Source of the DNA: Amphiura filiformis
Lineage: Eukaryota > Echinodermata > Ophiuroidea > Amphilepidida > Amphiuridae
Length of the DNA: 64,000 nucleotides
Direction of reading: 5' to 3'
NCBI RefSeq assembly: GCF_039555335.1
Contig: NC_092628.1
Location: forward strand, 83,106,315-83,170,314
In this document: positions 1-64,000 of the stretch, in pieces
Layout: each line of letters begins with the position of its first letter
Position numbering within the stretch: the first letter of the stretch is position 1
Translations under genes and position numbers: made by a program
The notes under the pieces: generated by a model
What the model saw: only the letters and a program-made list of their open reading frames with translations
Database searches by the model: none
What the model was told of the DNA's origin: nothing

Positions 1-881
1 TCTATGTTCCAAACTTTAAAACAAGCGAATTGATGAAGCCGTGTTTGGACTATACCAAAATGTCTGGAGGGGGGGTTACTTTTTTGGAACCGTTTACTTA
101 ATGCCACGAAACTTGATTTCCATAGCGTCGGTAATCGGGATACATTAAATTGTGTTTAGTGTTTATTATTCATAACATAAGATTGTTTGAACGCATTAAA
201 GCAATAATGTGTGATTTGCACAAAGAATAGATTCCTATTTAAATGTTTGGTTGTACTGATCACATTATCCCATTTTAATTTTGAGCCAAACAAATGAGGT
301 ATAACGAAGAAAATTGCGATTTCATTCCAGCGTCTACAGTGCGTATACTACGCTCGCCGATCGTATTACATGTAATACTGCAATCGCGCTCGACGTGTGT
401 ACACATAAGCTGACATCTACGGGACATGTTAGCAAGCACTCGATCGACAAACTCTGAATAAAATCAGGTCTACCCGGTTTTAATATTTAAAAAAATCAAT
501 TTTACTGTTATTAAAGCGCTTCGGGCTTAGTCTTTTACGTGGTATTTTAGTATACCACTGGGCATTATAATCATGCAAAAGTAGAAATGAAGCTCTGAAG
601 CAAATCACACATTATGGCTTTAAGCAAAACATAGAAAACAATATACAGTGACAAAATTTAAAACACCGAATAGGTTCCTTTATTTTGATAAATCACATTG
701 AACTCAAATCTTAGCAATTAACGAAGGAAAGAAAGGAATTCTGGCAAGCATTTTAACAATGACGAATCGTCCTATATCACGCAACGATAGCGAATAACAA
801 GTGTAGCAACAACATTATCAATAACTACAAAAATAATGACAACAACAAACGAGAAATAGTTATACTACTTCAAAAGATTAC
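1..881. other. Region downstream of receptor copy 1; no gene seen
   Basis: On the minus strand this follows the splice donor of receptor copy 1, so it is probably the start of that gene's intron. No minus-strand open frame long enough for a TM4-TM7 exon is present. A short A/C-rich stretch near 780-850 resembles the A/C-rich sequence next to the donors of the other copies. Confidence 0.5.
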
Positions 882-2903
882 CTGAATTGCTATGAGAATA
901 GCTGCCATAATGAGCTGTTCCTTTGGACCAGTTCCTTTTGGACGTCTCGTTGACTTCTTCGCCGCATCAAAGATGCGATATATGCGATTGACTTTGAGCA
1001 AAGTCGGAGCATATATAAGTGTAAGACAAAGTGATATCACAGCGTGTACCAGTATGCAAGTTAGAGAAGTTGGTTTTGTGAAAAGTAAGAAGACCGCCAA
1101 ATATCCTAACAATAAACCAAAGATGTTTACAGCACTTAACTCTCGGCTACTTGCTTTCACTTGTGGATGATTGCGATGCTTGATCAGTCCAAATGTGGTC
1201 AAACTACAAAGTGCGACACCCAAGCAAGTCAACAGAATAATCGTTACAAGTACGGGATGTCGCATATCTAACAAAGTTGGTGACATTTTTTCGCAGTTAG
1301 TGAAGTCATCATTTGGCCATTCTGTATACTCACATGCTTTACATTCAGTGCCATTGAGAACTATTTCATAGTTTTGACATTTTTGGCAACCCCAACAACA
1401 CTTTTCTTCTAAAGGCACCACAATATATCCCTTATGACAACCCTCACGACAACTTGAACGCGGTGCTGCAATACCAGAACCATTGAACCACCTGATCTTT
1501 TCTGGATAAATGGTTAACTTCTCTGATGTGTTTAGCGCATCCCAAATAGCAATATCGACAAGAGCAACCTCCCCTGTCTCCAAAATCTGCAAGTTTTTCA
1601 AAACATACTTTCCACTGAGATCGCCTTTTGAATCCAATTTAAATTGTCCTCTTGTGCCTTCAAAGCTTGTGTTTCGTATAAACCCAAGAAGATCACGACC
1701 AGTAAAGTTGACTTGAGATAAACACTCGGTATTCATATCTGAGCAATATTCTCTGAGTAAAGTGTCAAGAGCATGTGAAAATGCAAAAACCGAATCAATA
1801 ACAGCTGCTGCTAAACCACCTAATCCCGCAGATTCATAATCTCCAATGATTTCCAAATCGTTATTTTGTTGAAAATACATCTCAAGCCACGGGTTACCTC
1901 TTGTTTTACGTGATAAATGAGTAAAATAGTTCTTAAAGTTTGGTGGAGTCGGGGTGAAGAAATGTACAAATAAACCACCGATTGGTAAGATTTCATCGGT
2001 TTGTGGAGACATTGTGTATCCCCAGTAATCGCTACCTACCCAGGTAATTTTGGAGGCAAAATCTGGATACAAAGCTCTCAACGTTTTTATGATATTATTC
2101 GCTGTAACTGATTCAACAATCATTACTACCACCTTGGCATTTTTGGAGTTGTATAGCTCATTTGCAAGCTCTGTTAACTCTGTTGATGTTTGGATGCTTT
2201 TTACGGATAATGATGTAGCGATGCAGATTTCTCTTTCTCTGGCGTAAGATTGAAAAGCGTGAGATGCTTGAATACCGTAGGTGTTGGCTAAGTATACAAT
2301 GGATACGTATTCCCAATTGAAATATTTTAGGAGATCCGCAAGAGCTTCACCCTGGTGACTGTCAGGAGGAACTGCACGAGAGAAGAACTCAAAACGGGAT
2401 TTATCACTCAGTTCGTCACTGCTCGCTCCAAATGAAATACTTGGCAATTCAAGAAGGTCGCATATGGCGCTTACTGCAACGGATTGTGGGCTCGTATATG
2501 GTCCTACAAATCCAACAAAGTTACCTAAATATGCAAGTTTTTCGCTTTCCAAATTGGCACCCAGATCATCGTAAGCTAAGGAAAAGGCTGCCCAAAATGC
2601 CGTATCCTCGCCAAGGCAATCGTCGCGAATATCGAAACCCAAAGTCACATTTGCCAATATGTCTGTATCGTCATTGATGACATTAACAGCATAAACCATA
2701 GCTTGCAGTAGTTGAAGTGTCGTCAATGTTGGGGCTGATCCACAGGGCGATTCGCCGTCGTGACTCGACAGAGGTAGTATTCCACCCAACATGAAATGTC
2801 CTTGTTGTTCATACGACACTCGAGCTGCGCCAGGAATTCTGCAGTTAATTAATCTGACTACAATCACAGAAACAAGAAAAGTTAAAACCAAATTCGTCAG
2901 CAT
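882..2903 (-). CDS. Class C GPCR (mGluR-like) large exon, copy 1, open
   Basis: The exon encodes the front 674 residues of a metabotropic glutamate receptor-like protein, a cell-surface receptor expected to bind a small ligand. In order: signal peptide (1-21, ending LINC), Venus-flytrap domain (about 30-475) with Cys54/Cys96 and a SSDELSD motif at 161-167, a cysteine-rich domain with nine Cys (485, 489, 502, 503, 506, 509, 521, 524, 537), TM1 (about 549-573), TM2 (588-608), TM3 (614-638), the loop NRIYRIF and the start of TM4. The frame ends at CAG|GTAAT (minus strand), leaving phase 0. By remembered alignment to mGluR1, the alpha-amino-acid contacts Ser165, Thr188, Asp208, Tyr236 and Asp318 correspond to Ser138, Ser161, Asp181, Tyr209 and Asp292. 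The glutamate side-chain contacts Arg78 and Lys409 correspond to Leu65 and Leu364. The start ATG has A at -3 and precedes a clear signal peptide. TM4-TM7 are not in the window. Confidence 0.9.
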
Positions 2904-3004
2904 TTTTGCTCAAATGATACTGAAACTGTAGAATTAACAGGTTTTCCTCATGAATGGCTAAAGCAAAGTAAATTCCAGCCAGTGTGTTTTAAATAACAAA
3001 CACG

Positions 3005-3090
3005 TACAGAGTTTATACAGATTTAGACACGATTTTCAAAAAGAAATCAGTTTTTTTGTCAATTAAGTGATTGCTTGCCGTCAATAGCTA
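3005..3090 (-). promoter_or_regulatory. Candidate core promoter of receptor copy 1
   Basis: A TATA-like box (TATAAAC on the minus strand) lies at 3011-3017, about 108 bp before the start codon. A second conserved block at 3070-3087 contains TTGCTTGCC on the plus strand. Both blocks recur upstream of copy 2 at similar spacing, and the second recurs in the fossil 5' end near 17505. Conservation in a diverged flank suggests function, but transcription start sites are unknown. Confidence 0.4.
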
Positions 3091-3254
3091 ATTAAAATGA
3101 ACGTTCGCAACAAAAGGTGCTCAAAGATTATAATTTTTGATCTCGCTAAATGCGCTAATTAAGACCAATCATTTTTCATTTAAGTAATTATTTTTTCATA
3201 ATTAAAATGGTTACACTGTTTGTAAGGTTTCAGGTGTTTATCTATCAAGCCTTC

Positions 3255-3456
3255 AATGAGCTAATCCACACTCCCCGTGGAACTTTGGAACTATCTTCCA
3301 TAGAAAATTTAGGTTAAATCTCGTATTCAGATTGAATCTTTCTCAGAAGGGGTATGAAATTCAAATGGAGCTGCCTGCTGTGTTCATTCAATTTGAAATT
3401 CATACACCTCTGTGGGAGATATTTCCAAAATGTTCAATAGGGTTAGTGTGGAATTT
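3255..3456. mobile_element. Hairpin element related to the 50.4-kb family
   Basis: The left part (TAATCCACACTCCCC) and the right part (GGTTAGTGTGGAATTT) are imperfect inverted repeats. Internal TTTGAAATTCATAC blocks match the hairpin family at 50398-50592 and 56772-57042. No coding capacity, so a non-autonomous MITE-like element. Confidence 0.5.
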
Positions 3457-6379
3457 AATTGGAAAATCCAAATTTTGTTAAGAACCCAACTGACCTGATT
3501 AAAAACAACCATTTAAAAATATAATAAGAGCTACGATAGTTAAAATTGTCCTTTTTCTATACTAATGGTTTCAAAAAACCAACAAAAAAAACCTAACTTT
3601 TCATTCAAATTACAACGTGATTGGATTGGGTTAATAACACAAACTTGTTTTCATAAAAGTCAAAAGTAGAAAATTAATGGAAATGTTCATGTTTACCCAT
3701 TTGTTCAAGAAAGGCACATACGTTTATCTTTTGACACACTACAAATTAAAGAAATTACAAAACTTGTAAGGTTATCTATGGAAACATATTGATTAACCAC
3801 AAACGTTGTATGTTTGTTAACTTCTTAATTCCTGCTTCACATTGACTATACCATAATCGATTTTTGAAGCTTTTTGATAAATAAAAATATGTTATTAATC
3901 ATAATGAACGCATTCAGTTTAACTCGAAATTATACTGATGTTTATTACATCAAACTACTAGTAAAGAGTTATAAAAAGTTTATATAATTAGTGACTGTAA
4001 AAGTTACGTATACGTAGGCCTACATTATTGAATGCAACATAATCTTAATGGCATAACTATTATGGCTCACTTCAATACTAAACAATTCTGATTTAAGAAC
4101 CCACCAGTGTATTGATCGCGAAAGCCCGAGTAAAAAATCTGGGAAGCTAACAAACAGAGGGCGTACGGTGACTGAAAAAATCAAGATGTGAAATTCTATC
4201 AATTGTGCACAAATTAATACAAATTAGATAGCTAGAGTATGTACAGTGGGCAAGTGGACTACGGAGAAGTCTATGTTACCCAAGCTGCCGTATCCCAAAT
4301 GCGTCAGTATGTGATGCGCCTGCATATACACTGAGATGTTTTGGTCGAATGTCATAAGGTGGGCATGCAAGAAGGGTGGCGGTGGAACATGTTTTCCGCA
4401 CAATGCCCAGGATAAATTATTGTAGCATTACAACCACCCCTAATCTGAATTAATTGTTAAGGTCTCATTTTAAAGCTTAAAGTAACAAATGCTGCTACAT
4501 ATGTAACCAACACAGTGTCAGAAGAGCTCTTCAATGTCAGTAACAGTTCGAACATATTAAGTTTGACGAGACAGGGGTGGGGGTAGAGGTGGCTGAGGTC
4601 CATGTTAAAGTGTCAGGAAATTGGTTTTTATTGAGTTATCGTCATGATCGTCATCAAGTATTTTGATACAGGGCTGATTCATGTATCATATCATGAGTAA
4701 TGAATCTATGAAATACGGTAGTTTAGGAACATAATTCTGTTCCCGTTATTGCAAAATGGTCACATATTTTGGTTCAAGTTCACTTTTATGTGCTAATCAA
4801 TGGAAAGCACGGCGCTAGTTCTGTTGTTCGAGAGAGAATGCGTTGTCTGCAAATCAATACGACATGCAATGAAGCAAACTTTAAACTTTGTATCTCCCTT
4901 GTTTTGTTTGGATCATCGTGTCTCAATTTTCTTGAACGATTTGTTCAAGTCGCTTTACAAAGTAGTATTTTGTAATACTGCTTAATTATATTGCTGAAAT
5001 ATTCTCCTATTATGTAACTGGTCACCCGCTCAGATCTTCAAATGATCACCAGGTCTTGCAATTGACAAAGCATGGAATGGTCTACTACATCATATCAGGA
5101 AAGCCTTACCAATACAAACACTTTCACACACTTTTTTGGATCTTTGGTTGTTGTTGCTTATGTTTTTTTTGAAAACCCAAAGTTGCTGATAATGATTGGC
5201 TTTTCAAAAGGCGATCGCTAAATACATAGCCTTGGCTCAAATAGTATCTAGAAGCAGCACGCGCGTGCTGTTTTACAGCGATAATGGCATGCCGATTTGT
5301 CGTGGTATGTGGCAATTGCCCCAACCATAATTGGTTTTCCATCTTTTGGTGTTTTTCTTAAAGGCCCATTCAGTCATTTGCTCATCCGGACGATCGTAAA
5401 AATCATCAAAATTCAGATTTGTCATAGATGTGCTAACATAGGCTGCAAGTGGTTCAGCCGAAAGCTGTGTATTTAAGACAAAATAAGACATTTTACACAA
5501 ATCTGTAGTTTAGATACTGACAGTATCTAAATTAGCTACATGTATTTGAATGGAGCGTCATCTTAGTTAGTACTGCTGTTTTCTTCGTTTTTTGCCAAAT
5601 TTGTCATTTCAAAAATACCAAATTACGATTTGAGTGACTTATCCTTCATTTTTAAGCAATTTATAAACAAGTTTAATTTTTTTACACTTGTGCTGGGATC
5701 ACTGAATGGGTCTTTAATCTTAGTGCAATTATTGCACATTAAGCTCCGCTTGTGTTATGTGTGTGGTATATTTATATTATGCTCCTTTCACACATTGCCG
5801 GATCAGCCCTACGTACAAGAAACGGATGGTATTTTAGTAATACGTAGTTGTTCGTCAATGTTCGTTTTATGTTCATTTTATGTATTGCTATCATCCGCCA
5901 AATGCGTTTTGTGTTAAGCGATGATCATTAAGTCCGTCGGCAAGGTTTGTGCATGCCGAATTCACTACAAAATGAATTTAAGCAATACAAATCAGTTAAA
6001 CATTTCCGTAATCAATTTAAGCAAAAACTTACGTTTGATATTTTTTTCCTTCTCTTTTGAGCACTTAAAACAAATTTAACCTATGGTTTATAAATTTCTT
6101 TGAGCCCCGTCCTTGTCTTGTTCCGTAGTTGTACTATTTGGCTTTGTTTTTGTTTTTTAAATATTTGTTTGTTTGTTTTTGTTTCTACCCCTATAGGGGA
6201 AGGCATTTTACAGGCCTATTTGGCTATGGGCTGGTTCATATGTTACTCCTATACCAGAATAAGGACATGAGCTTCCTTTGCCTCCCTAGCTCGGTTATTT
6301 CCCCTTTCACTTGTTCTTCCTCCTTCTCAGCATCCAGTTGCCTAGGAATATTAGTTGTCTTCATCATCTTGTAGGGTAG
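3457..6379. other. Intergenic or intronic spacer, no gene recognised
   Basis: Only short AT-rich open frames without recognisable domains occur on either strand. In particular there is no minus-strand frame resembling TM4-TM7 of a class C receptor. Confidence 0.5.
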
Positions 6380-6614
6380 AGGTACCTGAGACCTGGGAAA
6401 AATCAAGACTTCACCGATGCCACTGTGTGGGTACATACACACAGATCTCGCTCAGTGGCGGCTCAGGTGCATCCCCATATGATTTAGTATGGGTGGCAAC
6501 TGGACTAAATGCTGAACTCTATATCTTTATATCCTTTGAGTAAATTAGGAATAAGTCGGGCCAACGGCGACTAAACCGTCAACCCCACTGGTTTTCCAGA
6601 TGGGATCCAGTGAG

Positions 6615-6805
6615 GAGGGTGGCTGGACACCCCTATGGAAATAAATACAAGATCCATCTACAAGAGCGGAGGAGCTCTCTTGAAAGAGCCAACGGCCATC
6701 CAGCAAAAGGAGGGTGGCTGGACACCCTGATGAAAATGAATGCAAGCTTCTATCTACAAGGACGGATGAGCTCTCTTGAAAGAGCCAACGACCATCCAGC
6801 ACAAG
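6615..6805 (+). repeat. Two 95-bp tandem units in the 5' region of the RTE element
   Basis: Each unit opens with GAGGGTGGCTGGACAC and contains GAGCTCTCTTGAAAGAGCCAAC. The units begin at 6615 and 6710. Tandem 5' repeats are common in LINE 5' regions, where they may act as internal promoter units. Confidence 0.75.
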
Positions 6806-6959
6806 TTGTACATGACAGTGCCATGGCAACATTACCTGAAGGAGATGCTTTTAAAGCACCAGCAAAGGCAAGATCCGCAGGAATCCCAGTCAGCGGGACA
6901 GCACTGAGGCCGAAGGTAACGGGAGCCCACTGTCTTAATATCTTCCCGAGAATACCATT

Positions 6960-9558
6960 ATGAGTCGCAGATCAGAAAGAATACGTGTTAAACAGATGGG
7001 TGTTGGGACCCTTAGGGCACCTATCCGAGATGCTACTGAGGAAGAGGTTGCTGAGCCTGAGAGGAGTGCGAATGATGACGGCGTTACCCCAAATTCTACG
7101 GAAAGGATAGCGCTTGACGGCAGCATTACCAATCGGTCTCATGTCAACCTGATGGGGAAGAAAGGAAAGGTCTTCCAAATAGGAACATGAAATGTAAGAA
7201 CTATGAATCAGGATGGAAAACTGGAGCTGCTACTTGAAGAGGCAGATAGACTACATCTAGATGTTCTTGGCGTCAGTGAGACTAAATGGAAAGGTGAAGG
7301 ATCTTTTCAACCAGACAAAAACACCAAAATCTTGTTCTCAGCATGCTCAGGAAAACCTAGTGGGAAGAAAGAAAATGGAGTTGCTATAATCTTGAAAGGA
7401 GCGGCATGCAAGGCATTTGCGAGCTACAATCCAATCTCCGATCGACTCATCACTGTAAGACTTCTTGCTAAGCCCAAACCAATAACCACCCTGCAGGCTT
7501 ATGCCCCAACATCCAGTCACGATGATGCAAGCATTGAAGAGTTCTATGTACAGATGCAATCGGTTTTGGACAAGATTAAGAAAGGAGATGTATGTGTGGT
7601 TATGGGTGACATGAACGCCAAGGTTGGAGAAGGCGAGGACAAGAAATGTGGAATTGGAAAGTTTGGCCTAGGAGACAGAAATGAACGAGGGGACAGGCTT
7701 GCTGAATTCTGCTGCGCCAACAACCTAGCCATCATGAATACTTGCTTCAAACATCACAAAAGAAACCTGTACACATGGAAATCACCTGGCGACCGTTACA
7801 GAAATCAGATTGACTACATCATGATGAAAAGAAGGTGGAAATCGAGTGTCTGGGATGCAAAGACATACCCTGGGGCTGACTGTGATACAGATCACATACT
7901 ACTAGCAGCAAAGATGCGAGTGAAGCCAACATGCAACAAACCAAAGAGAAGATCAGGCAAACTGAATGTTAAGAGGCTGAATGACCCCACCATCAAGGCC
8001 AAGTTCAAGCATGAATCCGAACAACAATTCAGAAATGAAGCGATGAACCAAAATACATCAAGTGAAACTAAACCTGAATTCTTGTGGGTAACATACAAAA
8101 CCATCTTGACACAGACAGCTGAGCAAACAATTGGTAGAGCCAAAAGAGTTCCCAAGAAGCCATGGATTAGCCAAGAAGTACTTGATCTAGCTGAGGAAAA
8201 GAGCAAGTTGCGCAAACAAAGTAACACGCCAACCCAGAAGCAGTGATATAAAGAACTGCGTGCTGAGATCCAGAGGAGAATCAGAAGAGATAAGACAACA
8301 TGGCTTGAAGAACAATGTAAGCAGATTAAAGACTTTGATGCAACCGGAAAATCCAAGGCCATGTTTGAACAGATCAGATCAGTAAAAGCCAAGTCTACTC
8401 CAACACAGCAAGCATGCATCAAGGATATAGAAGGAAAAGTCCTCAGTGAATCGGAAGATATCATGAACAGATGTTGGTATGCCTTCAGATACTGATGGAG
8501 AAGATACTTGGAATAGGTGAAGAAGTCTTTGTCATGTTCATTGATTATTCGAAGGCATTTGACTCAGTCAGCCATGTTAAACTGTTTGCTGCAATGGAAG
8601 AAATGGGCTTCCCAGTACATCTTGTGTCTCTGCTACAATCCTTGTATGTAAACCAGAGAGGAAAGATCAGGTGGAATGGTAAAAATATAGCATGACCAAA
8701 GGTGTGAGACAGGGTTGCATTGCGTCACCATATCTTTTCGTGACATACACAGAGAAAGTGATGAGGGATGCTGATGTAGATACTTATGGCATCAAAGTAG
8801 GAGGCACTCCTTGAAACACCAGTAGAGGACATAGAAAAATTGGAAACAGCAATAAATGAAACTGGCAAAGACATGAATCTCAAACTCAACGTGAAGAAAA
8901 CAAAACTTCTTGTCGCAGAGGCAGTAGAAAAAGAGCACAACATCACAATAGATGGAGAAGAAGTAGAACAGGTCGACCACTTCAAGTATCTGGGCTCGGT
9001 AAAAACATCAAATGCAAATTGCACGGCTGACATCAAAGCCAGGATTGGAATGGCCAAAGGAAGAATGATCGAACTTCAGGATTTGTGGAATGATCGAAAC
9101 CTTCCAACAGAACTGAAACTGAAACTGATCAAGATACTGGTATGGAGTGTACTCCTTTATGGCCTGGAGGGCTGGGCTATGACCAAAGCAGATGAGAACC
9201 GGGTGCTTGCTGCTGAAATGTGGTTCTGGAGAAGAATGCTAAACATCAGTTGGAAGGAGAGAAGAACAAACAGAAGCATCCTTGAGGAACTTGGTGTGAG
9301 CTTGGAGAGTTGGTGACAAGAAAGCTAACCTACCTTGGTTACATCCTTAGAGGAAGTGGCAGTGCATTAACACTCCAGATAATAGAAGGAAAAGTTGAAT
9401 GGAGAAGAAGGAGAGGAAGACAGAAGAAACAATGGTTTGACAACATCAAAGAATGGACAGGAACGAGCCTAGTGCAAGCCAAGCGTCTAGCTCAAAACAG
9501 AACGGCTTGGAAGAAGGAGATAAGGAGATGCAGCCAGATGGTAGCCAATCGTCAGTAG
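6960..9558 (+). pseudogene. RTE ORF: endonuclease plus partial reverse transcriptase, dead
   Basis: The endonuclease is well kept from about 7190 to 7930: VSETKW, VMGDMNAKVG, RNQIDYI and the catalytic DTDH with His. Two in-frame stops look like Trp-to-stop changes: TGA at 7187 inside the expected IGTWNVRT motif, and TGA at 8245. After 8465 the frame jumps directly to a palm motif (FIDYSKAFDSV), so the fingers of the reverse transcriptase (normally about 150 residues) are deleted. GVRQGC follows near 8703, but the catalytic YADD region that should come next is missing near 8815. The C-terminal half (8840-9558) shows MNLKLNVKKTK, FKYLGS and WSVLLYGLEGW, with one more frame change near 9310. It cannot encode an active enzyme. 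Confidence 0.85.
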
Positions 9559-9590
9559 TGACGGCGGCCGAAGAAGAAGAAGATTATATG

Positions 9591-9837
9591 CTGCCTGTCT
9601 TCGAGAGGGTTTTCTGGTGCTGGCGACGGATGCAATTAATACTGGCGAACATATGGGACGGGGGTTCACGGATTCGCCGGTTATTTGCTGGACGTTGAAC
9701 GAATTAACATATAGGATATACATTTGACGCCTGCAGGATTATTATACCGACCATGCATAGAGAAACGAACTGAAATTGGCCATTTGTCATTGCAAATACG
9801 TTCCTGTGAGGCCCCCAAATCTTCTGCCGGACTGGTG
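9591..9837. other. Spacer between RTE element and a DNA element
   Basis: No gene or recognisable repeat seen. It forms the left flank of the insertion site of the 504-bp element that follows. Confidence 0.4.
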
Positions 9838-9845
9838 ATTTCGGC

Positions 9846-10349
9846 CCGGGGGGGGGACTTCAATATGAAATGGATATAGGTGTAGGGCTGGCACTTTCGC
9901 ACTAAGGGGCATTCGGTGAGAGCAAAATGTAAAAAATATGGGGTCATTGGGTGAGCGCATGATTTTTGGCATTCGGTGAGAGCAAAATGTAAAAAATATG
10001 GGGTCATTGGGTGAGAACATGACTTTTTTTTTAATGGAATCTTTGGATGAGAGCCGAAATAGCGCCACAAAAACCTCGAAAATCGAATTTCTAGTTCTAA
10101 ATGGCTTCAAATTTCATTGTTTTTTCAAAATAAGTAACAAAATCAGTGATAAATGACAGTTGCTGTTCAAATTGAACTTGTAAGGGTCTTTGGGTGACAG
10201 ATCAAATGGAAAAATAGGGGGTCTTCGGGTGACAGAGCATGTGCTCGTAAAAAAATATGGGGTCTTTGGGTGACAGCGATGCTGGAAAAGGGGGTCTTAA
10301 CAGCCCTACATACGCGTCACCTCCTAAGTTGGAGTGCCCCCCCCCCCGG
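9846..10349. mobile_element. 504-bp non-autonomous DNA transposon with 8-bp TSD
   Basis: Identical 8-bp direct repeats ATTTCGGC flank it (9838-9845 and 10350-10357). The ends are inverted: CCGGGGGGGGGAC on the left and GTGCCCCCCCCCCCCGG on the right, and similarity continues inward to GTAGGGCTG and CAGCCCTACAT (about 50 bp). Internal tandem repeats fill the middle and there is no transposase. An 8-bp duplication fits hAT- or P-type transposition, but the G-run termini are not those of a family I can name. Confidence 0.75.
9909..10028. repeat. 60-bp tandem repeat inside the DNA element
   Basis: ATTCGGTGAGAGCAAAATG recurs exactly 60 bp apart, with ATATGGGGTCATTGGGTGAG in each unit. Degenerate relatives (GGGTCTTTGGGTGACAG) continue to about 10290. 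The open frames across it are by-products of the repeat. Confidence 0.85.
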
Positions 10350-10617
10350 ATTTCGGCACGGCGACGTACGTTGACCCAATCCGTGTATGTGTGACAGAGC
10401 ATTACTATGTATGCAATAAAATATACAATTAGTGTTCAACAATATCAGTATCAAAAATCTTACCGTTCAAATGGACTCTTATAAAAGTCATCCCTCGAAG
10501 GCGACAGCTACGACTACACCAACTAAAACTACAGCATAGTACAGCAACGACGAAGATAAAAACAATAACAATAATAATGGGGATCAAATATAAAATTGAG
10601 ATTACTAAATGGGTTAC

Positions 10618-12633
10618 CTGAATTGTTATGAGAATAGCTGCAAAAATAAGCTGTTCCTTTGGACCAGATCCTTTTGGACGTCTCGTTGACTTCTTCGCCG
10701 CATCAAAGATGCGATATATGCGATTGACTTTGAGTAGTGTTGGAGCATATATAAGTGTAAGACAAATTGATATCACAGCGTGTACCAGTATGCATGTTAC
10801 CGATGTTGGTTTTGCGAAAAATAAGAAAACCGCCAAATATCCCAGCAGTAAACCAAAGATATTAAGCGCACTCAACTCGCGACTACTTGCCTTCACGTGC
10901 GGGTGACTACGATTCTTGATCAGTCCAAATGTGGTAAAAATACAAAGTACTACACCCAAGCAAGTCAACAGAATAATCGCTACAAGTACGGGATGTCGTA
11001 TATCTAACAAAGTTGGGACATTTTTTCGCAGTTAGTGAAGTCATCATTTGGCCATTCTGTATACTCACATGCTTTACATTCAGTGCCATTGAGAACTATT
11101 TCATGGTTTTGACATTTTCGGCAACCCCAACAACACTTTTCTTCTAAAGGCACCACAATATATCCCACATGACAATCAAGTTGAACGGGGTGTTGCAATA
11201 CCCGAACCATTGGACCATCTGATCTTCTCTGGATAAATGGTTAACTTCTCTGATGTGTTTAGCGCATCCCAAATAGCGATATCGACAAGAGCTACCTCTC
11301 CCGTCTCCAAAATCTGCAAGTTTTTCAAAAGATACTTTCCATTGAGATCGCCTTTCGAATCCAATTTAAATTGACCTCTTGTGCCTTCGAAGCTTGTGTT
11401 TCGTATAAACCCAAGAGGATTACGACTAGTAAAATTTACTTGAGATAAGCAATGCGTCATCATATCTGAGCAAGATTCTCTAAGCAAAGAGTCAAGAGCA
11501 TGTGCAAACGCAAAAACCGAATCAATTACGGATGCCGCGAAACCACCTAATCCCGCAGATTCATAATCCCCAATGCTTTGCAAATCGCTGTTTTGTTGGA
11601 AATATATTTCAAGCCACGGGTTACCTTTCATAGTTTCACGCGATAAGTGAGTAAAGTAGTTCTTAAAGTCTGATGGAGGCGGGAGGAAAAACTTAACAAA
11701 TATACCACCGAGTGGTAAGATTTCATCGGTTTGTGGAGACATTGTGTATCCCCAGTAATCGCTACCTCTCCAAGTTATTTGAGAGGCAAAATTTGGATAC
11801 TTATTTGTCAACATTTGTATGATATTATTCGCTGCAACTGATTGAACGAACATGACTACCGTTTGGGCTTGTTTGGAATTGTATAGAGCATTGACAATCT
11901 CTGTTAACTCTGTTGTTGCTTGGATGCTTTTTACGGATAATGATGTAGCGATGCAGATTCCTCTTTCTCTGGTGTAAGATTGAAAAGCGTGAGATGCTTG
12001 AATACCGTATGTGTCGGCTGAGTATACGATAGAGACGTATTCCCAATTGAAATATTTGAGGAGATCCGCAAGAGCTTCACCTTGCTGACTGTCAGGAGGA
12101 ATTGCACGAGAGAAGAACTCAAAACGTGACTTGTCGCTTAATTCGTCACTGCTCGCTCCAAATGAAATCATTGGCAATTCAAGAAGGTCGCACATTGGGC
12201 CAACTACAACGCATTGTGTGCTCTTTATAGGTCCTACAAATCCAACAAAGTTTCCTGAAAACGTATCTTTGCCGCTTTCCAAATGTTCACCCAGATCATT
12301 TTGAATTAAGGAAATGGCTGCCCAAAGAGTAGTGTCTTCCGCAAAGCAATCGTCGCGAATATCGAAACCCAAAGTCACATTTGCCAATATGTCTGTATCA
12401 TCATTGATGACATTGACGGCATAAATCATAGCTTGCAGTAGTTGAAGTGTCGTCAGTGTTGGTGCTGATCCACAGGGCGATTCGCCGTCGTGACTCGACA
12501 GAGGTAGTATTCCACCCAACATGAAATCGCCTTGTTGTTCATACGACACTCGAGCTGCGCCAGGAATCCTGCAGTTAATTGATCGGACTACAATCAGAGC
12601 AACAAGAAATGTTAAAACCAAATTGGTCTGCAT
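10618..12633 (-). pseudogene. Class C GPCR large exon, copy 2, two frameshifts
   Basis: Closest to copy 1 in signal peptide (start MQTNLVLTFL), ligand domain and flanks. The first 485 codons are open and cover signal peptide and a complete Venus-flytrap domain. An 8-bp deletion near 11180, at the ligand-domain/cysteine-rich-domain border, then brings a stop at 11176. The cysteine-rich domain continues in another frame (about 11004-11200, all nine Cys region visible). A 1-bp deletion near 11017 restores the original frame for TM1-TM3, which is intact to the donor CAG|GTAACC at 10618/10617. As written it could give only a secreted ligand-binding domain, so it is most likely a pseudogene. Its ligand residues match copy 1 (Leu for Arg78, GSD motif kept). 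Confidence 0.85.
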
Positions 12634-12728
12634 TTTTGTTTCAATGATATTGAAACGAAGAATGACGAGCTTTACTCCTTGATGGCTACACCGAAGTAGA
12701 TTGAAGCCGATTTGTTTAAAAGAAAATA

Positions 12729-12832
12729 GTTTATACCGATTTCGATCTGATATTTAAAGGAAACGTTGATACAAAAGTAACAGAAAATAAGAGCTTCGAA
12801 AATAAGAGAAAACATTGCTTGCTGACAGTTAG
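12729..12832 (-). promoter_or_regulatory. Candidate core promoter of receptor copy 2
   Basis: A TATA-like box at 12729-12735 lies about 96 bp before the start codon, in the same GTTTATAC context as copy 1. The conserved TTGCTTGC block is at 12813-12832. Together they form the conserved upstream module of subfamily A. Confidence 0.4.
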
Positions 12833-13467
12833 TTGATACAAGTGAAGTGACTCGCCGCAAAAATGTGTTTTTAGATGTGATATGATTACATTATGGCCTT
12901 GCTAAATTAACCTATTTTGTAATTAACATATTCCAATTAAAATGATTACTCTTAAAGTAATCTATTGTCTATGAGTCGCGTAGTCTAGCCTTCAATTTGG
13001 TTAAGAACCAGTAATGACGCCATCAAATACCAATCATTTATCTATTTACATAATTAAAACTTCCCAGTGCTACAAAAGTTATGATTCCCTTTTCTATCTC
13101 TTCTATGGGTTAGAAGTAAAACAACAACAACAACCGCAAAACAAAACGAAATTTTTTTTCAACGACACCCACAATTCAAGAGGTATATATAAATTAAGAG
13201 GAGAATATACAAGAAATGTGTATGAATGTTAATTGCGCCCCAATTTGCATAGCACAATTTCGTTAAAGAATATTTATTACAATGAGTATTATTTAACAAG
13301 TAAATGTCACAACTATATTTCTCATTCCGTTAAATGACTCTCAATATGTCTCTTATTAGTGGAAAGGCTGGCTAAACTTGTTCCTTCTTATTAAAATAAG
13401 TATCATTTTGAGGATTATAGACCTGTTACTTTTCTGTGTGTAAAGTATGATAAATGTTTCCGGCTTA
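12833..13467. other. Upstream flank of receptor copy 2
   Basis: No gene. The stretch 12890-13065 is clearly paralogous to 17590-17765, sharing CCAATTAAAATGATT and GTCTAGCCTTCAATTTGG. At 13431-13467 it carries GTGTGTAAAGTATGATAAATG, which recurs at 22590-22618 beside copy 4. Confidence 0.55.
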
Positions 13468-14523
13468 TTATGGACTCCAGCAAAGCCTTTGATGTGGTGC
13501 CACACAAACGGCTTATGCTGAAGTTTTACCATTACGGCATGCCTACAACTGGATTTCCAACTTCCTAATGCTCCGAGAGCAAAGGGTAGTTATCGGAGGT
13601 GAATGCGCGGACTAGGTCAGTGTCAAATCTGGCGTTTCGCAAGGCACTGTACAAGGTCCACTCTTATTCCTAATGTATATCAATGACATTCCTGACCGAC
13701 TTACAGTTTGGAAGCATACTTAGCAAATGAAATTTAAGCAAGAAAAATGTTTAGTTCTAAAAATTACAAACTCACGTAACCCAAAGACTCATACATACAC
13801 ATGGAATAAGACTACCCTGCAGCCTGCAGGAGACGAACTTACAAACATACTTCGGGGTAGAATTGTCAAATGACATAAAAGGTAACAAACATATAATATA
13901 GATCATGTGACAGCAAAAAGAAACAGATCATTAGGGTTCATAAAGAGAAATCTACGTTCGTGTACACAAGACATAAAAGAACTGGCATACCGCTCGCTAG
14001 TAAGGCCATCACTTGAATATTGTTCAGCGGTCTGGGACCCGTATACCACAAAACTCATACACCAGGTTGAAGCAGTTCAAAGGAAAGCGGCCCCGATTTG
14101 TGAAAAACCGACTACGGCAAATACAGCAGTGTCACCATCATGATCCAAGAACTACAATGGGTAATACTAGCCAGAAGAAGAAACATCACCCATCTAGCCA
14201 TATTCCAGAAAACGCTCCAGGGTTACCTTTCCATATCAGTACGAACACTACTGTGCCCGGTATAGCGTTCCACCAAGAGATCTCATTCACAATTATTCAC
14301 TGAAATTCAACCCACAAAAGATTACTATCACTAGTACTCATCCCAAGAACCGTCATAGACTGGAACAATCTACCACAAGAAAAAATCAATATCCAAGAAC
14401 CCAAAACATTCAAAAACAAGCTCAATGATCATTTTACCATTTAAAAACAGAACTAGCGCACACCATACCCGATTCGTCTTTCCCCACTAGGGGTGTTGAG
14501 TCGTAGACAACCAGAACCAGAAC
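13468..14523 (+). mobile_element. 5'-truncated CR1/Rex-like LINE fragment
   Basis: Reading through frameshifts, the palm motif MDSSKAFDVVPHK, then [14 protein letters not shown] and INDIPD are visible (13468-13700). The C-terminal part (13907-14143) shows FIKRNLRSC, AYRSLVRPSLEYCSAVWDP and QVEAVQRKA, followed near 14340 by PRTVIDWNNLP. The catalytic FADD segment is missing. The junctions coincide with a break in the flank shared by copies 3 and 4, so the fragment inserted after that duplication. Confidence 0.8.
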
Positions 14524-15047
14524 CAGACACTAATTGATTTTAGGTACAAAGAAAAATATGTGAAAAGTATATCGGGGTTTAGGTGCTTTAGAAATCGTAA
14601 GCAACGTTCAATATTAAAGAGCATAAGGGACATTTCTTCTACTTGTGTTCAGCTATTTACAGATGCATTATTCAGGCAATTAAAAAAACCCTCAGATGGT
14701 GATTCTGTTAGGACTGTGAGAGAATGATGGTAAGTGTTTACAAATAAATTATATCGTATGACGAGGTGAACTTGAACGTTCACACAAATTTAGGATACAA
14801 ATCGTTTGTGCAATTTGGTCTCGTATCTCAGTTTTAGTAGATTTTTTAAAAATAAATAAACAAAGTACAAAACAAAAACTAGAAGTTGGGATGAAAATGT
14901 GAGAAATTGATTCATGGACGCCACTTTATTTGTGTCTGACCGTTCATTGCAGCTCTGACCAAAATCAACAGCTCGACGACGACAACTGAGACGACAATAA
15001 TAACAATTGCAAATACGACAACAATAACAACAACAACAACAAGAACG

Positions 15048-15117
<70 letters not shown>

Positions 15118-15161
15118 AATCACTGTTGACCAATATATTATTGACATTACTAATGGGTTAC
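14524..15161. other. 3' flank of receptor copy 3, duplicated beside copy 4
   Basis: Starting at CTAATTGATTTTAG this matches 22646-23164 beside copy 4, including ACAAAGAAAA.TATGTGAAAAGT and the (CAA)n tract. It is the beginning of the intron after copy 3's splice donor. No exon seen. Confidence 0.65.
15012..15118. repeat. (CAA)n microsatellite in the copy 3 intron
   Basis: Nearly pure CAA/ACA triplets for about 100 bp, within 50 bp of the splice donor of copy 3. A shorter tract sits at the equivalent place beside copy 4. The poly-Val and poly-Leu open frames here are artefacts of the repeat. Confidence 0.95.
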
Positions 15162-17183
15162 CTGAATTGTTATGAGAATAGCTGCAAATATAAGCTGTTC
15201 CTTTGGACCAGTTCCTTTTGGACGTCTCGTTGACTTCTTCCCCGCATCAAAGATACGATATATGCGATTGACTTTGAGCAGTGTCGGAGCATATAAGAGT
15301 GTAAGACAAAGTGATATCACAGCGTGTACCAGTATGCATGTTATCGATGTTGGGTTTGCGAATAATACAAAGACAGCTAAATATCCTAGCAGTAAACCAA
15401 AGATATTAAGCGCACTTAAGTCTCGGCTGCTTGCCTTCACATGCGGGTGATTACGATTCTTGATCAGTTCAAATGTGGTCAAAATACACAGTACTACACC
15501 CACACAAGAAAATAGAATAATAGTTACAAGTACGGTATGTCGCATATCTAACAAAGTTGGGGATATTTTTCGCAGCTAGTAACATTTTCATTCGGCCATT
15601 CTGTATTCTCACATGCTTTACATTCTGTGCTATTGAGAACTATTTCATGGTTTTGACATTTTCGGCAGCCCCAACAACACTTTTCTTCTAAAGGCACCAC
15701 AATGTATCCCACATGACAATCTTCACGGCAACTTGAACGCGGTGTTGCAAAACCCGAGCCATTGAAGCCATTTGATTTTCTCTGGATAAATAGTTAACTT
15801 CTCTGGTATGTTTAGCGCATCCCAAATAGCAACATCGACAAGAGCAGCTTCTCCAGTCTCAAGAATCTGCAGATTTTTCAAAACGTACTTTCCGCTCAGA
15901 TCACCTTTAGAATCCAATTTAAATTGACCTCTTGTGCCTTCAAAGCTTGTGTTTCGTATAAACCCAAGAAGATCACGACCAGTAAAGTTGACTTGAGCTA
16001 AACACTCGGTATTCATATCTGAGCAAGATTCTCTCAGTAAAGAGTTAAGAGCATGTGCAAACGCAAAAACCGAATCAACAACGGACGCCGCTAAACCGCC
16101 CAATCCCGTAGATTCATAATCCCCAATGATTTCCAAATCGCTGTTTTGTTGGAAATACATTTCAAGCCACGGGTTACTTTTCGAAGTTTTAGCAGATAGT
16201 TGTGGGAAATATTTCTCAAAGTCAGGCGGTGCCGGAAGGTAAAAGTTTACAAATATTCCACCAATCGGTAATATTTCATCCGTTCTGGGCGACATTGTAT
16301 GTCCCCAGTATTCACTACCAATCCAGGTGATGGTTGAAGCAAATTCGGGATACATATTTTGTAAAGTTGCGATAATCGCGTTTGCAGTTCCCGTGCCGAC
16401 AAACATAACCACCACTATAGCCTTCCGTGCCTCAAATAACGCATCTGCGAGCTCCGTGAACTCCCTTTCGGTTTGGACATTTCTAACTGGCACAGATAGT
16501 GCGATACAAATGCCTCTTTCTGTCACGAAATTTTGGAAAGCGTGAGATGCTTGAATACCGTAAGTGTTGGCAAAGTATACAAGTGAGACGTATTCCCAAT
16601 TAAAATATTTGATGAGATCCGCAAGAGCTTCACTTTGATGACTGTCAGGAGGCACGGCACGCGAGAAGAATTCAAAACGGGACTTATCGCTCAATTCATC
16701 GCTGGTCGCACCGAAAGAAATACTTGGAACTTCCAGAAGGTCGCACACTGCGCCAACTACGAAGTTCTGCGTACTCGTTAAAGGTCCGATTAATCCTATC
16801 AAATTTCCTCGAGGATCCTGATTTTCTGTCTCAGCAATACCACATGAACCTTTGTCTATCAAAGAAAGGGCTGCCCAAAGAGCAGTATCCTCGGCGAAAC
16901 AATCGTCACGAATGTCAAAACCCAAAGTTACATTCGGTAATAGGCCAGTATGGTTATTGATAACATTGACCGCGTATACCATTGCTTCAATGAGTTGGAG
17001 TGTCGTCAATGTTGGAACTGAACCACAAGCCGATATTCCTTCAAGATTCAATGGAAAGATTCCACCTATCTTGAAATCTCCTGGCTGGACGTAAGACACA
17101 TGAGCTGCTTCAGGAATTCCGCAGTCAACTGATGTAATGGCAACCAAAGAAGCAATAATAGCTGAAGCCAAAGTCGACCACAT
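15162..17183 (-). pseudogene. Class C GPCR large exon, copy 3, two frameshifts
   Basis: Belongs to subfamily B with copy 4 (start MWSTLASAII). Signal peptide and Venus-flytrap domain are open. A 1-bp insertion near 15770 (ATTGAAGCCA where copy 4 has ATTGAACCA) shifts the frame and gives a stop at 15723. The cysteine-rich domain (DCHVGYIVV, CCWGCRKC, ECKAC) reads cleanly in the shifted frame. A 1-bp deletion in a T-run near 15561 returns the original frame for TM1-TM3, intact to the donor at 15162/15161. The ligand motif is GSE rather than GSD, as in copy 4. The two single-base shifts could be real or homopolymer sequence errors. I call it a pseudogene provisionally. Confidence 0.75.
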
Positions 17184-17280
17184 TTTGCTACTTCAATTTT
17201 GATGCAAGAATTGAATATGTCTCTTTTGTTGATGGTTAATATATAGTAGATTTAAGATGATTTGGTTATCATATCACCAC

Positions 17281-17765
17281 AGCTAGCTGTTCGGACTACA
17301 ATCAGAGCAAAGAGAAAAGTTAAAACTAAATTCGTTCACATATTTTGCTTTAATGATATGGAAACGAAGAATGAGAAAGTGTCACTCGTCGATGGCTACA
17401 CAGAAGTATATAGATTGAATTAGGATTTTCAAAAGAAACGTTGATACAAAAATATCAAATCAGAAAATAAGAACTCCTTCGTCAATTATAAGAGAAGTGA
17501 TATATTGCTTGCCGATAGTCGATACAGGTGAAGTGAATCGCTGCAAAAATGTTGTTTTAAGACGTGATCAGAATATATATAGTATGGTCTCGCTAAGAGG
17601 CTACCTTGTTAGTACCAATCATTCAACCCATTTAACCCATTCTAGTATTTTCCAATTAAAATGATTTCTCTTAAAGTAATCTTTTATCTATAAGTCACGA
17701 AGTCTAGCCTTCAATTTGGTTAAGAACCGGTGATAACGTCATTAAATACTATACTAATCATTTAT
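17281..17765 (-). pseudogene. Fossil 5' end of a subfamily A receptor copy
   Basis: The sequence matches the 5' end and promoter flank of copy 2 (12577-13065). It includes about 18 signal-peptide codons with their ATG at 17339-17341, the TTGCTTGCC block near 17505, CCAATTAAAATGATT and GTCTAGCCTTCAATTTGGTTAAGAACC. It abuts the subfamily B 5' flank of copy 3 at a sharp breakpoint just after CACCACAG (17280). It is the remnant of a further copy removed or replaced by unequal exchange. Confidence 0.75.
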
Positions 17766-18209
17766 CTTTTTAGTAAACGAATGTGTGTGTGTGTGGGGGG
17801 GGGGGGATATGAGGCAAACCGAGGGGTTGAGGCAAGCGATTTTTGGTACAAATTCATGGGGCGCTTTTTAATCAAACGCTCAAAAAGACTTGGGAAAACA
17901 GTATGTACGGAAACGCTTAAATACGCAAACGTTTCAAGGGGTCCAATTGGGTCCCGACTTACGCTAGAGTGAAAACAACAATGCGATTAATATTGCAACA
18001 CGTAAAAATACAGCCAATTCAGAAATCAATCAATATTCTGATGATGCTTTTCGACCATGAAAAGCGAAACCACCTAACTAGTGAGTAAAATTTGGTTTGG
18101 TTTAGAAGAATCTTCGTAATTAATTCTTTGTATACGATGGTTGACCATTCTTATGATTACCAAACTGGTATTCAAATCTGTGCTGTGATTGGCACCTGCA
18201 TTAGGTATC
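17766..18209. other. Spacer with TG and G runs and a dispersed repeat
   Basis: A (TG)n plus G-run lies at 17781-17808. The following GCGATTTTTGG...TTCATGGGGCGC...TTGGGAAAACAGTA resembles 33415-33535, so a dispersed repeat family is likely. No gene. Confidence 0.5.
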
Positions 18210-18823
18210 TATACTGCGCCAATAAAGTATCCTTACACTTGGAAAAATAATCACAATTTCCAAACTGAACAATATTGTGGTAAATTTGTTTTTTTAATAG
18301 ATGCACTATCTAATCTTGCACATTATGACACCATATTGAATCCAATGTGACTTCAAGAAGTAAAGTTACAAGCATTTGATTAGACGAAGGTCCAGTTTTA
18401 AAAGTGACAAACCGGCCTATTCAAAACTCCACAGACTAGACATCTGGTTTGAGAGTGGTGAATGGATAATTTATGCCTTTGGCTTTAATTTAAAACAAAA
18501 CGAACAAAAGAAAACTGAAACAAAAGAACTGACAAATAAAATGAAAGTTATGAAAAGTACAAAGAGGTAAAAACTGAAATAAAAACTGCTTTAAATAACG
18601 CTTCATTGAAGAAACTGTGTTGTCTCTTTGTTTCACTTGATGGAATCTTTTTGCGCCTTGTATAGGCCAGTTTGTCACTTTTAAAACCGGACCTTCGTCT
18701 TATCAAATGCTTGTAACTTTACTTCTTGAAGTCACATTGAATTCAATGTGGTGTCATAATGTGCAGGATTAGATAAAAAAAACAAATTTCCCAAGTGTAA
18801 GGATACTTTATTGGCGCAATATA
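18210..18823. mobile_element. Long-TIR foldback MITE, about 610 bp
   Basis: Terminal inverted repeats of about 170-200 bp run from TGCGCCAATAAAGTATCC (18215) to GGATACTTTATTGGCGCA (18818). Matched inner blocks include GCACATTATGACACCA, TGACTTCAAGAAGTAAAG and GACGAAGGTCC. The left arm has about 40 extra bases near 18250-18290. The central 200 bp is A-rich and non-coding. Target duplication not clear. Confidence 0.8.
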
Positions 18824-19224
18824 TTTGTATGCCATGCGATTCAGCAAGCTGGCTATTGACTGACCTTGACTGAGGCTTGATTGGGCACTCTCATCTGCTA
18901 TAAAGCATCCAGTTTAAGATTGAGTGGTTTAGGATCGGGTCACTACTAAATCCTACATTAACTCATGAGAGCAAGATGACAGGGGTGTCAAGAGTAGCTA
19001 ACCATCAAAATATCGCATACCGAAAGTTGAACACAAGGACAATTTAGTTTTCATACTTTTTTCTTTATTAATTTTTATTTTTCTCTTATTTTTTCATGGT
19101 TCAACTTATTGCACAAAAGAAACAAATCGAAAAAATAAATATTGTACACTGAAGTTTTAGAGATTCTAGACTCGTAGCGGTAGTGAAGAACGTGTTATGA
19201 GTTGAAATTGCTGCTGTAAGAATA
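18824..19224. other. Spacer, no feature recognised
   Basis: AT-rich sequence without convincing open frames or repeats. Confidence 0.4.
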
Positions 19225-19570
19225 TTGTACAAAGAAGAGCAGCGCGGTTTTGCACCAACAACTACAGGAACACCCCGGGCACTGTCACAGATATTCTCAA
19301 ATTGAACTCGCCAACACTACAGCACAGAAGGAAAACGTCACGACTCATCACAATGCACAAGATTCAGCACCAAGAAATATCTGTTCCAATACCAGACTAC
19401 ATACAAAGACAATCTGCCACTCACACTCGTCAGTTTCATCCTGCTAAATTTCGTGTCGTGGGTCCATCCTCCAACACCTACAGCTTTTTCCCCTGGAATA
19501 CCGGAATGGATTGATATGCCCTCTTCATTACTTGATTGCACAAAGTTGAGCCTCTTCAAAGCAGGACTCT
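19225..19570 (+). mobile_element. LINE 3' fragment (reverse-transcriptase C-terminus)
   Basis: Translation gives QRRAARFCTNNY, then TDILKLNSPTLQHRRKTSRL, LITMHKI and a region with SYFPRT-like context (TYSFFPWNT) followed by LDCTKLSLFKAGL. That order is typical of the last 120 residues of CR1/Jockey-superclade LINE proteins. The rest of the element is absent. Confidence 0.7.
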
Positions 19571-19796
19571 GTTATTTAATTACCTTTTCTGAACCGCGTC
19601 TTTTGACGTCCGGTGTCGGCAATCATGTTCTTGGTCAGATATTGCCTTTATGGCAACTTTACTAAGTATTGTAGATGTAGATTTCTGACAGAACTCTGAT
19701 TAATTATTCTTTTTTCATCAGAATAAAACACTCCATGCATTAGCCAACTCAAATGCCCACCACGGTGGCTGTGACGGCGCGGGTGTTATGAACCTC
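19571..19796. other. Short spacer between LINE pieces
   Basis: No feature recognised apart from its position between a plus-strand LINE end and a minus-strand LINE tail. Confidence 0.4.
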
Positions 19797-22460
19797 AATC
19801 CAATTCAATTCAATTCAATTTAATTCAATTCAATTTAATTTATTTCCATCAAAAATACAAAGAATAATGATAAAAAATACACAAGATGGAGGAGATGCAA
19901 CAAAAGGCAAATGCCTGCAAAAGTGTTGCACCACCTTACAAAAAAAATTAAACACACACACATAACAACTAACCAAGACAAGTGCGGAGGCCTAACAAAC
20001 AAAGGATGAACAAAGATAAATATGTCAGTGTCGTTAATTTACCGGTAAATTAAAAATGACGGTTAATCAACCGGTAAATTAGCGTTAATTTACGATAATT
20101 AATGTAAATTATGAAAATACAAAATTGCAAACTTTACTTACTAAGAAACTGAAGCCTTGAAAGTAGAGGATAGTCTTGTAGCAAAAAACAGATGAAACTC
20201 AATGATAACATAACCCCAGACCGAAACACTTAATACCGAAACACAAAATAAGCTTTCAACCCCCCCCACCGCAATCCAGCCAAACTGCAACGTTTCCAGG
20301 GAAAAAAATTATGGTGATAATTAACCGGAAATTTACCGACTCACAACACTGGAATATCTACTACTCATATCTACTACTTAGGAAAGAAGAGAGAGAGCTT
20401 TCTTAAAAGAATTCAAATTTATTGCATCTTTAACTGATTCAGGTAAACTGTTCCAGAATTTTGGTCCTGTGTTCAAAACTGTTTTTAATTTTATGAATTT
20501 CATGTCGGAAATTTGTTTTGTATTTAGTATCATATTCATGGAAGCTTCCTAATTCAGTAAAAACATGATCAAATGATGACGTAAGTAAACCCTTCTTGTA
20601 CTTATATATGAAAATACCCAGCTCTTTGTTATCTATTTCAAAAATGTTCAGAGTATTATATTTGTCAAACAATGGTTTTGTATGACACAAGTATGAGCTG
20701 TTTGATATTATTCTTATAGCCCGTTTTTGAAGTTTAAATACTTTCGTTAGATAGGTCATAGATGCATAACCCCATAACAATATTCCATATAATAAGTAAG
20801 GTAAGATAAAAGAACAGTATAATTGATACAATGAATTTTTGGGCAAGAATTGCTTGACTTTGTTCAAGACACCCAGATTTATGAAACACAACTTGCAAAC
20901 ATTTTCAATATGAGATTTCCATGTCATGTCAAATTGTCATCTATAATCATGCCTAAAAACTTTGTACTAGTAATTCTCGTCAGTTTACAACCATCTAATT
21001 AGCATTTTCCGTTTTATAGGTAGTTCCAAGTAACATTAGATTAGTTTTAGAAGCATTAAGAGATAATTATTACATTTGAACCAATTGCATACTTCTTGCA
21101 GTTCATTATTCATTGTATCATAGAGAACGTTAATATCTTTATCAGAAAAAAATACAGTAGTATCATCAGCAAAAAGAATAAACGATAGCAGTTTTAAAGT
21201 ATTACAAATGTCATTCATGTACAGAATTAAAAAGTAGTGGCCCAAGTATAGAACCCTGAGGTACACCACAAATCACTTTTTCATGCAATGGAACTGTATT
21301 ATTAAATTTAACATATTGCTTTCTATTCGAAAGGTAATCTGAGAACCATGCATGAGAAATCCCACGGAACCCATAGTGATACAGTTTATCCAGTAAAATA
21401 GTATGGTCAATGGTGTCAAAGGCATTTGACAGATCCATAAAAATACCTACAGTTAAATTATCATCATCAATAGCTTTACTAACCTCCTTATTAAATTCTA
21501 GTACAGCCAAATATTAGTGGTATGATTGTCCTGAATCCATATTGCTTTTGATACAAAATATTATTTTGACCAAGAAATCACAGCACCTGTTATGAACAAT
21601 ACGTTCCAAAATTTTAGAAAAAGTGGGTAAGACAGAGACAGGTCTATAGTTACCAAAATGTTGTAGGTTGTCTTTAAAAAAATAAATAAATAGGAACAAC
21701 TTTGGCTACTTTGATATCATCGGGTACTGTTCCAGTACTAAGAGATAGATTAAATAACATTTTCAATGGATAGCAAATTTCATTCGCTGCTGTTTTTATG
21801 AGATCTGATTTGATATTATCATGACCAGGGCTTTTTCTATTCCCAAGCTTTCTAATGATTTTAACCATTTCTTCCTCATCCGTAAGTCGTAGAAAGCATG
21901 TAGCACTAAAGTGAGTATTTTTCAAATATGAGTTGTAATCATTACCAGTGTGTTTAATGCTAGAGGTTAAAGTTGGGCCTATACTGGAAAAGTACATATT
22001 AAACTCATTAGCAATTTCCTTTGAGTCAGTAAGTGTTTCATTATTTTTGGGGAATTTACCTGAAATATGATTTTTTTTAAGTCCTAAAGATAGAATTCAA
22101 AATCTTCCAGGTACTCCTCATATTGTGTTTTTCTTTATCTAGCAAGCTGCTGAAGTAATTTTGTTTTGCCAAACGAAGCGTAATATTAAGTTTATTACGA
22201 TACATTTTGTATTTTTGAATATTATGTTCTGTTGGTCAGTTTAATGATTTTTTATATAATAGATTTTTTCTTCTTATACATTTCATCAATGATTGTGTAA
22301 TCCAAGGGGACTTCATAGATGATTTCTTTAACTTTTTTGGAAAATATTCATCATACAACGAATTGAATTTATTAATAAACGACATATACGATTTGTTGAC
22401 ATCATCAGATGAGCACACATCATCCCAATCTACTTCGTGTTGCATTAAGCCTTTGTCACG
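19797..22460 (-). mobile_element. 5'-truncated LINE with AATTG tail, minus strand
   Basis: Read on the minus strand: linker (22445-22236, SPWITQSLMKCIRRKN), LGNRKSPGHDNI (about 21850), NYRPVSVLPTFSKILERI (about 21650), palm FMDLSNAFDTIDH and GVPQGSILGPLLF (21510-21211), catalytic FADD (about 21180), then LPYLLYGILLWG and LQKRAIRII (20927-20439). A final frameshift leads to KFWNSLPESVKDAINLNSFK near 20430. The 3' untranslated region ends in a (AATTG)n-type tail at 19797-19850. Endonuclease is missing and several frameshifts break the frame. Most similar in style to CR1/Jockey-superclade elements. Confidence 0.85.
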
Positions 22461-23164
22461 TAAATAGCTTGCTCAGGAATGCATGCAATGCGGGCTCATA
22501 CACAAGTTGTGAACTTGTTAACATTACCTTAGATTATTTTCAAAAATCTACATGTAACCTTTTTTTTGGATCCCGGTACCTGCTTCTGTTCTGTGTGTAA
22601 AGTATGATAAATGTTCCGGCTTCTTCTTCTAATCATCACTTTATGTGAAACTAATTGATTTTAGTTACAAAGAAAAGTATGTGAAAAGTCAAAATCAAGG
22701 TTTAGGTATTTAGACATTTCTAAGCAACGTTACATATCAAAGAGCCTAAAGGACTTCCTTCTACTTAGGTCAAAGTGTTCAACTATTTATAGATTTATTT
22801 CAGGCCCTTATAACCCCTATAATTATAATAGTAGTATGCTGAACCTAGAATAAAACTCGTTTGTGTAATTTTGTCTCGTGTTAGTAGCATTTTGCATTTA
22901 TAAACAAATTTCAAAACAAAAACTAGATGTCGAAGTTGGGATGAAAAAGTGAGAAATTGATTCACGGATGCCACTTTCTTAGTGTCTTACCGTTCATATT
23001 GGCTCTTACCAAAATCAACAGCTCGACGACGACAACTGAGACGTCAATAATAACAATTGCAAAGACGACACCAACGACACCAGCAGCAACAACAACAATA
23101 ACAACAACAACAACAACAACAACAACACTGCTGAGCAATATAATTAACATTACTAATGTGTTAC
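22461..23164. other. 3' flank of receptor copy 4, paralogous to copy 3 flank
   Basis: From 22588 on it matches the copy 3 flank (13431-13467 then 14524-15161). It lacks the LINE fragment present there, so it shows the pre-insertion arrangement. It is presumably the intron start of copy 4. No exon seen. Confidence 0.65.
23083..23128. repeat. Short (CAA)n tract in the copy 4 intron
   Basis: Interrupted CAA/CAG/ACA triplets at the position homologous to the roughly 100-bp tract beside copy 3, so the microsatellite has expanded or contracted since the duplication. Confidence 0.9.
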
Positions 23165-25186
23165 CTGAATTGTTATGAGAATAGCTGCAAAAATAAGCTG
23201 TTCCTTTGGACCAGTTCCTTTTGGACGTCTCGTTGATTTCTTCGCCGCATCAAAGATGCGATATATGCGATTGACTTTGAGCAAAGTCGGAGCATATAAG
23301 AGTGTAAGACAAAGTGATGTCACAGCGTGTACCAGTATGCATGTTACCGATGTTGGTTTTGTAAAAAATAAGTAGACCGCCAAATATCCTAGCAGTAAAC
23401 CAAAGATATTGAGCGCACTCAACTCTCGGCTACTTGCCTTCACGTGCGGGTGACTACGATTTTTGATCAGTCCAAATATGGTCAAAATACACAGTGATAC
23501 ACCCACACAAGAAAACAGAATAATCGTTACAAGTACGGGATGTCGCATATCTATCAAAGTTGGAGAAATTTCCTCGCAATTGGTGAAATATTCATTTGGC
23601 CATAGTGTAAACTCACATGCTTTACATTCAGTGCCATTGAGAACTATTTCATGGTTTTGACATTTTCGGCAACCCCAACAACACTTTTCTTCTAAAGGCA
23701 CCACAATGTATCCCACATGACAATCTTCACGGCAACTGGAACGCGGTGCTGCTATTCCCGAGCCATTGAACCATTTGATCTTCTCTGGATAAATAGTTAA
23801 CTTCTTTGATGTGTTTAGCGCATCCCAAATAGCGATATCGACAAGAGCAGCTTCCCCAGTCTCAAGAATCTGCAGATTTTTCAAAACGTACTTTCCGCTG
23901 AGATCGCCTTTCGAATCCAATTTAAATTGACCTCTTGTGCCTTCGAAGCTTGTGCTTCGTATAAACCCAAGAAGATCACGACCAGTAAAGTTGACTTGAG
24001 ATAAACATTCGGTAAGTATATCTGAACAAAATTCTCTCAGTAAAGCGTCAAGAGCATGTGCAAACGCAAAAACCGAATCAATAACGGATGCCGCTAAACC
24101 ACCTAATCCCGTTGATTCATAATCCCCAATGATTTCCAAATCGCTGTTTTGTTGGAAATACATTTCAAGCCACGGGTTACCTTTCGATGTTTTAGCAGAT
24201 AGTTGTGGGAAATATTTCTCAAAGTCAGGCGGTGCCGGAAGGTAAAAGTTTACAAATATTCCACCAATCGGTAATATTTCATCCGTTCTGGGCGACATTG
24301 TATGTCCCCAGTATTCACTACCAATCCAGGTGATGGTTGAAGCAAATTCGGCATACATATTTTGTAAAGTTGCGATAACTGCGTTTGCAGTTCCCGTACC
24401 GACAAACATAACCACCACTTTAGCATTCCGTGCCTCAAATAACGCATCTGCGAGCTCCGTTAACTCCCTTTCGGTTTGGACATTTCTAATCGGCACAGAA
24501 AGTGCGATACATATGCCTCTTTCTGTCGCGAAATTTTGGAAAGCGTGAGATGCTTGAATACCATAAGTGTTGGCAAAGTATACAAGTGAGACGTATTCCC
24601 AATTAAAATATTTGAGGAGATCCGCCAGAGCTTCACTTTGATGACTGTCAGGAGGAACTGCACGCGAGAAGAACTCAAAACGGGACTTATCGCTCAATTC
24701 ATCGCTGGTCGCACCGAAAGAAATACTTGGAACTTCCAGAAGATCGCACACTGCGCCAACTACAAAGTTCTGCGTACTCGTTAAAGGTCCGACTAATCCT
24801 ATCAAATTTCCTCGAGGATCCTGATTTTCTGTCTCAGAAATACCACATGAACTTTTGTCTATCAAAGAAAGGGCTGCCCAAAGAGCAGTATCCTCGGCGA
24901 AACAGTCGTCACGAATGTCAAAACCCAAAGTTACATTCGGTAATAGGTCAATATGGTTATTGATGACATTGACCGCGTATACCATTGCTTCAATGAGTTG
25001 GAGTGTCGTCAATGTTGGAACTGAACCACAAGCCGATATTCCTTCAAGACTCAAAGGAAAGATTCCACCTATCTTGAAATCTCCTGGCTGGATGTAAGAC
25101 ACACGAGCTGCATCTGGAATTCCGCAGTCAACTGATGTAATGAAAATCAAAGAAGCAATAATAGCTGAAGCCAAAGTCGACCACAT
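23165..25186 (-). CDS. Class C GPCR (mGluR-like) large exon, copy 4, open
   Basis: Subfamily B receptor exon of exactly 674 codons, the same length as copy 1, ending in phase 0 at CAG|GTAACAC. Signal peptide (MWSTLASAII...SVDC), Venus-flytrap domain, nine-cysteine domain (CREDC, CCWGCRKC, ECKAC) and TM1-TM3 are all intact. By remembered alignment to mGluR1 it keeps Ser165 (GPLTS), Thr188 (GATSD), Asp208 (PPDS) and Tyr236 (NTYG). It has Glu for Asp318 (GSEYWGH), and Leu for both Arg78 (LQLIEAM) and Lys409. It should bind an alpha-amino acid or related ligand other than glutamate. TM4-TM7 are not found downstream within the window. Confidence 0.9.
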
Positions 25187-26189
25187 TTTGCTACTTCAAT
25201 TTTGATGCACGTTGCTTTCGTTGATGGTGTAGGTAAATTCAAAATGATGTGGTTATCACCACAGAATAAGTTACAGTTTATTCCAATTTTGGTTACATTT
25301 GCAACATTATGTTTATAAACTTGATTGCCTGCTAAAAGTTGATTCAATGTATATAGATTCGACAATCAATGCTGTTGCGAGCTGTGGTACAATTACACTA
25401 TGGTTTAAAAGATGCTACGGTACAGTGGATTAAAATTGCTCCCTTTATCTCCATTATTAAGAATCGATAGATGACCTAGGCTTCATTTCCTATTTTTTGT
25501 CTCTGTGGTTGAAGCATTTTTTTATTACAAATCCTCTCAATTTAAATTACACCTTGGTTGCTGCTGAAGTATCATTGTCAGGAGGCAGCATGGCGGTTCT
25601 TCCCATTCTTCTTTATACAAATCAGTATAAACATAATGTATTAGTTCTATTGGTAGCAACGTACACGTTTTAAAATAAACGAAAGCTATCACACCAGGTC
25701 GTCAATGATAATGGTTTTAATTATGCTGCACTTAACTGTTCGCGCTTGCTCTGATGATCAATGTATACAATATTGAAATGGACATTTTCACCAATCTTTT
25801 CAAAATAGTGCATGAATATTTATTCAAAAAATATTATCACATAACTATAAAGGTAATGGTTCTTATCAAAAGTGGACACTTGACATTCGATTTTTAAAAA
25901 TTATTTATACTTGTAAAAATCAATTTTAAAGTACCATTATTTCAATTATAATGGTTATAGTGACAATACATTGGTTTTTTGAATTGTGTAACTTCTAATT
26001 AGATATTGTTCTGTTAAGTGTATTTCTCCAATTAAGTTAAAATACGTTTGAAATCCATTTGCTTTTGGTTTAATGTTTTTAATAATAAATTAACAAACGG
26101 TAATTGATTATAATTTTCATTATTACTATTTTTATAAATTTTTTTTATATAAAATACTAGAGTTAACAATAAGGAGTGACACAGGTCAA
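25187..26189. other. Upstream region of receptor copy 4
   Basis: The first 75 bp match the upstream flank of copy 3 to the breakpoint at CACCACAG. Beyond that it is AT-rich spacer with no open frame or repeat I can identify. Confidence 0.5.
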
Positions 26190-28950
26190 GAACTTAAATA
26201 TGCACATATGCAATATAAAAGACAACTTGAACCACATGGGCTAATCAGTGGTTCACATTCGACTTGGGACAACAAGGGTGAAGGGGTACAGTAAAGCATC
26301 AAAGAAATAAGATGCCTGTGTACTCTGCTCTTGCAGGAAGGTGCGCCGCTGTCAGATATGTCACCGACTACTCCTGTCAGTAGACATGGTTCTAGAAATT
26401 GGTACTGTGAGAGCATGGCAATTGGCAAGGCATGGACAAGCCGGAGCGGGAAGCTCATCTGACTACAAATGGCTTTGGTAGCAGTGCCTTCAGATCTGGT
26501 GGGCACAAGCTGGTGTGAATTTTGTAGAGGACCGTTGCTGCAGCCACTTGACGTCTTTGATGGAGAGACGTGATGTTCAGTATCGTGCTTGCTTCTTCTT
26601 CACTCACACCTATGATTCAAACGGCCTTCGTCTGGATAGAGTTTAATAATCCTAGAGTAGTGGCACTGGCACTCATCCAAGACAGAGAGGCATATCCCAT
26701 CACACTGCGAACGTACTTGATCCTTGTAAACTGTTGGTCTGCCTCTGGTATTAAGTTTATTTGCAACTCTCCTCAGAGCACCCAGAATCTGTCCTGCTCT
26801 GGATGAGACGTTGGAAATATGCTTTGTCGAGGTCAGGGGCGTAGCCAGCCCTCTCTGCCTTAGGGGCGTAGCCAGCCCTCTCTGCCTTGGTGGCCAAGGC
26901 TCCAAAAAATTCCCCCGAAGTTGACTGAGAAATAGATCAAAACGAGCGAACGTAGCTAACAGAGCCTTTATGCGTGGGGTCCAGGGGCCCGCATTAGGGT
27001 CCTGGTGGGGGTCCCGGAGGCGAAGCGCCCGGAAGCTCATGCGTTTTGGTCATTTTTATACCATGAGGAGAAGCCTCCTTGCATACATTTTGTAACATTT
27101 TTTACCACGTAAACATGTAAGGTTTCTTCAATTTCTTCCCTCTCTCTCATTCCTTCCCCCTCCCCCTTCTTTTCCTTAAGTTCCCCTTCCTGCTTTTTCC
27201 ATCTTCTTCATATTCTTTAATTTCTTCCCCAGTTTCTCTCATTCCTTCCCCTTCCATTACACTCACTTAAATTACTTCCCCTGAAATCACTTTCGGTTCC
27301 CTTCCTTAAAATTCCTTTCCTTCTTCATATTCTTCAGTTTCTTCCCCTTTCTTACACTCCTTGTGCATGAATTTTTTCCCCACAATAAATAATTTTTTAT
27401 GTAAGTTGTTTTCTTAATCTCTTTTCCCCTAATTTCATTTCCCTCTCCCTATTCCTTCCCCTCATTCCTGTTGGGCTTCCATTTTGTTTTTTCATTTCCC
27501 TCTTTTGTATTTATTCTCGTTTCCTCTCTGTCGCTTTTCCTTCCCTCTTGACCCTTTCTTTTCCCAACCCTCTTCCTTTTCTCTTCGTTTCTTCCCCTTT
27601 CTTTCTTTTTCTTCTTTCCTTTTCTTTTCTCTTCTTTTCCCCTTCCTTTCCAGTTCAAGTCGCCCACCCTGCTCTCCCCTAGCTACGCCACTGGTCCAGG
27701 TTAGCTTGCTGTCGACTGTGACTCCCAGGATCTCCAGCTCCTCCTTCTCAGCCAGTTTGGTGGTACCAAACAGAAGATCTTGCTTGGCTGGATTCCTCTT
27801 TCTTGATATTGCCTGACATTTCGATGGCTCGAAGGTCACCTTCCATCTGTCTGCCCAGATCCTCATTTTCAGGTTTCTGTTCAGGCGAGCAGTAACAGCT
27901 TCAGGGTTGTCCCTAGTAATCTCACAAAATAAGGTGGAATTGTCTGCATAGAGGTAGAGTTGGTTTTCACAGTCATCAACCAGGTCATCAATGAATACAG
28001 AGAACAAAAGTAGACCCAATATTGTCCCATGGGGAACTGATGCATTGATGGAGGAAGTACTTGACGACTTGCCAGATAAGACAGCAGGTGAGCAGTTTGC
28101 CGGATACTCCTTTTGCCATGAGTTCCGAGTAAGGGCCGTTATGTCAGACCTTGTCAAATGCTCCTTTGATGTCTAGTTGCCTCTGTCCAGGGAGTTGGAC
28201 CACCTTGGGTCAGTATTGGAAGGATATCAGCTGTGCTGTGTTATGGCCTATCTGTCTATCTGATATCAGTTGGTTTCTAAGAATGTACTTCTGAAGTTTG
28301 TTCTGTACAACAGCCTCCATGTACTTGCTGATGATGCTGAGCAGAGAAATGGGGCGGTACATAGATGAATTAGACTTCGTATCTCGCTTGAGAATGGGGA
28401 TGACAGATATGCAGTCTTCCGTAGGATTGAGAAAACTCCCTTGGAGAAGCAAAGTTCAAACAGCAGGTTGAGTGGTCTTTTAAGTTCTGCGCTGCACTCC
28501 TTCAGGACTCTTGCTGGGATTTCATCAGGACCAGTAGCTCTATCTGGTTGTAGATTCCTGGGAAGCTTCCTAACATCTTTGACCTTGAAGGCCATCTTTT
28601 CCATTTCCATTGAGCACGTTGTAGAATGATGAACTTCTGGAGCGGGTTCTTCTACGCTGGCAAGCTGACATTTAGCAGCAAAGGTCTGGCAAAACCTTTC
28701 GGCTTTGCCTTTTTATGTATTGTAGACTTGACGCCCGACCTTCAGCACTGGTCTGATGGACTTACCAGACAGGGTGTTAACAGTGTTCCAACAATTCTTG
28801 CTGCTGAAGCTGCTATCTGAGAGTTCTTTCCTCAACTTGTTGTTATAGCTCATTCTGGCTACCTTCCCCGCATGACTGTACTCCTTTCTAGCGTTTGTAA
28901 ACTTACCCTTGTTTATCTTGTTCTTCTTTAGCTTCCTGAATATGGAAGCT
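26190..28950 (-). mobile_element. LINE retrotransposon, minus strand, split by a hAT-like insertion
   Basis: Reading on the minus strand: FTNARKEYSHAGKVARMSYN and CWNTVNTLSGK (28930-28760), RKLPRNLQPDRATGPDEIPA (about 28570), MYRPISLLSIISKYMEAVV (about 28370), then HGTILGLLLFSVFIDDL and the catalytic site reduced to YADNST (normally YADD) near 27940, LGVTVDSKLTW, a gap caused by the inserted element, and SNVSSRAGQILGALRR with YKDQVRS (26830-26700). The tail continues to about 26190 with CPPDLKALLPK. Several stops and shifts make it inactive. Confidence 0.85.
26834..27693. mobile_element. hAT-like non-autonomous DNA transposon nested in the LINE
   Basis: Ends CAGGGGCGTAGCCAG and the inverted CTAGCTACGCCACTG, i.e. 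CAG...CTG termini. The 8-bp flanks GTCGAGGT (26826-26833) and GTCCAGGT (27694-27701) match at seven of eight bases, fitting hAT target duplication. It interrupts the LINE frame between LTWT and SNVSS. The left end has a 27-bp tandem duplication. The interior (27120-27660) is a C/T-rich low-complexity tract with no transposase. Confidence 0.8.
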
Positions 28951-29520
28951 AATAAAGTAAATATTACTTTTTAAGACGACTTGCATGGCACGAGCCATAT
29001 TTTTCCAGTTTTAGCCATTTAACTAAAACAAAAAAACCCGTATTTCTTTATATTAACACATTGATCTAATAGGAAATGAGACAAGGGAGCCAATAATTGC
29101 ATTTATATTTCTGTCCGCGAAATGAATCAAATAAGGCAATAATTATATATCCATTTGTCTTGAGGTTCTTGTGTTAATGCCAATAATATATCAAAGCGAA
29201 AGTTTTGGGCGTTATCTTCTGCTGATATTGGTGTTGATGAAATAGTTACCTACTTCTGATATTGGTGTTCACGAAGATTCAAGAAGGTATCTATTGCTGA
29301 TATTGGAATTGATGAAAAAGATATCTGTTGCTTGGTTATCAACAACTTCCTTCACCCAATGGAATTTGAGGGGCTACACAGATAACTGGTGGACGTTACA
29401 ATTCGAGTGCGGATGGGCTTGCGCCGGGTGCGTAATTACTTTCTGCAACCATAATGGGCCGCAATAGCTTTAAACTACACAAATGAGTCTTATGTTAATT
29501 ATATATACGCTAATTTAAAT
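28951..29520. other. Spacer, no gene recognised
   Basis: AT-rich. Its right end (about 29490-29524) is duplicated at 36165-36207. It also includes the first units of the degenerate repeat described next. Confidence 0.45.
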
Positions 29521-29935
29521 GTACTGGGTTCGACCGCAATCGGCCTAGTTGTTGCCGATGGTGATTCTGATGATTAGTGCCAGTGAAACTACAGCGCTTT
29601 GAAAGCTATATGGAAAAATGTGCTGTATAATATCCAAGATTTACCATTTATTTAGTTATCTACTGCTGACATTGATTATGATAGAATTGTTTCTCTGCTG
29701 GTGTTGGTGTCGATGAAGTCGTCATCTAATGGCCGCTACTGGTGTTGATGAAGAAAATAACTACTGATATTGGTGTCATTACTACTGTCATTTTTTGCTG
29801 ATATTGATTAAATAGTTATTTTGTTTTTTGTTTTAACATTTAAAAATGTTTTCTGATATTGGCATGCTCGTAAAGAAGTCAAGTGCCGCTGTACTGAAGG
29901 TCTTCAATACTGATGTCGATATAGATGAAGTATTC
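29215..29935. repeat. Degenerate CTGATATTGGTGTTGATGAA repeat
   Basis: At least nine variants of CTGATATTGGTGTTGATGAA occur with irregular spacing (for example 29220, 29257, 29295, 29665, 29700, 29740, 29766, 29850). It looks like a decayed minisatellite or dispersed unit. No frame is kept across units. Confidence 0.6.
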
Positions 29936-30017
29936 ACTGCAGAAAAACTATATCATCGTTAGACGGCTACATTGTCAATTATACATATCAGCTCGTCAAT
30001 GAGCAAAAATTGCCCAA

Positions 30018-30087
30018 ATGATGGGGGTGGGGTGGGGTGGGGGGGGGGGTGGGGGTGGGCATGGTGGGGGGGTTTTTTTGGGGGGGT
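30018..30087 (+). repeat. G-run tract with quadruplex potential
   Basis: Multiple runs of four or more G separated by single T or short spacers over 70 bp on the plus strand, which is the textbook pattern for G-quadruplex formation. Confidence 0.75.
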
Positions 30088-30191
30088 GAAAAAATAATAT
30101 GTTCGAAATTGGCCATATTTTTACTCCCATGAATTTCAAAGCACTGAAAATTAAGGAAAGTGCCAATTTTGGGATTCAACTTTTCACTTTT

Positions 30192-30290
30192 GTACACATT
30201 ACTTTTGAGCTTGGAGATAAAAATAAATAAATAAAAAATAAATAAAGTTGGACAATGTATTATAGGACAATGTAGCACAAAACAACTTTT
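30192..30290 (+). repeat. Left copy of a 100-bp direct duplication
   Basis: Nearly identical to 36204-36306, from GTACACATTACTTTTGAGC to GCACAAAACAACTTTT, including the AAATAAATAAATAAAAAAT tract. The two copies flank the 4.26-kb element but do not abut it. Confidence 0.9.
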
Positions 30291-30945
30291 AATAGAAGCT
30301 CGATTATTCTCATTTGATGTTTGATTTATTTGAGTTCATTAATCATAATTTATGGCAATGATAGTTGCAAAATAGAACAGTTTGTAACCTATGATTTACA
30401 AAGTGCGCATGAAAAAATACCATACCCTATAACTAATTTAACACCACAGAATGTATATTCGTACTTTTTTGGTGGTATATAATATCGAACATAGTTATAT
30501 AAGTTATATAGTCCGACAAGGCCCGTAGAGCTGGCAAAGTATTTGCTCGCGGGCAACTCAACCCAAACCTCCACGTGGTGTCGGATGGATAACGCAAACT
30601 TGGGCTCTGGGGAACAGGCTTGGATGCGAGGAAGTCAAGCTACTGAGCGTAGGATCATGCAAAGTAATTTGACCACGTTTTAGCCCTTCCTCGGCTGACT
30701 CAGCCTGGTGTGGCTCTGAAGAGACACCGTTTGGTTTTGACCACGCACACCATCATCATCCCTATATCTTCGTCTTAAAAATTGCCGTGGTAGTACGATA
30801 AATCCTCACGTTTTTCAACAACTACGCATGGTGATTTTGAGCTATTTTGTTCGAGATAGGCCGTGCGACTCAGGCTATGCATACAATTTGAGATTTTGAG
30901 AGCCGGCCACACTGTTTCTATTCTATGTTTTACGATTTTCGCATG
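30291..30945. other. Spacer, no gene recognised
   Basis: No supported open frame or RNA gene. It ends at the target duplication of the large inverted-repeat element. Confidence 0.45.
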
Positions 30946-31998
30946 ATCAGTATATGGCTGGCCGTAACCGCCACAACGTGGAGCTGCTACGCGTAGCTTA
31001 CTTTTCGCTTCGCGGAGCTAAATTGACCAATCATGTTAGATCTTTTCATTACGCGGAGCCAGTTGATGCATCATCGTTCCAGAGAGAAAAACTCTTGCCA
31101 AAATTAATGTTTACTATGTGGATTTTAAATGAATCGAATGTAAATAAACCACAAACAGTTGTACAGGATCAATACCATTGTTTGATTAGTGTATAGTCAA
31201 TGTTATCTTGCATGCATGTGCCATGTGTGTGGCGTGTTTGTTTGTTTGTCTACTGTGTCAGGCCAGGATCACTGACACCCACGGTACTGATACTGTCATA
31301 CTATCACGGTGATCATATTGTTGAATGTTGTTGACTTTAAAATAATCATGATGCAGTCATGTCTACAGTAGAATTCACCACGACCTTTGAAGGACTTAAA
31401 CCACATTAAAAGCTATTAAACCAAGATAACACTCAATGAAAACAGCTCAACTATGTTACATCAGATCTTCTCTGGTTAAATACACACTGCACTTGTGTCT
31501 GTTTTACCTGTGCAATGAACAATGAGCTGGTATTATAGTTTCAGTTGGGTGAATGATTATAAAGCGAACGCAAGGTAACAATACTGTCTGGGCTTTTGTT
31601 TACGAAATGAGACAATAGTCTGCTTATTGTTAACCAGCGTTCTTGAAAATGAGAAGCATAATGGTTTGCAGACTTAACACAGTTTAGAAATAATTTGTTC
31701 ATATTTTTTGGTGTTATCTGTCGTTTACATATCCTTCCTAAAACACAAAAGTACCAATATTTCCAAACACCTAAATTAGCTAAAAATTTAGGAAATGTTA
31801 CAAAACTATATTTTCTAGAATTTCAGAGAATACTTTAAATATTGACTGGTTATTTTTTACACAGTGACGTCATATAGGCAATGGCATAAAACCTTCTAAC
31901 ATACACTAGGTCACGCGTCAATGGTGAGCGCACTGAGTATTGTGTATAGGAAAACGGGCAGTACCGTAACTACAGTATGTTTGGCGGGATTTGTTATT

Positions 31999-32350
31999 TG
32001 GCTAGTTAGCATTTGGTTAGTTAAATTCAAAATCAACAGAGGGCGTCCTATTTTGGCTAGTTAAATGTTGGTCGCCCAGGCTAGTTAAAATTTTGTCCCT
32101 TAGGCTAGTTAAAATTTTGTCCCCTAGGCTAGTTAAAATTTTTCCCTTAGGCTAGTTAAAATTTTGTCGCCTAGGCTAGTTAAAAATTTTCCCTTAGGCT
32201 AGTTAAAATTTTGTCCCCAAGGCTAGTTAAAATTTTTCGCTTAGGCTAGTTAAATTTTTTCCCTTAGGCTAGTTAAAATTTAGTCCCTCAGGCTAGTTAA
32301 AATTTTGTCCCTCGGTCTAGTTAAATTTTAGTCTCTCAGGCTAGTTAAAT
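31999..32350 (+). repeat. Left-arm minisatellite, 23-24-bp units
   Basis: About 14 units of the type GGCTAGTTAAAATTTTGTCCC, with variable last bases. The same unit occurs inverted in the right arm. Confidence 0.9.
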
Positions 32351-33334
32351 CAGATGAACATTTATAAAATTGCTTTGTACTATCCATATAGAATTGAGTA
32401 TGATAATACAAAAGTTGAGGTGAGAAGTGAGCAGTGAGGCCAGCATGGTCTTGTCACCATGATGATGGGATTTGTGGACTAAAAAGGAGGGAGGACTTGG
32501 GGAGTTATTCATTACTAGGAGTTACAGTGTCTGTCAAAATGATCTCATCTCCTGTGGCAAATTCATTAACCCCATAGCTCAAAGTTGACCTCAAGTTGAA
32601 GAGTATGGGATTTTTTTTTTAATTTACTCAAAGGTCATTGTATTGCTGTACAAGTATATTGGGGTTAAAGAACAGAGCATGTTTGACTTAGCTCATATGA
32701 ATGTGATTTGTGTTATATATTTGTGGTATTAATTGTTTTAACAGCCCTGGCTGCTAAACCCTTGTCCCAAGGATGTCTGTGTTTATATTTATCATTTCAG
32801 CTTGTCATATTATGTCTCAAGACAGGAAATTTCTGATAGTGGAGGGGTATTGTGTTGAATGTTGGATCTGTAACCATGGTAATGGTGAACAGAAAATTTT
32901 GGAGTTAAGTCAATTACCGACGTCAATTAGACACGAAATTGCAGAAGTTTAAATGATTAGTCTGATATATATATATTTCTTTTACACAAAATGTTAGGGG
33001 CTGTGCAATAATTAAAGCCCCGGGAGAGTTTAAAAGGGGAGGGGGGTGGCAAACTGATTTTCCTGGTTTTTTCCTGGTTTTTTTAAAGTATTTTTTGCGT
33101 ATTTGCCTAATTTTTGAAATGGTTTTTAGCGTATATCATTATCAGTTATGTTTCATAATAGTGTTTTACTTCTGTACATTATTTCTGTTTTCATTTTGGT
33201 ATTTATTTTCCCGTTTATTTTATAGGATGGAAATCATTGCTTTGTACATGTATAATGTTTTTAACTATTTCTTTATTTATGCTAAATAATGCTATGTGTG
33301 TATTTTAAAGGTTTTGATTGTTTTTGTATTTCTT

Positions 33335-33407
33335 AAGGTTGATTTGTTTTGTACAGCGCTTCGTCCTTTAGTAAAGGCGCTTTATAAATGCCGTTAATAA
33401 TAATAAT
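33335..33407 (+). mobile_element. Retroposon 3' tail (SINE/LINE-like)
   Basis: TTTGTACAGCGCTTCG followed by GGCGCTTTATAAATGCCG and a (TAA)n run. This is the conserved end of many invertebrate SINEs and LINEs. No head or tRNA-like promoter was recognised upstream. Confidence 0.55.
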
Positions 33408-34399
33408 AATGGGGGAAGCAATTTTTGGCAAGCCGAAGGAGTAGAGAGGAAACAAGCACACTTTCATGGGACACCTTTTAAATAAAAAAGATCTAAACGG
33501 CTTATGAAAACAGTACAGACACACTTGGGCTAAGAAAAATAAAAACATTTTTCTTGTCTGAGTTTTCAAAAAACAAATGGAGTAGCCAAATAGTTATCCC
33601 CCTCCTCCGAATACTATAGTAATAAACTGAAATGCATAATTTCATCAAATTTGCATCATATACTTTGGTAGGCCAATATAAACAATATCACTTTAGGCAT
33701 AATAAAAGTATCTAAGAGGTGGAGGAGGGAGATGATGAAGAAAAAAACACGAGGAAGATTATGTTTTCTTTATGTCCACTAAAACAAAAGAAATTGAAAT
33801 ATGGATTAGCTTTTCTGTGTCCATGATTTCAACTTTTAATAATCCACAAAAAAACAATTTGAAACAACACAAATCCTTTGAGGTACTACTTCTATAAACG
33901 AGGGTGATAAGACCTTGCAAAATTTCAAACATGCTCATCTATAGAACACATGTCTCTATTTGTAATGTTTGTAAGTTCTTTTAGTGACCTTTTAATGTGT
34001 TTAGGCGTCAAAACTCATTACCTCAAAACTTGAGGTCAAATTGTGAGTTATGCTTGTTACATGCAGGTTACCAAACTATGACTTAAGACCATTTTGGGTT
34101 TATTTATAGTGTTAGAGACTTTGAGCACTGAGCGTCCTTTGGTATACAGAAACTCATACTGCACAACTTGAGTTTGCATTTTAAGCAATTACTGTTGTAT
34201 GAGGCTATTGGACTATGCCATTAAAAATGAGGCTGGTTTGCTTCCAAAGACTTGAAACAAGTCTAGCGCTTATCAAAGAAAACAAGTCTACACCATGACA
34301 TTGGAAGTATAGGCATAAAAATGCAGTGCAACTCCTCAATCTTGGGAGCTCTACATAATTTACTCATTTTAGCCTGAGAATCTTTGGCATTGATCGACA

Positions 34400-34730
34400 C
34401 AAAATTAACTAGCCTGGGGGCCAAAATTTAACTAGCTTGAGAGACCAAAATTTAACTAGCTTGACTGACCAAAATTTAACTAGATTGAGGGACAAAAATT
34501 TAACTAGCCTGAGCGACAAAATTTTAACTAGCCTAAGGGACAAAAATTTAACTAGCCTGAGGGACAAAATTTTAACTAGCCTCAGGGACAAATTTTAACT
34601 AGCCTGATAAATATTTAACTAGCCTAAGGGACAAAATTTTAACTAGCCTGGGTGACCAACATTTAACTAGCCAAAATAGGACGCCCTCTATTGATTTTGA
34701 ATTTAACTAGCCAAATGCTAACTAGCCAAA
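34400..34730 (-). repeat. Right-arm minisatellite, inverted 23-24-bp units
   Basis: About 14 units of AACTAGCCTGAGGGACAAAA, the complement of the left-arm unit, ending in the shared border with GGACGCCCTCTATTG. The short repetitive open frame here is a by-product. Confidence 0.9.
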
Positions 34731-35221
34731 TAGTTATCCCCATGTTTGGCCTACTACTAGTATATAAAGTAAATCCGAACTGGTTTGCTGAAGGTCGAAT
34801 TCCGCAGGCCACGCCGCGCAAGATGTACAAATCAGCTCCCGGCGATACACTGCAGATCGCAGAATTGTGTGCATGGTTTACCACCACTCTGCCTAGCTAT
34901 ATAGTTGTGTACAATACTGTATGAGTTTCTTGTGAGTGCATGTCCATCTTAATAATAAGTCGGTTCGTACTTTTCATAAATTACTTTTTGAATCATAACT
35001 ATCGTGACCGAGGATATCTTGCAACTACGTGAAGCTCGTCTGGCAAATTCTTAATGACTAAATTCGCTTCACGTAATGAGTAAGTCGTACTTGATTGGTC
35101 AGTTTTACCTCCGAGTAATGAAAAACTCTAACATGATTGGTCAATTTGGCTCCACGGAACAAAAAGTCAGCTACGCGTAGCAGCTCCACGTTGTGGCGGT
35201 TGCGGCCTACCATATCAGTAT

Positions 35222-36203
35222 CCCATATGATATTTCTATTGTAAGAAAATTTTATTTGTTGTCACGTAAATCACAGGTTTCGTTTAAATGTACTAACTGG
35301 ATATTAAATGTACTAATTGGTGAGGACCGGTATTTTGCTGTGGATATGTTTAACTGCAATTTTGATGTAAAACATTTGAAATCCGCTGTAAAAATTTTGA
35401 TAATATTCAACTCTTTGAGAAAATTATTTTATAAAGGAATGCTGGTAAAACCAGGTGCAATACAATGTACATTATTGACACACTATCACGCTCTTTATCT
35501 TCGTCAATAATAGAATAATCGATTTCAATCGAATTGAATGCATGAGTTTGTAGTTGACTACTGAGCGACCTATTAAAGCGATCGATTGCTAGCCAATCAG
35601 ATAGAACTCCTTTTCTTGCGTTCAGTGAAATACCACTCGCCTGTCGCTCACTACCACTCGCCCGTCGCTCACCAACGGAGTATTAAATTTATATTTATCG
35701 TATAGGACGTCGACCGTGTGCCACGCAGACAGAGGAAAAATACAGCAGGAGATATCAACGAGCTAGGCATGAAGAGGATAGAAATAAATAAGATGCAGTG
35801 AAGCAGAAAATTACGTATTGTTACTGAATGGAGTTATAGGGCCTACAGGTGCAACTTGACAAAGGAGTGAGTACTGGCGCAAATAACCTCAGTAGTTGAA
35901 AGCGCCATACAAATCAACCAAAACAAAAAAAAAACCAAAAAACAAAAAAAATAAGTTATATAGTAATGTGAAAGTAGTATTTCTAGTATTTGAGCGTGCA
36001 CGTATTATCTAAAATCTATTGTTTAGCGTGCGGGTTTTAGATAATGTATTGTTTAGCGTGCAGGTTTATTATATAAACCTGCACGCGAAGTAGTTCGCGA
36101 AAATAATGCACGGGAGAAGAATACATAACGATGAATAGAAACGGGCACTAGAAGTACATGTATATAATGTTAATTATATATAGGGGCCTACGCTAATTTA
36201 AAT
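35222..36203. other. Spacer with a short perfect palindrome
   Basis: No gene. At 36056-36086 GCGTGCAGGTTT and AAACCTGCACGC form a 12-bp inverted repeat with a seven-base loop, and GTTTAGCGTGC occurs twice just before it. A low-complexity A-run lies at 35925-35950. Confidence 0.5.
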
Positions 36204-36306
36204 GTACACATTACTTTTGAGCTTGGAGATAAAAATAAATAAATAAAAAATAAATAAAGTTGGACAATGTATTATAGGACAATGTATGTAGCACAAAACA
36301 ACTTTT
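36204..36306 (+). repeat. Right copy of the 100-bp direct duplication
   Basis: Matches 30192-30290. It is preceded by GCTAATTTAAAT, which in the left copy lies about 670 bp further away (29509-29520), so the two loci differ by an insertion or deletion bounded by GTAC. Confidence 0.9.
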
Positions 36307-36640
36307 GGACGAAATGTTTGTACAACATAAAAGTAAGACAAAAAACAACAACAATTGGTCCAAATAACATTGGACAAAATGTGTTTGGACAAAATATAAG
36401 TAGGACAAAATATAAATTGGACAGAACAATTTTGGACAAAATGTCATTGGACAAAATATGGGTGGGACAAAATAACAATTGGACCAAACAACTTTGGACA
36501 AATTGTCATTGAACAAAATATATGTTGGACAAAATAACATTTGGACAAAATGTCATTGGACAAAATGTATTTGGACAAAGTGTATTTGGACAAAATAATA
36601 TTGGACAAAACGTATTTGGACAAAACGGATGGACAAAACG
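36297..36640 (+). repeat. TTGGACAAAATGT minisatellite
   Basis: Roughly 20 imperfect units of 14-18 bp centred on TTGGACAAAAT. Open frames on both strands through it are repeat artefacts. Confidence 0.9.
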
Positions 36641-39333
36641 TAGGCCGTACTACATCCTATGAATGGGATCATTGTTTTCAACTTTGGCATAATTTAAACG
36701 GGAATTTAAAAAAAATTGCAAATTGCAAAGAAGCTCAAAGAAAATGGAACAAGTTAAACAGCAAAAACCCGTAGGCCTACGGTATCTCCTACTTGATATG
36801 TAGGCATATTTTTATTGAAATCAAACTTGATCAAATTTTGAAACCATAGGCCTCGTGGACATTTTGCTTGGTAAAAAAATTAGAAAAACAAAACAAAATC
36901 TACAGCTTTGTCGAATTTTATGCTTTTCTCATAAATGCACGATTGTTCCTATATATTACACCAAACGGCTGGACTACATGACGTATCAGCATCAGCATGC
37001 ATCAGCTGATCATTGTTTACATCATTTTATTTGTGGAAAGGTCACTGAATGACCTGGTTTTTATCAAGGCAAGGATGATGCAGCTTAAAATTAATTAACA
37101 TGATTAATGCTAATTTTTAGTGGCGTGATTCTATGCATCCATGCCAAAAACTGAACCTGTGACTACACATTTTGTTCACATCTACTACCGCCTTGTCAGT
37201 ATCAGTGATATACGGACAGTTCAGTCATTGTCAGTGTAGCCTACTTCAAGTTCATGTCGTGACTGAATGATTTTAAGCTTACTTGCTGACTGACGTTGCT
37301 GTGGGGATTGGTGTGCGGTGGATGCATGTGCTGTGTATGGTGACAATCAATACATCTCCCAAGGAACTGCTGCAGTCCACTGGTGTGGCATCGACAAGAT
37401 CAGACTTAACTGTTTTGCTACTGACGTCTGTGTAAAGAGTTAGGGCAGCCGGCAGCATCACGTAAGACGTAATAACGTAAATGTCATACTGATGACATCT
37501 GTTTTGCCCGTTTTTTAAAGTTTGTGTTGTGAACTAGATTTTAGTGTACATTGAAAGGTTTTTAGTATCCAATTTAAGGGTTTACCGTCGTAACTAAACC
37601 TATCGATCAATTTTTTTAAATTGACATATTTTGTACATTAATATGTGTAGATAATAAATCAGTAAAAAAAACAGGGGGTGCCGGACCTCACTTTTGAGCT
37701 ACAGCCGTTTTAAAAGAGGTGTACATTTCCAAAAATCTCTGTAGGCCTACACTTCAATGGCAAAATCAGCAATTTTCTTAAAATAGACAACCTTTTGCGT
37801 TGTAGAAAAAAAATTGTATCGATCAAATTTTTAAAATTTTATGTATGTTATGAAAAAGAAAAAGCTCTGTAAATCGCGCAAATAAAAATTGGGGGTACCG
37901 GACCTTGTTTTCGCGTAAATTGACCAAAATAGGTCAAAAATGCATTTTTTCTGCGACACCATGCGTAGTTAATTGCGTACATGGATATTTTGGTGCGTAC
38001 TAACGTGCTGGTATACACGCAGCGATCTGATGCCGATAAGCGTTCATTTACGCATATGGACACAAAAAAGGAATTGTCTGTTTACGCAGGAAAGTTTTCA
38101 CTGTAAAAAAAGTTACCTTTAGAAGAAGTTACCATAACAGGAACAATTATTCTAATGATGTCGATTATTAAGACTTCATGCCTTAATATTTGTACTAATT
38201 TGGTGTATTTTGGTCATAAACGGGTGTAAGAAAGACTCTCATTCTGCAATCTGCAAAGATATTGGACCAAAGAGTTATCAAATTACGCAAAGTGAGGAAT
38301 TTTCAGCTTTCACCAGGTTCACCTGACTCAATCGACCAAAAAGAGGATTTATTAAACATGTTAAAGCGAAGCGTTTGACACCATGGCCGGAAGTGTTTGA
38401 CAATAATAGGCCTACAATTATTATAGGCATAGGCCTACTTAGCATGCTTAGTGCCGTTTACCGAGAGGAAAACTTTTTTGGTCACAAAAACTATATAATA
38501 CGGAATTATCTTGATGTGGATTCATATCACATAGCAGTTCAATTAAAGCAAAGTTAAACACTGGGTTGCCTATAGCTGTAGAAAAACGTTTGGCTTATTA
38601 GGCTATGATATTATTTTTGTAAATGTATGACACATTTGTTTGAAATTGAATAGTTTTGATGGTGTTGTCTATATCGCATGCATTATGAATTCAGTGCACG
38701 TAGTACGCCTAGGTCTTTACCCAATAACACAAAATGCTTTAAACATTTAAATGTTGGATTATGAAACTTTTAAAAGTTGCCGTGTGGTGTGTTTCATTAT
38801 GAAACGTTCTACAATAACCTTTAATAGGCCTATAATATACCGGTAGCTGTTACCCAACATTTAGGCCAAAATATTATTAAAACGAATTAACCAATTTAAC
38901 CAACACTAGTTTAGGCCTAATGTTTAAAAAAACCACTTGATTCTGTGTTTGTTGGGTAGGCCTATAACTTCATACCATCTATGGACCATACTGTTGTAAG
39001 CCTACTTTGGGGGAGGGGTCCAGGTCCGTTATCAGTGGAAGCACGCTGGCAAAATTTGGTTTGTAGGCCTACATGTTATATTTAAGCGGCCACCTTTCTT
39101 GCACTCAGCAAACATTGTTTTCTTTATTTTGTGGCCCTGGTTATCGCCGGTGCGCAAAAATAGCATTGACACGCACAACACGCATCGTTCTCTGCGATGT
39201 CTGCAACGCAACGCCGAGCAAGACGCGGAGTACGCACGCGTTGAAAAGAGGCGCAATAGTCGAGTCGAATCGGGTGACGACGGAAAACCCTTAAGTATTC
39301 TAGTATGCAAATCAATTAGACAGTAGAATATGT
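36641..39333. other. Gene-poor spacer rich in GTAGGCCTAC palindromes
   Basis: No supported gene. The palindromic core AGGCCTA recurs (36773, 37742, 38408, 38430, 38826, 38911, 38958, 39066). Only short unsupported open frames. Confidence 0.45.
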
Positions 39334-39520
39334 GGGGGTGGGGACTCGGATATGAAAGGGACGTACCTGTGGCTGTGCCTACCGCCTGAGTAGGGGGCGG
39401 GGGGACAAAATAACATTTTGGGGGCACAGACGAAAAAAATTGCAGTTACACCATACATACCGTTTTTGGTTAAAGAGAGATTGCAGGCGCGCATCCAGGG
39501 GTAGGGCGAATAGGCCCCCC
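39334..39520 (+). repeat. Possible relative of the G-run DNA elements
   Basis: GGGGACTCGGATATGAAAGGGACGTACC... resembles the left end of the 9846-10349 element (GGGGACTTCAATATGAAATGG...). The right boundary and target duplication are not visible, so this is a tentative family assignment. Confidence 0.35.
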
Positions 39521-39955
39521 GGGTAAAAAAAGGAGAGGGAGATAAATGGAGGGGGAAAGAGGAGAAGAGAAGAGAGTAGCTCGTTCACGTATCGGTTGCG
39601 TTGTCCCACTGGCCTACTAAACGTAGATTGCCTGGCGATCAGAGTGTTATCGTCAGAGCACCTTGGACTAAGAAGAGAGGAGAGAGAAAGAAGGGCGGGG
39701 GGCCAAAACATTGTGAGTATACATAGTAGGCTATAGATTACAAATGTAGTACCGGTAATAGTAGGCTACTACTCGGTCTACTGCATGTGAAGATTGTATC
39801 AAAACATGCATAATTCATGTTAAATTTGCCTGGTTGATTTTTTGTAGGGTAGGTAACAATTAAAACTGGTTATATTTAACAGCATTTTATGACATAAAAT
39901 AACATAAAATGCCATTTTGATTTGTTCAAATTATTAGATATGACGGTAATGAATG

Positions 39956-40110
39956 ACAATAATAAACTTTATAACATAGATTTTGAGGTCATTGTGTGAA
40001 ATTGTCGGGTTTTGTTTTGGGCCTCGGTCCAAATACCTTGGCCCAAAACAAAACCCTCCGATTTCACACAATGACCTCAAAATAGATGGTGCACAGTTAT
40101 TATTGTCTAA
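39956..40110. mobile_element. 155-bp hairpin MITE
   Basis: Near-perfect arms: TTTTGAGGTCATTGTGTGAAAT then GGGTTTTGTTTTGGGCC, against GGCCCAAAACAAAACCCTC then the complement. The loop is about 18 bases at 40024-40041. The outer edges GACAATAATAA and TTATTATTGTC also pair. Confidence 0.85.
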
Positions 40111-40971
40111 TACATGCTACAGATTGGGGGGGGTAAAAAGGATTTCAAACTAAAATTTACATAATAATAGTGTTAAAATGGTTCCACCAAATGGCTTCAA
40201 TTAGGTCTTCATTTTGTAAAAGTTTCTCACTTCTGAAGGGAGCTGGGCAACTTCCCCTCACCCCCCTGCGTCATGCAAGCAATCCGGAATGTCCGCTTCG
40301 CGACCATATTTTGTATTGACAAAAAGAGGCTCCTTGCCCCCTTTCTTTTACTTTGCCCTCCAGATTTTCTCTTTCATTTGTTGTCAGAGGGGCACTCTTT
40401 TGGTTTCTTTTTTGTCAGGGGACACTCTGCCCCCCTGCCCTCAACCCAATTTCAACCTATATCACTGCATGAATAATAGAATGTTACAGGGAAAGTGAAA
40501 CAAAGTTAAAAATTGTATTTTGTTTTCAAATTGCAAATGTGATGCAGATGGAATTAAAAAAGTGAAAAGGGATAGATGAATGAGGTTATTGACTATATAA
40601 TTTGCATTTTTTGGGTGAAATATCTCAACATTGTGTTTTGGACCTCAGAATATCCCTCAGGATAGCACATGTTTATTTCACAATATCCTCAAAACATTGG
40701 ACCACATAAAATTTTAACATTGTTTCATGTCACCACCTTTTTGCGATTAAGTGAGGTAGGAAGGAGGTGTTTGTTTCTTCTAAATTGACAAAATACAGTT
40801 TTCACATAAAATTGACATTGGTAACAGTTTTCAGCATATGCCAGGAAAATGAATTTCAGATCATGAGGGATTAGACCCAGAGTTAAAAAACCACTTGCAA
40901 GTGATTCATGCTGACTAAGTAATAAACCTGTTTATCAGCATTAACATTTTAGTAAAGTATTCAGTGGTGTA
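40111..40971. other. Spacer, no gene recognised
   Basis: AT-rich, with a short G-run at 40127-40134. No supported feature. Confidence 0.4.
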
Positions 40972-41353
40972 TCGTGGCCGCTCCCACCCCGGGTGGCTGA
41001 AGGAAATTCAGTTTTGCCGCCCCTTCCTCAACAGCACGAAAAGGTTGACCCAATTTTTTTTCGGTCGTTTGAAAAAGTGAAGAGCAAAAAAAAAAAAAAA
41101 AAGGATTATAAGCGCTAGCGCCCTAAAAGCAACACATTTTTATGTATAGTACAATTTTTTCAAATTTGTTTATACTTATCAACATTTTTCCCGCCGCCCT
41201 TTTTTCTCTACTAATTCTTTTTGCCGCCCCTTCTTCTTCCAGCGCTCCTTCGTTTGCCGCCCCCTTCTTCTTCCGCCGCCCCTTCGTTTTGGCCGCCCCC
41301 GCTTTTACCCCGGGGCGGCTGGTGCCCCCAAAGCCCCCCAAAATACGCCAAGC
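40972..41353. mobile_element. Decayed hAT-like element with GCCGCCCC repeats
   Basis: It begins CAGTGGTGTATCG and ends AAATACGCCA, similar to the CAGTGGCGTA ends of the hAT-like element at 26834. Possible degraded 8-bp flanks are AAAGTATT and ATGGTATT (six of eight). The interior repeats GCCGCCCCTTCTTCTTC. It lies just upstream of the aminotransferase gene. Confidence 0.5.
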
Positions 41354-41558
41354 ATGGTATTAAAAACTTCCAATTTGATCAAATGAAAATTAAAAAAAGA
41401 AACAAGTATGGACTGATCCCATAAAGTGAGGAGGGAGGTGGATGCAAAACAAATTAATTTATTTAAATAATTTGACCTTAAAACAAACATCAATATTGTG
41501 ATGTTAATATCAAGTATTCTGTGTGCTTCAGTTTTGCTATCACCGATAACACACTCAC
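41354..41558 (+). other. Likely 5' flank or 5' UTR of the aminotransferase gene
   Basis: About 200 bp between the hAT-like element and the first in-frame ATG. No TATA box stands out. An unseen upstream non-coding exon is possible. Confidence 0.35.
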
Positions 41559-41913
41559 ATGGAACGATATATTCTATTGATATCAATTCAAACAGAGAAC
41601 TTAAAACACAATAGCAATATGGAAGTGGAAACATCAGTAAACATGGAGGTTGACAATTCTTTCAATACGGAAGAAGGAAACGACAAGAAGAGGGAAACCA
41701 AGCAACTAGAATCAAGATCCCTGCTCATGCCACACCTCAGAGAATATTGCCCAGCATCAAATTTGGCCTTTAATGAGCATGTGAACAAGCTGATTGCTGA
41801 GGGAAAGAAGGTCTACCATTTTGCTTTTGGGCAATCACCGTTTCCAGTTTTGAAGAGTGCACAGAAGTCATTAGGTGAACATGCCTGGCAAAGCGCCTAT
41901 CTACCAGTTGCTG
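41559..41913 (+). CDS. Aminotransferase exon 1
   Basis: An acidic, Met/Glu/Val-rich leader is followed by LMPHLREYCP, the conserved FAFGQSPFPV and AYLPVA. Ends phase 1 at GCTG|GTAAGT. Translation may start at 41559 or, more likely, 41619. Confidence 0.85.
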
Positions 41914-44900
41914 GTAAGTAACATGTTGGCTCTTGCAGCTGGGTGTACTGTACTGGGGCCAGCCACCAAGTGGGGGGGGGCATAATGTCCTAATTGTCCT
42001 ACGGACCTACTTCTAATAAGTACAGCGAAGCATGTGAAAATGTGCTAAAATAGGCCAAAAATTAGAACAATGGAGGCTATAAATTGGAGCCAAAGGAAGA
42101 TGAATATTTGGACAAATTTTCCACACCCCTTCTGGTTGGTACGCCCCTGCCCTGGGCTCTTGTAGAAGTGTGGGTATTGCAGAGTTACATGGGTACCATA
42201 CCCTGTGTCATGTATGAACAATACTGCAAGGATACCATCATACCATTATGGCAAATTTTGATTATTTTACTTGAGAAAACAAAGAGAACATTTGAAAAAA
42301 AAAAGCTTTTAATTATTTCCACTATTTTCTGTATATTTTGAGAAAAATACACAGAATATTAGGGAAAGTTTTAAAAGTGCACTGTTCATACCTGAAATTA
42401 AATATCTTACTCAATTTCATGCTAATGTATAAAACATGGATAAAAGTTTACAGGAGGCAGAAATTAAAGAAGGGGCACTTAAGGGGGTACTACACCCCTA
42501 ATTTTGTGCCTATTTTTGCATTTTTCTCAAAAATTATAGTGCATTGGTAACAAGTAAGATATGTATAATTATAGGGGCAAGGACTACAACTACTGCACTG
42601 AAAATTCAGCAACTCAGGGCAAGTAGTTATTGATTTATTGATTAAATATTGGTTTTCCCTCATTTTTGACTGTAACTCCACAACTGTTGTCTGTGCTGAA
42701 ATAAAACTTCCAGTGCAGTAGTTGTAGTCCTTTCCCCTATAATATACATATCTTACTTGTCACCAATGCGCTATAATTTTTGAGCAAAATGCAAAAATAG
42801 ACACAAAATTGTGCAGGGGTGTAGTACCCCCCTTAATATGGCCCATATAGAACTATGTCCAATTTAATAAAAATCCCTAATTTGCATTTTTACCTGAAAA
42901 GCAAATTATAGGGAATATTTTTTTTTAGTTTCCTTTGGCAGAGTCTCTTTTCATGGTTGATCAGTTCTTTTCCTTTGTTACAGAATTGAAGTATTTATTA
43001 CTGGCACAAAATTAATATATGCCCAGGGTCCAAGTATGGTTCCAATTCATTTAGTTCTTTCCTAAGATAATTGTGTCACGCTATAACAAATACAGGTTGA
43101 TCCTATCTACATGTAAACATGTTGAGGCAACTTTCAATTTCCAAGCTGGTCTGATTTGTTGGCTTACTTGTAACTTGCAATTTTGAATTAAAGTCATAAT
43201 TATGAATATATTCCCATAGAACACCACAGTTAAGTAGTTCAGATAGTACATACAAGTTTTCTTTCATTTTACCTCATTAGTTTGGCTTAAAATTGTATAT
43301 TTAGGCTTTAATGAAAGTGTTCTCTAATCTCTAGTGATAATTTTTCTAATTTGAACCTTCATACACTGGGTATAAGTCCTTGTCAAACCAATGTGTCCCT
43401 TTAAGTTTAAGTCACACACACATACACACATATTACCGTAACCACTCGGGTATAAGCCCATGCACCCCCATAGATGGCGGATTTCACTTCAAAAAAGTGG
43501 GGGGTTGGCTTATAACCGGGGAAGGGCTAAAGTGCATGAATTTTAAAATGAGAACAATCATCCCCCATTTGTATATGCCCAATGTACCACTAATTTCTAT
43601 CATCTATGTCAATTTCTTAAAATTATAAGTGTGGAATGTTAATTATCAACTAATATTTTTTTTTATTTGTTCTTATTAAATATAAGAACAAAGCATTGCT
43701 TTGATTTGAACTTGGCCAAAATTGAGTACTGGGCTTATACCTGAGTGCACCCTTGTTCCCAGAATGTTTTGAAAAATAGGGGGTGGGCTTATAGCTGAAG
43801 GTGGGCTTATACCCGGGTGGTTACGGGTACTTATTAATCTAAACCCTGTTCTCTAACATGTTCCCTTCCTAGGTTTACCGGAACTTCGTGCCAGAATCTG
43901 CAACTTCCATTCCAAGTTGGATGGCTTGGTCCATTTGCAATCTGACAATGTGGTTGTTGGACCTGGTTCAAAGGAATTAATATTCCTTTTGCTTCATGTT
44001 TTTGATGGTGGTAAGTTTTGTGGTGGAATTGTCAGGGCAAGAATGTGAATTCCCCCTTTGAATCCAGAGCAGGGGGCATTTGTATTTCAAGTTGTATATC
44101 ACCCATATCCCCGCTTACAAAAAAAATGTAAAAAAGTAAAAGGTTCTTTTTTTTTCACAGTTGGATGCAATATGCGAGTATCTTATTTAGTGTATCAAAA
44201 ACAGCAAAAATGTGAAGAAACTAGGGTACCTTTTATATTGCACAGATATTACTCAAAATGGGTAGCTAAACTCGTCACTGCAATGCAGACAAAAATCAAT
44301 TGAAATGAAGGTGAAGTTGAGAGGGAAATCAAAATCTCCTCCAAACAAGTGCTTTTTTATTAGTTTTTCTACAGGCCTCTTGACTGATCGCAACTGGTGG
44401 TTTTGTGCCCTTTTGTGTTTGTTCATTGTGATTCATAACAGTTACAGTAAAATACTTGCTTAGGGTTGGAAAATAGCTCCGTAATACTTGATTTGGGTCC
44501 ATTTTACACTAATGAAAAGTACTTGCTTTGGGTTCCTTTTGAAAGTCCTTATACGTGGGTGATATCTTGATTTATATACTTCATTAATATATTCTTGTTC
44601 ATTGATTGGTTAAAAGTGGATCACATGACCAAAAATTGTTCTACCATCAGTACTCCTATCCGTAAATAGTACCTCTAAGCCGTAAATAGTACTTTTGACC
44701 AGGCCTTCGGCGTGCGGCGCGCATTCGATCTTGACGGAACAGTTCACGCATACGCTTGAAACTGCCATAGCGTGATTTCGGCGCTGCTGTAATTGGTTAG
44801 CCCAATTTTAGCTTATTGGATTTTTTTGCAGAGCAAAATATAGGTTGTGCTTTAATTGGTCGTGCTACAAATGTATTCACTAAGGATAGAAGCTGGAGAG

Positions 44901-47900
44901 TCCAAACGTCAAATAATTGTCTTTTAACCAATCAATGAACAAAGAATATATTAATGAAGTATATAAAACAAATACTGCCTTTATTCGAAGTTCTGGTTAA
45001 AACTATGGTCCCTCGTTGAGATCAATTAATACTATTTTCCTTCGGGGCTGCGCCCCTCATATATATAGTACTATTGATCTCACCTCGGGCCCATAGTTTT
45101 AACCAGAACCTCTCAGGGCAGTATATATTTGTATAATACAAGTGCCCCTCTCCCGGGCTTTGAATGAGTAACTGACAGGTATAGTGTTGCACATATCATA
45201 CGTATCTTGTACATGTATGTTTGGTTGAAATGTCTTATTTTGAATCTGAAAACATTTTTAAAATGCAGAGTCATTAGGAATGACTATGCAAAACACAGAT
45301 ATAGGCAACAAAGAGCACTATATTACCAGTAATATATATGAGCCTATCAGTGATATCAATTAACAGTTTGGTGAAACGCCCACTGCCAGTGCCCGGTACA
45401 ATTAATTCATAAACATAGGGAATAATATTCACATGAATAAACTCTGTGAAAAATAAACTTACATTCAGTATTTACCAGATGACTATAATAGTAAATCATA
45501 TTTTTGCTGTATTAAAATTTTGCAGTTTAGAGCGAACCCATGTTCTGCAATGTTAAATTTGTGCAAATTTGTACTTTTCCTCAAAGGCCTATTGGAAGAA
45601 AAATATTTGTGAGCATAAAAAGTTTGCGAATCAACTGCACTCGCAAAATTCACAAAAAGTTCGCAAACATTTCATGCATTACAGTATGTGTAAAGGATAA
45701 ATACAGGTGGAAATCAAGGCTCATTTATTGTCTCGTCTGTTTAGCTGTATCACGTACAGGATGTGGGAAATGCAAATTGCCTGAACTTTCACTCAATTAA
45801 AGCCACAATGAACGATCTTTTTAAACTACTTTGAATAATTGTTTTTCAAACCTGATTTTGTTATGTTTATACACATTACACATGTCCCAAATTGTTTTCT
45901 TTGTAGGACAACAGAGCAATTTTGAATTAATGTCTTAATAAGACATTAAAGCCTCTGTATAACACCATGCTTTAACAGCCAGTATGACTAGTATTATTTC
46001 ATATTTTTGTGACAAAGAATTTTTTAATTTGGTTTTATTATAATAAGGTGTGGCTTTAAAGTCCCATTTTTTGGCTATTTTACACCAGATATTGGGCTAT
46101 TCCTGAAAAAAAAACATTTCCAATTTACGATTGAGAATTAACTACCCATCCACCCGTCATTTTGGACAGGCAGTTTGCTCCTGAGACAGGCAAAGTTAAT
46201 GCCTGTGACATATCAGAATTAAAAAAAAAAACAGGACCAGACTAATACAATAGCTATTTAAACTGACTGGTTTATGTTTTCAAGTCTAATGGGCAGGTAG
46301 TCAAATCCTTGCTAAGACCCTGTACACCTAGACATCCTGATTGGAACGTTCTCATTCTGTATTCTTTAAAAACAGATGTTTTGATTCTGTCACCATCATG
46401 GACAACCTACAAACCACAGACTCTCCTAGCAGGGAAAAAGGCCATAGAGGTGTCTACCAAGTTTGAAGACAATTGGAAGATCAAACCTAAGGATCTTGAA
46501 AAGGTGAGATACAAATACTGGTCCAACACCAGTTGGATAAAAATCTGTATTTATACCTGCATACCCAGTAATATTTATGACATAAACCAGCCATGTAATA
46601 TTTTCTGTATTATCTGCATATTCCTGGTGCATGTACGTGCAGTGTAACACACGCGATATCATAAGATGAGCAAGTACTATGGTAAAAACATTGGCTACGG
46701 TGTCTTACACAGATTTGGTTAAAAATGATACAGGATGTGTAGGTGGGTGATGGTATTTTTCTGCATGGGCCTGTTATCTGATGTTCCTACCTTAAAACGT
46801 GGCATGGCTGCACTGCAAAAAGCAAGGAATATTATTGGGACTACTTTTTAATACGCTTCAAACTAAAATCCCTCACCAAAATTTACCATGCATCATGTAG
46901 GAAGATGTACAGAAAAATATTTATGGTCTGGTACCTTTTTCCATGGAGCTGATTTTGTGTAATGTACTAATCTACTTTTTCCTCCTGTCCTTATTTGGTT
47001 TATTTTTGCAGTCTTATTCTACAAACCTGTACTACATGGTTTTTGGTTTCTTTTAGACGCTCTGCTCTGGAAGATGCCATATGCATTTTCCATTTCTGCA
47101 ATCTTTTGGTTTCAGTTGATTATTTTCTTTGATCTTTTCTCCATAATATTTAGCATTGCTTACCCAGGCATTTAGCATTATCTTTCCATCTTCTTTTAAT
47201 AGATTTGCTTAGCAAGAAAGCAGAAAAGACAATCTCTGTAAGTGAAATCAATAGATGAGCTGCACAATTTATAATGGAATGTAAATGGTAAGATGACGTA
47301 TCAATATGGCAAGTTGAGAAATTGAGCTAGTATGTTATTAATATTAATACTTTTATATCAATTGAATCAGTTCTAAGCTTACATTCATTGACAGCTACTT
47401 GGTTTATTTAGAATGAAGTTGGAAGAGTCTCTTGGATTTATCAAGAAGCATTGATTGGGTGAGAATGTGTATCAGATGTGCACCACGTTCTTATCTATAT
47501 ACCAAACATTTTGCGGAAGATGCATCGCAGTGTTAAGGAACTTATCATGGAAGAAAGCATTGGTTCAGTAGGGTGATGAAGTTACCAGTATAAGCAGATG
47601 TTTAGAATGCTGTCACAGATTTAAGTCATAGGAGATAATGCATCCCATAAGCTGTCAATTGTCACTCCAAGTCTCACATGAAGATTAGTGGGGTGTCTTT
47701 ATAAAAATTCCTTTAATTCTGAACATTCCGAGGTAGGAATTATTTCCTTGTGTTTGGATCAAAAGTTTAAATCAAAATCCTTTAATTTTTGTATACTACT
47801 CTTTGGTACTGACCAGCAATCAATTTACTACTCTTTGGTACTGACCAGCAATCAATTTATTCTTAATGCTTTTTTGCATTTATATCTTGATGACTCTATT

Positions 47901-50900
47901 AAATGCAGTCCTAGCTATGTAAACTGTGCATTACATGGGTGGGGTGAACCTAAACAATAGCAATTCATGTATTTACATGGGCATTTGTCTTAAAAGATCA
48001 AACCTTTTATTTTGCAACTTCCATTACTTCACAGAACAATAAAAAGATAAGTTGAGTTAAGGTTATATAACAATGATTATTGACATTTTCAATGAATAAA
48101 GAAAGTCCTTGTAGGACTTTATGCTTTTCCAGTTTTATATAAGTCTTTTACATGGATTATTCAGGAAAAGGAGTGAAAAATTAAGCGGCATTTGCAATAC
48201 TGCACTTTACACTATATACATACAAAAATAGGGAACCTTCTATCTCCTATATGCTTAAATCTGTGATTGCTACACAATGCTACGATGAGCACCAGCAGTG
48301 GGGATGTCAGCTGAGGTGATTTTACAAAGTCATAGAAGTTAACCACCAGCTTTGTTTTTCCATACTTAATACTACAGATCATTATGGAGAATTGTGTCAG
48401 TCCCAATCGTCTACTGATATTCTGCAATCCAGACAATCCAAGTAAGTTATCTTTGTTGCAGGAAGAAAATATTATGTAGGCCCTAATTGCAAAATGAGAA
48501 AACCTAAACAATTAATCTGATCTGTATTCAGAAATTGATAGTACTGATGTGTGAACTTGCAAACCTGGACACTAAATCATTGACAATATTGTTAGAAAGT
48601 AGTTAAAATGAAAAAGCTACAAAAACAATTTGTGTATATCCATATCAAAACGATGCACTTGTCTCATTTCAAGTAATAGCAAGGAATAAATACCAGACTC
48701 ATCTCAAGTGGAGGTCACTTCAAATCATCCCCATGGTTAAGGAATGTTCTCTATATTTGTAAACCATGTGACTTGGGCTGATTTGAAGTGACCTCCACTT
48801 CAGATGAGTCTGGTATTTATTCCTAGCTATTATTTGAAATGAGACACATGTAGCAGCCGACAAGTGCATCGTTTTGATATGGATGCACACATTTGTGAAA
48901 TCTTGTCAAAATGTTTGTGGAAATGTTGCTGAATACAATTTACAAACATAATCATGTGCACAATCATTGTCTGTAATTAATTTTGTACAACATAATTATT
49001 GCTATTACAATACAATCAACATTTTTTTCTAAAAACAACGGTTACTTTGGATAAATTTTGACTTTTCTGAAACGGATGTCCTGAATTATTCTGATCACAA
49101 AACAATAAAAACTTTGTGCAGTTGCATGACTCAATTTCCTGGTGTTATCACTTAACATTGACTATGTGTACGCATGATCGTTCCCAAATTTGTGAAAAAA
49201 GGGGTTATTTTTAAACTATGTTCGCGAACATAAAATGTTTGCGATATTTAAAAAATAGGGTTACTTTTGACTACGGAGTACTCAAAATTAAAAAATAGGG
49301 TATTTGAGAATCCTGAGAATGTTGAAATCCCAAGAAATCTTACCATTTCTTGCTCAATTTACTCCTGGATTTCACTTTTGTGAAACTTTTGTGCCTTCCT
49401 AATATTCAGCAACTCACTCAGTTTGTTTCTGAGGTTTGTTTACACCGATTACGTCACTAGGGACTTCCCAGTTTGGCTGCTGTGTTCTTTGGTGTGTGTT
49501 CTTGAAATGTTAAAAAAGAGGCGCTTTTGTAAAAGTGTACTTGAAATGCAAAAAAATAGGGGTAATTTTTAAGGCTAATTTGTACCCGTTTTTGTGCAAA
49601 TGCTGAAAATGTTCTTGAAACCGCGCAAAATTGGGGGGTATTTTTGACTTTGGGAACGATCATGCGTTACGCCTTTGAATAAGCATTGACAACACCGGGC
49701 TCAATTTGCATAATAAGAACATAACTCAACATGGTGATGAGCATTTTATTTTTGACTCTAAAATGCAAGAAGAACTGCTTAATTTTCACATTTTTAAGAG
49801 GAGCAAAGACAAGTGTTTGAAAGTACACATTTGGGGGAAGGAAGAGAAGTATGCCTATCTTCAGAAAATTGGAAAAATCAATTTATGTGAAAAGCACTAA
49901 AAATTGTGTACATCCATATCAAAACGATGCACTTGTCGGCTGCTACATGTGTCTCATTTCACATAATAACTAGGAATAAATGCCAAACTCGTCTCCGAAG
50001 TGGAGGTCACTTCAAATCATCCCAAGTCACATGGTTTAGGAATATAGAAACATTTCTTATACAAATTGATTTGGGGATGATTTGAAGTGACCTACACTTG
50101 ATATGAGTCTGGTGTTTATTCCCAGTTATTATGCGAAATGAGACACATGTAGCAGCCGACAAGTGCATCGTTTTGATATGGATTTACACAATTAGTTTGA
50201 ACCAAACAAAGTCTTTTTATGAATTTGCTATTTTCAAAATATAATGTGATGTGGTCAAGTTAAATGAGTTGTTTATCGCTAATATTGATTTTGAGATTAA
50301 CTTCCTATGTATTTTATTCTTAATAACAATGAAATTATGATATCTCTGAAACCACACATCCAGTTGTGATGGAGTTTATAAAAAAATAAAGTTCTGCCAA
50401 TGGGCTATTCCAGTTGAAATCCATACACCCCCTATTGAAGACATGGCTTTCATCTCCCAAATAGGGAGTGGGAATTTCAAATGGGCTTACTTGAATGAGT
50501 GACTCCATTTGAAATCTACACTCCCTGTGTGAGAGATTAAGGTCATGTCTTCTGTGGGGGGTGTATGGATTCCAGTTGGAATTGCCCAATGGACAATGTA
50601 TTAAGATATTTAAAAACAAAGCATGTTGATTTTGTTCGATAAACAACTCATTTTGTGTGATTTCATGTAATATATTGTAATGTGTGCCTATTTTCTTGAA
50701 AATGATCTTTTACAAACTTGACAACCACATGTACAAGGCCTGGAAAAAATGTGGAAGGTGGGAAGCTCCTTCCAGGGAAATTTGGAAGTTTAGAGGGAAA
50801 TAAAGATCCTTAAACAAAGAAATACATAAGAATTTGGAGCGAAATTTGTCTTTTTGAAGGGAAATTTTGATCAGCTTCCAGGGAAATTTTCATTTTTTCC

Positions 50901-53900
50901 AGCCCTGTTACAAGCTTGTTTCAAGCTAGTGATATGCATGTTGCACGGGGCCCGGGGGTTCTCTTGATATTATGCTCAGTTAACCAAGCTTGTTCCAAAA
51001 AACACTAGACCAGCTGTGGTCCCGGGACTCACAAAAAAGGTCTCATATAGGTCAAATTCAGCCAGCTCGGATAGGGCTTCCAGCATTGCCATGATGTTTT
51101 GTTCTCAAAACTAGACAGAAATTGGGAGAAAAAATTACCATATTAGGATGTGTCATGTTTTTTCAAATTTGTAGAATGTTATCTTTTTTTGTGTGGAAAA
51201 ATAACCACATTTTGCCATGACGGTATGATTTTATCCTTTCAAAAATGGTTCAGGGTCTCTTATAGGGTATCCATGCAATACCACAAGGTCTAGTATGGGC
51301 TATGATGGGTATCTTGATAAGTATATGTGATCTCAGAACTTTTTACCCTGGGTCACCTTTGGAACATGTTTGGTTACCCAGGTACTTGTTCAAGAGACTC
51401 CTTGACATGATCATCTTTGCAATGATTGTGCTGCAAGCTCATCTCAAGCTTGTTTGCAAACTTGTTAAAGCTTTAAAATGATATAATAATAAAAACATGA
51501 GTGTAATAATAATGATAATTAACATGCTGTTACTTATAATTATTTACTGGAAAAGGCTTGGGCGATTCAAAGATCTGTAAAATATAGTGTCAAGAAACAC
51601 ATAACCTAAAAGTGCAATGTCATGTTTGTGAAATATGTGACCATGTTCAGCTGCTTAGAAAACAAAAACAAAACAGAAATTTAAAGTTGAAAACATCCCT
51701 GATGCAACTGCAGGGGTACGAAAACCTTTAAATAATTTAAGCAGATCTGGAATTGATATGTCAATGATTCTGACATAATATCTGAATTATACAGTTTAAA
51801 ATCCAGTTCAATTGGGCAATTCCAGTTGAAATCCATACTCTCCCTACAGAAGATATGATACTAATCTCCCACACAGGGGGTGCAAATCCGGGGGGGGGGG
51901 GGCCCTCAACTGAAATTTCAACATTTTGGTGGGTCTTGTGAACTAAAATTGGGCCAAATTATAGGCTTTGGAGCTAAAAAAATTCCAAAATTGTCCAAAT
52001 TGCCAGCCAGAGTTTGAGGCTCAAAGAACTGGAGCATGATCCAAATGTGGGTCTTAAGGAACTGCCGGGGAGCCTGAAAAAGGGACCCTTGACCGCCGCA
52101 CATACCCATACCCCATTTACATGTGAGTACCCCCTCTGAGGTGCAAATTTCAAATGGAGTCGCCCATTAAGGGCTGGGGTATGAACGTTTGGACAGTATT
52201 TATTGTGGGACATTAGAGCACATCAGACATATCGAATTGCATTCTGAATACTGAAGAATGTCATTCTGATATCAAATAATTTTGATTTTTGAAATTAGCA
52301 ATTTAATACACATTTTATGGCAAATCATTAGAAATTGATATTTTTGATGTTTAACAGTACTTGAAGTAAACTTTATAAATCTGATGATATATACTTAAAG
52401 TGTATTTAGGTGGAATGAAAAGCTGACGATCAATTGAAAATTTTGTCCTTTAAGTTATTGAAGATATGGATTTTTTTCCCAAAACACCAAAAAAATTAGG
52501 TCTTTTTGGGAAAAAAATCCATATCTTCAATATGAAAGGTCAAAATTTTCAATTGACCGTCGGCTTTTCCTCCCTGCTACATACACTTTAAAATATGTCG
52601 TTAGATTTATATATTTTACTGAGGACTGTTATATATCAAAAATTTGAAAAATATCAAATTTTTATAATTTGTCATAAAATTTGTATTATATTGTGATTTT
52701 CAAAAATGAAAATTATTTGATATCAGAAAGACATGCTTCGTATTCAGAATGCAATTCGATAGGTCTGAGGTGCTCTCATGTCCCACAAAAAAACTACTGT
52801 CGAAAGCATAATAAACGCTCAATTTAGATCCCTTAAGGTAGCCCATTTGAAATTCACACTTCATGTGTGGAAGATTAAAGTCATGCCTTCCATAAGTGTG
52901 TATGGATTTCAACTGGAATAAACCATTTGGTCTGAATTGGACATCAAGTAAAATGCACATCTCTTTCTGGATAGAATATAAATATCGCCCAAGCCTACTT
53001 GTGACTGACAATATTTCTGCATGATTTATTTCTACAGCTGGAACTTGCTACTCTGCTGAAGACCTAGAAGCACTAAGGTTCTTGTCTATCAGCATGGGTT
53101 CTCATTCCTTGTTTCTTGTCTTGTTTAGAACTCTTTTACATTCCCATATTTTATTAGTCCAACAAGATGTTGTAGTGACATTGTCATTATTATTCATATA
53201 ATGGAAGCGGCTCGGTACACAATGCAAGATAAATGTACTCAAAGCTATAGATACTATCTGCTTCCCAGCTTTGTTCAAGCCTGGTGAGAACATTTTGAAA
53301 CAATTAAGTTGCTTATGCTATCTTACTGTTGACTTATATTATTGTGCAAGCCTACAATGAAAAATAACAAGTTGCATAGCTCGATAATTGTGCTCTGGAA
53401 TTTAGCAGTGTAATCATATTTTTTTTGTTATACATGGAATGTAAGATGTTGATAATGTAGTTCAAAACTTGTGCACCCAAGTGATACCCTTTTTTGTTGT
53501 TGGTGGGCTCGTGTTAAGCTGTAGTACTAGCTATAGTCAGAAAAGCTAGAAAGATGTGGATATTAATATAGAGGCAACAATGTGATGACTTGGCCCCAAT
53601 TATGTTGAAAAAATAGTACATGCATGGACATAGGCGCTCTGTGCAGGCTGCCAGTTGCCCCATCTTGTCTGGATGCTCTATGTATTTCTAAAAACAATTT
53701 TAAGTGGACCCACATTTGAACTTATTGGAGGGAAAAAAGAGTTCTAAACATTGTATTGTTTTGTGTGAATGTATGTGATGTGTTATATGGGTAATTTGTT
53801 CTAATTGTTTAAATTTAGTGACATCAAGAATCATATTAACTCCTCAAAAAAGTTTGGAAACTTTCAAAAACGGCTGTATATCAGAAATTTTTGAAATCTA

Positions 53901-56900
53901 TCTCCACATTGTTTCATGTCAGTGAAACCATTGTTCTTTCCTGTCAACAATGACACCTCATTTGTGGCGATAACTTATTCCACGGCTGAGTAACTTTCTT
54001 TGAAAGACTGAGAGGTCTCAAAGAAAATGTGCCAATCTGACCATTGTCTGCGCTTATCTTATTGCTTTAAATGAATGAACGAGTGGTTAAAGGCATGAAT
54101 TAAAGAATGAATGAAACGTTATTGCCATACATCATGTTATAAAAAAGCGCGCTAGGATGGTTCTACATGTGGATTCAAATAGATCAATGCAAGTCAATCT
54201 CTCTTGCTGGTCACTTCTTCATAGTGGTCATTTGCAAGAAAATTCTAATCAACCATGGTTCGATTATCAGATCTGGATAAGGCTTGAGCTATATTGGTCA
54301 GATTGAGGCTGGCATACCTCAAAATCAAAGTGCGGCAACTTTTGGAGTTTCCCGCAGTATGATCTCCAAGCTAAAAGCCAAGTTTCGTCAGACCTGGTTT
54401 GGATATTGAATCACTAACAATATCGACCCAGAAGTGGCCGCCCAAGAAAAACAACGGCTGCAGAAGACTGGTACATCAGACTGGCAGCACTTTGAAACCA
54501 TATTTAATGAAACATTGTGATATTCCTTATTCATGTTTACTGATGCAAATGGCGCAGACAGGGGCAGATTTGGCACATTTTGTTTGAGATCTTCTTGTCT
54601 TTCAAAGACAATTACTCAACCATGGAATAAGTTATGGTCACAAATTTGGTATTGTTTTTGACAGGAAAGAACAATGTTTGTATTGATATGAAACAATATG
54701 GATATACATTTCAAATATTTCTGATATGAAGCCATTTTGGAAAGTTTCCAAACTTTTTTTGAAGAGTTTATGTTGCTCATTCACATTATTTAAAAGTTGC
54801 ACAACGCACCTTAACTATATTACAATTATGAGTAAATTTGGTTTCAGAAAGTTGATGAAATACTGTTTTTGATCGAAGCATGGTGTAATTAAAGAAGATT
54901 TTACTTGGTATTACATCTATTACCGGTAACTCTAAACCCACCATCCAGAACAATAGAATAGCAATATCGACAACAATAGTACTAATAATTATTATAATAA
55001 TTTATAATGATGATTTTATACAAATATTAACTGTGTATGAGTGTGATGGTCGATCCCTTCTGGCTTGTGGAAGTGAACAATACATCTTTCACCGAGTGAT
55101 TATATTTCGACCATACATTAATTTAAGACAGTTAATATTTGTTTTATATCACTCGTACATAAATTCTATTACTCTAAAATACTATTTAAGGTAGGAAATA
55201 CATTTTTTAATCAACATAACACTCCTGGTCACTCCTGGAAGGCATAAATGATTATACTAGCTTTTTTTCAAAAGTTTATCTCATCTAAAGATGTGCATAG
55301 TTTTTATAGGCCAAGTACCAGGCCAAACTCACCATAAAACGAATCACACAAAGTACATAGCCTCAACGAAAAAAAATAGAAGCAGCAGCAATACCACTTA
55401 TGGTTTTCCATTTTCTTCTGAGTCAGACGTATCTTTTTATAAACTTGGATTCCTCGTTTATTCTGCAACCTGTAAATGCATGGCCTGAAATTGATTAGCT
55501 TGTATGCATTACACCACACATTGATTAAAGGTTCACATTTTAACATATTTTTTTCCATAAATAGAATGTGATAGGTGAAATAAACAATCTGTAAAATGGC
55601 ATTCCTACAATAATCTTATGCACTATATATAAACAGCTGCAATCCAGGAAAAATAGTTGGTAGGCCTGCTCAAAACAATTCAAATGTGTAAAGTACTGTC
55701 AAATTGGATCAAAAGCTGGATACAAATATACCATAGATCGGCAAACAGAACTCCCTGTTCAGTATGTGTTAAATTCATGTGTACTGCAGCCTGCATATTC
55801 CCAACCCATATCTTTCAGTTTTGGAGAGTAGCAAGCTTATACCAGCTGATAACAAGGCTGTGCCCAACATTGAATTTGGGGAACGGGGCAGAAATTATCC
55901 AAAAGGACAGAAAAGGGTGCCAACATATTGTCCAGGATTGTAGGTTTATTAGAGCTCAAAACATTTCAATTTCCATGATTTACATACTGTTGATATACTG
56001 AAATATTTTTTGGGATTTGTACAAAAATAAGAGCTGAACCTAAAAATAACTCTGATATCATGCATGCTCAGAAGCTATTCTTTAAAGCTATTAGATTTGA
56101 GTTTTGCTTTAGGTATGTTTTTGTAGATAAGGAAAATGACAGGAAAGCTTTACACAGATAAATTCTATGTTAGGCAACGAAAAACAACACAAAAGAAGCA
56201 CTGTTCTATGGGATTTAACCAACCCAATTTTAAGAAAGAAAGGTCACGCAGTTATAGGTTGAGTGGTCATAATTTTAACATTATTAATTAAGAACATAAA
56301 GATGACATGAATGTGCGAAGAATTTTTGTTAGCTACAGTTAACATTATCATCCAAATTTTAACAATATGTGAAAATTGGTGTGATTTGAAGTGGCATATT
56401 CACCCAGGTCAGGTATAGCGTAGAATAGCTTACTTGCTTGAAAGGAATGGCTGTCAAAGTGTGTCATCGCTGGGTAAGAACCAGCATTGTATGTGGTTGA
56501 TACCCATCAAAGCATATCTTGTTACACAGTCACAGTTGAAAGTTTTAAAAAATTGTACTAAATTTTAACATATATTTTCAATCCTTAAAATCTCAGATTA
56601 TTCCTCATTCTTCATCATAGGCTACTGTGCTTTCAAAATGATTCACCTGTTCATATCAATGTGATTGATTGTAATCAATTCAATCAAAATATTATATTAT
56701 GACCTATCACACAAGTGTGGACTTTCCTTTTTTTCTTCTTTTTTTCCTTTTTTTTTAGGTATTTAATACATTGAGCTATTCCATTTGAAATCCACACTGC
56801 CCCTGTGGAAGATGTAGCTAAAGTCTGCTGCAGAGATTTCAAATAGAATAGACAACTGTGTCATTTACATTTGAAATTTACTCACTCAAGTTGTGAACGA

Positions 56901-59900
56901 TAGGTAAAGTCATAATACAAGGGGAGTATGGGTTTCCAAATAATCAATCCTAGCAAATTCTATTTGAAACACATACTCCCTCTGTGGAAGACTTTCCTTA
57001 CATCTTCCACAGTGGTATTGCAGATTTCAAGTGGAATAGGCCATTTCTATTACTTCATCATAAGTATATAGTTGATAGTTTCATTGAAGTACATGTATAG
57101 TTTTACAATAACCATTAACAAGAGTACTGCATGCGATAGCGATAAAATGCACACCCCAGCAGGAAGCTTTAGTATCGTGGAGCATAGTAGTTTACAGATG
57201 CTAAATTATTCTTGTGAATATCAAGTTAAACTAAACCAGGTTATAAGATTATTTCTTACTGTTTCTTTTCAGTGTGGTGTTACGCAAGCACAATACCATT
57301 GTGCTCTCCGATGAGATCTATGCCAGACTCCATTTTGATAATAACCACATCAGCATAGCAAAGGTAAGAGAAATAACATCTAACTTTTGTGCTCTTGGCT
57401 TGGTGTATTTCATACTGATTTAAGGGGCGGGAGGGGGCAGTGCACTAAAATATGACAGAGTATATAAATAGTTTAATATACCCATAAACAGCAAATATTC
57501 TCAATCCTATAAACAAGTTTCACTGTCAAAAATCCCAAATAAGAATAATTACACATTTTTTACCTACATGTACACATTTAAAAAAGTTGAAGTTTTGGAT
57601 TAAATTTGAAATTATTTTGATTTCTCTAAAATAAGTTTAACAAAAAAAACAACTGATCAATACTAGTCATAACACCTCACAGGTAAATACCTATCCTGAT
57701 CTGAAGTACCCAAACCTTGCACCATACTCTAACCCCGTTCTTCTTCTAAAACCTGCACTATTAATCTAAATCTAACACTGTGCTCTTGTCTGGGAAAGGG
57801 AAAATTTGTTCACCATTTGTTATGCAGTCAATCACAATTTGATGTCAAAATTCTTGTTCCCAAATAATTGGTGAAAACATGCTGAAAATCTATCAAATTA
57901 GAGTTCCTGGTCTTGAGACTATTTTCATACAAAAACATTTGAACATCTGCACAGAGACGACTTCTGATTGGCTAGAATCAGAATCGGAACAGCGCCACAG
58001 ATTTGAACCATGGTGCTGTCACATTTTTGTACCAATGATTTAGTCTCTGGCCCAGCCTGCATGTGAGTGGTACAAATCTGTGGCACTGTTCATGTTGTCC
58101 ACCAACTGGTGATTGGAGTATCACAGGCCTGATTAAGTTTCATCTTGTCAACTATCATGACTAGCAGCTCAGAGAATCTTGAGTGTTATGGGAAGTATAA
58201 ATAGCCCCCTCATAAGGGACTTCTTTATGCTTCACCCTATATGTACAATTCATGTATACTGCCCTCATGAAAAGATTACACTTTCATGCTACAAACATCC
58301 TAGTAACATAGAGGGTGTGTACATGTTGTTATCACCTACAAATGGGGATGTTAATGTAATACTCTACATGCCAACTGTGTACCTCTCAGGAACCTGCTTT
58401 CTAAATGTGTGCAATATGCTGCAAATAATTAACATGTACACAAAACAAAACTTTGGTGATAAAAAAATCAGTGCCAAGTTGGTTAAATGTCATAAAATGT
58501 TACATAATTGTGACATGATCAGGGGAATGAGTCACATGTCAGCAATTTTCAATTAGAAGTTTTTTACAATAGTTCATGAATGCTACATTTTTGATGTAAA
58601 CCCCATTAAAATCTGATGTCTTGTTGCCAAGTTATGAGCAATATATCAATGGCTGAAAACAATAAAACAAAAGAATTTGAAAACTGTTTTTGCCAATATC
58701 TCAAAAAGAATATTAGCAACATCCCCGGGCAACATCCAACATCATGTCACAATTATATAAGGAGGTGTTTGGAGGTGATATCAAGTAGGTGGGGTGTGGG
58801 TGTAATCATGGCGATGTGCAAATTGAATTTAGATAAACCTACTATTTCTAGATTTCTATGTCAGAATCAAGAATTTTGTCACCTTTCCCTATACCAAAAA
58901 AATGAATAAATAATAACTTCTGTTGATGACTTGTTTTAAATGAACGTGACTTGGATCCCAAGCTTTTAATTGGCAGTTCTAGTAGTGACCAAAGGGGCCT
59001 TGTGGACTTGCCATTGGCAGTTCTGACCATACCAAACAAGATCTATTCACAGAATCGTTATAGAATCACTATCTTTCCATGAAATCCATTATCCTTGCCT
59101 GACCAAAGAGGCAATTTCCATTGTCTACAGAAGTAGCACTTGATTAATTGCTCTTACATCAAATGGTATCAAAACTAGAGAAATTGAAATTCAAGATTGC
59201 ATCATCAATAACTTACATCCACAAGCTAATTGAGATGTTTGTCACTATCATTTGATTTCAAGATATGAATGAACAAGGACAGGTCACATGAAAAGTATAC
59301 AGGATCTGCTGCCATTCACAACAAATCCCTTGACTTGAGTTTTGTAAATCATCTATTGCCATGTATCATCATATTGTTTTTCTTAGTCTTGTTGTATCAC
59401 CAAGGTCGCTCTTTCTAATTGATGAGTTAAGTTTGTAAATGATACATTTCTGTATCCTGTATATATTAGATCCTATTCTTATATCTCATTTAAAACAATC
59501 CTTTATGTACAGGCCCATATAATCGTGAACCCTACTATAGATGATAAACATGAATAAGTGCTAACATGTTTGGCTTCATGAAAAACAGAGCTATGTCATG
59601 AATGAGAATTTGGAAAGAAAAACAAATTATTAGCTATATAAGCAACCTATATTTGTTAATGTTATTGTAGAATGATGAAGTATTATCTGTTAACATCACC
59701 ATATCATCATTAATAACATCACTAGGATGAGTCATTGTGCTTTCACTGCAAACAAAACATTTTGTAGGGCAAACAGATATATGGTAGTATGTGATGTAGG
59801 TTTACACGTCATCCGTTATAGCTGCCTTTTGCATCTTTTCACAGATGGGCCTGTGTTGATATTGAAAGATTTCAATTATTGGCCAGTAAGGGTTGATCAG

Positions 59901-62900
59901 TGGTGATGGTGGTGGTGGGGGGGAGGTGCCCACACATCACTTATTGGCTCTTTAGCCACTTTTCAAACATGCCCTTACATGGGCTTTCAGTGACAAATAA
60001 GTTGTGAAAAATAAGGGTCTTTTGGTATGGGCTACACATCAATGTGACATGATCTGCTCCATCAAAGCCAAAGGAGGTATTTTTGCAAATTGAGTTACTA
60101 TATATAACCTTATACAAACATTAGTCTATCATATACTAAAACACCAAAGGTCTAGCATATTTGGTTCTATTAAAAGTTATGAAGTTTTGTGATGTCAATT
60201 TTTCTATGTATTTATTGTTTTTTTACTCCATATTTTTGCATTTATCTCAATTTCAAATCCGCCATCTTTGGCCTCCATGGACCACATCATGTCACATAGG
60301 GCAAAAGTTTCCATGTGTGAGAGTAGGGGAGAGAGGAAAGAACGATCTAAAGAAATACGTAGAGTGGAAGGAATGATTAAAGAACAAAGGGAGGAATATG
60401 CGAAAAGATGGCAGACAAATGCAATGGAAAAATAGAGAAGAAAAAGACAGAAACAACATACGTGTACATCAATATAACATACATGATCATTTATACAAAT
60501 CGCAAATCTATAATATGTTGACCTTTGAAGATTTCATAATGTTCAATTCATAGATACTTAAATGAGAGAGTACCAGTAATAGTAAAGCTTTTAAGGTCTG
60601 TCACAGTTATTCAGAAGCTGTATCACATAATGCAATCATTGACATGTCTACTGCCTACAGGTTTATCCAGAGGGGACCATACTTAGCAGTGGCATCTCAA
60701 AATGGGCAAGTGCTGGTGGCTGGAGGGTGAGTACATATCATATTGATATTGTTGCTAATTGACAGTACTATGAGGGAGTAATAAAGCTTCATCTTGCTAG
60801 AGGGCTGAGGTTTTGATTATAGATGATAAACTTGTTAAATAATTCAGGAAAGTAAGGCAGTTGTGGTTCTAGGGTATTTAGAGTCATGGGGGAAACTTCA
60901 GTGAATTGGGCTAATTGTAAAGTTATAAAAAGTGGGCATTTCCACAGTGCCTCCAAGGAAATGCTTTTTAGCATGTAAAAATGATGTAATATTAATTAAG
61001 AGCAGCTTTTACAGTGTGGGTTTCTTTCATATATCAGTCTATATAAAAATGACCAATGCTATAGGCAATTACTTTGTATAAGATGAATAAATCAATGTAC
61101 CAGGTGGTCACTTTCTTAATGAAAGACTACTATGGGATGAATGAATAACACACTATACAGCCATTCTGGAGTTACAATGGTGTACCTCCAGAAATTGAAT
61201 GAATAATTATGTGCTATGCTTCTAAAAAGGGCTCTAGGGACAAGAGATTCTTACCACATACTCGCATAGTGTTTTACAGGGGTATAACAGTGGGTGATAA
61301 TATTGGACCATCTTCTCCTCCAATACAGCTTGGATACAGTATCTATCCCAGTGAATTAAAGGAACTCAACAAGGCTGTGTGTAGTGCTGCAAGTCACACC
61401 TATTCTTGTGCTCCAGCTCCTGTACAGTATGCAGCAGTCAGGGTGCGTATATTTCCTTTTCTTCAAGTTAGCTCAAACTTTATTTGGTGGGATTTTATTT
61501 AAATATCATTCATTCCCTAATTGATAACATGATAGGATACTGTATGAAAGGAATTTATTTACTGATGCCTTTCCAAAGGAGGCCAGAATCAAGCTAGGCC
61601 CCCAAATTGTCTCAGAGCTGCTGTGCACATTCGTTTTGCAATGTGTATTTGTTTTGGAGAAATTGGTAAATTGTTTCCCTATTTTTTAGCAAAAATTTTG
61701 GTAAATATGTTATAAACGCATTTGTAGGAATAATTGTGTGATTAACACATTAAATTGGTTTAAATATCATTATATTATGTGTATAATGAATGAAAGTTAT
61801 GAAATTTTCAAGCATCATATTTTGATGGAGTTTGAGCCCTGGGAAAAAGAGTGAAAAAATTCATTCTGCATTGGATGTTAAAATCATTGCAAGCTCTGAG
61901 TCATACCATTTTTGTTGCTTTTATATTTGTGCAAGTCAAATGTAACCACAGTACATTGTTTTGTTGAGTGAGTTATTACTATAATTACAGTTTAGTACCC
62001 TCATACAGTGTTCATCCGTTCTTGTCCAGTTTTTCCTAACTTTTTTATGTATTTGATCCTATTTGCAGCTATTTTGCTATGAGGAGGATACCATGTCCTA
62101 CGTACTGCATTGCCGCAGAATACTAGCCGCTGTTGCAAAGTATTGCTACAAGTAAGGTTTGAAAGTAAAATTATTTCAGCATCAGTAATAACCCCGGTTC
62201 TTATATTTGACCTCAAAACAATAACTGTACTTCAGCAGGCTACTAGAGGTTTAACAATATCTAATGTGTTGCTCTGGCCTGCATTTATGAATTTAATTTG
62301 TTTGTTTAATTTGTTTGTTTGCTTGTTTGCCTATGTTGATCCATGCTTGGATCCATGGAAAAAACCCAATGGCCCCTTTTTGGTCAATTTTGGTATGAGA
62401 ATTAAATCATTTACAAAAAATTGCAACAATTCTTTTTAATTTCGTAAAAAGTGGGCAAAATTTTGTTAATTTAGGCCAAAAACTGGATCTCAGGTATTAA
62501 AATGGTCCAATTTTCTTGGAAAATTAGTAAAAATATGAATCTACTTTGAGATTCTCAGAAGCATATCCCTACCCAAACCAAACTTGATTATCTGTGGTGT
62601 TTCATGCACCAAGCCATGCTGCAATATAAATATGAAACATTGTGAATATATATAAATATAAAACTTAAGTGAGTTGCAAAATTTTAGTTGCAGTATTAGA
62701 TTTAACATAAAAACAATGTTTTAAACTTCTGGATGAATAATCTACAGTAAGATAAACCTTGTTAATGTTTCATTGATTCCAGGCAGCTAACATCAGTGGG
62801 AGTAAAAGCAGTAATGCCAACATCTGGCTTTTACATCTTCCCTGATTTTGAAATCCTGAAACCTGCATTTGATAGACGTGGGATTGAAACCTGCACGCAG

Positions 62901-64000
62901 ATGTGTGAAGCTCTCTTTGAGGAAACAAATGTAGCTGTAAGTACAACAAGAATACCTTACCTTACTTGTCCTCTTTTGGGCCTTGTGGCCCAGCTAAACA
63001 TCTCAAAAAAAGCAACTAACCTCCTTAAATAATGGCCATTATTCAAAAACGGGCTATTGTATTACAAATCTGTGAAATGGGTTGGAAGCAGAATTTATTT
63101 CTGCACATTTTGTCACCTCATTTGATACGATAGCCCAGAAAACAATAAAACACTGGTCAATTTAATGTAGTGAGGTCTAGATTTGCACTTACAACAATAC
63201 AAAAACACTCAGATATCATTACACAGATTTCCTTCCATTATACTGAATACAAATCAATATAATTTACTGCAACTTTCAAATCTTGGGTTACATTGATTTC
63301 AATGTACGCTGTGACATCAATATTTAGTCAATTGCTACAAACGAGGTGTCAAAATGTGCAGAAATAAATTCCAACACATTTTACAGATTTGTAATACAAT
63401 CGCCTGTTTTTGAATAATGGCCATTATTTAAGGGGGGTTAGTTACTTTTTTGAGATGTTTAGTATAACAAAAATACCTTACCTTACCTGTCCTCTTTGGG
63501 CCATGTGGCCCATCTAGCTATTGGATTGGCTATGTTCCATCACCTCCACTCTAGTAAATAATAACAAGAATACAGTTTGATAATTACAATCTAGCAGGGG
63601 TCCCAACTTGTTTGTTCTTTAGCATGTCACTGATGCTGATTGTTGCAGGTAAATACATGCTGTCATCCCAATAGATAATTTTTTTTTATTGGGGTAGGAC
63701 CAGGGTTAGCATGGTTAGGTTAGCATGACAGTTAGGAACAGGCTTCCTGTATACTTGTATGTGGTGAGAGCTCTACCAGGGTTAACCTGTTCCAAAGTCA
63801 TTACCAGCCCTGAGGGATCTGCAGCCAACCTCCACTAATCATAAATTTTAAAGAGCAGTGTTTTTTGACATACACCTCTTCAAACTTTATTTTTGTAGTA
63901 ATGGATTTTATTTTAAATTTGACAGGTTATGGCCGGCGGACCAGCCTTCTTGCGTCCAACTCATGAGTTCACAGTACGTCTGTGTTACATTAACTTTGAT
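41559..64000 (+). CDS. Class I/II PLP-dependent aminotransferase gene, 11 exons, 3' partial
   Basis: This gene encodes a fold-type I pyridoxal-phosphate aminotransferase, which moves an amino group between an amino acid and a 2-oxo acid. Coding exons: 41559-41913, 43873-44010, 46376-46503, 48378-48441, 53038-53077, 57273-57363, 60661-60726, 61329-61442, 62069-62151, 62783-62936 and 63926-64000 onward. All phases join, and all introns are GT-AG. Counted from Met at 41619 it gives 416 codons. Visible residues: Asn207 in NPDNPTG, Asp235 and Tyr238 in SDEIY (PLP ring contacts), Lys266 in SGISKW (Schiff-base lysine), Arg274 in GGWRLG (phosphate side) and Arg409 in VRLCYINFD (substrate carboxylate). 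Usual family length is 390-430, so few residues are missing. Substrate cannot be told. No signal peptide, so probably cytosolic. Two starts are possible: 41559 (C at -3) or 41619 (A at -3, G at +4, better context). Confidence 0.9.
41914..42482 (+). other. Intron 1, left part
   Basis: Non-coding, with a G-run near 41974. The open frame at 42084-42341 has no recognisable domain, and the exon 1/exon 2 join is in frame without it. Confidence 0.6.
42483..42832. mobile_element. TTAA-flanked hairpin MITE (350 bp)
   Basis: TTAA occurs at both ends (42479-42482, 42833-42836). Terminal inverted repeats GGGGGTACTACACCCC and GGGGTGTAGTACCCCCC continue inward for about 150 bp with CTACAACTACTGCACTG. TTAA duplication fits piggyBac- or Kolobok-type mobilisation. 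No transposase. Confidence 0.85.
43434..43829. mobile_element. MITE with TACCGTAACCACTCGGGTATAA-type ends
   Basis: Inverted ends of about 26 bp: TACCGTAACCACTCGGG on the left and CCCGGGTGGTTACGGGTA on the right, each adjoining TATAAGCCC or its complement. The interior is non-coding. It lies in intron 1 just before exon 2. Confidence 0.75.
43873..44010 (+). CDS. Aminotransferase exon 2
   Basis: 138 bp, phase 1 to phase 1. Encodes GLPELRARIC and NVVVGPGSKELIFLLL, the cofactor-phosphate-side helix start. Acceptor TTCCTTCCTAG, donor GGTG|GTAAGT. Confidence 0.9.
44571..44967. mobile_element. Hairpin MITE in intron 2
   Basis: Inverted ends of about 46 bp: TTTATATACTTCATTAATAT on the left and its complement ending at 44967, continuing through CATTGATTGGTTAAAAG. 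Non-coding interior. Confidence 0.8.
44972..45124. mobile_element. Compact hairpin adjoining the previous MITE
   Basis: ATACTGCC and GGGCAGTAT at the ends, then TTCTGGTTAAAACTATGG pairing with CCATAGTTTTAACCAGAA, and TGAGATCAAT with ATTGATCTCA. About 150 bp in all, so a single long stem. GGGGCTGCGCCCC lies near the loop. Confidence 0.8.
45125..46375 (+). other. Intron 2, right part
   Basis: AT-rich non-coding sequence with no element recognised. It ends at the acceptor TTTAAAAACAG before exon 3. Confidence 0.5.
46376..46503 (+). CDS. Aminotransferase exon 3
   Basis: 128 bp, phase 1 to phase 0. Encodes VLILSPSWTTYKPQ, where the Trp corresponds to the ring-stacking aromatic residue in this family, followed by KIKPKDLEK. 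Donor AAAAG|GTGAG. Confidence 0.9.
46504..48377 (+). other. Intron 3, with a 32-bp tandem duplication
   Basis: Non-coding. TACTACTCTTTGGTACTGACC and the next 11 bases are repeated exactly at 47794 and 47826. No other feature recognised. Confidence 0.6.
48378..48441 (+). CDS. Aminotransferase exon 4
   Basis: 64 bp, phase 0 to phase 1. Encodes SPNRLLIFCNPDNP, the front of the NPxNPTG cofactor motif. Acceptor ATACTACAG, donor CCAA|GTAAGT. Identified by frame and motif because it is too short to stand out otherwise. Confidence 0.85.
48626..48895. mobile_element. Hairpin MITE, first of twin copies in intron 4
   Basis: Arms of about 110 bp: CCATATCAAAACGATGCACTT on the left and the complement ending GATATGG on the right. 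AAGTGGAGGTCACTTCAAATC and its complement lie near the centre. Confidence 0.85.
49168..49669. mobile_element. TIR element between the twin MITEs
   Basis: The ends GTACGCATGATCGTTCCCAAA and the inverted TTTGGGAACGATCATGCGTTAC are 500 bp apart. Repeated AAAAAATAGGGTTA/GGGGTA motifs occupy the inside. Non-coding. Confidence 0.65.
49902..50193. mobile_element. Hairpin MITE, second of twin copies in intron 4
   Basis: Same family as 48626-48895, with fuller arms including TGTCGGCTGCTACATGTGTC on both sides. Ends AATTGTGTA and TACACAATT. Confidence 0.85.
50398..50592. mobile_element. Hairpin MITE, TTGAAATCCATAC family
   Basis: Starts GGGCTATTCCAGTTGAAATC and ends with its near complement before GCCCAATGG. 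Internal blocks CTCCCTGTGTGAGAGATT. Relatives at 3255, 51811 and 56772. Confidence 0.8.
50593..51810 (+). other. Intron 4 spacer
   Basis: Non-coding and AT-rich. A partial internal repeat of GGGAAATTT...GGAAG occurs near 50755-50895. No gene recognised. Confidence 0.45.
51888..52140. mobile_element. G-run DNA element with 8-bp TSD, nested
   Basis: GTGCAAAT is repeated exactly at 51880-51887 and 52141-52148. The element begins CCGGGGGGGGGGGGCCC and ends GTACCCCCTCTGAG. The complement of its right end resembles the left end of the 9846-10349 element, so they are likely the same superfamily. Confidence 0.75.
52171..52832. mobile_element. TTAA-flanked 662-bp hairpin, nested
   Basis: TTAA lies at both ends (52167-52170, 52833-52836). 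Long arms of about 290 bp include GTGGGACATTAGAGCAC, TCGAATTGCATTCTGAATAC and TTGATATCAGA-type blocks. They meet near 52490, where AAAAATCCATATCTTCAAT pairs across a short loop. Confidence 0.85.
53038..53077 (+). CDS. Aminotransferase exon 5 (40-bp micro-exon)
   Basis: Phase 1 to phase 2. It completes Thr of NPTG, then GTCYSAEDLEAL, and supplies AG of a Ser codon finished by exon 6. Acceptor TTTCTACAG is good. The donor CTAAG|GTTCTT is weak. The position is fixed by frame and by the family pattern between NPTG and DEIY. Confidence 0.8.
53078..53837 (+). other. Intron 5, left part
   Basis: Non-coding and AT-rich. No element recognised before the Tc1/mariner-like element. Confidence 0.45.
53838..54768 (+). 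mobile_element. Tc1/mariner-like element, internally deleted, long TIRs
   Basis: Inverted ends of about 230 bp: ACTCCTCAAAAAAGTTTGGA on the left and TCCAAACTTTTTTTGAAGAGT on the right, with further pairing around GGAAAGAACAATG and GGCACATTTT. TA lies next to both ends. A transposase start remains at about 54255-54520. Confidence 0.8.
54255..54520 (+). pseudogene. Tc1/mariner transposase N-terminal remnant
   Basis: Through frameshifts the DNA-binding half can be read: MVRLSDLDK, then an HTH with GVSRSMISKLKAKFRQTG, a GRP-like linker (SGRPRKTT) and AAEDWYIRLAAL. The catalytic DDE half is absent, and the sequence runs straight into the right inverted repeat. Confidence 0.75.
54769..56771 (+). 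other. Intron 5, middle part
   Basis: AT-rich non-coding sequence. No supported gene or clear element. Confidence 0.45.
56772..57042. mobile_element. Hairpin MITE, TTGAAATCCATAC family, in intron 5
   Basis: GAGCTATTCCATTTGAAATCC at the left and GGAATAGGCC at the right, with CACACTGCCCCTGTGGAAGA and CATACTCCCTCTGTGGAAGA units inside. It looks like two partial copies back to back. Confidence 0.7.
57273..57363 (+). CDS. Aminotransferase exon 6
   Basis: 91 bp, phase 2 to phase 0. Encodes VVLRKHNTIVLSDEIYARLHF; Asp and Tyr of SDEIY contact the PLP ring. Acceptor GTTTCTTTTCAG, donor CAAAG|GTAAG. Confidence 0.92.
57364..60660 (+). other. Intron 6
   Basis: About 3.3 kb of non-coding sequence. Modest open frames (58179-58556 and 58616-58909) have no recognisable domain and lie between exons that join in frame without them. 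No convincing mobile element. Confidence 0.5.
60661..60726 (+). CDS. Aminotransferase exon 7 (catalytic lysine)
   Basis: 66 bp, phase 0 both sides. Encodes YPEGTILSSGISKWASAGGWR. The Lys in SGISKW is the Schiff-base residue. Acceptor CTGCCTACAG, donor GGAGG|GTGAG. Confidence 0.93.
60727..61328 (+). other. Intron 7
   Basis: About 600 bp of AT-rich non-coding sequence without recognised elements. Confidence 0.5.
61329..61442 (+). CDS. Aminotransferase exon 8
   Basis: 114 bp, phase 0 both sides. Encodes LGYSIYPSELKELNKAV and SCAPAPVQYAAVR, typical of the helix after the catalytic lysine. Acceptor CCAATACAG, donor TCAGG|GTGCG. Confidence 0.93.
61443..62068 (+). other. Intron 8
   Basis: About 630 bp of AT-rich non-coding sequence without recognised elements. 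Ends at the acceptor CTATTTGCAG. Confidence 0.5.
62069..62151 (+). CDS. Aminotransferase exon 9
   Basis: 83 bp, phase 0 to phase 2. Encodes LFCYEEDTMSYVLHCRRIL and AAVAKYCY. Acceptor CTATTTGCAG, donor ACAA|GTAAGG. Confidence 0.9.
62152..62782 (+). other. Intron 9
   Basis: About 630 bp of AT-rich non-coding sequence without recognised elements. Ends at the acceptor TTGATTCCAG. Confidence 0.5.
62783..62936 (+). CDS. Aminotransferase exon 10
   Basis: 154 bp, phase 2 to phase 0. Encodes VKAVMPTSGFYIFPDFE, the small-domain strand common to this family, and ALFEETNVA. Acceptor TTGATTCCAG, donor GTAGCT|GTAAGT. Confidence 0.92.
62997..63462. mobile_element. TIR MITE in intron 10 flanked by a direct repeat
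   Basis: Inverted arms of about 125 bp: AAACATCTCAAAAAA through TAATGGCCATTATTCAAAAAC and CTGCACATTTTGTCACCTC, mirrored on the right. Non-coding centre. The flanking sequence ACCTTACCTTAC...GTGGCCCA occurs on both sides. Confidence 0.8.
63926..64000 (+). CDS. Aminotransferase exon 11 (runs off the window)
   Basis: 25 codons visible, phase 0 start. Encodes VMAGGPAFLRPTHEFTVRLC then YINFD. The Arg before LCY is the substrate-carboxylate residue of class I aminotransferases. Acceptor TTTGACAG. Confidence 0.88.

Follow-up and report, generated by a model that had tools for sequence, protein, structure and literature searches.

A tandem array of class C receptor head exons in a brittle star and a candidate shared tail

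A 64-kb stretch of Amphiura filiformis DNA, which we call the window, contains four head exons of class C, metabotropic glutamate receptor (mGluR)-like type. How could such an array give rise to complete receptors? The heads may be the variable first exons of a single mGluR-like class C gene whose common downstream tail would lie outside the window, a reading that we hold to be evenly balanced between right and wrong.

Copies and domains of the head exon array

All four heads lie on the minus strand, are co-linear and have their own ATG, and each codes for a ligand domain, a cysteine domain and TM1 as far as mid-TM4. The array has the following features.

882..2903, minus strand: head exon A, intact and open for 674 codons, closest to the left edge of the window; donor 881
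10618..12633, minus strand: head exon B, broken by an 8-bp deletion near 11177 and a 1-bp deletion near 11016, with a stop in between; donor 10617 kept
14526..15161, minus strand: intron 3' of donor C, with two-block homology to the intron 3' of donor D (22647-23164)
15162..17183, minus strand: head exon C, broken around the cysteine domain by a 1-bp insertion near 15767 and a 1-bp deletion near 15569, with a stop in between; donor 15161 kept
17280..17772, minus strand: remnant of an A/B-type 5' end, a short way upstream of head C
23165..25186, minus strand: head exon D, intact, with an open frame across 674 codons; ATG, hydrophobic leader, Venus-flytrap ligand domain, NCD3G-like domain and TM1 to mid-TM4; donor 23164

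In all four heads the exon ends with CAATTCAG followed by GTAA, the last exon base being 882, 10618, 15162 or 23165. The donor is in phase 0, directly after the residues IQ (IQ/GTAA; CAG/GTAA). The preliminary description of four tandem same-strand exons with an equivalent donor therefore holds for order, strand and splice site, but not for integrity: A and D alone are open from end to end, each of the other two having a pair of frameshifts and a stop. It had also placed the copies 4.6 to 7.7 kb apart; measured from donor to next ATG, the distances are 6.0 kb (D to C), 2.5 kb (C to B) and 7.7 kb (B to A). Of 14 relatives whose sequences were compared, 9 stop at this IQ point or shortly beyond it; judged from these sequences, this end is not peculiar to the array.

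The C and D duplicates share more than the exon. Positions 14526-14685 match 22647-22813 and positions 14791-17271 match 22846-25258, so that 0.5-0.6 kb of the downstream intron is homologous and the homology stops inside the intron. This fits duplication of the head exon alone. The relic upstream of head C matches 12572-13048 (69% over 532 columns) and comprises an upstream region, an ATG near 17341 with an immediate TGA, and about 20 leader codons. An ACA repeat after donor C (15018-15117) is a plain microsatellite.

A retroelement piece lies within the A-B gap, and the window contains repeats and retroelement pieces. Such sequences would suit an assembly fault that brought heads of separate genes together and left their tails out. 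However, the differing flanks and the graded divergence of the heads, whose DNA identity ranges from 79 to 90% (88% for A-B, 90% for C-D and 79-80% across the classes), look like real tandem history, and we regard a fault of this kind as hardly probable at all.

The ligand domain of A, B, C and D matched PF01094 (ANF_receptor, Venus-flytrap) in Pfam at E 3e-58 to 2e-61. The nine-cysteine domain PF07562 was matched by A and D at E 2e-9 to 3e-9, with 37.0 and 37.3 bits, a little short of the curated cut-off of 38.9; B and C are frameshifted there. The TM1-TM4 part covers positions 2-132 of the 251 positions of PF00003 in A and 2-131 in D, and for head C the TM part reached E 5e-53 against the family's full-length profile. 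A complete 7TM domain (PF00003) was not found, the window holding only TM1 to mid-TM4. The Pfam match of head B, whose open frame continues beyond its donor, was stretched to PF00003 position 190. We treat this extension as spurious, being hydrophobic, repeat-like intron that is absent from tail-profile matches even at E 10.

Head D matched solved mGluR7 at E 5e-90, and mGluR1 was also matched. At this value, chance resemblance of the heads to class C receptors is excluded on grounds of similarity. The ligand domain, cysteine domain and TM1-4 of the heads align lengthwise to mGluR7, but unlike mGluRs the array copies have no TM4-TM7 exon in the window. The exons had been thought to end at TM3; the alignments carry them further, into what we take, from mGluRs, to be TM4. 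Both A and D have leucine at the two mGluR7-aligned sites that presumably correspond to Arg78 and Lys409 of mGluR1, the holders of the glutamate side chain. At these two residues their pocket looks class IV-like. A published account of mGluR class IV gives non-polar or acidic residues at both sites in every class IV protein identified there (PMC6307864).

The search for a TM4-TM7 tail

If the heads serve a receptor, where is the rest of it? Neither tblastn nor tail-profile searches detected a TM4-TM7 tail in the 64-kb window, small exons included, in agreement with the preliminary description. As a control for power, 10 of 10 pieces of 30-130 aa were recovered (E 7.5e-57 to 0.002), and with the same control model the best window frame reached E 0.74. 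Among tail matches that missed the threshold, the strongest lies at 62083-62436 on the plus strand (E 0.045 by profile, 0.061 by tblastn and 0.74 with the control model); we took it as chance.

It had been suggested as an alternative that each copy has several small TM4-TM7 exons. This is very unlikely for exons of about 30 aa or more, because none was found with a fully recovered control and because TM4-TM7 is encoded in one open frame in the relatives P0065-P0067 (80-88% to the A. filiformis tail).

Several tails, with each head using one of them, could instead lie beyond base 1 of the window, or separate transcripts could be joined by trans-splicing. The sequence left of base 1 is outside the window, and separate tail-only open frames do occur in relatives (31 matches from 96 candidates), which leaves room for either. 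Both require more assumptions, however, and we know of no trans-splicing in echinoderms, which counts against the latter; we consider this pair of explanations highly improbable.

Selection and homogenisation among the copies

We counted changes private to each branch as nonsynonymous or synonymous, with transition/transversion weights of 1-4 and a neutral expectation of 0.72-0.78 nonsynonymous. Since the split from C, 7 of 20 changes in head D are nonsynonymous (P = 5e-5 to 7e-4), and none of the five private changes in its first 350 codons is. These counts show a signature of purifying selection on head D since it split from C; they are small, and the signature could partly predate a loss of function. 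Across the whole exon, 17/35 private changes in C and 18/38 in B are nonsynonymous, with P at most 0.004 for each of D, C and B. This synonymous skew implies that, once duplicated, the copies stayed in use for a large part of their history. Purifying selection on D has a further consequence: a 7TM receptor could come from D in cis only through a transcript that runs past C, B and A to a tail beyond base 1.

These counts also bear on the possibility that the heads are decaying orphans, with A alone joined to a tail and D, C and B being tandem duplicates of the exon only that now serve no function. Of these, C and B would be already broken, and D intact by luck or through recent loss of use. The two frameshifts and stop in each of B and C, the retroelement piece between A and B and the one-head-per-tail look of starfish relatives are consistent with such decay, as are codons 1-350 of head C, where five of eight private changes are nonsynonymous and no constraint is visible (P = 0.2-0.4). 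The whole-exon skew in D, C and B argues against it, and so does the lack of a detectable tail relic near any copy. We judge decay of this sort possible but rather unlikely.

From codon 350 onward, a part comprising the end of the ligand domain, the cysteine domain and TM1-4, 12 of 27 private changes in C are nonsynonymous (P = 0.0004-0.004), and the lean is weak in B (13/24; P = 0.01-0.06). Heads might also be expressed without TM4-TM7, as soluble ligand domains or as TM1-4 decoys pairing with full receptors. The frames of B and C stop right after or near the end of the ligand domain, as such products would have it, and Schistosoma mansoni is reported to have a glutamate-binding mGluR relative that lacks the 7TM part (PMC3206071). 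Yet the donor is kept in all four copies, the read-through beyond it varies among the relatives compared, and a soluble product would not need the synonymous lean after codon 350 in the TM part of broken C and B. Truncated products are thus improbable.

The two halves of the heads differ in their history. Within codons 1-350, 195 sites separate A and B from C and D and none conflicts; after codon 350 there are 22 such sites vs 5 and 6 conflicting ones. By these site patterns, the ligand-domain halves form two clean classes (AB and CD) and the 3' halves are homogenised. When gene conversion was tested by longest runs, the values for the cross-class pairs were modest (P = 0.0006, 0.009, 0.04 and 0.07), and the claim of homogenisation is carried by the break in site pattern and by a fourfold-site test instead. 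Homogenisation of this kind requires tandem copies only, not splicing.

Relatives, comparable loci and the shared-tail reading

The closest annotated protein, at 70%, is a full-length brittle-star receptor (A. filiformis P0002), in which such a head is joined to such a tail. Among 15 matches from 464 full-length-sized candidates, no second protein carried the P0002 tail. Close relatives of the window's receptor comprise four heads (P0001, P0003, P0004 and P0005) and three tails (P0065-P0067). Taken across sources without species names, the ratio says nothing, so we dropped it as an argument. Read-through sequence beyond the donor differs among the relatives compared.

TM5-7 is much more conserved than TM1-4 across echinoderm relatives generally, so high tail identity is no evidence for tail sharing. 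In a fit to 253 full-length pairs, tails at 91-96% predict TM1-4 near 58-60%; the heads were observed at 61-75% (across sources), above the line, and by this measure tail conservation among the window's relatives is not in excess. For 14 proteins, heads and tails were placed in separate trees. When three Acanthaster proteins whose contigs have the same length (460,080) were tested as a group, their tails did not form one clade (p-AU 0.0008). Two of the three head pairs (P0018 with P0061 and P0055 with P0056) are seen again among the tails, P0014 with P0015 is unsettled there, and only 1 of 11 tail branches is starred. The starfish relatives look like ordinary one-head-one-tail genes, which counts against shared tails as a general rule. 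The much greater likeness of tails than of TM1-4 had suggested to us that echinoderm heads in general share their tails or have them homogenised; we rejected this on the ground that starfish tails mostly follow heads in these trees.

For the array itself, variable exons on one shared tail beyond base 1, as first proposed, is the best candidate. We favour it because of the purifying selection on D and the end of the C/D homology inside the intron. Support also comes from the failure to detect a tail in the window despite a complete control, the donor kept in 4/4 heads, the one-frame tails of relatives and the head-tail join in P0002, and from pockets that diverged while the 3' halves were homogenised. 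It is weakened by a tail unseen in the window, by two broken heads out of four, and by P0002, which is one head with one tail, and the starfish genes, which look one-to-one.

The array has the arrangement of alternative first exons: tandem and same-strand, each with a start codon and an equivalent donor, two of the four being broken further in. Under a shared tail, each head, with its own start codon and leader and its CAG/GTAA donor inside TM4, would have its own promoter. A transcript from D, C, B or A would meet no acceptor at the heads that it passed, first exons needing none. The donor would then be spliced, past any heads in between, to the first receptor acceptor that follows, belonging to an exon for TM4-TM7 plus tail beyond base 1. 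In this way a single locus could produce receptors that differ in their ligand pockets but have the signalling half in common. It falls a little short of an even chance that the heads form a splice-coded chemoreceptor cluster, as in Drosophila Gr39a but of mGluR type, in which interchangeable ligand-binding halves with TM1-4, split in mid-TM4 and compatible through their homogenised 3' halves, use one common TM5-7 signalling exon.

If true, one signalling half would serve several ligand specificities from a single class C GPCR locus, and the splice point would fall within a transmembrane helix, making a natural set of domain-swap receptors. An animal could in this way broaden its sensing of amino acids or odours with no need to duplicate the gene as a whole, and the arrangement might be one cause of echinoderm receptor models that consist of a head or a tail alone (P0016 and P0074). 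A limited search of parts of the open-licence literature found no shared-tail arrangement in class C GPCRs.

The Gr39a gustatory receptors belong to a family unrelated to class C receptors, and splicing is described at that locus whereas it is proposed for this array. In clustered protocadherins, the constant exons encode only part of the cytoplasmic tail. Like the heads, the variable exons of the alpha and gamma clusters are tandem first exons; there they are spliced to constant exons, and gene conversion predominates among them (PMC1885805), which resembles the diverged ligand-domain halves with homogenised 3' halves here. Protocadherins are, however, cadherins and not GPCRs, and each cluster has over a dozen variable exons vs four heads. 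The same account describes vertebrate UGT1 as having tandem variable first exons, some of its exons being pseudogenes, and four shared constant exons; residues of the acceptor-binding domain have diversified, and gene conversion does not prevail (PMC1885805). UGT1 thus resembles the array in its tandem first exons, some of them broken, but it encodes enzymes and lacks prevailing gene conversion, whereas the 3' halves of the heads are homogenised.

Four tandem head exons

Stop-to-stop frames, alignment and a donor search place four class C GPCR head exons in tandem on the minus strand.

Head exons of the array
25186-23165, minus strand: head D, open throughout, 674 codons
17183-15162, minus strand: head C, broken
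12633-10618, minus strand: head B, broken
2903-882, minus strand: head A, open throughout, 674 codons

The donor search found that 4/4 heads end in CAATTCAG followed directly by GTAA. Aligned to solved mGluR7, each exon spans the ligand domain, the cysteine domain and TM1-TM3, as the preliminary description held, but continues into TM4 (helix numbering as we presume it). The hydrophobic exon start is read as a putative leader peptide. Donor-to-next-ATG spacing is 6.0 (D-C), 2.5 (C-B) and 7.7 kb (B-A), not the 4.6 to 7.7 kb first given.

Both broken heads are damaged around the cysteine domain: B has lost 8 bp at one site and 1 bp at another, C has gained 1 bp and lost 1 bp, and in each there are stop codons between the lesions. 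One of the C lesions falls within a homopolymer of A and may be a sequencing error, an explanation that hardly fits the 8-bp deletion of B. The four same-strand heads with equivalent donors are real, but B and C are frameshifted; the array is unusual and partly as first described.

Arg78 and Lys409 of mGluR1 hold the side chain of glutamate. At the positions we take to correspond, A and D have leucine at both in the mGluR7 alignments. PMC6267866 describes expression of mGluR-type receptors in starfish sensory organs, and receptors bearing these heads may have a sensory role.

Relatives of the heads and the search for a tail

A protein search with D gave 54 matches among 7,995 scored candidates. 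The best were P0002, a full-length 'metabotropic glutamate receptor-like' protein of the brittle star Amphiura filiformis (842 aa, 70% identity over 99%), which runs on past IQ into TM4-TM7, and four further proteins 66-75% identical to D, followed by A. filiformis, starfish, acorn-worm and other proteins at about 35-43%. By these relatives a brittle star is the probable source of the window. The tail-relative search gave 31 matches from 96 candidates. Three open frames of 157-167 aa, P0065-P0067, are 80-88% identical to the P0002 tail. Because they start within a few residues of the head-tail junction, TM4-TM7 would be one exon-sized frame, as far as these show. Nine of the 14 relatives whose sequences were examined (P0001, P0003, P0004, P0005, P0008, P0013, P0016, P0019 and P0021) end at the IQ/VQ-V point or at most some 45 residues beyond. 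Together with the single-frame tails, this makes a two-part gene, with a big head exon and a tail exon, look ordinary for this receptor family; the window stands out for its four consecutive heads without a tail. Two starfish gene models, P0016 of Patiria miniata (head only, 707 aa, stopping at the donor point) and P0074 of Acanthaster planci (tail only, 167 aa), are either orphan halves or annotation faults.

Consistent with the preliminary description, no TM4-TM7 exon was detected in the window by tblastn or profile. Tblastn with 64 proteins gave no match at E 0.01 beyond the four head regions. The 14 tails from those proteins cuttable at the YRIF motif reached only E 0.06 outside the heads, and an earlier set of 10 tails E 0.17. 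A tail profile run on the window's 2,818 stop-to-stop frames (15 aa or longer) scored best (E 0.045) on a plus-strand frame at 62083-62436, far upstream of the heads. As a power control, pieces of the P0065 tail (30 to 130 aa) were placed in the same frame set; a profile of 22 other full-length proteins recovered 10/10 (E 7.5e-57 to 0.002), with the best window frame at E 0.74. In head B the Pfam 7tm_3 match crosses the donor and reaches position 190 of 251. We rejected this extension as a tail; it is a hydrophobic-rich intron frame, absent from the tail-profile listing.

Probable exchange between head classes

DNA identity is 88% for A-B, 90% for C-D and 79-80% across these classes. Besides the exon, C and D have 0.5-0.6 kb of homologous intron past the donor, split over two blocks, after which homology ends; the shared unit therefore falls short of any tail. 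Directly above C, at 17280-17772, sits an upstream region of A/B type whose start codon is dead.

Cross-class synonymous divergence is high to about codon 344 and low beyond (A-D dS 1.19 vs 0.29). Site patterns AB/CD, AC/BD and AD/BC number 195, 0 and 0 in codons 1-350 and 22, 5 and 6 later (194/0/0 vs 22/5/6 with the cut at 344). At 199 fourfold sites, each of the four cross-class comparisons shows more differences in the first half than in the second (Fisher p 2e-5 to 0.008), A-B shows no such excess (p 0.6), and C-D shows the reverse trend (4/87 in the first half vs 17/112, p 0.019). A longest-run test for exchange gave a modest result. The simplest account of these patterns is that the 3' halves swapped sequence between classes while the ligand-domain halves stayed separate. 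Such homogenised 3' halves resemble protocadherins, where PMC1885805 calls gene conversion predominant, and differ from UGT1, where it is said not to be.

Possible shared tail or decay, and the surrounding sequence

The economical reading is that the heads are alternative first exons, which would need no acceptor of their own, so that in a transcript starting at D splicing would join the D donor to whichever tail acceptor comes first. In cis, any tail available to D must lie past C, B and A. In form, the closest published parallel is Drosophila Gr39a (PMC2204066), and the classical examples are the protocadherin and UGT1 clusters (PMC1885805).

We give first exons with a shared tail an even chance. 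Counting against it, two of the four heads (B and C) are broken, no tail is seen within the window, and just one protein among 15 matches has the P0002 tail; an RNA-supported cluster of variable exons might have yielded several. Head and tail trees also count against it: starfish tails track heads in 2/3 pairs, the third being ambiguous. In echinoderms (190 pairs), TM5-7 identity exceeds TM1-4 by a mean of 21 points, vs 9 points in non-echinoderms (91/105 pairs with enough aligned columns), the two sets being unequal in depth. Tail likeness was dropped as a sign of sharing because greater tail conservation is general in echinoderms.

The rival explanation, decay of orphan heads, strikes us as rather unlikely. 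Beside the lesions stand dN/dS values of 0.33 (A-B), 0.32 (C-D) and 0.22 (A-D), with upper 95% bounds of 0.44, 0.49 and 0.27. Private changes (single-base codon changes in one copy at codons where the remaining three are alike) are nonsynonymous in 16/47 for A, 18/38 for B, 17/35 for C and 7/20 for D, against a neutral share of 0.71-0.78 (each p <=0.004, ts/tv weights 1 to 4); the counts are small and the 3' half is blurred by gene conversion. Within codons 1-350, 0/5 are nonsynonymous in D (p 0.0004-0.0015) and 5/8 in C (p 0.2-0.4), and therefore no constraint is visible on C there. Even so, D was under selection as a protein after its split from C.

Other features of the window
7191-9316, plus strand: piece of a retroelement in the A-B gap, Exo_endo_phos endonuclease domain (E 1e-9)
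27492-28172, minus strand: reverse-transcriptase fragment, RVT_1 (E 4e-9)
32055-32349 and 34400-34672, opposite orientations: inverted pair of 24-bp tandem arrays of GGCTAGTTAAAATTTTGTCCCTTA type, 87% alike

The stretch 28173-64000 holds no open frame of at least 150 aa, no tRNA and no Rfam match at gathering scores, and is apparently repeats plus intergenic or intronic DNA. Of the 140 open frames of 75 aa or longer, 95 were scanned, and 5 of these match RVT_1. The frame at 8801-9316, after the endonuclease domain, has no Pfam match and by eye looks part of the same retroelement.
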